From NCBI GenBank assembly GCA_009733575.1, contig ML769505.1, positions 17,567 to 81,566 of the forward strand: a DNA stretch of 64,000 nt, given 5' to 3'. Made by a program: the position numbers and the translations under genes. The notes beneath the pieces are model-generated. The model did no database searches. It saw nothing but the letters and a program-made list of their open reading frames with translations, and had not been told where the DNA came from. Within the stretch, counting starts at the first letter, position 1; each line of letters starts with the position of its first letter. Shown one piece after another: positions 1-64,000 of this stretch. The DNA is from Gymnopus androsaceus JB14 (Eukaryota; Basidiomycota; Agaricomycetes; Agaricales; Omphalotaceae).

Positions 1-3000
1 ATCCAAATCAATCTGAGGGAAGGGTAACCCTTCGTCATCATAGATTCGTGTTGACCTGTGAAGAGCCGGAGAGAACAAGGCCTCGGCATGCGCTGGGAAA
101 ACTCGTGGGCTGAAAGTTGGGATGCCGAACGGGACGAAGCTCGGGATGATGGAAGAAACAGGTTTGACTGAAGGACGGACCTCATCGAGGCAAAGCAGGG
201 CTGCGGAAGGGATAGGAACTACGAGAATTGTATACTTCCAAGTCGAAGGGTCATAAAGACCTCGACGTGATCTGGACGATGGATTGTTGGATAGACTGAT
301 GAGTAACCAACAAAGGACTGTTTGGGCCTGGTGAATCCGCGGGGACTTTGATAGAAACTGTAGGAGGAACTGGTCAACTGTCTCGAGGAAAAATACCTCG
401 ACGCCAGTCTTCATGTACATCATGGAAATCATGAGTACCTCGGACCAGAGCAGCTTCGCGGAAACTAGCATTCTCTAAAGGAGAATATCGAACCGCGATG
501 GGAACGTATCGCGATTCAGGACAGTCACGACAGCAGGGACAAAACTGCGCAGGGGTGAGCAAAAGCTTCCTGAGGCGGAAAATTGACAAGCTGTTTGGGA
601 CTAGAGTTTTGGGAAAGACTGAACACCAGTTGGTCCCGAGATGGAAAGTCGCCTTGGAAGATATGATCCCAGAAATAATCATATGCGGTATGAGTATCCC
701 AAGTTCAAAGAACGCGCTCCTCCTGTGGAATGCCTGGTCTGGCAATAATGGCCTCCCACTCCAGTCGAGGACCCGCGAGTATCGAGGAACAACAGGGACC
801 TACGAAAGAAAGGGTACTGGTGAGCCTCGAACAAAAACGAGAAAAGGCAGAGTTACCTTAGGAAAGCCACAAGCGAGTTCGACCAAAGGATTGTTCTTGT
901 AGCCACCTGTAGCTGTAAGAGTAATGCATTAAAACTGGGCAATAGTCCTAATGAACTATTGCATTAAATCGGGACAAGGAGTCAGGTTTGACAGCTCTGC
1001 CAAATCTACTAATATCTAATAGGCAGTGATTAAGTGATGTTTGGGTCAAATCTCTTGTGCTAACCCTAACATGAGAGATTTGATCCAAACAGAGCCAAGC
1101 ATCCAGATTAGGTTAGGTTAGGTTAGGTTAGGGTTAGGAGTTGAGGATGATATTGGGGGTGTGGGGGCTTGCCCCACTGTTATGGTCACAGAGGGTTAGG
1201 GTTAGGTTAGGGTTAGGATTACATTAGGATCTAGGGTTGATAATATTATTAGGGTGTGGGAGCATAGCCCCACTGTTATGGTCATAGATGGTTAGGGTTA
1301 GGGTTAGGGTGCTGGTTAGGGTTATGGTTAGGTCCAGGGTAGTCTCACAAATCCAAGGGGGGGTGTCAGTTTTTTCCCACAGGTCCTTGTTCTCTCTGTA
1401 TAAGCCTTTTAAGTTTGGATCACATGACCACATCCTCCGAGCCTACAGTAGTGCAGTTTGGCAGAGCTGTCAAACCTGACTGCTTGTCCTGAATTAATGC
1501 AATAGTTCATTAGGACTCTTGTCTGGGTTTAATGCGATAAAGTTACGACCTCAACTGTTGTAGTGGGCACGGACTTGTTCAAGGGATTCCGAGGTGTACT
1601 TGTATACCTTGCCGTGAACGTGCCAAGGGACTCCCGAGAAGGAATAAGTCGCGGGGACCAACTCTAGGGTTTGAGCAGTAGGTTGGCTTGGATAACCGAC
1701 CAGCTCATTGCGAACCCAAGAGTAGTTGAGGAAAGACTCCGTCGACTTGCCAGAACAACAGTTACAATGGTCAGACCGAGGAAAATTATTCTTGAGACTA
1801 GCACGAAGTTCCTGAATTTGTTGAAGGCGTTGTGGAAATGGAAAGTCTGTATACCCGGCATTGCAAAGGTCACCGTAAGAAAGAAATTGGTCCGTGACTT
1901 CGTGAAAGTTGCTAGTCCTGTACCAAAGACACTGCACAGATGCTTCGATCACAGAAGGGACAGAATTCGTGTGAAGGAATCCAATCCGAATGGATAAGAT
2001 AAGTCGATGGCAGGAATCGGAGAGAAGGGAAGTTCTCGATCCAAGAAGCGATTGTGCGAGGCACAATCGAGGGATGAGATGTACCACTTCGAAAGCCACT
2101 GGACGGTGAAGGAAAAATTTCCGGTAAAGGCAAGAAACTGGGTAAAGGAGCCTCGGTAGCCGTAAAACTACGAAAAGTTGCTCGTAAGCAATAACTTTGT
2201 ATGGTACCTCGGCTCCCCCACCAGTGAAGTATCCTATGGTCTCGGGAATTTCACAATCCCAAGGAATAGGATCCCAAGGACCAATCGTCCGAGGAGCAAC
2301 GTCCTCGATCGAAGGAGCATTCCCGGTCTGGACAATTGCCTCGATAAAAGAATGAAAAATGTTCTTACCTGATGTCTCGGGCCTACGAAAGTTGGACGCA
2401 TCGTCGTTAAGACGAGTACGTTTGCCCTTCCGAGCCTCGACTCCAGCTGTACCCTAATGAAACATAATAAAACCCTTCAGTCAAATCGAGCTGATGAGGA
2501 AATACATGTGTGCATACATTGGGGCGAGATGAAGAAGGCGAAGGAGATTCCTACGAAACGAATTAAAAAGAGAAATGAAGAAATAGAGGAATTGACTTAC
2601 ACGCAAGTGACGCGAATTAGGAGCTGTCGCGACATGGGCACGAGGCCCGGTCTAGCAAAGAAATCAGCTTTGAAGAAGAAGAATGTGATAATCACATACG
2701 GGTGTTGCACTTGTGCTGGCAACTTTTGGAGGAGCCGGGACTTCAACCACCTCTTCATCCTCTCGGATAGATCGCCGAGAGGAACCATCCTTTTTGGAAA
2801 ACTGAGACCTGGTCAACGAGATACGAGGACGAGTAAATAAACTCACCCCTTTTCTCTGCTTGCCAGCATGGTCAGGGGTCTCATTCGAAGCCGTGATAGT
2901 GCGGTAGTACTTCGCGCACTTCTCGAACAAGTTGACCTTTTGCTGCTGATGGACGGGGGCCACCAAGTCAAGCAGCGTCTTGTACAATTCTTGGTAATCA

Positions 3001-3258
3001 GTCTGAGAAGTAACTTCTTGACTGGCAGGATAGTGCTGAAGGGTGTTTGATATTTTAGCACACACACTAGACTCTGTGGAAAATTGGGAAGTCCCGTACC
3101 AAGTAGACAAGAGCTTGCTCGCAAGTAGGGTGACGGATGCTGAGAGCGCACTTAGCCTTGGCAAGTACCTCGATAGCATCGGCCTGCTTCTGGAGCTGGA
3201 TCTTGTGGTCTGGGTAGTCCTTGAGCGTGATGAAAGGACGAGCAGGCTCGGAGGACAT
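1..3258 (-). pseudogene. Intron-rich hypothetical gene, 3' end beyond window, interrupted by a MITE
   Basis: I do not recognise the family. The start is the ATG at 3258, giving a product that begins MSSEPARPFITLKDYPDHKI. A first intron lies near 3090-3030, followed by an exon rich in lysine and glutamate (about 3029-2850). Further exon-like stretches with GT/AG borders continue through 2099-1551, 900-850 and 780-430. One segment carries a CPCCRDCP cysteine knot at about 560-530. The exon structure is only partly resolved, and some joins do not keep frame. The reading stops at about 1550, where an inverted-repeat element (925-1537) is inserted, and resumes on its far side near 890, so the locus is probably dead. 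The style (many short introns, no known domain, neighbouring long non-coding blocks) matches the gene at 4836-8090 and suggests a repeated, possibly mobile family. This is inference. Confidence 0.4.
925..1537. mobile_element. Non-autonomous inverted-repeat element with TTAGGG-rich core
   Basis: About 80-bp terminal inverted repeats at 925-1004 and 1457-1537 share TGCATTAAA..., CCTAATGAACTATTGCATTAA and GTCAGGTTTGACAGCTCTG. A TAA triplet flanks both ends (922-924 and 1538-1540). This would fit a 3-bp target duplication of PIF/Harbinger type, but the outermost bases of the repeats differ and the border is not certain. The interior has a hairpin at 1038-1091 and three blocks of TTAGGG or TTAGG units (about 1110-1139, 1194-1222, 1290-1335). 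It has no coding capacity. Its core resembles the element at 23179-23997, although the ends differ. Confidence 0.75.
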
Positions 3259-4835
3259 TTTAGAATGGATGTGCTTGTTTGAAAGAAGAGTTGAAAGATG
3301 TAAGCGGAGGCTCGAAAATTTATCCTCGAGATACTGAGGCCTTATATTTGAGACAAAGCTGAGTTTGGGATCTGAGACGGCACCAGGTTGGACAAAATAT
3401 TTGCCGCCAAAATACTGCCAGATGAGAGAAGAATTTGCTTTCGCTGCAGACATCAGAACAATGGGACTCAGAGCATCGCGGACAGACTTTGCCGCGATAG
3501 AAATATCATCGCGGCAAGACGTGAAACCGGAAGCTCTAAAAAAGGTCCATTCTGCATGAAATATTTTGCCACGCTATACTTGGCTACCCTCCTTCAACTG
3601 GGACAGTTGAAATTTTTTGTTTGGGGGAGAGGATTGGCGAGATAGATTATTTGCGGTCCAAACAAGAGTTGATCGCGGCAAGACCGGTGAAGCAAGAAGC
3701 AAAATTCAAGGCTACAGCTAAGAAATGGGCACAAACATGTATCTATGTCTTATCTGGCCAGAACTTGTTTGTAGAAGAATAAGCTCAGTTGTATGAACGT
3801 AGAACAACTGTGTATTATGTACCTGTAGAAGAATAAGCTAATAGGTAATCAGATAATGTCAAAGTATAGTAAGTATGAGCTACTCACCTCAGTTGTATGA
3901 ACATAGAACAACTGAGGTGAGGCAATGCACTAGCGCTACATATATAGGTAAACTACCTAGTTATTGGTAAGCCACATGAGCGGAAGTAAAAGTGTAAGTA
4001 TCTATAAAGGGAAAGGTCAAAGCAATGATATGGGCGTACGGGTCAATATCCTAACATTGTTAACTTTATTCCTGGCCCTCGGCATGAAAACTAGTTTGCA
4101 ATAAAACAGTTTGAATCCGACACTTTGACCAATCAAACTCTTGCTTGATAACAAGGTGGTGTAATCACACCATCAAAACCATATGATGCGCTTGACGACT
4201 TAGAGCGGAAGAAGTCCGCTGTGGCTAGAAACAGCACTGGTCACGGTAAAACCATCGAGGAACTAAATCCTTAGTTGGGCGAGTCCAAGTGAACAGTTTC
4301 ACCATGACAAGGGTCGGATAAGCAGCGTTGGAAGTGTTTCAATCTCAAAATGAGACTGGCACAACTTAAACTGCATACATAGAGCCAAAGACACCCGTGA
4401 GCGAGTCCTGACAGATGGCCGCAGTAACTGGCTTCAAGATTCAGTAGTTTGCCGTGCTGAAGAACTTAACCAAACTTAGAAAGGTCTACATGAGCATTAA
4501 AATTGCTCGAGACCACTTAGAAGTTTTCTTGGGTTTTCGCACAAAATAAAGAAGAAACTGGAGTTAAAACTCCTTTTATTTTACTATGTACAAAAACTCG
4601 AATTTCTACTATGCTACTATATACAAATTTTGGCATAAAGTAGAAATTGAGCTATAGATTGAAGTTATGTTTAAAGTCCAGTGGACTATCAGACATGTTG
4701 ATAAAAAGCAAAGTTAAAATAAAAATCCAGCGAGGCGGCAAAAGCTCTGCCACGATACCTCGACTTACGGTTGGAAAGCAATCCTGGCCGAGGCAAGGAC
4801 TACGAGACGGCAAAAGAACTGCCTACGAATCTCGA
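3259..4835. other. Non-coding stretch with a perfect-arm hairpin
   Basis: No convincing gene is visible. At 3883-3921 the sequence CTCACCTCAGTTGT is followed by its reverse complement, giving a stem of about 14 bp with a 10-base loop. A partial copy of the same AGTTGTATGAACRTAGAACAACT unit lies at 3786-3812. A purine run, TTTGGGGGAGA, occurs near 3620-3633, and a very similar one occurs at 9648-9658. Both could be polypurine tracts of worn LTR elements, but I found no matching LTR pair. Confidence 0.4.
3883..3921. repeat. Hairpin
   Basis: Inverted repeat with arms CTCACCTCAGTTGT and ACAACTGAGGTGAG around ATGAACATAGA. It is seen directly in the sequence; its function is unknown. Confidence 0.7.
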
Positions 4836-7800
4836 GTCACTTACGCTTGGTCTTAGACTGAAAAATAGTCAGACCAAAGAAAGACAGAGGATGAGGGAAT
4901 CATCTTACCGAGGAGCCCTCAGCCTGATGCGTCTTGGGCTTCTTAAAAAGCTTATGATGAAGCTGAGTGGTTGTAGTCTGAGGAACAACGACCCTCTAAA
5001 GAAAAGACTCATTAGCACATTTTAAAAAGTCAGAAGATGAATAACTGAACATACCATCTGACTTGGCCCCGCGGTCTTGGACTGCTTCGCCAGTTGCTTG
5101 GGCGGAATGACGTCTGCACTGCTGTCCGAGGCGATTTGAGGAGCACTGGTGACTCTGCCCCGCTTCCTAGAAGGCATACGAGCCCTCTTGGAAGGAGCTG
5201 GAACATCACTCGACTCCTCCTCGTTGACGGATCTCATGCGTTTGAGATCTGAAAAAGAAAAGATCAGTTGAGGAGATGAAAAGGGAGACATTGAAACTTA
5301 CTAGGAGTAGGAGCGCGACTCTCGTGTTGGCTGTCAGCGATCTCGATGATATCGTCTTCCTCTTCCACCTGAGAAGGAGGCCCGCGATTATCATCATCAG
5401 CTTCCTCGTCAGCTTCATCGTCGTCGTTGTCGTCCTCCTCAGCCTCTGAGTCTGGTTCACCTGAAGCATCTGCCTCGGAGCCCTGGACAACGGCCCCATC
5501 ATCAGACTCTTCCTCGCTGGCTGCTTCGTCAGGAGGAGGACCTTCATTCCCCAAGTCAGAAGACTTCTCGGAAGAAGGCAAAGGGATAGAAGGTGGAGAG
5601 CGTGTTGGCGGCTTGGACTTGGAAGTCGACTTCTTGACAAGTGCCGGAACCATTGGAGGCTCCGAGGGGTCCATGAGCAACTCCAGATGACCCATGCGAG
5701 ATTGAGAGGGCGAAGGAGCCTGAGAGCAACCCTGGAGGGTTGTGAACTCCATACCCTCGAATTCAAGGTCTTCGAGGGTGAATCGTTTTTCCCATCCAAG
5801 CAAAAATGCAAGAAGGGAAAGGCGCTTGATGTCATCCTTCTCAACAAAGCCATCTTGAATCAGCCCTTGGAGGAGAGCCCGTGGATCGGTTGTCGAATTT
5901 TGAAGACGCTTCTGGCGATGGAAGACGTTCTCTGCTTGGATATAATACTCCGTCACCATCGCACGGACCAAGTGGCCTTGACAATGAAGAGCAGTATTCT
6001 CCTCAAACAACGCCGTGGACTCAACACCAATGGCTAGATAATGGGAGATGGAGTTAGCGAAAAAAGTTGACTGAATTTACAAAAGAGACTTACTGCCATT
6101 GTTGCCTTGACAAAAGGTGAAGAGGCGACGACGCGCCTCGTCTGCCCTCGCCAAAGGAAAGGTGAACAAGCAGGAGGCGTGCGACTTCCAGCACGGATGA
6201 CAGATTGGACTGTCAGGGTTGGACTCGGGCAAAGGCATTGAGCACTGTAACCCGCTCTTAATGCAGGAGGTGCAGGAGGTCGAAGGGAACTTGAAATAAA
6301 GTGAAGTCAGCATGGAACAACGGAAGACAAAGGAAGTAGGAAAGACTCACGGTCTGAAGAGGGACCATGCTGCCAATGAGACTGTTAAAGTTAACGTGCA
6401 AACGCACGCACTCGTTGTCCTGGAATTCGCCAGGACGGGCAAATTTCTCCTAGAATAGCTGGTTAGAAGAAGCAGGAAACTCAAAGGGAAAAAGAGGGCT
6501 TACTGTGATCATAGCAACCCCTTTAGTGGCAGGACGTGGCAGCATCAGGACCACCTCGCCCTTCCTGTTGGACCTCTTCTCAACCTGCAAGGGATCCTTC
6601 TGCTTCTCAGGATCGGCCCCTCCTCAGGTGAAAATCGAGTCGTAGTCGAACAACAAAGTGTTGACACGACCACCCTCAAGCTTGGGGAAACCGTCAAAGC
6701 CAGGGATCTTTGTATTTGTAGTCGAATAGGCAAGCCGAGGATTGATGGGAGTAGGTTCGAGACCTCGGGGACCCATGAACTAGAAAATAAATTAAAAAAC
6801 GAAGGAGTCAATACATTTGATTAAAGAGAGAAGTGTGGAGAGGAAACTTACCAAGGAGGGATGAAGTTTGCCTGGACTAGGAGGGGCCTGCCCAATGAAC
6901 TCCATGTCCGAGCCAGCATCGTCATTGAATAACCTCATTGGAGGTGAAGAGTCTCTAGTCGGTGCCTTGACCAAAGGAGGAGTAACATCGTGGAAGCAAC
7001 AATTATTGTCCAAGGGGTCATTGGCCAGATCAAACCGCGATGAATCAGCGGGATACCCGTGAAATGCGTAAGGTTGCTAGAACAAAAATCAATGTTTAGC
7101 AAAAGAAAAGAATAGGAAGAAGTGAGATGTACGTTGTCAGGAGGAATGGTCTGGGGAAAACAGCAAGGTCATTAGCCTTGGCAATTTTCCACAAGAAAGA
7201 GGGGAACTTACTACCATCCATCGGGTCTCGTACAAAATCTTCTGAGGAAAACGATGACCTTGAGGGACCTCAGCCAAAGTCTCCAAGTACGAGATTTTGA
7301 ACTGAATAAAGTTCAAAAGCTTGGCCTCGAGGAACTTCCGAGGGGTAAAAATGGCGTCAGCCAATTGAAGAGGCTAGAAGTAATAAGGATCAGCCTCGGG
7401 CAGGAAAAAGTCAAGATAAAAAGAAAAACTTACTCATTCCTCCCCAATGAAGGCACATTGAATCAGCTTTGACTCTTTGAAAAACCAGTCTCGCTGATGT
7501 ATAGCCAAGGTGCCGAGGTCCATCTTGAAAACCTTCTCGCACAGCTCTTGAAGCCTCAACGAAAAGGTGGCCGCCCAAACTGGGAGCTCCTTGACATCGT
7601 ACTTGGCACGATAGGCAATCTAAAACAAATGAAGTTATTATCTCGGGATCGCAGGAAGAATTAATAAGGAACTTACAAGCTTGGGAGCCATCAAGTCAAA
7701 CAGGGATAAGAAATTGTTCCTGGAAGGCCAGTCGGCTGAAGCACCTAGTTGCCTCCTTAGGAAGAGGAAACCAGGCAGCCCCTGTAGGATGACAATGTGA

Positions 7801-8090
7801 AGGAACCATATATGCTCCTCGTAGAGCTCTAAAAAATGGGGAATTGTTAAGTGACTAGAAACACTTTAACAAAGAGAACACGTACCCTTCTGGTCTTCAG
7901 GGATAGCAATAGTCGAAGAGGCAAGTTGATCGTGGAGACCGACCGAGGCAGGCTTCGAAGTCAAAAAGTCGAGACCAGCAGCACCACGACCAGCTGGGCA
8001 CCTCGAAGAGGACGTCCTCGAGGGACCCGCAGTCGAATTGGAATGACGTTCGGATGTTGAGGGACGCTGATTGTCAGAGAAAGGAACCAT
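4836..8090 (-). pseudogene. Multi-exon gene with Zn(II)2Cys6-like cluster and acidic region
   Basis: About eleven exons can be followed on the minus strand, including 8090-7886, 7828-7677, 7619-7434, one from about 7370, 6313-6090, 6010-5310, 5250-5060 and a last exon ending in SKTKRK and a stop at 4836. The start is taken at 8090 because an upstream ATG at 8220 runs into a stop. Near 6270-6170 the six cysteines have spacing CX2CX6CX13CX2CX6C, as in fungal Zn2Cys6 DNA-binding clusters. Next comes a long Asp/Glu/Ser-rich tract (about 5550-5330) and then basic, nuclear-signal-like tails (KRARMPSRKRGR). This looks like a nuclear, DNA-associated protein. In-frame TGA codons at about 7434-7436 and 6624-6626 stand where the flanking exon reads on, so this copy is probably inactive. 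The family is unknown to me. The Zn2Cys6 reading is by spacing only, and the cluster is internal instead of N-terminal. Confidence 0.55.
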
Positions 8091-11000
8091 AATTGTTTGT
8101 CAATGACGTCTCAACAAAGCTGATGACTGGGTGGCCCTGGTGGACTTAACGAGCGAGGAGGACGGATGAAATTCATTGTCAGAGTCAGCTTGTGGTTTCG
8201 AAGAAGTACGTCTGGACATCGTTAGAACAACGCACAGAGAGGAGGAATTGGGAAGTTTGGGACTTACAATCTCGAAATCCCGAGCCTCTTATACCCGAGA
8301 AAAGTAACCTACGTGATTAAGTCATGACAAAAAGAAAGATAAAACATTTTTCAGGAAGACAGCGCAATTCCGAAAGGGAGTGACGCGTCTTACCAGTTGT
8401 GGCGTCTGGAAAAGACATATCACGCGAGGAAGCACTTCTCGCAGAAAAGATGTACCCTGTATGAGGATTGAACCCTGCACGGGCATCTTTCGAGGTCTAA
8501 ACGCGTCCGCAAATTTAGGTTTTAGAGAATATCATGACCGAATACGGACGTCCAACTGATGAATCGCGAAGAGTTCTGACGCGGGGACCTCAAAGGAATG
8601 TAATGAGACATAGGAATTCCACCGTGCAGGTACTCCTCGTACCAACCAAGGAATTCCTGTCTCCTAAAAATGGGAATGCGGTGTTTTCATTTAAGAAAAT
8701 CATATGCTCGCTGATCGAGTAGGTGATATCTTGAAGGAAATATGGCAACGGTCTATCTGGAAATTGTGATATCACAATGACAAGTACGAGATACGGGAAA
8801 CGCGTGCTAAAGATGGGGAAGACCCTTTTACTTGAATCACCGTCTTGCGCTGTTCAGTTGATGAAAAAGTCAAATTCAGCACCGTGCATCACTTGTCTCA
8901 AAGTGGTTAACGAGATTCGGGGATCAACGCAAATCTATTTATATGATAGGTAGCCTGTCAAGAATGGTGACAAGGACGCCTTGGGGCATGGAATTTATTT
9001 CTGTGATAGGCAGTCCGTCAAAAATGGTGACAAAGGCACCTTGGGGCATAGAAAATAGAAAGTCAGAAGAAGCCATGTGCTAGCAGCAGATGCACAACTC
9101 GGAACTCCGACGTGATGGAATGCAAAGATGTGATATGAGGAAAGAACCCCTGGACCCTACACAAGCAGGAAAGGCAGACTCACGTCCCAAAAGGGATTTA
9201 AGCGCTGACCGGGATATCCCGATCACATCACACCAGAATGTCTGGAAGAAGAGCACAGCAAAAGAATCATTATGATTTCTACGGAGAACAAGAAATCAGG
9301 AGATTGCAGGGTCCAAAGGTGATGTGTCTGGACCATGCCAAAGAAACTGGGACACCCAAGTGTATCCAGTCGATCTCTTGCCAAAAGTAGGCATTGATTT
9401 GTCAAGATTGCCGCGACTGATGGGATGTGCCAAAAGAGCATCAGACCCTAAACGCGAGCGGCAACTACGGAATGCACCCAGGCCAGTTGATTGAACTTAG
9501 TGCTGCGATGGGCTTCCTCGGCAAGAGTACCTCGGACTTCATAAAACAGTCAATGCTGGTCAATTACCCAACACGATCCAGGTACAGGTTACCTCGCCGA
9601 GATACGGCTTCAACTTGTGCCTCAACCGAGGACAGTTGAGATTTTTAGTTTGGGGGAGATGATACGCCGATTTTTCAGCTAAGGCTAGAACTGCGCAGAA
9701 CCAATAATCCTAGGTTCTGTTAGTAACAAAACACAGTCAATAAGAGAACTATAGTGAGCCCGAGCTGATAGTTAAAATCTACCGAGGACCTATTCTACCC
9801 AAGAGGTTGCAGAGTAACGGTACGCGCAATGGTACCATACTTAACTTTGTGAATGCACCTCGATCAAAGTCCTATGCACGGTATGGTGTAGCGAGGCAAG
9901 CTTGTTGGATAACAAGTTGCTGACTGAGGCAGATAAACAAGCCCACATACCAGTAATACTAGGCTAGGTCATTGAAGGATATACCCAAGGGATCGAAGTC
10001 TTAAACGAGGCATCGCTTCCGCGATCAGCTCACCGAGGAGTCTAAACGACACTCAAGTTTATTAAACAAAGCAAGGTGGACCGAGATGAGGAAGTACCCT
10101 AACGGGTGCCCTCAAAGTTGACGCTCACTGGAAAGCGCCTAGGCATATAGCCGCGGCAGTCCAACGCGGCCACATGACCCACTTGCTGTAGCTACTTCTA
10201 GAGCACGGAAGGACCAAGGAGTATTTCTATCCGAGCCTCAGCGTTGTACCGAGATCCATATGCTACCAGGCATCTAGAATCGAGACCGTGCGGAACTAGG
10301 GATAATAACCAGTCTCCCATTGGCAAGGAAAAACATAGAAATACTTCCAAGGGCTGTTCTGCTAAAGGAACTGGCGAGCCTTGTAAAAAGGCAAATGACT
10401 CGAGTTGATTCGGACCAAAATCCCAAAGTTGACCCAATCGAGGAAGACAAACAAATGAGGCAGGAAAACATCGAGGCAAAACCATAGTATACACGCATAT
10501 ATGGACATTATTTATCTTTTTCTATTTTACTTACTCTGTTTCATCCTATCTCGCTCAGTTTCTCTCATTTTCCTATTTTATTATATCTTGCTCAGTATAT
10601 AAGGGTAGCTATTCTATCTCGGAATGACAAGTTAGACTTGATACCTGAAATGCAGTTCTATCTTAGGACCTGTAGTGATTCGTACACGCTCAGACGCGTC
10701 TGCATCATCCTCTACAACCTTTGAAATGGGTGGCCTTCTTGTAACCTCGATAATACTGAGGCTGTTCATTCTACTTCCCGGCTATTAAGTCGAGCATTCC
10801 TGGTTTTCATCTTGAAGAGAGGTCACATCAGTCTTAGGACCGCAGGTGGAGCCTAACGTGCACACCTCGACGAGCCCGTTGTTGATTAGGAAAGGTCTTG
10901 GACCCAAGTGTCGGCTTGGTCTAGTTTTAGGGAGGAAGCTCCTTGGAGTGTTACCTAGCTTTACCAACAGATTCTACCCCTTGCCCACTCTTCACTGAGT

Positions 11001-11120
11001 GTGTTAAAAACGCCTACTCGAGTGACTTGCGCAGCAGTTGTATAAGCTTGTTAGGTAACTCGCAGGAATACCTGAGAGTTGGATTATCATTGCGCGGCGA
11101 TGTAAAGGCTCCCGAGATAT
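8091..11120. other. Non-coding, retroelement-like stretch
   Basis: No gene supported. It contains a 60-bp tandem duplication (8941-9060), a polypurine-like TTTGGGGGAGA at 9648-9658 followed by TGATACGCCG, and a TATATAAGG box near 10598 in pyrimidine-rich surroundings. The last two would suit an LTR of roughly 1 kb (9659 to about 10800), but no partner LTR or coding region was found, so this stays a suggestion. Confidence 0.35.
8941..9060. repeat. Two-copy 60-bp tandem repeat
   Basis: Units 8941-9000 and 9001-9060 share TGATAGG, CYGTCAARAATGGTGACAA and CCTTGGGGCAT in register, with about ten differences. Confidence 0.85.
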
Positions 11121-11240
11121 GCTAAGTTGTTTGTTGAGTTGGCGTACTTGACCCATGCTTGGGTATTTCACCTCGGATACACAAAGTTGTTTGTTGAGTC
11201 AGCGTACTCAACCTGTGCTTTGGTGTTTGCTTTCCCCCTC
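11121..11240. repeat. Two-copy 60-bp tandem repeat at edge of DIRS-type element
   Basis: AAGTTGTTTGTTGAGT and the following GCGTACT...ACC...TGCTT recur exactly 60 bases apart (11121-11180 and 11181-11240). The second unit begins repeat B of the retroelement. Confidence 0.8.
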
Positions 11241-11712
11241 AATCCATTCAGCGCGTTGTCGTACGTTAGTTGGCTTTTCAAAAACCTCCCTCCAAATATA
11301 AAACCTTGTTCATCTCGCACTGTCTGCGCCAACTGTCAAGTGCTTTTCTCTTTGAATCAATTAGTAGTCGAGGGAACCTTCGACAACCTCCTTCCTCGCA
11401 TTAAATTAAACCTTTTGGATTGTATCTGATTGGGGTGATTGTTGTTTGGTTGGTTTTCATACCCAGCACAAATCCAACTCATCACCGTGCAGGTATGTAG
11501 TTCGTGTTCTTCCTTTTATAGAGTTTTTGAGGGAGGAGGGTGGGTGAAAATGAATTTGGTGAGAAGGAAGAAGGAATGGAGGAATTCCATTGAGGTTGAA
11601 TATCACAGTGGTGGAAGTGGAGAACAAGAAACTGGAAACTCTGAATGTGGGATCGCAACAACGTGACAAAAACACAGTCTACTCTTCCCATGGGTCACGT
11701 GTAGGCTTGGAC
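11177..11712. repeat. Left repeat (order B-A) of the DIRS-type element
   Basis: B (11177-11527) and A (11545-11712) closely match 28248-28598 and 28079-28247 respectively, but in swapped order, joined by a 17-20 base linker GAGGGAGGAGGGTGGG. See the right repeat for comparison. Confidence 0.85.
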
Positions 11713-12248
11713 TTTTGTCTGATTCTGACGCGATCTCACTGTTCGAGTTTCTCAAAGGGAATAAGGATGTATTGGGTATGTAACTATAAATATATAGATT
11801 ACTGTTAACATGCATTGGGCAAAAGGCACGCTAGGAACATTAATTCCAAAAATGAAGTGAGAGGGATTAATTATCCAAACCTGGGGGTGCAGAGGATACA
11901 GAAACCAATTACCCGTGCAAAGAAGCCACAGGTGCGTCGGGATCTGTTGACGACATACCCACAGGGGCAAAAGCCCAAGACTGTGGTGACTGAGAATGCA
12001 AGTCATCAAATATGTGATTTTATTGTTTGTGCGGGTGTTTGTAAGGTAGCAATGTGTTCGTCCCCATGGCATGAGGAGGGTATGGGATAGTGAGAGGAGC
12101 TTGGGAAGGAGGGGTAGGTATAGAGTAAGATGTAGTATTGGTGGAATGGGAGGGGAAAGGTGATAGTTGCGTATGTGTAGGGAATGTGTTGTATTGGGGA
12201 CATAACTAGTTCGAGACACGTATGGTGAAGCGAAGGAAGGATAATATA

Positions 12249-13250
12249 TCAGTAGGGAGCATAGTGACGTTGGGCCCTCGAGTCCTGCAAACGGTTTGTA
12301 TATGAGACTTGTGCGTGATGACGGTGAAGATGGATGGAGGCCAGGGAGTCGAGGTCTCTCCAATACTTGAGAAACACGTCCGACTTCCAGCGACCAAGCA
12401 TTTTGACAACATCGGGTGGGATCCCTTGAACTAAGTAGTGGGTCATACCGCCGATGCGGAAGCAGTGGCCGGTCATGCAAGGGATGTTGTGTCTGGACCA
12501 TATCGCATTGCACCATTTTAGAAAGACGGTTTTCGAAAGAACTTCAGCTCGTCATTCTCATCCCAATATGCTACGAGAGGATCATCTGGGCCCAACCTGT
12601 TAACTCGGATGTGTTCCCGCCAAGCTCTCGTGGGACTGGTACGGCCGGGCTGAGGGGAGTAGACAACCTCCTTGCCTCTCGACTGCTTTGTCTTGGTTTT
12701 CGGGAGCCTGAGCTTTCTATCACTGTTCTCGTTGGGGGCTTTCAGGTCCTTGACTGTGGGGAGGTGGGAGGGATTGAAATCTGCGGGGTTGGATGACTGG
12801 GGAAGGATCTCGCCACCTCTAAGTTGGCCATAGAAGCATCCCGCGCTGACCGCTGCCATGGCGTGGTCTAGACCACAAGAGCCTGTTAGATCCAACTCAT
12901 CGAATAGAGTGCTGAGGTGCTCTTTCTTCACGGGAGGTCTCTGCTTGCAGAATGAGGAGGCTAGAGCTTTACGTTCGACGCCATTTGAGAACGTTCCGTA
13001 AGTTGTTTCCTCCTTCCCATGCGAGACCTCTCCTCTGGACCCAGCCCTTGACTGCTGAGACCTTGGCTTTAGCAGTCCCACCAGCTAGTTTCCCAGCGAA
13101 GGAAGCAGCAAAGTTACAGAGTGTGGCCTTGGAGGGAGGGAGCACATCCTCTTCGGTTAGACCTTGCTCAGCTGCCCAGACCAGAAACTCAGACGTATAC
13201 TGTAGTTTCCTCTGTCTGGTCTTGTCCAAGACGGCTGCATCCATCACGTT
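12249..13250 (-). pseudogene. Tyrosine recombinase (YR) of the DIRS-type element
   Basis: The N-terminal core-binding part is at 13247-12969. The catalytic part follows: the first arginine is in QLRGGEILPQ (about 12820). The HXXR box is in GHCFRIGGMTHYL (about 12470), followed by GRWKSDVFLKYWR, which supplies the second-shell Trp and the nucleophilic Tyr. These are the R-H-R-W-Y positions of tyrosine recombinases, which integrate circular DNA intermediates of such elements. The parts lie in different frames, with frameshifts near 13000 and 12520, so the gene is broken here. It lies directly downstream of RNase H, as in Ngaro/DIRS elements. Confidence 0.8.
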
Positions 13251-13605
13251 TCTAGCGTTCTGGTCGAGAGTGGTTATTGGATTGGCTGGGGGGACATTCT
13301 CGTTTTTGTCAAAATGAACTCGGCGAGGAGGCTTGATTCGAGGATTGTTCTGGTTGTTATTGGGGATGAATTTGGATCGGAATGGTGGTATTGTGTGGTG
13401 ATTGTTGAGTGTGATGGAAAACGCGAATCAGCTGGTCGCTTTCAGGTGGTGGTATAGAAGAGAGAGAGTCACAATATGTGACTGTTACCTGTCTCGGTCA
13501 TCCTTAGGTGATCTAGTGGTTACTACTCTCAATCGGTAGCAGTTGTAGCCTGTAAATACGTGTATTAGGTAGTATAGATTCATTATATGAGTACAGGTGA
13601 TATTG

Positions 13606-15529
13606 CTATTGAGAATTGAGGCGAGGATTGTTGGGTTGGATTGAGTTGTGGATATAAGGTTTAAGGTGTCGCGGTACGGAGGGAGGGTGAGCGTGAAGTT
13701 GTTTTTGCAGGGGGAATGCGCCTCTCGATGGTGCGTCTGCTGGATTGTCATGGGTGGATACCCATACGCAGTCTATCCACACCCTGAATTCCTGCATAAG
13801 CTCAATAATCTTCCTGAGAATCAGGTTGATTTTGTAGCCCCTTAAGCTGCCCTTCTTGAGAGCTCCTACAACACCGATGTTGTTAGAACGGAGGTGAACG
13901 CGAACGGTTTGAAAGCCTGATGAGATGAGGGTCCGTAGAGCGAGTTCTACTGCGACCATCTCCCGCCAGCCTATATGGCGCTCCGCATCTGTCCAACCCG
14001 TCCTGTATTCCCATGCGAGCCATTTTCCATCCAGGATAAGTCCAATCCCCCAAGATGTTGAGGCATCCACAAAGAGGTCGATGTCGATGAGGTCAGGGAG
14101 CTTAATTATCTCCATTCCAATGAACGGCTGGTGTAGGAGGTCGTATTCCACCAGTCGATGTCTTCCTGGAGTTTTGCCTGGGATGGAATGGGGAATGAAG
14201 CGTTTGGCGGATTTGAATCCAGAGCGAAAGTTGAAGAGATTGATCAGTCTCGTCTTCCCAGTGGGAACGACGAAGTGCAATGTGGTTGAGCGTCCCGATG
14301 AGTTCTTCTACTTTATCCACGAACTGGCGTTCCTTCGCAACCCATGGGGCTAACCAAGCGATGTATTTCTCCTTCTTCTCATCTGGAAGCTGTACTGTCT
14401 TTTCCTCAATGTGCCAGAGGAAGCTGATGTACTTGAAGAAGGATGTGAAAGGAACAAATTTGCTCGGCGCCCATGGCCATCCTAGAATTGCAGCGGTGGA
14501 CCAATAAGTGTGAAGGTGAAGGAGCCGTCTTCATTCTGTCCCTTCGGGTACCGGAAGAAGACAAAATTGTCTACCCATTTCAGTAGGGCCTCTATGCCTC
14601 TGAATTTGAGAATCCAGGCCATTGCGTCTGCAACATGACCCCAGATGCCCGGCGCAGGTCTCTTTCCGAAATTGAGCATGAGGTCAAGGTGGATAAGACC
14701 ATTGAGCATAAGTGCAACAAATCGACAGGTGGAGGGGTGGATGGGGATGTTTCAAAATGCTGCATTGACGTCGAATATTGCAGCTTGAGTACCTGTTGTA
14801 TCAGAAGTGTTAGAGAGATTCGTTGGGATTATCAGTGACGTTGTCTACCTGTAGGGGCTACAGCTACCATCAGATAGCATTCTGAGAAGGATCCCCAGTC
14901 GCAGGGAAAGTCATTCGCGTCTATGAGGGTGTTGATGGAGATTTCCGATACATCAAATTCAATAGGAGGGAGAGGGTGACTATTGGTAGGGAGAGGATGG
15001 GTAGCGCGCGCGGAAAGTCAGGAGGTAGGGTTTTTTGTGGGAAGGAGTGGTCAATTACAATGCGGAATTTGCCAGGTCGTTGTTCAACGATGGCCATGGG
15101 AGCTGTGGTGAAGTTACCAATCTGAGCCTGAAGCTCATCGGGATGGAACAGACGTGAGATTCTGCCCAATTCCATCTCTTGTGCAAATTTTGCACATATG
15201 ACACTAGTGTGTTGTTCTGTTTTGAAGTGATTAGGCAGGATGTAAGTCGAAGCGAGTGAATAGTTGTCGAGGCCAATGCGGAAACCTTCTTCAAGATCTT
15301 TCGGAATCTTGGCGAACTTCTGAGGGGCATTGGATTCCTCCAGAAGTTGCTTCCACGCCTCGGGTATGAGATGTGTGGAGAAGCAAATATCATTAGCGTG
15401 GGTGCTCCTGGGCTCCGTGTTCCGAGGATCCACATAATCAGCACTTGTGGGTGAACGTGCAGTGTGATTTGGTACAGGCGGAGGGACCATTGAAGCTGAC
15501 GCAATAGGTGTTTCCGTCTGAGTCCACAT
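13606..15529 (-). pseudogene. Reverse transcriptase and RNase H of the DIRS-type element
   Basis: The RT begins at 15529, overlapping the end of gag in another frame. Recognisable motifs are GKFRIVIDHSFP (about 15060), the palm motif IFDVNAAF followed by NIPIHP (about 14770), and WVDNFVFFR (about 14570), which corresponds to the catalytic VDDF box with Asp changed to Asn. A TGA sits between AAF and NIP, where other family members usually have Arg. RNase H (about 14130-13730) shows DLFVDASTSWGIGL, WREMVAVELAL, LRSNNIG (Asp of SDN lost) and THDNPADAPSRG. Two catalytic acids are therefore replaced, and frameshifts occur near 15000 and 14300. An intron-like GT-AG segment lies near 14860-14800. 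Confidence 0.8.
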
Positions 15530-16278
15530 ATTGTTGACTGGACTTACGCAAGAAATTGGAGGATTTTGGCTTATGGAAATTGCAGTTGTGGTCGTAGGAA
15601 CCGCAGAGGTAACATTTGCACTTGGTACCTGTGCGCGAGTTCTCTTTCGAGGACAATTCTCCGTCGCGAAAGGAACGCTTCTGGCCGTTTCCTTGACCCC
15701 TGGAGGATGGTTGTGAGGATGTGTTTGGCTGCTTCTGGTTCTTCCGCTGAGCCTCTTCCTCCTTCACCTTAAGCGTCTGCCAGGAGAGGAGCGATTCTTG
15801 GAAGAGACCTGAGTGGAAGAGGTCGACACGGATGTTGTTGTTAGGGAAAGTGAACCATTGGGGGTAGGCTCTGTCCACGTAGATCTTGTAGATGTCGAAG
15901 CCGAGCTCAAAGTCAGACCGATCCCAAACCATGTCAAACATTGCCTGGAACATGTCAGCAATAGCAAGAGTGGGCTTGTGCCCTGGGGCAGATGCTCCTT
16001 TAGGAATGAAGTGCTGGCGGACTGCTCTGGGTAGGCCACGGGAAATGCTATTGAAGTCGTTCATGTCTATCTGAGACAACGGGATTTTGGTGAATGACCT
16101 CGATTTCACCTTGATACCACCTGAACCATCAAGGATGATAGCACTAGCAGCCGCGGACTCAACAGGTTTCAGGGTTGAGTCGGCGTAATGAGATGCAAAG
16201 TAAGCCATCGGGATGAAGGTCTTCATACCATTTTGAAGGGTGGAGGCGACGAGGTTATTGGCGCAGCCATAGCAGCTA
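15438..16278 (-). pseudogene. gag, C-terminal part, of the DIRS-type element
   Basis: The open frame runs from the insertion border of the 6.1-kb element to the stop at 15438. It carries a conserved block with QIDMNDFNSISRGLPRAVR and DMFQAMFDMVWDRSDFELGF. It ends with cysteine/histidine clusters, CYLCGSYDHNCNFH and CTKSHCTFTHKC, which are zinc-knuckle-like RNA-binding motifs typical of gag in this group. It joins in frame to 22359-22723 when the element and one target copy are taken out. Confidence 0.8.
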
Positions 16279-16636
16279 GCGAAACACATCAGCTTGGGGA
16301 ATTGCCCAAAGTCTGATGTGATCAACAAGCAATTGCCCAAGCCCCAAATATAGGGCAGCTGCCAAAGCTACAAGCTCTTCGTCAATTGCCCAAGAGAATC
16401 ATCTGGCATATTTATCAGCACTGATAACCCAATGGTTTCATTATCAACTACCGTGCTCCGTGCCGAGATAGATGGACCGGACCATCTTACGGATCTAACC
16501 CGGAGCAGTGCTTGATCTGAGTAAAATAGTGGCAGCGTAAAGGTTTGAACCCTCATTGCTTTCAGTATTAATCTCATGATACCTAGGTGGAAACGGGACG
16601 CGCTAACAACTATGCCATTTGACCGATACTTAGCTT
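16279..16636. repeat. Left terminal inverted repeat of the Pack-type element
   Basis: Matches the reverse complement of about 22000-22358. Shared landmarks are ACATCAG, TGCCCAAAGTCTGATGTGA, ATATAGGGCA, GATCATCTGGCATATTT and TTAATCTCATGAT. Its inner end, on the minus strand near 16635-16535, has tRNA-promoter-like words (TGGCATAGTTG and GGTTCAAACC). Confidence 0.8.
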
Positions 16637-16759
16637 GCGATGTCATCGGAATATAGCACCTTTGTGACCAAACAGTATATATTATTTATTAATAAATTGA
16701 ATATAAATTGATAATTGTTATTATAAACTCTGGAATTACCTGCAGCATCTACTCTAATT

Positions 16760-18957
16760 GTGTATAGCAACATCGGACCAGAAGGTTCATTCCATCCCTG
16801 TTCACCAAGACCCACATCGTTTTTGGATTTTGTGGACAAGGACCATTTGGAGACGCAAGAAGACGGAGATTTGAGTTTGACAGAGGTCGCCGAGCTCCCA
16901 GCCCGAACTATGTCACGTCCACACAGCGGATTCTGGTTCAATCTCCTCTCCTTCTGCTCCGGGACCTCGTCAGACTCGGAACCATCTGCGTCGTTATCCC
17001 CACTATCAGACGGTAAGGAAGAAGACACCGGATAATTTCTGGTTGGCCTTGGCCGTGGTGCAGACAAGATCGAGCTGCTATCCTGGGTGGTAAAGTCTGG
17101 AATCCTGATCTTGAGAAGACACGGTCGCTATACTCTGGGAGCGAATGAACTTGCGCTTGGGAGAAGCTGATTGTTTATATTTAGCATAGGAGAACAAATC
17201 CCTCGGTAAGCGGGATATCTTGGAATCTGTTGATGTCTGGGTTTGCGAAGTCGATAAGAGCCCAAGCCTTGAGATCTCGATATGAGACAGTCTCAGAGTC
17301 AATGAGTGAGGGCGAGAAGGAGGAGTAGCGGTCTTTGCAGACAATGGTTTAGGCGCCGTGGATGTAGAAATCTTGGACAAACCCTTCGCCGCCTTCGGAG
17401 TCCCAGCAAGTTTCGCATCCTCGTCAGCAATTTGACGCTCGAGCACCTCAAATGGAATGTCAGCAATATCTCCATCCGAGTAATCTGCATCAACGCTCAA
17501 AGAGCATCTTGAGTCCTTGCTCAGGATCTTTATTTGCGAGGATATAAGTCCATAAGCAAGTTCGTTCCGTCCTCTACCTCGATTCGAGTGATGTTGGATA
17601 TGATTGAATCGCAGGTTCCAAGCGGGTGCACTGCGGGGATTTCTTCCCTCAAAGTGAACGAGGTGAAGGTGGAGATTTAGGCAAGGCCAACTTCTGCTTC
17701 TTCGCAGCAGACGACTCTGAAACATCGTAGCCACAGGTACGCATCCTAGACGTGGCTGGAACGAAAAAGATGTCCTCCGTCCAATTCCACTACAACATAG
17801 TTGCTGACGGAGTCCAGCGTCAATGCAGTTCTGGTTGCATATCCGCTATCTCCTCATGCTGCGTCTCCGAGGTACCTTCAAGGGAAGGTTTCGAAAATGC
17901 ATGCTCGAATGACCTCCTTCTTCCAATACTTGACTTTGCCCTGATTATCCGTATCTGCAAGAAATGAGATGCTATCCTTCTCCGGATCCCTCAAGGCATT
18001 TGCACCGCCCTTCTTTGTATCTTTGAACGAAGCTGGCACGGGCTGAAGCCAGATATTGCCGATTTTCCAAACGAGTTGGAGAGCTTCGTTGTCCTTCATC
18101 ATACAGTCACTGCGGATTAAGCTTGCGCATATGGAGGTACGCGTTGGCTGTGACAAAGAACGTATGAACATGGCATTTGAGGTTTTGAATGTCCGAGGTG
18201 TTGAACAGGAAGGAATGCTCAGTATATCCTCGTTGTCAGGATGCCTGATAATGTCGGGATGTGAGTGGAAGTATCAATATTTCGGCGATGGATGGATCGG
18301 TTGGGGTCAGAGGAAGCGGTGAAAAAATGATATGACCATGTCGTGCCCGAAAAGACCTTAAAAATGTGCTGAGTATCTGCAGACATCTGAGATTAAAACC
18401 AAAAGCTCACTTTGTAAAATTTCGCTTATCACAATCGGAGTCGGAGTGATAGAGAAAGTTGTCGCTGTGGAACAAAAGGAAGAAGGCAGCTTGAGAATGC
18501 ATTGGACAACGGGCGCTATGTCCATGATCATTGTCCAGCATGGCTCACCAAGTACAGAGGTGACTCTGGATAGCTCTCGAACTGCAGCTAATTGAAAAAA
18601 AATACATGTTAAAGGCTATCTCCAGCAAAAATTGAAAAGCTACGCACAACTCGTACCAGTCGAAGCTCCTACAATAGAGTCCAAAATCCTATCACAGTCT
18701 TTCGTATTAACATCGGGGGGATCTTTGATCGTATATTGCGTTGGGAGACTTTTAAGGCTTTGCCTACTGTACGATGATGACAAGGAAGCGGAATTGGAGG
18801 CAAGGCCGAGGAAAAGCGGAGGAGTTTGAGAAAAAGTCAGTATGTTCATCATCATCGATGACAGAGTCAGAGCAGAGTTGTACTCAGATATAGAATCCAT
18901 GAGGGTTATGGACGGTAATTCAGCATGTTGAATGTTGAGGGCAAAGTTGAACGCCAA
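16760..18957 (-). pseudogene. Multi-exon hypothetical gene or gene fragments inside the Pack-type element
   Basis: Not recognised. A plausible start is at 18957 (MAFNFALNIQHAELPSITLM). The first intron is at about 18650-18595, followed by an exon with LGEPCWTMIMDIAPVVQ (about 18560-18500). Further open stretches are at 18171-17880, 17734-17080 and 17067-16760, rich in Ser, Lys and Arg. The second exon has a diverged inverted copy on the plus strand at about 19625-19790. Frames do not all join cleanly. Given the P4-ATPase pieces elsewhere in the element, this is likely to be captured host sequence, but I cannot name its source. Confidence 0.35.
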
Positions 18958-20340
18958 TGAATCACGTTCGGAAACGTGGTCCGTGGGCGCTTAACAAGTG
19001 TTTCTTTCGAGCTCATCGTTCAAAACAACGGTCTCGAGCAGTAAGATGATACTGGATACCATCCGGACGCATCGGAATCGATTTGGTACATATATCTAGT
19101 CATTTATATCGCAGAATTTTATTCAATTACCTAAATACGCTTGATATTAGTTGGTACGGGTGCCCTCGACGCGTTTGAATATCACCACGGTTTGCTTATC
19201 TGCTCAATTAACAGCGCTCTGGAGCCATTATACACTCCATTTTAGTGTGTGCCAGTAGTAATACACTGGAAGTACACTATATGGTGAAATCTCATTTAGT
19301 GTGTGCACTGGTATAATCCTCAACATTGTTTAACGTGCCTTCTATGTACTAACTTTACTTGAAAGTAAGTAAAACCGTGTCGAGTTAGCTTGACTGATCC
19401 GGATAGCTCAAATTTCACTCATTATGGGTATATAGTGCCCGATAACCCATTCCAAAACGTTGAGGGCAATATCTTAGTTTTTACATTGTCGAGCTCACTG
19501 TTATGCACAGTGAACTGAATTATTCGTGCAATCTAATCATACTGTGGGGAATTTTGCTTGAATATTTACGCCATTTTCACGCAAAAACTAGGATATATCA
19601 CTAAGAACAATATCCGGTGGGTCCGAGAGCTACCCTACATCATCTTCATACTCGGTGAGCCGTGCTAAATGATGATTGTCAACAAAGCGCCTGTTGTCCA
19701 ACGCATTCTCATGCTGCCTCCTTCCTTTCATGCGACAACTTTCTCTATTACCCCCACTTTGAACGACAGCCCAATCACCCTTCTTTTCTATTCCAATTTG
19801 CCATTGCCGTTAGAAGGATTCCTACAGCTACTGGGAGGGTATGTCTAGGCGTTCAGACATCTTTTTGCAACAAGCAGGTTACTTCTCCGAAGCATGCAGT
19901 ATGTCACTGTTCACCGTCCATGATGATTAAGCGTCGAAGCTTCTACTAGCAGGGAAGGATCAAGAGAGGAACTATAAACGCTTCCCGATTTTGGTTCATC
20001 TCATTCACGCTTCTCCACTTCTCCCTCCGCACAGTATTACGCACCAATGGCCGGTGGGCTTGCTCAACCCATTCATCATTCAGGAGGGCACTGCTTTATA
20101 TGGCCTCTTACCGTGATTGCGAACCGCATTTCCGAAAGTGATTCGTTGGCATTTAACTTCACTCTCGACACTCATTCCCTCCATCCAAGACTCTCCTAAA
20201 CGTCTTCAGGCCCATGGTATGTCTTTTTTTGTTTGTTTCTCTAAAGGTTTCTTACTTGACTACAGCTTCACTTTCTCAAGAAAGCAACCCGTCACTTTTT
20301 TCCAAACCTGCATTCCTAACGAACCGGGCCGCATCCTACA

Positions 20341-21150
20341 TGGCCATGAAACGGCTCAGACTCGCTTTCGATGACTGCTACGATTCCAACAGTCCTCCAG
20401 GTCGAGCTCAGCGTGCACTTGAAAGGGAGAGGATGAAACAAATCATGGAAAAAGACTCAAAAAGAGGTTTAGGTGACAGTGAAATTGGTCAGGTCGCAAA
20501 GAGAGGTCAAAGGGACGATAATGAGCCGCCTTTGAAGAAAGTTTTCCCCAAACGGATGGTGTCTGGACGAAGTGGCAATTTGTTTTTGCGGCCAAACCCC
20601 ATGAGCTTTGCTGCTCGGGCATGGGCAAATCTACTTGTGTCTGACAATGGTTCGTCAGACGACGACAAGGGCCCAGATACCCCGGAAGATTCACTATCCC
20701 CACCTGCGATAGTGACAGTGGAACTAGAAGAATGGGAACAAGGACCTTTGCTCATCGTCACAGCACCAGCAATCCTTCCCACTTACAAGCCATCTCCTTT
20801 TAGTTTTGCTCGCCGTCACTGGTCTTCATTGTCTGCAACAAGCATCTATGCTCTATTCATCAGTCCCATCCAAAACTCCTCCGATCCGCTCGTTGCCAAC
20901 TAGCTCTCGGCTCAGCAACCCCTGCTTCCTCGACCCTACGAATCATCCTCTCCTCGAGCCAGCCAACGGCCCAGCTCTCCAGCTAAAGAAAAAATATCCA
21001 GACCAGAAAACCACCTATGGGCATTCGACGGTGCGAGGGGGAGTAAAGATTGGCGATTTGCAAGGCTGGTGTTGGATAGCGAGTTGACACGGGGTCTAGC
21101 AAGGCAGCAGAAGGATTGTCTTTTTGAATGGGAGTACGAGAACAAAACGA
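20341..21150 (+). pseudogene. Hypothetical reading frame inside the Pack-type element
   Basis: Begins with ATG at 20341 or 20347 (MAMKRLRLAFDDCYDSNSPP). It is charged and low in hydrophobic segments, with an acidic Ser-Asp tract at about 20650. Coding-like sequence continues in another frame to about 21150 (WAFDGARGSKDWRFARLVLD). I do not recognise it. A GT at about 21150 precedes the P4-ATPase pieces. It could be a second captured host gene or part of a chimeric transcript. Confidence 0.35.
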
Positions 21151-21415
21151 GGTACGTTTTAATCGATACTCTTCTCCTGACTAGTCTTTACTGACCCTTT
21201 CCCGTTGTCCATTTCCTCCATTGACTTCAGGGACTCTCCTAATTTATTTATTTTTGTTTATTGCCGTGACAGTTTAATCAATTCTACTTCCTCGTATCAG
21301 AGACTTCCAGCTACCCATTGTTGTTTTTCCTCGGCCTCAAACCGCCGCGCAGGATACTACGACTACTCAGAGGCAGTACGTTCCGCACAAATATCGTGAT
21401 TCTCAACTCCTAGTT

Positions 21416-21712
21416 TCCTGTTGATGTTGTAGTGTTGGCGACTTCGGATCCGGACATCATGTTTCATCTCGAGACTGACCACTTGGACGGAGAGACGAAT
21501 CTCAAATAACGGTCGTCTGTCAAGGTTACCATAGGCATCACTTCTAGGGTGGATATTGAGTCATTTTCATGGGTGCCGATGCTGAACAGATTTTTCCGCG
21601 CGCACTGGTGTGTCATCCTGTGTTGGCGGATAAGCCAGAGCCAGATAGGGATCCGCATCATCTGGAATACAAGGCGGAGTCTCCTGATGAAGGTGATCTT
21701 GGAGTTGTTGGT
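21416..21712 (+). pseudogene. Two captured fragments of a P4-type ATPase (phospholipid flippase)
   Basis: Fragment one (21416-21506) reads [20 protein letters not shown] followed by HLDGETNLK. This is the A-domain loop of P4 ATPases, which contains the DGET motif. A stop follows at 21507. Fragment two (about 21575-21712) has LVCHPVLADKPEPD and EYKAESPDEGDLGVVG, matching the nucleotide-binding-domain region with the AL-CHTV and YKAESPDE motifs. In a complete flippase these two motifs are several hundred residues apart, with the phosphorylated DKTGT site between them. Here about 70 bases separate them and no DKTGT is seen. The enzyme moves phospholipids across membranes at the cost of ATP. These remnants cannot do so and mark gene capture by the element. 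Confidence 0.8.
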
Positions 21713-21999
21713 ATCACGAAGACGACTCATTATTTACTGACTTTTTGGCATAGACTGGGCTGCTAGCAAGGGAGTGGTGCGTGTTTCCTTTCAAAGCTCA
21801 GATTTCTTTTACTGATTCCTGCATGTCAGAATATGTTCCGATTTGTGTTGATGGACTCCGATGGAGGGTATCATGAATTTATGTATGGTTATTCAATATA
21901 TGTTTATTCAATATATAATAAATATAAAATGATGACTATTTCTATTTATGTGCTCAAGAAGTTGGTGTGATAGATCAATTACACCCCATAGTATGTATC

Positions 22000-22358
22000 G
22001 CTCAAATGGCAAACATGTTAATGCGTCCTGTTTCTATGCATAGATCATGAGATTAATATCGGTAGCGCTGAGAGTTCTAATCCTCATGCTACCAATATTT
22101 TACTCAGGTCAAGCACCATCCCGGGCCAGATCCGTAAGGTGTCCGGCTCATCCGTCTCATCACGGAGTACAGTAATTGATAATGATTTAATCGCAATGGT
22201 CCGGTTAATCAGCGTTGACAAATATGCCAGATGATCCCCTTGAGTATTTGCCCAAGGGATTGTACCATTGCAAGTTGCCCTATATTCAGCTGCTTGGGGA
22301 ATTATCCTTGCTGATCACATCAGACTTTGGGCAGTTCACCAAGACTGATGTGATCAGG
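22000..22358. repeat. Right terminal inverted repeat of the Pack-type element
   Basis: Reverse complement of the left repeat at roughly 75-80% identity by eye, which makes it an old copy. Similarity fades inside about 22000. Confidence 0.8.
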
Positions 22359-23156
22359 TAGCTGCTACAGGTGATTGGCGATGCTCTCCAAGCGGAAGGG
22401 CTCTGTGTAGGAGTACAGCTGGGCCCTGCTCGGATCGCACCAACTACCTTTGAGGTCTCCTTCCTCGTCCCCGTTCGCCGAATCTTCGCCAACAGGCAAC
22501 CCAGGATCCTGGGTGGCCTGATGGTTTGGAGTATGGGTCTCCCGTCTGCGGGGAGAGTGGGAGCGGCGATCCGAGACATCTCAGCGTTGTGAACAAGGTG
22601 AACGAGGAGGGGGTAGAGGTGCCTGGAAAGGGCTTCGAAGAGGTGGAGCTGAACCATGTCCAGATCCTCGGAGACGTCGCTCAAAGGCTGACCCGCAAGA
22701 GTGGGAGGAGCCTGGGTGAGAACCTAGAGGAGAAACTAGGTTAGTGCATGTTCAGGAAGAAACATATGTGCGCGAGTCAAGGAGAAATGTCATGATGGAA
22801 CATCAAGGAGAAACAATGTAAATGTCAAGGAGAAATGATGAGTCATTGAGGAGAAACAATGGAGAATTAAAAAACCTCACCATGTTGTCCCTGGGCTGGG
22901 TGACTATCCTGCCCGCGTCTTGAAGCTGAGAGCCGAGATCCTGGCCACCGTATTCCATGTTGAATGCGGTTGGGGTCAGAATCCCACCCCAGCTGCTTGC
23001 GGTGAGTGGAGGAGCTAAACGGCCCAAGCCAGATGGTTGTACTTGCGAGGGAGGAGTAGGGGGCACCAGTGGTGCACGGATCCCGTTCCAAGGAGAGACT
23101 GGAGGTGGTCGGATACCATGGAATGGGGGAGGAGCAGGTGGCACGGAGAGAGGTGC
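22359..23156 (-). pseudogene. gag, middle part, of the DIRS-type element
   Basis: Two exons, 23156-22881 and 22723-22359, are separated by a 157-base intron (22880-22724, GTGAGG...CTCTAG) that keeps phase. The intron contains short repeats of a CTCCTTGA/CTCCTCAA type. The first exon is proline-rich. The segment is bounded on the right by the TCTG target site of the LTR retrotransposon and on the left by the TAGCTGCTA target site of the 6.1-kb element. Confidence 0.75.
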
Positions 23157-23178
23157 TCTGTGTCGCGCTTCATACGCA

Positions 23179-23997
23179 CTAGATGTTGCTAGGCTTTTGC
23201 AAAAGATCACGATAAGTGTTGTGAGCCATTTTGCAAAAGATCCCGATAACTTTTAGCACTGAGATTTTGGAATAGGAATATATGGCTAGATGATTTGCCA
23301 AATATTCTAGCAACCATATTTATGTTTACCAAATATTTTTAAGACCATATTTGGAAGATTATGTAATCAGGTCAGGTGAGGTTAGGGTAGGGTTAGGGTT
23401 AGGGTATATTGTCCCAATTAGCATGTTGAAGCAATATTTTGCAAAATATTATGATTATGTTAGAATTAGGGTTAGGGTTAGGGTTACCAAAAAGGGTATT
23501 TAAGCAATGTTTTGGTCAGATCTCGTTAGGGTTAGCACAAGTGCTAACCCTAACATAGAGATCTGATCAAAACATTGCCAAACTATGGGTTAGCATTGGT
23601 TAGGGGTTAGGGGGTTAGGGTTTAGGGGTTGAGGATGATATGGGGGTGTGGGGGCTTGCCCCCACTGTTAAAATATACAGGGTTAGGGTTAGGATAATTA
23701 GGGTATAGGGGTGAAATAAGGTTATGGTTGGATAGCCATCACTACCATGGGGCAGGGGGGGGGGTGTCAGTTTTTTCCCATGGGCCCTCCTTCACCCGCT
23801 ATAGCCATATCTATTTTAGGCATTTATGGTGATTTTATCGTTATTTATTTACCAAATATTGTGCAACACAATCTACCTATTCCAAATATTCGGTGAATGC
23901 TTCCAAAATATCAGTGCTAAAAGTTATCGGGATCTTTTGCAAAACGGCCCATGACACTTATCGTGATTTTTTGCATTAAGCTGGCAGAATCAGCTGT
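23179..23997. mobile_element. 819-bp inverted-repeat element with TTAGGG core, in the 5' LTR
   Basis: An 8-bp target duplication CATACGCA (23171-23178 and 23998-24005) flanks it, as for hAT elements. The ends are weakly matched (CTAGATG and ACAGCTG), but from about 23196 inward the inverted repeat is strong (GCAAAARATCACGATAAGTG and TTTTGCAAAAGATCCCGATA, about 75 bp). The core has TTAGGG runs (about 23381-23410, 23466-23487, 23598-23632, 23681-23700), a 73-bp palindrome and the G-rich words GGGGGTGTGGGGGCTTGCCC and GGGTGTCAGTTTTTTCCCA, both also found in 925-1537. It encodes no protein. Confidence 0.85.
23505..23577. repeat. Long palindrome built on telomere-like repeats
   Basis: Arms of about 34 bases. 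The centre is GTTAGGGTTAGCAC facing GTGCTAACCCTAAC, and the outer arms are CAATGTTTTGGTCAGATCT and AGATCTGATCAAAACATTG. The related hairpin at 1038-1091 keeps the outer arms and only the CTAACCCTAAC half of the centre. Confidence 0.9.
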
Positions 23998-24300
23998 CAT
24001 ACGCATATGCACGCGTATGAATTCGCGACAAGCTCCTTGGACTTACCATAGTGACATTACATACTTTACATACCAGTTATCGGTGCTCTCAGGCACGTTT
24101 TGTTCCTTACTACTTACTGTCACTAGTACAACTGCCATGGATACGTAGGGACTCGGTATGTATAAAACCAGTACCGCGTCGAGAGTTAGGGACTTTTCCC
24201 ACTTTCCAATATACACATTCATTAGCCTGCAAACAACCTCGATTAGCCCTCTCGAACCCAAAGCGCGTTTCCGTCTACACACGGGATCTAGCTTTACATC

Positions 24301-24318
24301 TGGAGCCCACCGCGAGGG
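24301..24318 (+). promoter_or_regulatory. Primer binding site
   Basis: TGGAGCCCACCGCGAGG starts two bases after the LTR. TGG at its start is expected for pairing with the CCA end of a tRNA. The tRNA species was not identified. Confidence 0.6.
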
Positions 24319-24383
24319 GGTAATCCAGTGTTGTTTGCAACAACTCCTATCTTCTCAAGACGTCTCGACCACATCGAGAAGGC

Positions 24384-25568
24384 TTGAGAACCCGTCGCCT
24401 CTCTCCAGATTCTCAGGAGCTCCTCACTGCTCTACAATCTGCTGAACTTAGCTTCGAAGTCTCGGATGTTTTCGAACCCATACCTGACGACAAAGCCACA
24501 CACAATCAGCTTTCCCTAATTGCTCCATCCCTCTCTCTTTTATCTACACCACCCGATACTCCTCCAGAACGGACTCCTGGTCCCGGAAGTCCCAGATACC
24601 GAACTCCTAGTCCAGGGAGCGTTAATCCCGACCCTAGTCCCAGGGTTAATCCAGATACCAGACCTACTCCAGGGTCTACTCAACAGATAAATCCTTTTCC
24701 AAACATTACCCGATTGCCACAGATGGCCATATTACACCCTCTTCCTGCTCAAAATGAGCATTCAGCCCCCAAATGGGATTCAAAGTACGAAGAACAACTT
24801 CCTACCTTTTTCGAGGAATTCGAAACGGTTGCAAAAGCTGCAGGGATCGACGCCAATGATGCGGAGATGAAGAAGGGAGTTCTTCGCTATGCCAATCCTG
24901 AATCGATGAGGTTCTGGCGAACCCTCCCCACGTTCAAAGAAGTTGCCAAAACGTGGGTCAAATTCAAGAAAGAGGTCTTGTCCCACTATCCTGGTGCATT
25001 GGAGGTGGCAGAGGTGACAACCGAGGACCTTAAGAAGGTTGTCAGCGAGTTCGCTAAATCCGGAATTTCGAACAGTAAAGAGCTCAGTACTTACCACCGA
25101 AAGTTCTCCATCGTCGCCGATTCCCTCCAGGAACATGGTATCCTTTCCGGGGTCCAAGTCACCAGCTTCTATGTGCAGGCGTTCCCTGATTCCATCCGCA
25201 TCCGTCTAGATACACATTTACAGGTGTCATTCCCGAAGAAGGTTAAAGGTCAAGCATATTCACTTACCAAATTACACGAAGCCATCGATTTCCTCCTTTC
25301 TGATGCGTCGACCACCGTGATGGGTGGAAATTTTAGCGTTGGGGACCAATCTCTGGTCCGCGTTTCCTCCACAACGGCTTTGGTTACTCCCAAGTTGGAA
25401 TCTACGGACTCAAAGCTTGATCAGTTACTGGCAGCATTCACACAAATAATAAGTCAGATAGGCAGACCTGGAACTAATAATTTTACCCAGCCTGGCCATC
25501 CTCCCGATCCAACAAGTGCTTCTGGGACAATTGTGATAGTCCCAACTTCAATACTTGCATCAACCTAA
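24384..25568 (+). CDS. gag-like protein of the LTR retrotransposon
   Basis: 394 codons starting at the ATG at 24384. The first 110 residues are proline-rich (TPPERTPGPGSP and repeats of SPG/NPD). A capsid-like helical region follows, with YEEQLPTFFEEFETVAKAAG, FWRTLPTFKEVAKTWVKFKK and a conserved-looking tail around SFPKKVKGQAYSLTKLHEAI. It would form the virus-like particle core that packages element RNA. The frame closes at 25568. The zinc-knuckle region is read in the -1 frame, open from 25481, so either a -1 frameshift or a mutation joins gag to the protease part. Confidence 0.8.
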   Translation: MRTRRLSPDSQELLTALQSAELSFEVSDVFEPIPDDKATHNQLSLIAPSLSLLSTPPDTPPERTPGPGSPRYRTPSPGSVNPDPSPRVNPDTRPTPGSTQQINPFPNITRLPQMAILHPLPAQNEHSAPKWDSKYEEQLPTFFEEFETVAKAAGIDANDAEMKKGVLRYANPESMRFWRTLPTFKEVAKTWVKFKKEVLSHYPGALEVAEVTTEDLKKVVSEFAKSGISNSKELSTYHRKFSIVADSLQEHGILSGVQVTSFYVQAFPDSIRIRLDTHLQVSFPKKVKGQAYSLTKLHEAIDFLLSDASTTVMGGNFSVGDQSLVRVSSTTALVTPKLESTDSKLDQLLAAFTQIISQIGRPGTNNFTQPGHPPDPTSASGTIVIVPTSILAST

Positions 25569-26953
25569 GAGATTGGGTTGACAAAGGTCGAGTTGAGCGC
25601 AGCGAGAATGGATTCGTGCAACTGAAGAGTGGTCAGCGACTCCCTTGTAATCAACGATATATGGAAGGTACCTTAAAACAACGTTTTGAACATTATTTTG
25701 AAGACCATCCGTCCGAGAAGTCCTGGCTGTTAGAGTCACCTCAGGTTACAAGGGGTCCGTTGGCAGGAGTCGACATGAGTACCCATTCCTCCTATTCTCT
25801 CCGTGGGTTCCAAGGTCCATCGATGCTTGCGAAAGCCGCGTCGTATATGACGAGTCCTGTCGAGGAAGAACCAGAAGCTGAAGCGATACATCAGCTCATC
25901 TTCAAAATGGAAACTCATCGAGCGACAAAAGAAGCTAAAGACAAGGACGTACCTGATAAAACGTCGTCAAAGCCTATATCCAAACCTAATCCTCCTCCCC
26001 GTGATCCTGAGCCTTCCCAACCAATTCCTCCTGTTCCTGGTCCAACGAGACCGCCGAAGCCTATCATAGGCAAACTTCCCCCGAATTACGTCCCTCCGCA
26101 GGAAAGGATGGTTGGCATCCCTCCCAAAGATGACATCCGTAACTTTCGATACCGAGCACCTATCGAGACCAAGGCTGCTGTTGAACGAGTTGTTCAGGCA
26201 GGACTCTCGAGTGTAGTATCTATCAGACAAGACAATTTGTTAGCGATTGCGCCAGATTACTGAAGGAAAGTAAAAGAGAACATGACAAGTCGTTGAATTG
26301 GAATCGACAGTAATCTATTGGAAGATATCAAACTGACATACCTTTTGGAATCTGCAGAATCACTGTCCCCGAGTAGAACTCAGTACAGCAACATGAAATA
26401 CCTCCCATTTGCCCTGAAAGACCCTCCAGATCTGGTGGCAGTCTTCTTCCAGGAATTCGGAGATACAAGGGAAGGGGATGATTTCTACGTTGCCAAAGAA
26501 TTGTCGAGTATACGAGGTCTGAACGCTCTCATTGGAGAATGTGCTGTTCATTGTGTTGCGGACAGCAGCTGTAGTATAGTTGCAATGTCTGACGCGACAA
26601 GCAACACATTGGGTCTATCTTTCGATCTGAAACGTCGTATCCCGCTGCAAAGTGCGAATGGTAAGATGGACTGGACGCTAGGAGTTGCAAAAGACCTACC
26701 TTTTTGGTTCGGTGATATAATCTCATTCCTTCAAGTCCATATCGTCGATTCACCAGCATACGATGTCTTGCTGGGTCATCCTTTTGAGATCCTCACCCAA
26801 GCCCGTATCCAGAATTTCCTCTCCAGCGATCAGCACTATACGCTGACTGACCCCAATACCGACAAAGTCGTTATGATCCCCACGATCCCTCAAGAGCTTC
26901 CGTGGTTTCGCAAGGAGGACGGAAGAGACAGAAGAAATCAGCAAGTTGAATGA
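25481..26953 (+). pseudogene. Zinc-knuckle remnant and retropepsin-like protease region
   Basis: The frame open from 25481 gives KCFWDNCDSPNFNTC, which keeps the 14-residue spacing of a CCHC zinc knuckle but has Asp and Pro at the second Cys and the His. LRDWVDKGRVERSENGF follows, as in basidiomycete Gypsy gag-pol. The open frame ends at 26263. A second one, from 26318, carries a protease-like fold: DSSCSIVAMSD (active-site region, normally D-S/T-G), then VHIVDSPAYDVLLGHPF (the ILGD/LLGH strand). The protein ends at 26953 with no polymerase after it. The non-canonical active site and the frame breaks suggest it is inactive. Confidence 0.65.
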
Positions 26954-27455
26954 TGAGGACGTGAACGAGGCAGCGTTGAAATCGGACTTATCTAATCTCG
27001 GTGCCAATATCTCTATTTCTCTTAAATCCGACATCCTTGGTCCGGTACCGAGTTCCAATCAAATTATATTGGCATTCTTTCACGACGCAATGCGTCGATT
27101 CTTCAGTGTTCGGCCATCCTAGCCTCCTCCATCATCTCATCTGGTCTATCCTCTCCCTGTTCCACTTAGGTGGCATTCTTCCCCACCTTCCTTCTCAACT
27201 TAAATCCTTACCATTAATCCCAAATAATAATTCCATTCCTATACCCATATATGTCCCCAGCTCAATTCCATTCCTCCGCTGTTCACTCCCACTGGTTGCT
27301 ATACCCAAGAAAGTAAAGATATTATTGACATTGTTCATGACCATGCTTTCCTATGGCCGGAAAAAAGGAAAGCATCTCATTTGTTTTTCTTTTTTTTTCT
27401 CTCTTTCTTTTTTTTTTCCGCTCCATTTGGCCCCCCCATGGTTTCTTTTTTTTTT

Positions 27456-27471
27456 AAAAGTGGAGAGGGGA
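27456..27471 (+). promoter_or_regulatory. Polypurine tract
   Basis: AAAAGTGGAGAGGGGA ends at the first base before the 3' LTR, the expected place for plus-strand priming. Confidence 0.75.
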
Positions 27472-27782
27472 TGTTGCGCTTCATACGCATATGCACGCGT
27501 ATGAATTCGCGACAAGCTCCTTGGACTTACCATAGTGACATTACATACTTTACATACCAGTTATCGGTGCTCTCGGGCACATTTTGTTCCTTACTACTTA
27601 CTGTCACTAGTACAACTGCCATAGATACGTAGGGACTCGGTATGTATAAAACCAGTACCGCGTCGAGAGTTAGGGACTTTTCCTGCTTTCCAATATACAC
27701 ATTCATTAGCCTGCAAACAACCTCGATTAGCCCTCTCGAACCCAAAGCGCGTTTCCGTCTACACACGGGATCTAGCTTTACA
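27472..27782 (+). repeat. 3' LTR
   Basis: 311 bp, TGTTGCGCTTCATACG at the start and GCTTTACA at the end. It is intact and serves as reference for the split 5' LTR. Downstream TCTG (27783-27786) matches the upstream target copy. Confidence 0.95.
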
Positions 27783-27786
27783 TCTG

Positions 27787-28001
27787 CGATGAGAGATTGG
27801 GCCGACATGGTCTTCGCTTAGAAGGTGTAGGAGACTCCCATTTGAATGCTTCTGCTGCTGTGGGTGCAGTGGAGAAGGCGGCTGCTGTTGACCTCGCCAG
27901 TATCTAGAAGGTCCAGTGTTGTTCCCTGTCTCTGTTGGCTGATGAGGAGGAGCGCCAGCAGCACCAGTGGCGTCCTTGCTTTGCTGTCTCGTCATAGTCA
28001 T
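27787..28001 (-). pseudogene. gag, N-terminal part, of the DIRS-type element
   Basis: Starts at the ATG at 28001 (MTMTRQQSKD; an in-frame ATG at 28070 is also possible). It is Gln/Pro-rich. It is cut at 27786 by the LTR retrotransposon; with one TCTG copy removed, the frame continues directly into 23156. The 5' repeat of the element lies immediately upstream. Confidence 0.75.
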
Positions 28002-28078
28002 CTTAGTGGGAGAGAGAGAAAGTGGCAAATTCCCGGAGAAGGAAATGAGTGATTTCGGAGATTTTCGCAAGAAGTGAA

Positions 28079-28598
28079 ATGAAAATGAATTCGGTGAGAA
28101 GGAAGAAGGAATGGAGGAATTCCTTCAAGGTTGAATATCACAGTGGTGGAAGTGGAGAACAAGAAACTGGAAACTCCGAACGTGGGATTGCGACAACGTG
28201 ACGAAAACACAGTCTACTCTTCCCACGGGTCACGCATAGGCTTGGACATACGCAAAGTTGTTTGTTGAGTCAGCATACTCGACCTGTGCTTTGGTGTTTG
28301 CTTTCCCCCTCAATTTGTTCAGCGCATCGTCGTACGTTAGTTGGCTTTTCAAAAACCTCCCTCCAAATATAAAACATTGTTCATCTCGCACTGTCTGTGC
28401 CAACTGTCAAGTGCTTTTCTCTTTGAATCAATTAGTAGTCAAGGGAACCTTTGACAACCTCCTTCCTTGCATTAAATTAAACCTTTTGGATTGTATCTGA
28501 TTGGGGTGATTGTTGTTTGGTTGGTTTTCATACCCAGCACAAATCTAACTCATCACCGTGCAGGTATGTAGTTCATGTTCTTCCTTTTATAGAGTTTT
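28079..28598. repeat. Right repeat (order A-B) of the DIRS-type element
   Basis: A (28079-28247) directly abuts B (28248-28598). The same two blocks occur in the opposite order at 11177-11712. In element orientation this repeat is the 5' end, just upstream of gag. Confidence 0.85.
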
Positions 28599-28643
28599 GC
28601 ACACTCGCTTATTTATCCAGGGCCTACCAACACCGCAATTGTC

Positions 28644-29123
28644 ATGATTCCAGCTGTCCCGCCAGGTAAGTACAGCCGAATCTATTGCTACACATCGCGC
28701 AACTCACATGTTCTCCTTAGGTCTCTTTACTCCGGCTACGGAACCCTTACATGCTGGTAAGCTCATGCAAAGTCTTCTGGCTGTGCCTTGCTGACCACTA
28801 ATTTGAATAGGAAGTGTTGCCGGAGCTGACTCTACTGCTACCTGCAGATGTTCCTGCCACCATTCCATATTGACTCCACTGTCCACCTTGTCCACTGTTT
28901 GGTATGCTATCACAAAAGGCTGCCGTGTAGGTGTTTATTCTTCACGGTAAGTATATACATTTGCTCCCTCCCTTGCTGCTCTAATTGACTAAACTTCTGT
29001 AGGGCCGTTGTCCAGGACGTTGTGTCTGGGTGTCGCGCTGCTTACTGCAAGTTCAGCTCTTGCAATGAAGCCGAAAGTTACTTCAATGAAGCTTTGGCCA
29101 ACCAGGTGGTCAGTGTGATTTGA
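28644..29123 (+). CDS. Cassette gene v, copy 1: viroplasmin/RNase H1 N-terminal-like domain
   Basis: Four exons: 28644-28665, one from about 28723, one from about 28812 and a last exon ending with the TGA at 29121-29123, with consistent phases. The domain reads VWYAITKGCRVGVYSS across an intron to VVSGCRAAYCKFSSCNEAES and YFNEALA. These are the W-Y-x-V-x-x-G...GVY and V-x-G...x-F-x-x-x-x-E-A positions of the caulimovirus-viroplasmin / RNase H1 N-terminal family (hybrid-binding domain). A CRCSCHH cluster precedes it. The expected second Trp is missing at the splice (RAVV in place of W-x-x-V). The homologue at 52476-53477 keeps it. The gene lies 46 bp from the edge of the DIRS-type element. Confidence 0.7.
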
Positions 29124-29599
29124 TCTCTGTTCATAAAAAATGGTATCGCCATGAGCCGTTCCCCTATTCCCTGTCATTTTTGTTGGACTCTGGTACCTTT
29201 CTCTTTCTGCTGCTGCTTGTGCTCGCTGTTTTAATTGCTATTTCTGCCGTTTTTTGTCGTTTATTCTGTGACCTGTTGTCCGCCACTTTGTTACCCGCAT
29301 ATGTGTCTTTTGTCTAATCTACTAACTATCTACCCTATATCTTTCGTGCTACATATATTTGTATCTTACCTTTATCTATTTTTACCCTCATGTCTGCATT
29401 GTTGTATGTAGCATTTATGAAGTATTTCTTGATCAGCAAACAGTCTGATAGAGGCAAAAGTGAGGGCATTTGACACAGGTTGGACAGTAGTCATTAGTTG
29501 TTAGTACTGACGAATTACTTGTTTCAGTCATAAGTACTTCAATGCAATACACTCAATATCTCCTTCGTCTCATGCCCTAATCCTTCAGAATTTAACAGT
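29124..29599. other. No gene; pyrimidine-rich 3' flank of gene v
   Basis: An open frame at 29120-29317 would encode a hydrophobic peptide, but it starts inside the end of gene v and looks like chance. I see nothing else in this stretch. Confidence 0.4.
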
Positions 29600-30640
29600 C
29601 GTCAAGATCAATACCTTCTGGAGAGAACTGTCAAATTTGAAGCAATTATATTGAAGGAGTTGTTCTGAAAAATAGGTCTGACAAATACGGTTGCTCTGCA
29701 GCTTTGGGTAAGTACCTCGATTCAACACAAAATTTCTCTTCCATCTCGCCCCCAATTCCTTCAAAACTTTGCAATCGTTCAGTTCAATACCTCCTCGAAA
29801 AAACCCCAAATTTTGAAACATTTATATTGAAGGAGTCATTCAACACTATTGGTCTGACGAAAACGGTCAATTCGAAAGCATTCAACTCTCAACATCGATT
29901 CAATTCAAAACTGCTCTTCCATCTCACCTCCAATTCCTTCAAAACTTTCCAGTCACCAAGATTTATACCTCCTTAAGGAAGCCCGAAATTTTGAAAGAGT
30001 TGTATTCAAGGAGTCACTCTAAAAGATAGGTCTGATGAATATAGTTGCTCGGAAGCTTCAGGTGAGTATCTACCTTGACTCAACTCAAAAAAGCTCTACC
30101 ATCTCACTCCCAATCCCTTCGGAATTTTACATTCATCAATCTATATACATCCTTGAGACTGTCCCAAATTTTGAAGCAATTATATTGAGGGAGTCGTTCT
30201 AGAGCATTGGTCTGACAAAACAGTCAACCTTAAGTCCCGTTATAAGTATCTACCTCGATTCAACTTAAAACTTCTCCTCTGTCTCACCCCCAATCCCTTT
30301 TAAATTTTACAGTAATCAACCTATATACATCCTCAAGACTATCCCAAATTTTGAAGCAATTATATTGAGGGAGTAGTTCTAGAGCATCAGTCTGATGAAA
30401 CAGTCAACCCCACATCTCATCAAAGTCCCATTGTAAGTACCTACTTCGACTCAACTCAGAACTTCTCCTCCGGCTCACCCCCAATCCCTTTTAAAGTTTA
30501 CAGTATTTTAAATTTTACAGTCATCAATCTATATACATCTTCAAGATTATCCCAAATTTTGAAGCAATTTCATTGAAGGAGTTGTTCTGTAGCATTGGTC
30601 TGACGAAAGCGGTTGAATCAAAAACTCTGATCCAATTACT
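29600..30640. repeat. Tandem array, six units of about 180 bp (cassette copy 1)
   Basis: The phrase CAAATTTTGAAGCAATTATA followed by TTGARGGAGT and GGTCTGAC recurs at about 29632, 29807, 29984, 30165, 30345 and 30553, giving spacings of 175, 177, 181, 180 and 208. The last unit contains an extra short duplication (TTTTAAAGTTTACAG and TTTTAAATTTTACAG). It lies just upstream of gene i. A homologous array occupies the matching place at 50440-51930. Confidence 0.9.
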
Positions 30641-30766
30641 TCCACAGCTTGCCTTCAACCATCATTTGCCAACACTTTCATCTCCTGCTTCAAGACTCCC
30701 TTCTTTTCCACTTATCTTATGCACTTTAGTTGTGGACCTCATGGATCGACATATATTCTCTTGGTC

Positions 30767-31790
30767 ATGGTGGCCAAAAAATATAAAACAGCGGAAGGAA
30801 AGAGACGGGCAAGACGTTTAGTCAATGCCCAGAACTATGCCAGGTATGTTTCTCTATTCTATTCTGAGATCATTTACTGAAATAATTCAACTAGGAATAG
30901 GGATAAAATAGCGAAGCACAGGCAGCAAAAGTATGCTGATGGCGTGCAAGAACAGCAGAGGCAAAAGACTGCGAAGTGTGTGGTATACTTGGCAATATAG
31001 GTTGCTGTAGCTCACTTTCTCCTTCTAGGCGTAAATCTGCAGCTACAGAATGGGAGAAAAATCACAAAGCGGCCTCTAAGGTGTGGAAGAAAGACAGAAA
31101 ATTGAATGCAGATGTCAAACGGTGCTGTCTTTGCTTGCAATGGCCCCCTGTCAAGTATTAATTTTTTTTACAGTCCAAGGAGCTCAGCGACCCACAAGCC
31201 TAATACCGTGTCTAGAGAGATGAAGGAAAACCGGAATACGAACATCCCTCTTACTCAACATCTGCCTTCATCCTGCGTCAAGCCTACTCACAAGGACATG
31301 AATGAGATCAACGAGATTGAATACCTTATGGATCATGATGGCCCTCTGAGACCTAAAGTGTGTGTAGCCTGTCTGTTGTGTTCTATTTCCGTTTGCTGAG
31401 GTTCCATGGTTAGTGCCCTACCTATAACAGTGTTTCAGCTTGCATTCAATAATGTTTGCAACGTATTCTTGGACTACAAGGCAGTCATTGGTCCCAATTG
31501 GATTTCAGGATTTTTCAATCGATTGCATGCAATGTATGCAAAAGACGGTGATGCCGATATTGTTGTCTGAGTGCATGACCGTGTGCAGAATATTCTCCAT
31601 CGTATGGAGCATCAACTCGCTATCCTGGAACTGGAGGCTATTGACGAAAACGATTCACTTTGCATGGTGATGGGTAAGAACATGTATGATAAAATATTGG
31701 GTACATCTCGCCGCCGCTCGGACTCTAGAACAATTTTGTACAGCCACCTCAGTGGGACCTGGCAAAGTTTTGACATATATGAGGACTGGT
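30767..31790 (+). pseudogene. Cassette gene i, copy 1: small basic protein
   Basis: ATG at 30767. At least five exons are separated by 50-60-base GT-AG introns (first intron at about 30842-30896). The N-terminus is strongly basic (MVAKKYKTAEGKRRARRLVN followed by AQNYARNRDKIAKHRQQKYA). The C-terminal part contains LAFNNVCNVFLDYKAV and ILELEAIDEND. An in-frame TGA at about 31568, in a stretch the homologue at 49282-50311 reads through, makes this copy a pseudogene. The basic, helix-rich head suggests nucleic-acid binding; this is inference. No family name known to me. Confidence 0.6.
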
Positions 31791-32198
31791 AGGCTGAGGT
31801 GGTAGCCTAATTATTGGTTTTTTCTTTTTGTAATATTGTACATTTTTGTACACTCTTTTCTCTACAATTTAACTCTCTTGCATCTCATCAAAGTTTTTGA
31901 ATGAAAGAATCAAATTAGATACAAAAAGATATTCATTAACGGTACAACAATGCAATGACTTTATGTAGTAACTAAGACAACAAGATAAGGAGATACAACT
32001 CAATAACATAAGCAGCTATAATGGTGCAATGATGCAATGAGGACAACAAGATAGGTATATGTTCAAGTCTTAAGGGTTCGGTAGTGTTAACTGGATGTTT
32101 GGACCAATGTCCAAGTAAGGCCTATTGTAGGAGTATTAGAAAGGAAGATAATAAACTTGAGAGGAAGGAGGACTCACTCGACTGGCACGGGCGGAATT
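31791..32198. other. Intergenic, no gene seen
   Basis: AT-rich sequence between the 3' ends of genes i and iii, which converge here. Similar words GCAATGATGCAATGA and ACAACAAGATA recur at about 31950-32060. Nothing else is visible. Confidence 0.4.
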
Positions 32199-32968
32199 TC
32201 AGAAGGAAAATCTCCAAGAACCTCTATAGACTATAACAAACCTCCAGCGATGCATTTCGTCTAACAGATCATAAAAAACTCGTCGAGGTGGCAATTGATG
32301 CATTGGCCAGATGTGACAGCTGGATGCATTGCGACAGTCGAAGAGCATCTTGCACCAATCAACCCAGCTAGGCAAAGCACCATAGGGCTCCCGTTTATCC
32401 TTAGACTGAGCGGACACATTCTGCACGACATGTGCTGCAGTTACCAGAGGAACCTGGTTCATGATATTCTATTACCGAATGAGTTACTTGTGGTTTAGAG
32501 AATAAAGAATTCAAGTATACTTACAGACATTTCTTCTCGAATGAAGGCCAATCGGTCAATGGGGCCGCCCTCCGTAACTGGCATGACGGGCCAGACCTTC
32601 AACCACTGATCCCTGACAACATAGGCAAAAGCTCGGAGCTTTTCACGACGTCTTGGTTGATGGGATCGCAGCAGATATGCTTGAAAGGGATGGAGATAGT
32701 GTCAACAAAAAGCTTCCGCAATTTTGCTTTACGAAATTCCTCAGATAGAGGGGGTGTTGGAATCATGAAAACAGCTCGTGTCCCTTCGCTGAAAGCCTGG
32801 TTAGACAGCACAGAGTTGATACAGGGTTGAAAATGCCAGTGTAAATATTACTTACATCGAAAATTTCATATCTTGAGGAATTGGAATTGCACCGGTAAGG
32901 ATAGCTTTGACTGCTTTTACAACTTCACTTGGTTTGACTTCAAAATAGGCCAACGGATTGGAGGACAT
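32199..32968 (-). pseudogene. Cassette gene iii, copy 1
   Basis: Starts at ATG 32968 (MSSNPLAYFEVKPSEVVKAV), with introns near 32870-32810 and 32520-32470. Segments align with the gene at 48043-48870: KAILTGAIPIPQD with NAILENRIPVDKT, FVDTISIP with FVDAIAPA, and YVVRDQWLKVWPV with VMIKRQWFRIWPL. A frame break lies near 32660. It is of unknown function, with no recognisable catalytic motif. Genes ii and iii run in the same direction, with iii downstream of ii, in both copies. Confidence 0.55.
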
Positions 32969-33288
32969 GGTCATCATTGTCATAAAGAAAGACCCGCTTA
33001 CAAAAGAAACTTGCCAGTCGGTGGCTCAAGCACTCAATTCTCAGGTCCGCGTCAAAATTGAGTACACATTGTTTTTGTTGCGGTTAATTTTGTTGCAATC
33101 ACAGTAATAAAGCTAAATGTATACTAGATGTCAAAATCAAGGTAATTCAAGAGAAAAAAGTCAAAATTAAGTATCAGATGCGCCAACAGATTACAAGAAA
33201 CAGTACTTAGGTAGGTGAAGATAGATGTGGAGAGATTGATAAAGTATAAGTAAGTTTACTAGTAGAGTTTGACCCAAGGTCCTAGTTC

Positions 33289-34293
33289 TTAGTCTAACCC
33301 ATCTTCAAAATCATCATCGCTGTCACTCTCACCATCACTATCAACCCCTGGCATATATTCATCACCGCTCATAGACTTGAGCTCATCATGTACCTCCTCC
33401 AAAGCAGCTGACTCCGATCCACTAACACTTTCATCTTCTTTGTTGTCGCGATTGCTAAGGAAACCATCAGACCCCAGGTAGTCGGAATGGATGGAGCGAA
33501 GCTCCTCTTCCCAGTCGGACATAAGTTCCTCAAAGATTTTGTCTTCCTGACCTTTGATATGATCTAGGACAGGCATGGGGAGCCTCCACTTCATCGAGAA
33601 TGCATTGTTGGGCATTTCGGGCAAGTAGCAGAGGTAGCGAGGAGGGAGACACATGAACGCATCATCTGATGAGAGCATGGAGAGTGGCAAATGATTATAC
33701 ACCATCCAACAGTGTACAGCATGCTGGAGCTCCGATCAGCCATCCAGGTAGATTTCTCAATGGGCTTGAGGAAGGGTCCCGTGATTGCGACAGATTTTTC
33801 TAAAGCCTCTTCAATGTGCTGTATATTGGTTAAAAATGCCCAAACGTGAATTAAAAATGAACACTTACATTTATAAAGCGCTGCTCTTGGTTAAGCAAAG
33901 CACCTTCTAGCACAAATTAAAACATAGCGTCAATGATACGGTGTGAGTCCTAATTTTTTTTAAAAGATTTGAGGGCACCTCATTGTGAAACGAAAAAAAA
34001 AAAACTCAGTAAACAGATTTGAGTGTTGCTTGGACCACGTCCAAGTAATTGGAAGTTTTGGGTGTTCCATTGGCAGGATATACAGGCTTGGACGCTCGTT
34101 TCCCGTGGAATTGTTCGGGCTGAAAACCATCAAGAGAGTCCTGCGGGAAAGCACGTATCTACTGAATATACGTGGCAGACAGGAACAAAGGCTTCTCATC
34201 GCATAGTTTTGTCTCTGCATAAGAGCTTGTGAGATGGTCAATGAGGGAGTCGTGACTTTCCAAATTGATATATGCCTCAATAAGAAGCGACAT
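33289..34293 (-). pseudogene. Cassette gene ii, copy 1: acidic protein
   Basis: The start is the ATG at 34293 (MSLLIEAYINLESHDSLIDH), matching the start of the homologue at 46626. A TAG at about 34157, where the homologue has Trp, ends the first exon early (YIQ-stop-IRAFPQDSLDGF against YIYWLRAFPEEALDGY). The last exon (33705-33289) keeps the conserved block VLDHIKGQEDK...ELMSDWEEELRSIHSDYLGS and ends in a Ser/Asp/Glu-rich tail. The family is unknown; the tail would be strongly negative. Confidence 0.65.
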
Positions 34294-34530
34294 GTTGAGT
34301 GTGCAAAAAATTTGTGGCAGATGAACGGATGAACACGAGTGAGAGCAATGAAAATGCCAATCAAACATTACAAGGAAGAAGCATGGAGCTGTATAGTTTG
34401 AAGAAGCATTGAAGAGTGGCTGGAGCATTAGCACTGATAATGAGCATATCGCTGATTACAAGTGTTCGGTGAACCTTATCTAGCTTACTTACTCTAACGT
34501 TCTCTTGCTTCTTGCTTCATAAAATTCCTG

Positions 34531-35570
34531 ATGAAGTTTAAGGCTACTACCTCATCGCGATGCTGATACAGGATGGATCTGGAATCTTGGCAAGCCAATG
34601 TGGCGTCCAACTTTTCTTCCCCGGTACGTCGCTCTGAATCTATTGCAAATGCTAATGTAACATTTTGAAAAGGAGCCACGGCTGCAGGTTTGTACCTTTT
34701 TCAATTTGCTTCCGAGATGCTCATGTACATTAGGATTATCTGCCGAGGCCTGAACGCGTCAACTCTCAATACCATGGTCTTTTTGATTTCCGACAAGATT
34801 ATGCTGCCCGAAAGTCTTTCGGTCTTTCGTTACTTCCTGCCTATGTTCACGCAAAGAAGCTTGGACAGGGAGCCAAGTTCTTTCATCAAGCTACTTACAT
34901 GTGGCTTTCACTTTTCCTGAAGATTGTACCCCGGGACGAAAACCGTTGGCTCAGCACACAGAATGTCTCACACGCATCGTTTACTGTGGAGACTTTGAGG
35001 AGGATCCTGATGAAGATGTGAAGCATTTCCTTTGGATGAGCCTTCCAGATGATCCTGGGCATCTACTTCGACGCAATACACTGGCTAATTTGACATTAAC
35101 ATCGCACATTTTGGTTGGTTTGATTTTCCCTCGATCTTTGACATTGACATCTGAGATGCCATTTAGGATTCCAAAATAAAAATCAAGGCATTTATTGCGG
35201 AGCACGGGTCTGAACAGGCTGCAATGTATCGGGGTATTTTGCAACAGGCGCGTTTTTTTTCGAATTATGTCATTTTGTAGTTTAAACTCGGCATCTTCAG
35301 GCCCTCGAATCCTTTCTAGAGAGGGCGCTCAAGCATCCGACAGCTACTGTGGCCATTATCCAGAAAGAAACATGGTCAGAAGAGCTCTTGCATGCGGTCG
35401 TATCTTGGACCCGTTTAAATCATCTTCCTTTTTCATTTCTGGCTGTCCACACTCCTTTTACGCCATACATACCATTTTCTGTTGCACCAGAAGCCGAACC
35501 TTGCTCAGAGCTACGCCCTTGGACCGATGGTCTTGGTTGGATTTATCCAGAGAATGAGTACAATGAATGA
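34531..35570 (+). pseudogene. Cassette gene iv, copy 1
   Basis: The start at 34531 is chosen by alignment to the gene at 45354-46415. A TGA at about 34564 and a one-base loss near 34913 (WLSLF followed by PEDCTPG in another frame) break it. Matching blocks are YVHAKKLGQ, FPEDCTPGRKPLAQH, RIVYCGDFEEDP, LANLTLTSHILVG, and the C-terminal VAIIQKETWSEELLHAVVSW and PCSELRPWTDGLGWIYPENE. It is divergent from gene ii with about 240 bp between starts. Function unknown. Confidence 0.6.
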
Positions 35571-36449
35571 TATCAATTACTTTGAAAATAATTTTTATTC
35601 CATTTCTCTACTTATGGTACTTTACTTTCTTGGAGACAATGTATATTCAATTCCTCTACTTAAGATGTATTTCTTGCGGGTGTGTGATGAAGCCACAAAA
35701 AAAAAAATCCCACACTCATAGGGTGATAAAATAAAAATTTCACTGTATCCGATAGTGCCGCTGCAAGGAATCCAGATATGTACCAAACTCTATGACAACC
35801 AAACAATACCAGCTGGACATTTTACACGGTATCCGCCCGGCATTCACAAAAGGGCGGCAAAGATTGGACGTAAGAGGGCAGGCACAGTACATATATACAT
35901 CTCAGTTGGTACTTATGTACATCTATCTCTCTGGAAATGTGCACAGTATTTATCTACAGTGGTACAGCATGTATCCACTATGGGAGTATTCTTTACAGTC
36001 TGATGGTATTTTTCCACTATGGGCATATATACTGATATCGTGTGTATGGAGATCCCCATGGGATTTATTTACTGGGGATCTATGGTACATATCACCTGTA
36101 CAGCCTCACAGAAATCTATACCGTATTTATTCACTTACTTGGGCTACGCACTATGCAGCCTTTCAGAAATTGGCATGGTATTGATCTACTGTGTTGCCCC
36201 ACAGAAATCTCCACAGTATCCATATACTGTGGGATAGACTGTATTTATTTTTTCCTGGTTATGGTACTGCCGCAATGTCTGTATATTGATATTCCCATAG
36301 TGTTTATGCACTGCAATCGCGCTGTATATATCTTATATGCTGCCTACAGACATCTCCACTGTATCTATCTACTGTGGGCTATAGTATTTATCTACTGCTT
36401 AACCTTTGAGAAATTAACACAGTAGCTATCAACTCACTCTGCCTTCAGA
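35571..36449. other. Non-coding, grading into the TCTACTGTG repeat
   Basis: No gene. From about 35880 onward the text has scattered ATCTACTGTG, CCACAG and GTATTTATTTAC words that become regular after 36450. The open frames here are low-complexity and repeat-driven. Confidence 0.5.
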
Positions 36450-37230
36450 ATCTCCATGGTATCAATCTACTGTGCAAACTTGAGAAATTGACGTTGTATT
36501 TATCTAGTCAATCTGCCTTCGGAATCTCCACAGTACCTATTTACTGTTGGCTATAGTATATAGCTACTGTGCTACCTTTGAGAAATTGACACTGTATTTA
36601 CCTACTCACTCTTCCTTCAAGATCTCCATGATATCTATCTACTGTGCATCAAAATTGACACTGAATTTATCTACTCAATCTGCCTTCGGAATCTCCACAG
36701 TATTTATTCACTCAGGTCTATAGGTACTACCATGGTTACTATCTACTGTGCTACCGTTGAGAAATTGACACTGAATCTATCTACTCAATCTGCCTTTGGA
36801 ATCTCCACAGTATCTATTTACTGTGGGCCATAGTATGTATCTACTGTGCTACCTTTGAGAAATTGACACTGTATTTACCTACTCACACTGCCTTCGAAAT
36901 CTCCATAGTATCTATCTACTGTGTATCAAAATTGACACCAAATTTATATACTCAATCTGTTTTCGGAATCTTCACGGTATCTATTCACTCAGGTCTATGG
37001 GTACTACTATGGTCACTATCTACTGTGCAGCCTTTGGGAAATTTACATTGTATTTATCTACTCACTCTGCCTTTGGAATCTCCATGGTATCAGTTTACTG
37101 CCAGTGTGCAACCTTTGAGAAATTGACATTGTATTTATCTCGTCAATCTGCGTTCGGAATTTCCACAGTATCTATCTACCGTGGGCTATAGGTCCTTATA
37201 TACTGTAGTACTGTATTCCTTACATATATG
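36450..37230. repeat. Higher-order tandem repeat, 277-bp period
   Basis: The word TCTCCAYRGTATCTATYTACTG recurs three times per unit. Landmarks at 36525, 36802 and 37079 are 277 apart; so are 36623 and 36900, and 36692 and 36969. The linkers are alike too (GAAATTGACACTGTATTTAC, CTCAGGTCTATRGGTACTAC). Basic subunits of about 70-110 bp have therefore been amplified as a trimer. It abuts the truncated copia element. Confidence 0.85.
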
Positions 37231-37323
37231 GTAGTATCCTTCTAGTATGTTCTATGTGCATGACCTATGATGTCATCCATAAAGCTACTTACTAAGATAC
37301 TACTGAGGCTGAGTAAGTCTACC

Positions 37324-40300
37324 TCAGATGAACAATGCATCATCAATATAGATGATTGCAATTACAGTCTTATTGTTTTCTTTGTAAACATATATGCTGG
37401 CATCTGAAGTGCAATGTTTGAAGCCTAGATCCTGGGTCATCAACTTTGTACAAGCATGCCACCAGGACAAACCAGCTTGCTTCAGGCCATAAAGAGATTG
37501 GTGTAATCTCCAAACCTTGCTGCTATCCTTAATGAAGCCTTCAGGTTGTTCCATATAAATCTCCTTGTCTAACTCGCCATATAGGAAGGCAGTTTTTACA
37601 TCCAGTGCCTCTAGTTCCCATTCTTCTAGGGCAGCTAGTGCAAGAAGAACTTGCACTGGTTCATAACAAACAATGGAAGAGAACAATTCATCATAATCCA
37701 CTCCTTCTACTTGAGAATATCCCCTGGCAACAAGTCTAGCAACAAGTCTAGATTGTTTCCGACCATCTGAATTGATATCAAAGACCCATCTGTTCTTTAT
37801 GACATTTCTGTTCTTGGGTCAATCAACAATTTCAAAGACCTTTTGCTTAACTAGACTGTCAATCTCTTCTTTGCATCTGTCAAGCCACAGTTGCCATTTC
37901 TTTACAGGAAGGTGCATCAAATCATGAAACTGCCAGTTTTGAACTGTTTCCTTATTTTCAGGAGCCTGAGAAAGCAAATAGTCCAGAAAAGCTATTCCCC
38001 CTTCATGAGCCAACTGGGAAATATAATCAATACTTCTGCATCCATTCATACTTTCTTCCAAATAATTGTTCACAGGTGGGTCAGGAATGAGATTATTTGT
38101 TTTAGGCTGTTGCTGAGCAGGTTGCCTTTGCTGGGAAGGCCCAGCTTCAGGTTTATCACCATAAATCTGACAATTCCATCTGATATCAGAACCAATATTA
38201 CAAGATTGACCAGCATTTTGATCAATCTCTGCAGGAGAAGTATCACTGTAAATATTTTTGGGTCTCTGGGTAGATACTCATGTTCTTTCAGAACATCTTA
38301 CTGTTGGTGCTGGTTCAGGTTCCATTCCAGGATTGAATGGATTTGGGGGTGGTTGCATGGCACCAGCTTTCCCTTGATCTGCACCATGTTGATCAGGCAC
38401 TTCTCCTCCACCTTTTACTTCCTCATCTCCTGCTCCATTTTCTCCATCATTTTGTGAATCTATTGGAGCAGGATGATTGGGTGGAGGAGGAAACTCAGGG
38501 TCATCATTATCATCATTATTCTCAGGAGCAGACCCAGATGGTTTGGAATCCTCTTCAAAATCATTATCATCAACATCAACTGTAGGTTCTGATGTTGAGC
38601 AGTGTGGAAGCCAGCGCTCATCAAATATGGCATTGGAAGAAGTTGCAATTGAATTATTATGTGTGTGCATGAAGTGATAAGCATTCATTCCCTGTGTGTA
38701 TCCAATAAAAATCATTACTTCTGATCTCAGAGCTTGCTTGTTAGGGCAAGTCTCCTTTCAATGATACACATATGCAGCACATCCAAAAGTCTGAAATTTG
38801 GACACATCAGGCTTCTTCCCAAATCTTATTTCATAAGGTCTTTTCCAATTTCTATTTTTATCCCATCAGTGGTGCATAGGTGTCCTATTATAGACAACAT
38901 ATGCAGTTTGAGCACTAAATTCCCACCAAGAAGGTGGTAAGCAGGCCATGTGCCTCATGGCTTCCAATTTCTCATGGATTGTATGGTTGAATCTTTCAAT
39001 TCTCCCATTCTGCTGGTGTTCATATGGTGCCAATGGTCCCAATATAATCCCTTTATTGCAGCAAAATTGACTGAAATCCTTAGTGAAAAATTCATTATCA
39101 ACTCATATTTGTTTTATTTTGATAGCATCTGGAGGTCTACAAGATTGTAGAATTCCTTCAATGCTTCAAATATGTCAGATTTGGCAGCTAGGAGATATCT
39201 TGCACCATATGATGAGCAATCATCAAGGGTATTCAGTACATATTTGTGTTTGTGATACAAAATAGTGGGAAACTCTATAATGTCCATATGGACTAAATCA
39301 AAGAGTTTCTCTGCACACTTCTCACTATTGGGATAAGTGTGCTGGGTTATTTTATCCTTAGCACAACCAGCACATATTCTTTGTCCTCATTTGGAATATT
39401 TACTTTAGGAAAACCACCTGTTGCCTCAGACACATGTTGTAACACATCTTTAGAAGGATGTCCAAGGTGACAATGCCATATGTCATAGTCAATAGTTTTT
39501 TGAGCAATCAAATTTTTAGGAATTCTGATATTTTTGGGAATAAAGTTCCTAAAAAGGTCAATCTTGCTCTTTACAACTTTTGGTTTTTAACCAGTGTAGA
39601 GCATCTGACAAGTTCATGGAGTAGCACATCATGAAGACCTTATGATTGCTCTTAAACCTAAGTGATGTTTTCTTCTCATCAACATAGGCATAATAGCCAT
39701 GGCGCAAGATGCTGCCTTGCAAGAGAAGGCAGTATGGTGAATGTGATTGGTAATATACTGGTTCCAATTTAGTAACTTGGGTGACATTATTCTCATTCAT
39801 ATGTTTGATGAGAACAACTCCAGCATGTGTAATATAAGTCTTTGACCACTTATCAGCAGTCTGGATTTCTGTTGGTTTTTCTAATTGTTTTAATTCTGTG
39901 AAATCTGACTTATATGGCATGGTATGTATTGATGCACCTGAATCTAAGATCCAGATATCTTCTTTATATTTTGCACTTAAAGCAGCAATCTCATTTTTGA
40001 CATTGGCAAACAGAATATATTTATTAAAAAATACAAGCAGTGGTAAAAATAAGTCTGAATGGCCATTTTTGCCTTGTGAGATCCACACTATCAAATTATT
40101 CTGTTGTAACTTTAATGAGTTAGGAGATTTTAATAAAGAAGAATTAACTTGCCACTGCATGAAGGGATCCTCATAATCAAATTCCAATGCTTCCATAGTC
40201 TTGAAGGGTTCAGCTTCCATCTCAAAGTCATTAGGGGCAAGAGAAGCTTGAGCAACTTCAACTGACTCAAAAGCTTTCTTCTTCCCTTTGTACTTCTTAC

Positions 40301-40664
40301 CTCCTCAGGATCCATGCTTCTTTCCATTGTTGGGTTGAGAAGATGAACCAGACTGCTGGTCCTGCTGCTGCTGGCCTTTGCCATGCTGCTTCTTCTGTTT
40401 CTTCCAATTAGGATTGAAATGGTGGTGTTTAACACTGCTGATCCAAGATTGAAGGGTGGATTGTTGCCTGGTGCTGCAACAATGCCATTCATTTCTGATC
40501 AGAGTCAAAATGTTGGCAACAGTCCAGTTGCTACCAGTTGCAGAAGTAAGAACCAAAGTTTTGAAACCTTCCCAAAGTTCAGAAGAGCTGCCAAATAAGG
40601 AGAACCTGGAGATTTGCATTAAGCTTGAGATCATTTTCTGCCAAGTAATGCAAAGTAGCAGCAA
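37324..40664 (-). pseudogene. Truncated Ty1/copia retrotransposon polyprotein
   Basis: From the right: a gag part (40664-40305) with a basic, Gln-rich tail; the protease box DIWILDSGASIHTMPYKSDF (about 39950); the gag-pre-integrase region; integrase remnants with RICAGCAKDK, VDNEFF, and LPPSWWEFSAQTAYVVYNRT; a linker; and reverse transcriptase with LDVKTAFLYGELDKEIYMEQ, LYGLKQAGLSWW and IYIDDALF (YIDD at about 37335). The order protease-integrase-RT identifies copia. The sequence stops right after YIDD at the 277-bp repeat, so the RT end, RNase H and both LTRs are missing. At least seven in-frame TGA codons occur (for example 37819-37821, 38866-38868, 39113-39115, 39387-39389), and CpG is almost absent across 3.3 kb. 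Confidence 0.85.
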
Positions 40665-41167
40665 CCTACGACACCGTACTTGTTGATAAACAACTACAAG
40701 TGTAATAAATACGCTATTCTATAAATTACTACAATTGTAGCAAGGCTAGTCTACAAATTACTTACTCCTTGTAAGTCGCTACAGGCTCAAATTCGAACCT
40801 AGTTTTTGTACCCGCTATCCCAATTCGTCAGGTTTTTGTGCCCATCCCAATTTGTCCAAGAGATTGTAGGAAATTATTAAAAAAACCGACTTGCCCCAAA
40901 TCATGTCCAAGTCTCCCAATTGGTACATGAGAATCATTGATCAATAAAATTTTTTTCAACGCCGTCCGGCTACAAAATCCATAAACGTTGATTCATCAAA
41001 CCCGCCTTTCTTACACGTGCGCGTGTCGCTCATCAATTCTTTACATGGGAAAGTACAGTCTAAGATAAAATATACTCTGAGTCGGATAGCTGTATACCAC
41101 CTAGACCCGTTCCAAGCTGAACCAACGTGTTCGTCCATTTGTTCGAACAGTAGGAAGCCAAACTTCG
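40665..41167. other. Non-coding gap with short TACAA/TTGTA palindromes
   Basis: Between copia and KDZ genes. It contains repeated CTACAA and TTGTAG words (40690-40790). A plus-strand open frame crosses the KDZ end and looks like its shadow. Confidence 0.4.
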
Positions 41168-44100
41168 TCAAAGTGAAGCCTGACGATCAGCATATGCAGT
41201 ACGACCCTCAATCATCTCAATGGACATATCCGAAAAGTTCTCGTAGAAGCGACGATTCTCCCACTCCTGAGCTTGCTTCTCTAGTGTCACTGGTACCCGT
41301 CGCATTTCCTCTTGGAGTAGCAGACACTCCTCCTGCCACCGATGGGCTCACGCCGAAGCTTTACACCAAGCAATACGTAAACCTTGAGACGCGATTGCCA
41401 TTAGTAAAGGAATTCTGAGCAAAGAATAATGAACTTACTATCGTGCATGGCCTCATTGTCATTGTCCAAATCCACACCAGAGGTCCAAATCCAAGAAAGG
41501 GTCACATCCAACTCTCGAGCATTGTCCAGAGCATCCCGCTCAATTCCTCATATATCCTCTTCTTTCAGTTTGCGCAGCCCAGTGGCCACACAACCGACCT
41601 GATTAGCATACTTCTCTACAACGGCAAACAAGGCCCTGTATCGCGATGCACAGGCTCTGATCTTGTCGGAAATAGAGTTGACTGTTTGACTGCTTCGGGT
41701 TCCATCATACTGACCGTGAAGATATTTGATCTTGTAGGCGATAAGCCCAGTGCGAATAAGGAGATTCTTATGCATTAGTTCGAGTGCGTCATGGCAGGCT
41801 GCATGTCGCAACCACCATTCACAGACAAGGAGCACTTTGGAACAGGTGCTATCACGGGTGTGAACTTCAGAAGGTAAGAGCAGGGGAATGTTCCAGATAG
41901 CACCACTACCAGGCTCCGAGTTGATTTGGTCTCGAAGAGCTTTTGCATGAGGAATATGTTCGCGTTGGGCCTCGAAGTACGCTTCCATTCAACTAAGAAT
42001 GCTGAATCCCCTTTCTGAAAGACGTGCCTTCTGCAGATCCGTCGGGTGGAGACTTTGGTGCTCGGAATCCCACTTGTATCGCCAACTAAAAAACAAGATA
42101 TTAATACAATGTCAACAACAAATATGAAAAGATGTACATCACCTCCTCCAGATCCAGCCCTTCTGAAACCAATGCAGTCGCGGACACTGTTGGTTTTACA
42201 CCCTTTTGGCCAAGATCCTTTAATGCAAGTGCTTCTTCTTCTCGTGAAAGCTCGAGTCAAACACGATGACTAGTAGCCGCTACGAATTGAATCATTCAAA
42301 GACTGTCTGGATCGAATACAAAGCAATGAACACTTACGACGAACTTTTGGAATGAATGGGTTCGGCGCGCGATTGTCCAATTCCCAAGCCTTCTTGGCGT
42401 CACTCTCAACCTTCACGTCTTCCTTGGCAAGTCCGTTGGTCAAGTCTTTTAACGCCTGAACCAACGGTGGCCTATTCTCGAGAGCCTCTTCCGGTCCAGT
42501 AGGTACAATGCTGTTTGGGAAAGATAGTATGTTAACTTGCCAGTGCATACACATACTAGAAATGAAACTCACCGAGAGTTATAGTCTTACGCCAGTTCCA
42601 ATCGCCAAAATGCTCATCCAGCATATCTCGATGCGGACCTGGTCCCATCTTCTTCGTGCTACCAGCCAAACTATTTGAGATTGCCCAAGCACGTTCCGGA
42701 CTCTCCGCATCTGTATGACCAACACCTGGGGCCCAATTGAAGGAGAAGTTGTTGTTTCGACATCTTTCTATATGAGCGTTGAGATGAAACTTGGGGACCA
42801 GGAGTTGAAATGCGCCACAGGGTTGTCGAGGTCGAAGAGGCTCGGGATACAATGATAAACGTTCAAACAAGTGTACGCTCCAGTTACACATGATATCGTA
42901 TGCACTGGCAATTAATCTAGGAGTCTTATATAGCATGGAGTTACACCATATGTAATCCATGTCGACTTGCCTTTGGGGACCAATGAGTGGAACTTGTCAT
43001 GAAATCTATGAGTTAATAGACTTACCGTTCGCCAAAACGTAAATCTCAAGTAGATCCAGGACGGAAACAATCGTGTCGAGCACAAAAAACCGAAGCCACT
43101 CCTCTGGCAGTGAGGTTTTTCTCTCGTTGAGTATTTGCATCGCACACGGCTTTATGGTCGTTACATGTCGGTTTGGTTACAGGAATTTTTTTGTCGTACT
43201 CGCGAACATGATCCATAAAGTCTGTCTGATTAACAAAGAATGCGCCGCCTTGATTGAACCCTGGATTGCGTTCCTCGGATGAGGCATTGAGTCGTGTACA
43301 TTTCATGTTGGCGTCTTGAGCAGTGAAGAGCTTGTAGATGAAGCTGGAAAAAGAAATTGAACATTAGAAGCGGCGAAAGAAATAATTACGAACAAACCTT
43401 TTCGACTCAGGCGCGCTCTCGTAGTCCGCTGGAAGATTCATGCCAGGATACGGACACGCCATGCAAACCACCGCCAAATCACCCATACCAATGTTCTCGG
43501 TTCCATTGGGGATATTGCCACGACCCTGTCTCTTGTAGAGGCGAACAGTCCGCCACTCGCGGCTTGCACGCATGAACTCGCGAAGATGGCTCTGAAAAAC
43601 CAGAGTAAAATTCAGTAAAGCATATACACTATAGATAAAAAGACTTACAGGAGGAACTCTCATGCCAGTATTATCAGTGAGGCACTCCAAAGTCTCATAG
43701 AACTTGGTCCCGGATGTCTCCATCATAAGATTGAGCATTTGAAAGTGCTCAAGACATTCAAAAGTAATTGCTGTTTGTGGATTTGTGACTGTGGCAGGCC
43801 AAAGTCGTGCCCAAAGAAGTTGTTCGCAACGATGAACTGCCAGGTTACAGGAGCAGTAACGGACGGTAATGCTGTGGATACCGTTGGTGTGAATGACAGT
43901 GAGTTTCTCCAAAGGTGCTATTTCAGACATTACACACAGCTTCTCTTTGGTATGACTCCCTAGTTCGAGAACCAGTCCTGTCTCCCCAAGTGACCATTGC
44001 TCAAAGAACCGACCATTCCATGCCTGAAACCATTCATTAGCTGCAAAAAAAGGAATTCAACTATTTATTACACACCTCTAGCCTATGAAATGGAGTATAT

Positions 44101-44769
44101 GCATGGCGATTATTCATGCAGTCTTGACAGAGCAGTTCCAGCGTGAAGCAATCGCGACAGCGATGTTGACGATTCAACTGATCAACTGCAAAGATTCGAC
44201 CACAGCTACACTGCGAACCAGCTCCGAAGATACCCCTGCCTTCCAAGCGTAAGACCTCGCGAAGATACAAATCCAGTTCTGGCCGCCAAAGTGCAAGCTC
44301 CTGCGGAAAACCAGTTAGTAAGAGTGACTAGACGAGGCGACGGGAAAGTGAATACATTGCGCGAACCATCTTTCTTGATTCCAGCACTTTCTTCTTCATC
44401 CGCTTCTTCTCCTTTGCCTGATAGACTTCTTCCCCGCAATGCCTTTTTATCAGAGTCTCCGAATGTATAAGTCACCACTCCAAGATTTGTTATGACCGAT
44501 GAACATATAACCGGTGTCCATCCGCTCATGGGCACAGAAAAAGCAGGTGGAGATCCAGTTCTATCGTCGGCTTCCTGTGGCTCAGCAGGCTCAGCAGGAA
44601 TAGTTGTATTGAGATGTTTTTGATGCGTAGAAGCGGTGACATTGACATGGCTAAAATGTACAGTCTGGAGAGCCGGCGTTTTGTGGGATAGCTCATCCTG
44701 TGAATTGTCTGAATCTGATTCTGGTAATACATAGGTTTGGACGTTCCGTGTTTTCTTCTTTTTCGGCAT
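41168..44769 (-). CDS. KDZ-family transposase
   Basis: Starts MPKKKKTRNVQTYVLPESDS at 44769 and has about ten exons. After a Ser/Glu-rich head comes a cysteine cluster at about 44210-44060 (CSCG, HRCRDCFTLELLCQDC, HAYTPFHRLEV), which is the CxC2-like domain associated with KDZ transposases. The catalytic region lies in 43930-42560. Hallmarks include CARHDCF (about 43090), SAYDIMCNWSVHLFERL (about 42880), VPKFHLNAHIERC and GVGHTDAESPERAW, then MGPGPHRDMLDEHFGDWNW. The C-terminal coiled region (42000-41168) ends near 41168. These are DDE-type cut-and-paste enzymes common in Agaricomycetes. A TGA at 41348-41350 in the tail and unresolved joins near 43080-42960 leave it open whether this copy is active. 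No terminal inverted repeats were identified. Confidence 0.8.
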
Positions 44770-44875
44770 CCTTAGCGTCGGTGATGAAGTCTTTTAAAAA
44801 AGCGAAAGTGTAACAGGGCAAGCTTGTGCAGTTAAAAGGTTATTGATTATGTATGCAAATAGCTCACATAGTCAT

Positions 44876-44956
44876 GGCATCATGAACTAGTGGTAACAAG
44901 CTGCTGAGCGGGCGCTTCTTCCTACAAGTTTGGAGTTCGAACCCAGTGCTGCCGTT
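44876..44956 (+). other. tRNA-like sequence (pseudogene or SINE head)
   Basis: GGCATCA at the start and TGCTGCC at the end could pair as a 7-bp acceptor stem with one mismatch. ACTAGTGGTAACAAGC resembles a D-arm/A box, and GGAGTTCGAACCC is a good T-loop/B box. The anticodon arm is not convincing, so a tRNA relic is more likely than a functional tRNA. Confidence 0.4.
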
Positions 44957-45055
44957 CTTTCGTTTCATGCTTTTCTATCATGAATTTTTTTTTTTTTTTT
45001 CGATTTCACCAAGAAACACAGTATCTTTGCTACAAGATGATATACTGTATATATA

Positions 45056-45320
45056 CAGTGACGGCCAGATCAAATCCACACCCCCCGGATTACGTCACCG
45101 GCGCTTAAGCCCTACTTGTAGCAATATCCGAACAGAAAAAAAGCTTTTAGGTTTTCTACAGGGCTACCTCCTGTTAGAATGACCCCTACCAAGCATACGC
45201 CATTCTTATATACCACAATGTCCAAAAAAAACAACATGTTTTTGGGGATAGAAGACTTACGCGCTGGTGACATAACCGGTTTCCAAATCCGGGGGTGTGG
45301 ATTTGATCTGGCCGTCACTG
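45056..45320. mobile_element. 265-bp Tc1/mariner-type MITE
   Basis: Inverted repeats begin CAGTGACGGCCAGATCAAAT and continue to CCACACCCCC, at both ends, with TA on each side (45054-45055 and 45321-45322), the target of Tc1/mariner elements. It has no coding capacity. It lies 33 bases beyond the stop of cassette gene iv copy 2. Confidence 0.9.
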
Positions 45321-45353
45321 TATGTATATCTACAAGAAATTTTTTTTTTCGAA

Positions 45354-46415
45354 TTAATCATGCTCAGGATAAACCCAAGCGAGATTGTCATCCCAGGGAT
45401 GCAGCTCCGAGCAAGGCTCCATCTCCGGAGCATTTGTAAACGGTAGATAATGAGAAAAAGGCACATGTACTGACAGAAAAGTAAATGGAAGAAGATAACG
45501 GAGAGACCAGCATCCAAATGCAAATGACAGTTTGTTCCCCCACGTATCTTTTTGAATCGGAGTGACCGTTGCATTAGAAATCTTCTCGGCCTTGCGTAGA
45601 AAGCGGTAAATGGCCTGTAGTCAATGAGTATTTTTTTAAATAAAGCAAAACGTTAAGCTACACACCACTTCCAAGAAACCTCGATTTTCAGCAGCTTCCG
45701 CTGTTCCATGCTCCAGAATATACTGTCTGATACGAAGTCCTGCCTCCTAAACAGAGAGGCAAACGGTTTATTTCTAAGCATCGTCAAACTGAGCAAAAAA
45801 AACCTACCTGAGTTTGCATGGCTATAGTATGATTCGCCAGGGTATCGTGTCGGTGGATTCGTTCGGCATTGTCTGGCAGAGTCCGCCACAAAAAACGCTT
45901 GAGATTTTCCTCTGGATCCTTGGGATAGTCGTCGCAGTATACAATGGCTGTGAGTCGGTTCGAGTGCTGATCTATTGGTTTGCATCCTGGCGTGCAATCC
46001 TCCGGAAAGACAAAGAGCCATGTATATGCGGCTTCACGGAGAAACCTCGCCACTTGTCCCAGCTTCTTGGCATGCACATAAGACGGAAGCAGATAAAGTG
46101 CAAGGGACTTTCGGGCAATGAAGTCTTGATGGAAATCAAATGAATGGTGGATTCGCTGGCTCGGATTAGTTGTATCGGTGATGAGTCCAACATAATCCTA
46201 GAGAAAATCATAAACCTGGCCCTAGGAAACAAATTTGAAAGTACAAACTTGCTTCCGTGGTTCCTGCATAGATGTTAAATGGAGACGAGCCCTAAAAGGT
46301 GGATGTAACATACCTGTAAAGCGCAATCAGGAAAACGCGCTATATTCTCCTTCCACGCATATAGATCGATGTTATATCGTCGTTTGGCAGAAGCGAAAGA
46401 TCTACGCTTTTGCAT
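45354..46415 (-). CDS. Cassette gene iv, copy 2
   Basis: Six exons give an open frame of about 300 residues: MQKRRSFASAKRRYNIDLYA... from 46415; a micro-exon EPRKQ; a large exon with FDFHQDFIARKSLALYLLPS, YVHAKKLGQVARFL and FPEDCTPGCKPIDQH; EAGLRIRQYILEHGTAEAAE; and a last exon from AIYRFLRKAEK to LHPWDDNLAWVYPEHD, stop at 45354-45356. Introns are short, with good borders (for example near 45840-45780 and 45680-45615). Compared with copy 1 the reading shows which GT-AG segments are real introns, because coding blocks align and introns do not. No domain is known to me. It is divergent from gene ii, about 210 bp between starts, so a shared promoter region is likely. Confidence 0.7.
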
Positions 46416-46625
46416 GCTCACGTCTGAGTTTATGTTTGAGTCTAAGTATTGTAAGGTTAAGGTTGGCGCTTCGCAATCGTTGTGCACGAGCGCTTATGAT
46501 GATGCTTCTTAGACCTGTATAGCTCAGCCACCTACAGTATGAGGCTTCTTTGACCTGTATAGTTCCGTCAGCCACCAACGGCCACCACTTAATTTCTCTC
46601 ACGTCTTTTAACACCTTGAACACCA

Positions 46626-47796
46626 ATGTCGGCATTTGTAGATGCGTATCTTAACTTCGAAAACCAAGAAACTTTTGTTCGCCACATTTCTGTGGCATAC
46701 TCTGCAGCAAAAGCCCAAGATGAAAGCAATGCGTTTCTGAGCGTAGCTTACATATACTGGCTTCGCGCGTTTCCTGAAGAAGCTTTGGATGGCTACACGC
46801 TTGAAAAATACCATGGAAAACATGCTTTAGAGCTGGTTTATCCAAAAGACTCACCTACATTTCTACAAATCGTGGAAGCAACTTTAGTCTACGTTCGTCA
46901 AGTAAGTTTCTTTTTTCTTAGGCTGTCGCAAGCTCTAATAAATACCCGTTACTTATTCATGCTGTAGCAATCGGACGAATCCATCAATCAACAATTCGAA
47001 TTTGTTCTTGAACCAGCCCTGCTCAATCAGGAGCAATGTCTAATTAACGTAGGTTTTTTGTTGCCCTTTCATTTAATACCCCTGCCTCATTGTTGGTATG
47101 GCGCAGGTAATTGAAAAGACGCTTGAAGTTTCTTTGCAAGTCGCCGGCCCTTTTCTTAAACCACTCGAACGCAAAACTTGGAACGATGAGCTCCACTATG
47201 CCTCTAGATGCTGGATGATTTACAATCGTCTACCTACGTCGTTGCTGTCTGGAGTGGACGCTCTATTGCTCCCTCCGCCTTACACATGTTATACCCGAGA
47301 CCCTCCAAAGGGTACCCTATCGCTAACCTGGAGACACCTGACTCCTGTCCTTGACCATATTGAGGGTTGCGAAGAGGAGGAGTATGAAGAGCTCATGTCA
47401 GACTGGAAGGATGAACTCCAATCTATACATTCTTCTTACTTAGGCTCCGAAGGATTTAGTAGCGATTACGACCTGGAGGCTGAAGATGATGAGGTAGAAG
47501 AGGATGAGATGGAAGAGGATCCACGAGAAATTGATGATGAGGAAGAGGGCGACATTGAGGAGGTTGGAGACGTTCAAGATGCCGATGGCAATGATGAGAA
47601 GTCAGAGGTCGAAGAGACTGGGTATACAGACAATTTTTCTATTGGATTCGTTGCATATGTGCTCTCAGCAGACAGCGACGACGATACAGATGCTGATGAT
47701 GCCGATTACTTGCCTGTTGACGACGAGAGCGACTTCGAAGACCATGATTTCGAAGGTGATGAGGTTGTAGTTGCAAAGACTTGGTGGATCTGTTGA
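46626..47796 (+). CDS. Cassette gene ii, copy 2: acidic protein, intact
   Basis: Exons 46626-46901, 46968-47048 and 47107-47796 give 348 residues without a stop. The N-terminal half is helical and mixed in charge (MSAFVDAYLNFENQETFVRH, YWLRAFPEEALDGYTLEKYH). The middle has a conserved block TWNDELHYASRCWMIYNRLP, then HLTPVLDHIEGCEEEE, YEELMSDWKDELQSIHSSYL. The last 110 residues are mostly Asp and Glu, as in histone- or DNA-mimic-like tails. Gene iii follows 247 bases downstream in the same direction. Family unknown. A nuclear role is a guess from the acidic tail. Confidence 0.75.
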
Positions 47797-48042
47797 AGTT
47801 TGGTACTTATTTTATGTTGTTGTATCTTTTTGTATGTTTTGTATTGTCTTGCATCTTGTAGCTTCTTGTCGTCGCGCGTACACATACATAGTCAAATGTA
47901 CTGTTCCATCGCTGCACAATGATTGCGTTTGAATGAATGAACTTGAACGGATGAACTTGAACGGATCAAAACTGAAAGTTACTTAGTGGGAACCAGCTAG
48001 CAAGGCAGCCACATTGACATCGTGACCTTGCTTCTTTTTTTC

Positions 48043-48870
48043 ATGGACGACGAACTGGACGCCGACTTACAACAATTACACGCTTCTCTTGAGGCATCCT
48101 TTGCTCGTTCAGAAGCCAGAGAAAACGCAGTTAAAAGTGGTTGGACTGACAAGGTATTCAATGCGATACTTGAAAACCGCATTCCCGTGGACAAAACTCA
48201 ATTCACCCAGTACGTTGCATGTTCCCACTCCAGATTCCCCAGCTTTTTTAAGCTTTATACTCATAGTAAGGGCTCGATGGTTATCTTTCCCGGCGTTCGT
48301 CGGAGGCCGTACATCAGCGATGATGAGCGCCAGGAAAGATGCAGGAAACAGTTTGTGGATGCCATTGCCCCTGCATTGGAAGTAATCATGAACTGAAAAG
48401 ACAAGGAGGACCTTGCTCTTCCATTTCGAGTGATGATCAAGAGACAGTGGTTCAGAATATGGCCTCTGTCGGACGAAGTAAAGGCATCTCCCGCTTTAAA
48501 AGCTGAAGCAGTTCAAAAAGCTTTAAAGGCAAGTTGTACATTGTTTACATTTCAGTTCATGCTAAACCTAGTGCAGCTCATTGTAGATGATCTACACACA
48601 TGCATGTTCCACCGAAGATACGAGCGAGCTAGGGCAAAGTCTAAGAACGAGCCTCCTCCATACCGTACTTATAATTCTCTCACCAATTGGCGAACCGTTC
48701 TTATCAACGGACTCAACGCCTCCTAGTGTCAACGTTGGACAACTTATTGCGCACCTCTTGGCCCACCTGGACCTCCGATTGTGCTAAATATGGGATACCG
48801 GTATGATCGCTGCGCGTTTATCAAAAGGCTCCTCAGTGAAATCCCGCATGAACTTCCTCCTCCTCAGGAA
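48043..48870 (+). pseudogene. Cassette gene iii, copy 2
   Basis: ATG at 48043 (MDDELDADLQQLHASLEASF). The open frame to about 48395 contains WTDKVFNAILENRIPVDKTQ and RKQFVDAIAPALEVI. A TGA at about 48394 and a TAG at about 48724 interrupt regions that align with copy 1 (RQWFRIWPLSDEVKASP, then TYNSLTNWRTVLINGLNAS, then CAPLGPPGPP). An intron near 48531-48580 is likely. If undetected introns remove the stops the gene could still work, but both stops lie inside aligned blocks. Function unknown. Confidence 0.55.
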
Positions 48871-49281
48871 TGAATCGTAAGTATCTCCTACATGTCTGAC
48901 TATTGCTTGTCTCACCAAGTATCTTTAGATTGTTGCCGTATGTTTTCTTCATGGCCTTGCTCACTTCGAGACCTTTCGGGACCATATCTATATCCACATC
49001 TATAATGGACGTTCTGCATACATACTTATCTTGATCCTTTATGCTCGTCTATATTAGCTTGTACCTCCGAGTCAAAAAAAAAAACGCTGCGAGTTGAAAA
49101 AAGTTTCTTCATAAATACTTAATACATAAGATTAAAAGCTTGCGATTGTCTTCCAAGTGACAACATTTTAGATACACAAAATAAATGCTCGGGATAATTA
49201 CAAGATATCATGCCAACGACGTTGCACCTCTGCTTCTCTAATAAATGCAGCAGTTAAAAGTGCTTGAAGCTTCTTTGCTGC
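48871..49281. other. Intergenic between convergent genes iii and i
   Basis: AT-rich 3' flanks; no gene and no notable repeat except A-runs near 49075. Confidence 0.4.
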
Positions 49282-50311
49282 CTACGACATCTCCGACAGC
49301 ATCTCCTTCCCTGTTTCCACCCGTATCAGTTCCGCCTCGGTGTAAGCCTCTAGTTCCAGGATCGAAACCCGCATAGTCATACGTTGAGTTAGCAGTTGTA
49401 GCTCTGTATCAAACTCCGTCAATGCATCGATTCCCTCCAGCTGGTACCGGGAATGGAGCGTTTGAAAAAACCCATTCGGCCACCCAGATCTCACAATGTC
49501 TTTATATGACCGAAAGATCTTGCGTACATTTTCAAAGGCAAGCTGAAAGCCGCCAACTGAGAGCCTACTGCAGACAAATATAAGAGAGTTTAGTAGTGGC
49601 GAATCAATAGAGAGCTCTAGACTGACCTTTTATCCGGATTGTAAGGAAGGCTCCATGTGCGAGCGGAATCACACTTCTCATTGCTAAAGCTGGCACAGAG
49701 GCTTTTAAAGTCACGTTCTGCTTGGGCATCTTCAGTCTCTCGTTCATCGGGACCACGAGATTTGGAAGGATGGTTGGAACGACGACTGGAAGGATGAGTT
49801 AGATTTACAGCCTCTCGCTTATTGGGCCCGTGAACCTTGGAAGGACGAGTAGAATGACGATTAGGAGTGATACATTTGGTTGGATCAGAAGCGATGGCTT
49901 TGGATCTGTGGATAAAATATCAGAAAAGATTATGTTGAGAGATGGATGGAGACATATTGTTGACCTTTGCAAGGCGATGAGCTAGATTTTTTCCAGAGCG
50001 TCTCCTTCAGCTTGGCCTTTCTACGTTTAGAGAGCAACTTGCGACTGAAATAACAATAGTAGTCTGTGTACCCAGTTTGTAGAGAATTTGCCACTTACTT
50101 GGCTGCGTTGGCCTTTTGATGTTCTAGCTTGGCTTGCTGGTAATTCCCCTTCCGCTTCGTCTGGATTTTGGCTTTATTGCTAACGGGGGTATATTAGTGT
50201 AGTTGTAAAAAATGGAACGGATTGACCTACTTCGCATAATTCGCCGCGTTTACAGCACTCCTCACTGCCTTTCTCTCCTTGTCTGTGTTGTATTTCTTGG
50301 CGAAAGGCATT
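49282..50311 (-). CDS. Cassette gene i, copy 2: small basic protein
   Basis: ATG at 50311 (MPFAKKYNTDKERKAVRSAV, NAANYAK). About six exons: basic heads with KAKIQTKRKGNYQQAKLEHQ and SKRRKAKLKETLWKK; a polar exon rich in PSK/HPS; then RLSVGGFQLAFENVRKIFRS and VSILELEAYTEAELIRVETG, stop at 49282-49284. It aligns with the gene at 30767-31790 at both the basic head and the C-terminal ILELEA block. The join of exons three and four (intron near 49965-49906) is off by one base in my reading, so either a splice site is misplaced or this copy also has a lesion. The head suggests nucleic-acid binding. Confidence 0.6.
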
Positions 50312-50439
50312 CTTACATAAACATTGGAGGAAGTTAGAAAGACAGCGTTGGACGGTAAAACAAGGAACAAGCAAAAAAAAGCAAGCGTAAGTTGATGGTC
50401 AGAAGTGAAGAGAGATCTAATTAGCCGATCAGACTCGAC

Positions 50440-51930
50440 TCAATGAATTCGGGATCGTCAGACACATACCTGATTATTTCTCCTCCCAATGTTCTCGCTT
50501 CAGATTGTGTCTTTGAGATGAATAGATATCGATAATGAGGCCCGTCAAATTTGAAGACGTTCGGAGAAGGAGTAGAGTCGAAGTGGTAGTATGTAACTAA
50601 AGCAATTATTGATCAGACTTGGTGATATTGATTTCGTCAGACACATACCTGGCGTGTCTCCACTGAATAGATCCACTTCAATTTTTGGATTCGAGATGTA
50701 TAGATATCGATAATGAGGCCTGTGAAATTTGAAGATGCTCGGAGAAAGAGAAGAGTCAAAGTGAGAGTAAGTGTCTGAAGCAAGATCAATCAGACTCTTG
50801 GTGGTTTTGGGATCGTCAGACACATACCTGGTATGTTTCCTCTCAATGGAATCGCTTCAGATTGTGTGTTCAAGATGTATAGATATCGATAATGAGGCCC
50901 GTCAAATTTGAATAGGCTCGGAGAAGGAGCAGAGGCAAAGTGGTAGTAAGTAACTAAAGCAAGATCTGTCAGACTCGTGGTGGGTTTGGGATCATCCGAC
51001 ACGTACCTCGTATCTTTGCTCGCAATGAACTCGCTTCAGATTATGTATTCGAGATATATAGATATCGAGAATGAGGCCCGTGAAATTGAAGCCATTCGGT
51101 GAGAAGGATTAGAGTCGAAGTGGCAGTAAGTAGCTAAAGCAATTATTGATCAGATGAGTCGGTGATAGTTATTTTTGTCAGACACATACCTGACGTGTTT
51201 CCTCTCAATGGATCCACTTCAAATTTCGGAGTTGAGATGAATAGATATTTATAGTGAGGGTTGTGAGATTTGAAGATGTTCGGAGGAAGACTGAGTTCAA
51301 AGGGAGAGTAAGTGTCTGAAGCAAGTTTGATCAGACCAGTGGTTCGAGGGATTGTCAGACACACTCGTATTTCTCCTTTCGATGGACTCACTTCAGACTG
51401 GAGATTTGAGATGGATAGATATCGATAATGAGGTACGTCAAATTTGAAGATGTTTAGAGAAGGAGTAGAGTCGAAGTGGCAATAAGTAACTAACGCAATT
51501 ATTGATCAGACTCAGCGATATTGATTTCGTCAGACACATACCTGGCGTATTTCCTCTCGATGGATTCCACTTCAAATCTTGGAGTTGACATGAATAGACA
51601 TCAATAATATGGCGCGTGAAATTTGAAGACGTTCGGAGAAGGAGTAGAGTCAAAGTGGCAGTAAGTAAGTAAAGCAATTATTGATCAGACTCGGTGATAG
51701 TGATTTCGTCAGACACATACCTGGCGTATCTCCTCTCAATGGGTCTACTTCAAATTTTGGAGTTGAAATTTGATATCATTCGTCAGACACATACCTGGCG
51801 TATCTCCTCTCAATGGGTCTACTTCAAATTTTGGATATCAATAACGTGGCCCGTGAAACTTGAAGACGTTCGGAGAAGAATTAGAGTCAAAGTCAAAGTG
51901 GCAGTAAGTAAAGCAATTATTGAAAGAAAA
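50440..51930. repeat. Tandem array, eight to nine units of 179 bp (cassette copy 2)
   Basis: The word GTCAGACACATACCTGGCGT recurs at 50457, 50636, 50815, 50994, 51177, 51354, 51529, 51708 and 51782, with spacings of 179, 179, 179, 183, 177, 175, 179 and 74. Each unit also has TAGATATCGATAATGAGGCC and AAGCAATTATTGATCAGACT. The last step is a truncated unit. Read on the minus strand, the unit aligns with the array at 29600-30640 (CTTCTCC, CAAAATTTGAAG, ATTGAGAGGAG, GTCTGACGAAA in the same order). Confidence 0.95.
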
Positions 51931-52475
51931 TAACTCTGAATACCAAGAAGTAAATTTTGGCTAATATTAAGTGAACATGCTAGTATACCACTAAGATCAT
52001 GATATGCCTCAATAGAGATTCCCTCAACAAAAGATCGTCGAAAGAGTAGCGAGGCTATATAGTCCTCAAATAAGGGTCACTAGTAATAGAGATTAAACTT
52101 ATAGGATAGAAAATACTAGACCAGTAAGAACGCGAGGAAGGACTCGAGGAAAACAATCAATTTAGGTTCAAGATAACATTGACGGTAAAGATAGCAAGTA
52201 ACGTATATATAGATAGCGACTAGATAGCAAGGGTAAAGATAGGTACAGAAAGCACAGGCGGATAGAAATAAACACCAGCGAAGACACATTAAACTGCACA
52301 GCGAGCAGGCAGGAGTCCAAAAAACGATGACAACTGCTTGGAAAACATGACATTGACTACACCCTTCTGTATCCCAATAAGCATATGAAATACTTGCAAG
52401 CGGCGGAAGACAGTGAACACTGAGCGAGAACAAGTCCAAAAAAAAGCGACCGGCACTAGAAGAAGCGCTGCCCCT
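51931..52475. other. Spacer between array and gene v, copy 2
   Basis: No gene supported; the minus-strand open frame here overlaps the 3' flank of gene v. Nothing repetitive seen. Confidence 0.4.
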
Positions 52476-53477
52476 CAGATGACGTTGACCACACCTTCTT
52501 GCAAGGCTTCGTCGAAATAAACATTTGCCTCCTCGCGGGAGCTGAAACGCTTGTAAGCGGCACTGCAGCCTGATACGTAGGTCTGAACGAGCGCCCTGGA
52601 AGTTTACTTCAGTTAGACTCAAAAGCTGGGAGAGAAAGAAATCTTACCAATTAGTGAAGATACCGACTCGTCTGCCACGCGTAACAGCATAGAATGTGGC
52701 TGAATTTTGATGACAGTTACAGGTGCAGTTAGTGCCTATAACGACTCAATGAGCATACAGCAGAGATGACGAGCAAACATGGAACATACTGGTCCCTTGA
52801 ACAGGAAGGACCGCAGCTGCAAGAAGTACCAAGTCATCAGCGTACGGCAGAGAGAAGAAAAGAGCAAGGGACGTACCGGTGGGAGTTGCATTTGGAACAG
52901 GGACTGCTGCGGCTGCAGTACCTGCAACAACTCGGTTAGCGTACGACAGAGATGAGGAATGCGCGTAGGATATACCAGTGCTTTGGGCGGGAAGGGCTGC
53001 GGCTGCCAGGGGACCAGGTTGATCAGCGTACGGCACAGAAGCTGACGGTTCATCAGTCAGTTTGAATGTCGCAGAAAAAAAAGAGACTTACCACTCCTCG
53101 TGGTGGAAGTCGAGTCTGCTAAAAAAAAAACTTTATGAGTGAGATCGTTTTTTTTTTACCAGGAACGCCCGAGACTTACCAAGTTCACTAACAGAGGGCT
53201 GGGTTGATGCTACTTGAGGTTTCATGAGTAAGAAATGTGGAGATAAAATGAAAGAAAAAAATAACAATTACCTGAGGAAGGCGTGCTCGGAGGCGGGTCT
53301 GATTCTGAGATGAGCAAAAAAACGAGGACGGTAACGAAAGACTTACTGATATCTAGCGTGGAGAAGATTAGTTTAACGTAGTGCGGTTGAGAGTATATTT
53401 GACTTACTAAGGGCATTGACCGCGCTGGTAAGGAGAAGGAGAGCTGTTTGGATGTTGGAAAGACTTTGTTGTTGCAT
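52476..53477 (-). CDS. Cassette gene v, copy 2: viroplasmin/RNase H1 N-terminal-like domain
   Basis: Starts at ATG 53477 (MQQQSLSNIQTALLLLTSAV) and has about ten exons, several tiny (one of six bases at about 53352-53347), separated by 50-70-base introns. Linker exons are rich in Ser, Pro and Ala (SDPPPSTPSS, AVPVPNATPTG). The final two exons give GTNCTCNCHQNSATFYAVTR, GRRVGIFTNW, VSGCSAAYKRFSSREEANVY and FDEALQEG, stop at 52476-52478. This has the W/Y-x-V-x-x-G-R-x-x-G-I-F...W...V-x-G...KRF...EA layout of the viroplasmin/RNase H1 N-terminal domain, which binds RNA-DNA hybrids or double-stranded RNA in RNase H1. There is no RNase H catalytic domain, so it would be a stand-alone binding module. 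It is divergent from the gene at 53714 across 236 bp. Confidence 0.75.
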
Positions 53478-53713
53478 CGAGAGCAGGTTCAAGTTGAAGG
53501 TTGGAGTTGAAGGTTGAAGTTAAACCTTAAAGATGGCGTTCTACTTTTAAGGTCTGGTCTGATTACAAAAACGATACAGGTGCATGACTTGGAGGCTCAA
53601 GCCACTGGGGCAAATAAATCCCTACAGTAAAAAATTGTAAGAGCTTGTAACTCTTGTTATATCAACTTACAATTGTTCTCCTCGACTTACAGTATAATCT
53701 TTATCGGTCAACG

Positions 53714-55788
53714 ATGGAGGCGCCCGATGCCAAGAAGCCCGAGCCTGAATCTGGAATCTTGATGTCAACCAGGGTCATCAAATCAACGGTGCAAAAAGCC
53801 TGGCTAAAAGAACGTCTGCCAGATTTTGCTGAGGCTCAGGCTCAGGGCAAGCTCAGTGACTTTTGGCCGAAGATCAAGGGAGAATACCTCTCTATGTTCC
53901 CTCTTCCTGGCCAGGAAAATGTTGACGAGCTCGACCGAGTGCAAAAAGAGGAGCTGGCGATGGCGTTGAAGAGAACCCAAGATGTAAGTCTAATTTTATT
54001 TTCAAAGTTAAATTCAATCGTACATTCAATTGTCGTACATTCAATTTTCGGAACAACGGCTGAGCTGAGTGCTGACCATGTGTTTTTTTAATCTAGAGCA
54101 TCTACAATTGGTTCAACAACAACAGCAGTGTCCGCAAACATCGCAAAGCGGCTTCTATGACCGTGAACGTAGACCTTGGCACTGGCGACTCATCTGCGAC
54201 GGTATCTTCCTCTTCTTCTTCCTCTGACAACACCTCTACGGAGACGCAAAAAAAGAAGAAGCCGAAACGTGCCCATAAGCTCGTTGAGCTTTTTAGCAAG
54301 CACCATTTTGAATCGTACCGAGAAGAGTACAATACGAGTCTCCAGGCGATTGCTAGCAGCTCCGAGGATGGCCGCGTATCTAAAAGCGATCGTATGAAGT
54401 TGTTGAAGAAAATGGGGTCGACGAAGTGGGCTGAGGCTAGCCCGGAAGTAAAGGCATCCATAGAGGCCATGCAAGAGGCCAAACGCACTGCCCTCGAGGC
54501 CAAGAAGAACTCCCAGGTTGTCTCTGATGCTGCGGAGGTCAAGTTGCTGGAAGGAGAGGATTTGGCTTTGTAAGTTGCTTCAAGTTCAATGGTTAATCGA
54601 TCACTGAGCTTTGTTTCAACAGGTTTATATCTGCAATGGACGATTTTCTTACTCAGTTTGTTAACTCTGTCGGTCGGCGTCTACCTATCACGTTGACCAT
54701 TGTCGCTGCCACTCGTCATCCTTTCACAAAGAAACTCAGAACCTGGTTGTGAGTTTTCATCCCATTTATCATGTTCCTGTTCCTGATTCACTTCCTTCTA
54801 GAGCGCATTATGGTGCTAACCAAGCTGGCCTTATGTTCAAACAAGCAAACCCTCTTTTTGAACAGCAAGTTGTACTTCCATTTGCATCTTTTGCAACTGG
54901 TGTGCTACGTGAGTTTTACATTATGATGTTATTCTTCTGCTGAGTGTTTTTATAGCGAAGCCGAAGAAGACGAAGAAGGGCAGGACAGCAGTTGTTCCTC
55001 CTCTGACTGGCTCAGTCGATCCGCCAACTCCCCCTCCGACTGGCTCAGTTGGTCCTACTCCCTCAGTTAATCCAACACCTTCTGTTGATCCCACTCCCTC
55101 AGTTAATCCAACACCTTCTGTCAATCCTACTCCCTCAATTAATCCGACACCTTCTGTCAATCCTACTCCCTCAGTTAATCCGACACCTTCTGTCGATCCT
55201 ACTCCCTCAGTTAATCCGACACCTTCTGTTGATCCTACTCCACCAGTCAATCTGACACCTTCAGTTGATCTTACTCCCTCAGTTAATCCGACACCTTCTG
55301 TCAATCCAACTCCTGTCAATCCAGAACCCCCAGTCTGTCCGACTCCTTCCGCTAATATGGTTCCTGATAGTCCCGCTGATGCTCCGGTTGGTCCACTCAG
55401 TCCTTCCGAGTCATCATCCATCCCAATCAATCCCGTGCTGCTTACACCCGAGTTCAATCCTTCACAACAGCACGTCCCGAGTTCACCAACTCCCATCTCG
55501 TCTCAGCAGCGGATTGACGCCGATCAGGAGGTTGCCTCTGTGGCAGGCAACAAACGAAAGCGTATGAAGAAGGGAGCTGCAACAGGAGAGGCCGGGGATA
55601 TCGGGAAGGAGAACATACCTCCGTTAACAATTACTATTCTTGCCCACCCTCCGACTCGTCATGCACGTATTCCCAGGGTACCTGGGGCCCCAGAAACTCT
55701 TGATGAACGGGATCGCTGCCTGGGTTTGGGAAATATTCCGAGAGCGCTGATGGATATGATCTTGAGCATGGTCCCTCCAAGCGCATAA
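53714..55788 (+). CDS. Five-exon hypothetical gene with PTPSVN repeats
   Basis: Exons 53714-53983, 54097-54569, 54623-54748, 54802-54908 and 54956-55788 give 602 residues with consistent phases. The first part (PDAKKPEPESGILMSTRVIK, KGEYLSMFPLP, SIYNWFNNNSSVRKHRKA) has the look of a large Agaricomycete family of unknown role with a W-F/Y-N-N motif. A Ser-rich acidic stretch and KKKKPKRAHK follow. Exon five has about twenty hexapeptides of the VNPTPS/VDPTPS type (55046-55330), then a basic KRKRMKKG and a folded-looking tail to SMVPPSA. Intact here. It probably belongs to a multicopy family. It shares a divergent intergenic region with gene v copy 2. Confidence 0.75.
55046..55330 (+). repeat. 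In-frame minisatellite encoding PTPSVN/PTPSVD
   Basis: Units of 18 bp, often paired as 36 bp (CCTACTCCCTCAGTTAATCC and relatives), all in frame. Length variation between strains would be expected. Confidence 0.9.
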
Positions 55789-56094
55789 AACACTAGTTTC
55801 CTTGCTTGCTATCCTTCTTTCCACTATCTTGTTCATGTTATTTTTTGTCATGTTTTTTGTCACGTTTATGTTATTCGCTCTTGTCCTCGGTTCTGATATA
55901 TGTTGCATTTAATCGCTATGTATGCTTGTTCATTGTTTTACTTTACTTTGCTTGTCTTGCTACTGTTATCTATACATGTATATATATATCTTGTTAGACA
56001 CTCCTAATGAACTGTTTTTCTTGGCATTTCAGATTGTGTGATGGGCATCAACTTCCAACAAGGTGCGATTCAGTATTTAAACAAAACTTCCTTT
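55789..56094. other. 3' flank, no gene
   Basis: T-rich sequence after the stop; nothing recognised. Confidence 0.4.
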
Positions 56095-56500
56095 ATTCTG
56101 TTGCCAAAACGCGATGGGCGCCGATTCCCGACCCAAAAATGCGTGGAAAGCGCGACGGGTGCCAATTCCCGAAATCTGAAAACATCGAGAGCGGTTCATA
56201 TATATGTGTTTTTTTGTGTGTTTTTTCCCCAGCATTTGTGCAGCGTTTCGAAAGGCGGAAAGGGCGGATGGGCGCTAATTTCCCGACATTCCAGGGTGGG
56301 GGAGCGGCGTGCAGGGCGGGCTGGTGTATTTATGTATCTGCTATTCACGCATGCTTTGTGGTTTTTTCACATGTTTTTTTCCCAGCATTCCTGCATTGTT
56401 TCGAAAGGCGGAGAGGCCGGATGGGCGCTAATTTCCCGACATTCCAGGGCGGGGAGCCGCGTGCAGGACGGGCTGGGGTATTTATGTATATCTGCTGCTC
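56095..56500. repeat. GC-rich minisatellite, about 153-bp unit
   Basis: TTTCGAAAGGCGG...GGATGGGCGCTAATTTCCCG and ACATTCCAGGG recur 153 bases apart (56246 and 56399), with a worn third copy at about 56100-56180. It is CpG-rich, unlike its surroundings. Long plus-strand open frames here are products of the repeat. Confidence 0.75.
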
Positions 56501-57300
56501 ATGCTTTATATTTTGTCAATATAGTTTGTTTATCCCGCCAAATGAAAAGCAGCGCCAATTTGCGACATTCCCGGCATTCCCGATGCCCAGAGGGCGGATT
56601 CATATCATACTGGTGCCTGCCTATGACATTCGCAGGCGGATTTATATCATATAGTAATGCGTGCCTGGCTGCTGATGAAGGGAAATAGATTAAATAGATT
56701 GATTGCATTGATACCGAGGCCGTATCAAAATTTTGATCACGCGGAATATAACTGATGGTATTTAATTTTGCTCGGGCTGAAAATTTGGCCAGACCCTACT
56801 TTTTGGCCCAGTGTTGACCAACCCAAATAGGTATATTGATTGTAAGGGATATTTGTTTACAAATGCCTTGACCTACAGCTGTAGGAACTTGTAGACCAGA
56901 GTAAAACCTACAATTGTAATGATTTTTGTCTACAAGATATGTGTCTGGGGCTCGTTTGTCATTGCCATTGCCATTTTTGTACAATATAAGCACATTATTG
57001 GCGCATTTATCAACATTATAATCTCCAATCCAAGTGAATAAGCAACCATACTCATGCTTCAAGGTCATTATAGCTTTGGGAACCCAAAAACCAGCTGAAT
57101 GTTGTCATATATTCATGAGTAATATTAATGACTCCGGGGATATATAGCTACATATTCACTGTCTAAAATGATGTATAACATCCATATATGTCCGATAAGA
57201 CCATCCCAAGGCCAAAGAAGTCTCCTATGCACCGATAATGTGTATTTATCACAATATATTTACATTTTTATTTCGGCAAGTTTCGGCCAAGTTACGCAAG
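56501..57300. other. AT-rich non-coding stretch
   Basis: Short palindromic CTACAATTGTAG-like words near 56870-56940. No gene seen. Confidence 0.4.
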
Positions 57301-58181
57301 TTAGCGGAGTTTGAAATTTTTGATCGTACAAGTTAGAGGTTTCGAGCGCCCGTTGGGTATCTTAAAGACAATTTCTAGTGCCAACTCGGTCATTCTAGCA
57401 ATGCTGAAGTGGCTTTATAATCTTCTCCCTTGGCAAAAGCCTCAAGAACCATCTTCGAATCAACACTATCAACACAAACTAGTACCACAGCGGGTGCCAC
57501 TCAGCTCGCAGGTCCCATTGCAACTCATTTCGTGCCAGTAGGCCTTGGTCAAAATCCAACTATAGAAACGGCATGCTTTTCAACTGCTGCTGGAAGTTTT
57601 CACAATGCTCCTTATCCTGCAGGTGCGAGTTTTTCTGTCCCTGCCATTCAAGAGGCTATAACATTTATTTAACCACCGTAGGCATGTATCCTCACTCAGG
57701 CATTAGCCAGACAGCAAATAATATGCCATGGCCTGGGTATTTTACTGTACCTTGTAAGACACAACTTGAATCCCAACTAAAGTCTCTGACCATATAACTA
57801 GTCCAACCGCCAATCCCTGTTTATCAGCCGGCTCCGATTCCTCCATTTACTTATCCTGGTATTCCTTACTTGGTGAGTGGAGCCCATGGGGTCACAAATG
57901 GAGCAGCTGGGTGGATCCCACAAACTCATCCTCAGCTCAATATTCCTACCAATCCTTCTCCAAAACCATTGAATCCAAGTGAGGTAGCCATTCCAGACTC
58001 ATCAGAAGGTAAATTCCGATCTCAGGAAAAGAATGTTTAAACTTTGAATGACTGAGAATGTTTCATTAGACTCAATGGATAATTCCCAGGAGAATGAAGA
58101 CCAGTATTGGCCAAATGGCAACCAGTATCGTGAGCAGCTAGCCTCAGATCCACAAGCAGATGTAGCCTTCAAGCAAAGTAA

Positions 58182-58442
58182 CATCAGCAAACCTGGATAA
58201 TGTCATAGCTGTTATAGCAAGCATAGCAAGTCATAGCAGCATAGACTATGAACTGCTATGAATTGCTATGGTAGCTATGAGTACTATGGACTTCCAATAT
58301 TGCCTGTTGACAGATGTCATGCTCTATAGCAATCATAGCAGCCATAGCAGTCATAGCTCTGATAGATGGTGCTATGGTGCTATGAGCGCTATGAGTGCTG
58401 ATAGCACTATCAGTGCTATCCAGTCATCCAGGTTTGCTGATG
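58182..58442. mobile_element. 261-bp MITE with CATAGC-rich core
   Basis: Inverted repeats CATCAGCAAACCTGGAT at both ends. The interior is made largely of CATAGCAGT/GCTATGAGT words in both orientations, so nearly the whole element could fold on itself. It interrupts the MULE gene between its Pro-rich head and the zinc finger. No clear target duplication. Confidence 0.85.
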
Positions 58443-59611
58443 AGTGGTTGGTATCTAATGGCAAGGTCACATTCAATGGCTTGCCATCTGAGAAACATTG
58501 ATGTCTTGGTGTTCTGTACTGCTCTAGCTGTGGAAGGCTAACAAGGCCAAAAACTAAGGCTCTATCTGGGCAGGTTGGGACTTCATGCATCATATCAAAC
58601 TGCAATGGGACTTTACAGCACAGGGCTTGCACTGCAGTCTGTTTTCATTCAAAGATTGCAAGGGATGGTAGAACATATTTGGTTTGGGATCATGTTGGAA
58701 GCCATGATCATTAAAAACCACCTGGTGGTCCTCTCACAGAGCATGAAAAATCAGCTGTTAGACAGCAGGTCTACCGTCGTCAAAATGCTACTGCACATCA
58801 GCTGAGGGCAGGTGATACTGGCTTGGATTCAGTTCCTCTTCCTGAGATTGCTCCAAAACTGGCTGACCCCCGGTCATCCCGGTACCATGTTTCACAGGCC
58901 AAAGCTGAGCTTGGTATTACTCCAGTCTCTCCAACAAAAAGCTCATCCAGTGCATTACATAGCTGGAAAGACTTAGAAGGAAAGTTGGATGAGCCATTTA
59001 TCATTCATTCACGTCTTCATGGATCTGTGATAGTTCTTGTTCTCCAAACTGCCTTCATGAAAAAAATGCTTCAGGACTCTGTGGACTTGTGGTTTTCTGA
59101 TTCAACATCACCAGGTCCAGAAAAATCTCGTCATGGTTGTATCACTGATGGAGACCATAGCTTCTTCCGCCATGCAAATTTTCTTGCTACCTGTGTCTTC
59201 AATCCAAGTCTGGTTGCTTGGGTTCCTGTTTTATATACCTATATGGATGGACTAGATACAGATCATCACCGGCCTCATTTTAAGCATTTATTCCAACAAA
59301 TTTTGGAATACTCTGTGGAAGGATTTACGCATGAAATGCTGACACATGTTGGGATTCAATTTCATTCCAGTTCATCTCACCTCATACTTACTACTCTTTA
59401 AATATAGGTCATGGACTTCTCAAGTGCTCAAATTAAAGCTCACTCAGAAGAGTATGCTGATTTGATGATGTCTCTTACTTCTGGATTTAAAGAGCTTTCA
59501 AAAGAAGCCTTCAAAGCACAGCGGCAGCATTACTTACAGGAAGCTAACTCTGTGCAAGTTGGATGTGAGATCCATTTCTTCCGCTCTGGGAAAAGATTAA
59601 TGTAGAATGGG

Positions 59612-61363
59612 CCATCAGGAAAAGCTTAATATGCAAAGTTATCATAACTTTGCATAAAATCGTCAAAATAGCATAAATAAGACAAATCAAGGCAAAACGG
59701 CAGAAATTATGCAATTTAATGCATTATTAACATTTCTTTGACATTTCTTATCCAAAGTTTCTACATTTGCCAAGCTGCACAAGGAAATCAGTTTCCTGTT
59801 TATCAAAGCTCAATAAGTAAAGAGCTCATTCTCAAGTCATCCTCTTGACATGCTGTGAGATCCCAATTAACACTATGAGCTCAGTTGGTGAAATTTGCAT
59901 AATTTTGCATAATTTTGCCCACTTTAGCAAAACAAGAAATATCACATCTGGCTTAAACATGGAGTTTAGTTGGGGAGCACTGTATCGTGCACTCTAACTT
60001 GCCAAGTTGGGTCACAGTAAGCTATTGGGAATCTGCGGCAAATTGGTGGCAGCTGTTATGTCATTCCGGCCAGCGCCGGAGCCTACCCTAAATTGATGAC
60101 ATCACATCACACATCACGTTGTTATCCTGATGTTGTTTGTTGATCGTCTTTCTTTCCTCAACCACCATTTCCTCCGAGTCCTCTTCCCTCTTTCTTCCAT
60201 AACTCTGTGAACTTCATTCTTATACCGGTCTATTTTATACGCCTGCTTCCGGACATGAATTTGGCGGATCTTTTCTACTGAATGTGAAGCTCGACATTGG
60301 ACAACGTGGCCGAAACTGCTCTAGTACGCTCTGGAATATCCAACCATATTCTGTCCAGCACTAAAGTTTCTTTTTTTACAGTTGTCTTCCGATACCGTGA
60401 CATGCTCTGCTGCGAGTCTGCAATGTGTTCAAGGTGCTCATTTGACTTAGTTGGTTGGTATGGATTATTTACTGTATGCTGGTCAATTTCATGCTTCGAA
60501 AGCCTACTAACTTCATCTCCATGCATAGGCTGGCTTGCTATGAAAATTTCTTCTCATTCTACCCGTCATGTCCAGCAGTGCCATCTGTTTCACCCTCCTG
60601 TCGCATCCAATTTCGACTTTTTTTTGTATGTGGGTCGCCTTCTTTGACTGTGTGTGTGTGTGAGTGAGTAGTATGATTGGTAGAATTACTATCAGCCAAA
60701 TCAGGAGTAATGTACGCTCTTTCCATTCTTGAATGCGCCTCTACTAAGTTACATTTTTTTCATTGTATAATATCGTGAGTGCTCATCCGTTTATACGTTT
60801 GCATCTCGCTCATCTGTGCTGGTCTTTTAGGTGGTTTCAGTAGTATCTCCGACCACCTGCTTCCTCTATTATCATCCTTGTCACGGTGTTCCGGTGTGGT
60901 GGGCTGTTGGGTCGAGCTCATAGCATGCATGCACCGGTGTTGTGCTGATATTGTTCAACGCGGAGTCGGATACCTGATATATACTAGTCATTTTCTTGAA
61001 CGCTACTCATTGCTCCTCTTGTCTGTTGCTCCTCGCTGCCCATCTGTCAAATGTATACTGTATTGTTACTGAACCGTGACCGTCTCGAGTCAATATATAT
61101 ATGTTCTTGCTTCTTTGGTGGTGTATGACTAGTATAAGAAGTTTTAGTGCCAATATGATTGTTCATATTGGCGAATAATAGAGCATAAAATTGTATATAA
61201 TTGTATAACTTGTGGAAATATTGCAGTTTTTATCAAGGGACATGTCTAACTCATGTAACTTTGAATAATTTGCATAATCAATGTATTTTTGCAAATTTTC
61301 ACACATTTTATTCATTTTTTGATTACTTTATTCATTTTTTGCATATAATGGTTTTCCTGATGG
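59612..61363. mobile_element. 1.75-kb non-coding inverted-repeat insertion
   Basis: CCATCAGGAAAA at 59612 and its reverse complement ending at 61363, extended by TTAATATGC/CATTATATGC, bound a stretch that separates two adjacent parts of the MULE core. The interior has repeated GCATAATTTTGCATAA and ATTTTGCATA words near both ends and no recognisable protein. Open frames in 60300-61070 are short and unlike known proteins. Confidence 0.65.
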
Positions 61364-64000
61364 GTGCACTCATCTCTCATTAAAGAAAAGATAAATTCAT
61401 GGAGATGCTATACATCATGACAGCAAAATCTACCACTAGTGAGCACTTTGCATCCACAGTTAATCAAATCCAGGAGCAATTCCCACGTATTCATGGCTGG
61501 CTAGAATGGTGGCTTCGTCCTGCAATTTCATCTATGATTTTTCCCTCCAAAAGCTCCATCAATCCTAAACTAGCTGATAAAGTACCTTCTACCTCAAATG
61601 CCATTGAGTCCCAACATTTCAACCTTCACTCAGCGATGGGTAAAGATCATGATGCTTTGGCTGGTGTACACAAGCTTTATATTTATGTCAAACAACGTGA
61701 GCAACAGTACAATGCACTCATGGGTGAGAATTTATTCTTGAATTAAAATTCAGAGACTAATATACTCCACTTCATTCCCTCTACTCTTCAGATGGACATA
61801 TTAGCCCACAGAAGCTGCGCCAGAATCCGCCTCCAAAACACAAAGTTCACTGGGATGAAAATGATGGCCGTGCACCAGATACTGAAGATGCTCTGAGCAA
61901 ACTGTCCGTATCACACCAACATGAAAAACATGCACCAAGTACTAAGAATCCTGTAAGAAAATCATTGATCTCTGGCCCACCTGATGGCCAAAGATCTAAG
62001 CGGATGTTACGTTCATATGTTTGGGCAAACAACTCCTGTTTTTTTGATGTAGGGCCAGAAATTTGGTACCGAGTATAGGCCGGAAGCTCCTTAACATACC
62101 GTAATGAGATTTTGGCATTGCTTCCAAGCGGATCCACCTTGGAAAGCATGTTCCAGCACTTTCAGACACAATTAGCCTGGACTGAATCAGGAAAACCTCG
62201 AAATGCCAAATCTATGCTGGCAAATATCCAGGATATTGTAAGGCAGGCAATAAGCAAGAAGTTCAATCTTCATAATGTGAGTGATTATGGATGTGCTCGC
62301 AGCTGGCTGGCTCGTGCTGTCACAGATGAGCTTAGCCCTGAAGTTAAGCTGCATTTCTTTATGCAGCATGTTCCTCATTGGAAATGTGAGTCTGGTCACA
62401 CATGCATTCCATCAAGTGGAGATGTACCATTCAACAATGCACTTCAGTTCACGGATTGGGATGTTCAACACCTGCTTGTGCTGCTGGGAAAGGAAATTAA
62501 AAGCATCAGCATCAATCAGTATGTTAAGCACCTGATGCTCGGCATCCTGGAAATGGGGGTACCGGTGCAGGTAGTCTAGGACCTGAAAGGCATGAAAACA
62601 TGCTCTCATAGCGGCTGTAAGTCTATTCCTCAGATTACACAAGTACTTACATACTGGCCCAAATTTTTGCCTGTGGTCCCTTCTGCCCTTCCTGGATTTC
62701 CTGGGATTTCCATGAAGACTTCTCACTCATTTTCCATCCCCTCCATTTTTGGATCCAATGATTCATCTTGTGTTACTTATGAACTTGTGGGCAGAGTGGT
62801 CTTTAGCAATGGGAATCATTTCACTGCTGACATTCTCCTGCAAACAATGAGGATGTTTCAACCTTTAGATATGATGACATGAGAGTCCCTTTGACCAAGC
62901 GGGGTGAGCTGGAGCACCTTGGCAGTAGAGCAATGATCAATCAACAACCCCGTGGGTATACAGATTTCTTTGTGTATAAGAGGACCTCTGATATCTCAGT
63001 AGTAAGTAAACTGTGCTTCATTTCCAAAATCCTTTACTGAATTCACTTCAGGTAACATCGGACATTGATGCTCTTGAGGAAGCATACAGGATTGGGGAAC
63101 GCTCCTGGTCAAAGTACAAGAATCCAGTATATCCATTGGATGAAGCTGGAAATGTTATACCTCCTTCTCCTCCAGATCAATAAATCGAGCATGCTTCAAT
63201 AAATGACATGCTTGATCCTGGTACAGGAGACTCCCCTACCAATCACTACATAAAGCTTCCTGCACAAAAAGATGCACCTTTTGATGAGCCAATGGACTGG
63301 GCTGAGAAATGAGGATACATTGTCACTTAGTACCCGCAAAATCATCCAGATATGAAAATGGACCCACAAGATGTTCAGATGAAAGATCTCACTGAACCAC
63401 CAGAACATGACACTGAAGATGAAAATTATTGCCCGGAATCGGACTGTGATGTTGAGACTTGTGAAAGTTGTGGACACTGTGAGAATTGTAGGCAAACTAT
63501 TGCAAAGCTGTAAGATCTGAGTTGATTCCTAAGTGAGCTGTATGGCACTAACTGTTCAGGCTTTTATGTTTAGGGTAGGACAATTTGTGATGATTAAGAC
63601 TAAGGATATAAGAAAATGCAAATTGTATGCTGCTAAGGTAGTCAGCTGGGACAGGAATGCACGGGGATTACTTATTCAATTTTATTCTGGAAATATATAC
63701 TCTAAAGGGGAAGCACCAGAGAAATCCACTGTGATTTTGAGTATTCAAGATGTCCAGGAAGCTCATGGAAATGTCTTCCTACCTGTAAGTATTTTCTTTG
63801 CTCTTATTAACAACTGCATTAAAGGAATTTCAGGGAACTGTAGGTGATTTGAAATGGCCAGTCTCACTCATGCAGGATGCTGTAGACCTTTACAGCTATG
63901 AGAATGCCGCTATTTCTAAGGCACTGAATGATGCCCAAGCTGGGATAGCTGAAATCATATTCGGAACATCACCTCATCCTATTGTAGATCTCTTCAGAAG

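Follow-up and report, generated by a model that had tools for sequence, protein, structure and literature searches.

Two mirror-image gene cassettes in Gymnopus androsaceus, very probably the accessory interior of a large KDZ-superfamily DNA transposon

A 64,000-nucleotide stretch of the genome of Gymnopus androsaceus JB14, an Omphalotaceae agaric (contig ML769505.1, positions 17,567 to 81,566 of the forward strand; assembly GCA_009733575.1), referred to here as the window, contains five genes, i to v, and a tandem array twice over, in two inverted and diverged copies. To what larger unit do these genes belong, and does that unit move? The mirror-image order of the two copies, reported by a first-pass annotation of the letters, was recovered in a translated comparison of positions 27000-38000 with 44000-55000. 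The five genes and the array very probably constitute the accessory-gene interior of a large DNA transposon of the KDZ superfamily. Copy 2 is nearly full length, a 16.3-kb element at window positions 40662-56953 (16,292 bp end to end) that reads left end, vi (transposase), iv, ii, iii, i, array, v, vii, right end. Copy 1, which has no ends, is a remnant from a sister subfamily.

Extent and genes of the copy 2 element

The source assembly (83.3 Mb, 934 contigs) was searched for further copies, which are named below by contig (C591, C178 and so on). The closest, C591, is homologous and collinear with copy 2 from 40662 to 54659, and the main DNA pieces share 72-81% identity. Translated blocks against C591 reveal two extra genes: the left side holds vi (41.1-44.8 kb, minus strand) and the right side vii, from 53.7 kb onward. 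The limits first assigned to the cassette, 45354 and 53477, are therefore too narrow, since the homologous block extends further, the right terminus lies at 56953, and both vi and vii had been missed. The features of copy 2 are as follows.

40662-40674, plus strand: left terminus (LE), CAACCTACGACAC; interrupts a Copia element
41060-44769, minus strand: gene vi, multi-exon KDZ transposase that carries a CxC2 cysteine cluster; start inferred; blocks conserved in C591, C178 and C427
45048-45328, no strand: small insert between vi and iv with 38-nt inverted repeats; left out of the element genes
45354-46417, minus strand: gene iv, deposited as BT96DRAFT_996228 (P0007); five genomic places
46626-47796, plus strand: gene ii, deposited as BT96DRAFT_996229 (P0001); acidic C-terminal half; paralogue of iv
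48043-48873, plus strand: gene iii, fused to ii in the deposited C591 model P0003
49282-50310, minus strand: gene i, basic N-terminus and ILELEA block; start inferred; seven genomic places
50455-51761, minus strand: tandem array of ~179-bp units; period and span from Tandem Repeats Finder
52475-53453, minus strand: gene v, Cauli_VI / RNase H1 N-terminal domain; exon 53385-53453 assigned by inference
53714-55788, plus strand: gene vii, conserved to ~54746; last exon (54913-55785) inferred
56941-56953, minus strand: right terminus (RE), reads GAGCCCCAGACAC inward; shared by the window, C178, C169 and C427, whose flanking DNA differs

The carrier is identified by vi. This gene matches CxC2 (PF18803, E 3.4e-34), a cysteine cluster before the KDZ core, and the KDZ core itself (PF18758) in two exon blocks, at 8.9e-32 (model 97-217) and 2.8e-11 (model 1-87). 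Since vi combines the catalytic core with a CxC domain, the element is placed in the KDZ superfamily. The deposited "hypothetical proteins" BT96DRAFT_996228 and 996229 are, on this assignment, transposon genes; the copy 2 protein ii is 98% identical to a deposited G. androsaceus JB14 protein.

Of the accessory genes, v carries a predicted RNase H1-type hybrid-binding domain (PF01693, E 1.4e-11 for the joined exons of copy 2 and 3e-6 for copy 1). It is the sole accessory gene above the Pfam cut-off; ii, iii, iv, i and vii gave no family above it in the blocks that were scanned. NCBIfam gave no match for P0001, P0003, P0007 and P0008, the iv-led profile A5 none among solved structures, and Rfam none at gathering scores. 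The predicted structures are poor, with mean pLDDT of 50.9 for ii and iii together (P0003) and 47.6 for iv (P0007), values too low for a fold search. Profiles of ii match iv and vice versa (for instance, the ii profile matches iv of C178 at 1e-17), and the divergent pair ii/iv thus consists of paralogues.

The insert at 45048-45328 is 281 bp long and its 38-nt inverted repeats are 97% alike. The gap between vi and iv is ~250 bases shorter in C591, so the insert resembles a small transposon that entered the element later.

Termini and target duplications

Aligning the genomic copies for common ends, as had been proposed, yields both a left and a right end, each with different DNA outside it. 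Written as patterns, the ends of the element are 5'-CAACCTACGACAC ... GTGTCTGGGGCTC-3'. CAACCTACGACAC or a close variant of it forms the left terminus in the window, C591, C178, C99, C862 and C5, where the outside DNA differs; in all, six contigs among the stretches retrieved carry left ends and four carry right ends. The two termini of copy 2 are alike at 19 of their 31 first bases, a likeness equalled in 1 of 20000 shuffles. A pattern search of the genome with up to three mismatches returned 177 right ends and 150 left ends, and the same patterns read backwards returned 0 for both.

Pairing the first 100 listed places of each end gave 51 facing pairs. Forty-five are spaced 512-720 bp apart, and the others 1,025, 2,094, 2,124, 5,010 (C862), 11,641 (C99:69306-80946) and 16,292 bp (copy 2). 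An exact 7-bp target duplication flanks nine of the ten end pairs examined, the exception being C99. For instance, C862 is a 5-kb derivative that holds vii and has an exact 7-bp target duplication. Short elements of ~0.5-0.7 kb with KDZ-type ends are found genome-wide (e.g. C5:676400-677039 and C48:123863-124500), with exact 7-bp duplications in all seven checked; these short end-pair copies are non-autonomous.

The target duplications that the first-pass annotation had called for are therefore present at the family's end pairs and absent from copy 2 itself (flanks GTAGCAG / GTTTGTC), C178 (flanks TACATCA / CATCTGT) and C99. This absence speaks against the assignment of the cassette to a KDZ interior, and suggests that these three large two-ended elements are old, rearranged, or bounded by ends from different insertions. 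On the left of copy 2, a Copia-type element (37192-40661, Pol_BBD 1.1e-8) is cut exactly at the KDZ left end. In C156 and C369, this Copia element runs on uninterrupted at the insertion point. The other Copia half was not found beyond the KDZ right end, nor was an intact or displaced right-hand Copia junction at up to three mismatches, which also weighs against the KDZ assignment; the lack of a duplication at copy 2 agrees with the absent second Copia half. In the main, however, the earlier proposal that the genes travel together as a mobile element was right, given the transposase, the defined ends, the 7-bp target duplications at family end pairs and the dispersed copies.

We envisage a cut-and-paste reaction, in which the vi transposase would bind both related ends, excise the element and insert it with a 7-bp staggered cut. 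The short elements sharing these ends would be moved by vi or by a sister transposase.

Genomic copies, subfamilies and selection

The genome searches scored the best candidates and the profile searches took in the fetched stretches, so that copy counts are lower bounds. Cassette genes occur at no fewer than seven places: copy 1, copy 2, C591, C178, C427, C169 and C268. Copy 2 and C591 have all parts from vi through vii, as does C178, in which one inversion between i and iii has taken the left end with it. C427 keeps part of vi along with iv, ii, iii, v and vii, and its array and i are inverted as a block. C169 retains vii, v, the array, i and the iii region, and C268 retains i and the array. 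The inversions of C178 and C427 are deduced from pairwise alignments. In both contigs (C178:6516-32787 and C427:10648-24489) a breakpoint of the inversion falls beside i or the array, which may be a hot spot of breakage. Copy 1 has iv, ii, iii, i, the array and v, arranged in the window as follows.

28843-29123, plus strand: copy 1 gene v, translated match; PF01693 3e-6
29530-30505, plus strand: copy 1 tandem array, units of ~178-191 bp
30767-31700, plus strand: copy 1 gene i, translated match
32202-32701, minus strand: copy 1 gene iii, matching copy 2 weakly in translation; DNA 74% identical to C178
33292-34293, minus strand: copy 1 gene ii, translated match
34661-35570, plus strand: copy 1 gene iv; homology to other copies stops near 35571

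At the protein level, copies 1 and 2 share 53-63% identity in the main blocks of iv, 37-56% in ii depending on the block, 43% and 34% in i, and 62% over 40 aa and 34% over 35 aa in v. Gene iii is the weakest of the five, at 20-31% identity (E 2.5e-4 and 1e-3). At the DNA level, parts of iv alone can be aligned (67%).

Could a single recent segmental inversion or duplication have produced both window copies, the scenario that the first-pass annotation had itself set against a mobile unit? The two copies are oppositely oriented within one 25-kb stretch, as such an event would leave them. Over the DNA of iv and ii, however, copy 2 and C591 are 80-81% identical and copy 1, C178 and C427 are 73-81% identical among themselves, versus 55-64% between the groups. 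Gene i shows the same two-way split with C169 and C268 added, at 44-54% identity between groups. Copies 1 and 2 thus belong to different subfamilies and are not sisters, and a recent event, ruled out by the subfamily split over iv and ii, has next to no probability left. An old inversion or duplication followed by conversion is a remote possibility.

Alternatively, the five genes and the array could be a separate mobile or selfish unit, nested in or lying beside a KDZ element in some copies. Copy 1 would fit such a unit, since it has the five genes and the array and neither vi, vii nor the termini were found with it, an absence that also tells against a KDZ interior. Similarly, C99 has both ends and vi, yet gives no match to queries for ii, iv, i, v and vii. 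However, no common ends are seen around the five genes alone, the homologous block of C591 is unbroken from vi to vii, synonymous divergence is similar across vi, iv, ii, iii and i, and copy 1 ends abruptly at the end of iv, as expected of a truncated copy. In support of the KDZ interior, vi adjoins iv in four of the five places that hold iv and ii (copy 2, C591, C178 and C427). We consider a nested unit improbable and retain the KDZ interior as our reading, in which the case of C99 means that the cassette is dispensable for some elements with such ends and is a property of some subfamilies. KDZ cores are abundant in the genome, with 118 matches to the core block.

Selection was estimated from one pair of copies, copy 2 and C591. 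The gene blocks are under purifying selection: dN/dS is 0.11, 0.24 and 0.13 in three blocks of vi, 0.28 in iv, 0.18 in ii, 0.28 in iii, 0.27 in i and 0.34 in vii, values lowered somewhat because the blocks are stretches picked for conservation. The ratios for ii and iv are those that the first-pass annotation had proposed to compute. The synonymous sites of v are saturated (67 codons). dS is 0.52-0.70 in vi, iv, ii, iii and i and 1.14 in vii, and this higher value for vii is a point against the KDZ reading. The blocks contain no stops in copy 2 and 16 across all genes in C591. Ratios of 0.11-0.34, with stops confined to C591, indicate that the accessory genes were maintained with the transposase and that C591 decayed later.

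The purifying selection, together with the divergent transcription and strong divergence of ii and iv, would also be expected of a host multi-allelic recognition locus (mating or incompatibility type) that was duplicated and diverged, with the transposase a neighbour by chance. This is very unlikely: the genes lie at seven dispersed places, partly truncated or inverted, the C591 blocks hold 16 stops, common termini are joined to different flanks, and vii sits within a derivative bearing a target duplication.

The array lies between v and i in copies 1 and 2, as it does in five of the seven places (also C591, C178 and C169), and arrays of 178-191-bp units adjoin i in all seven. The DNA of the copy 2 array is found in the genome only at copy 2 and C591. 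Nevertheless, the copy 2 array reaches 26.7 bits (E 7.7e-9) with a profile of array units from C178, C427 and copy 1, whereas none of 100 dinucleotide shuffles of it exceeds 8.8 bits; the arrays are thus related beyond chance despite their diverged units. The array may or may not consist of spliced repeat exons. One frame of the C178 array is open across most units, in pieces of 108 or 120 nt separated by 71-nt GT-AG stretches, but the copy 1 units have stops in this frame and the copy 2 units are irregular. Moreover, between C178 and C169 the would-be introns are the less variable, differing at 11 of 403 sites against 47 of 874 in the would-be exons. Because v, the array and i are all on the same strand, a single gene spanning them was also considered. 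It is not supported, since gene i seems to begin with a start of its own next to the array; the array there is a candidate binding or promoter region.

Accessory genes compared with those of known KDZ elements

Fungal KDZ transposons are best known as carriers of TET/JBP genes. No Pfam match to TET/JBP was found in the scanned exon blocks, which cover part of the element's bases, and the deposited proteins.

For Kyakuja, a KDZ group of Agaricomycetes, 7-bp duplications are reported, with CA..TG ends lacking terminal inverted repeats (TIRs) in two Laccaria families, and the Kyakuja families described carry a TET/JBP gene, genes besides the transposase being possible (Kojima 2025, PMC12730594). 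The G. androsaceus element resembles Kyakuja in its superfamily, its 7-bp duplications, a left end that starts with CA and the possibility of extra genes, and differs in its CA..TC ends, its imperfect inverted repeats, its six other genes and array, and the lack of a TET/JBP match. Since the agreement extends to the duplication and the left end and not to the right end or the inverted repeats, we file the element under KDZ without a subgroup. The same study reports 8-bp duplications for Zisupton and for a Dileera element, and TET/JBP genes in some Zisupton and Dileera elements (PMC12730594); they share the transposase superfamily, whereas the duplications here are 7 bp. KDZ1-KDZ3 of Cryptococcus neoformans are ~9-11 kb long, with CxC1, TIRs of 139-241 bp and 8-bp or 4-8-bp duplications (PMC12810828). 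They are likewise large KDZ elements with a CxC domain in the transposase, whereas the G. androsaceus element has CxC2, short imperfect TIRs and a length of 16.3 kb.

The first-pass annotation had raised an undescribed multigene system. As to the carrier, this does not stand, for it is a transposon of a known kind; as to the accessory genes it does, insofar as v alone has a Pfam match above the cut-off. The accessory set differs from those in the KDZ families described, and it is unnamed in the portions surveyed of the KDZ, Kyakuja, Dileera and G. androsaceus transposon literature, a survey without the founding KDZ paper. It is larger than and different from TET/JBP, is found in two old subfamilies and, in the one pair of copies compared, shows purifying selection.

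What might these genes do? The paralogues ii and iv (ii with its acidic tail), the basic i, the hybrid-binding-type v, iii and vii may have been kept because copies that carried them spread better. Their likeliest roles would be to aid assembly of the transposition complex or to shield the element against host silencing. More specifically, we suggest tentatively, as a doubtful though reasonable guess, that the six genes are an undescribed lineage-restricted module that stands in place of TET/JBP and shields KDZ elements from silencing or steers their integration, with v binding hybrids, ii and iv duplicated, and the array as a docking site. The cassette in any case provides concrete orphan genes on which to test a role in transposition or in evading silencing.

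Relatives of ii and iv are few in a database of 5.8 billion proteins. The ii profile, for which the best 7995 candidates were scored, found six proteins, two from G. androsaceus and four labelled lgn, ena; the iv profile found eight in the same database, three from G. androsaceus and five labelled lgn. No other named species is among these matches, in a search that relies on shared five-residue words, and the distribution may be wider than the matches found.

Elsewhere in the window, 24324-26950 holds a gag-like frame and, after it, a weak match to an aspartyl protease (7.5e-4, under the cut-off), probably the remnant of an LTR retrotransposon, and TTAGGG-like short tandem repeats, internal to the contig, occur at 1108-1332 and 23598-23630.
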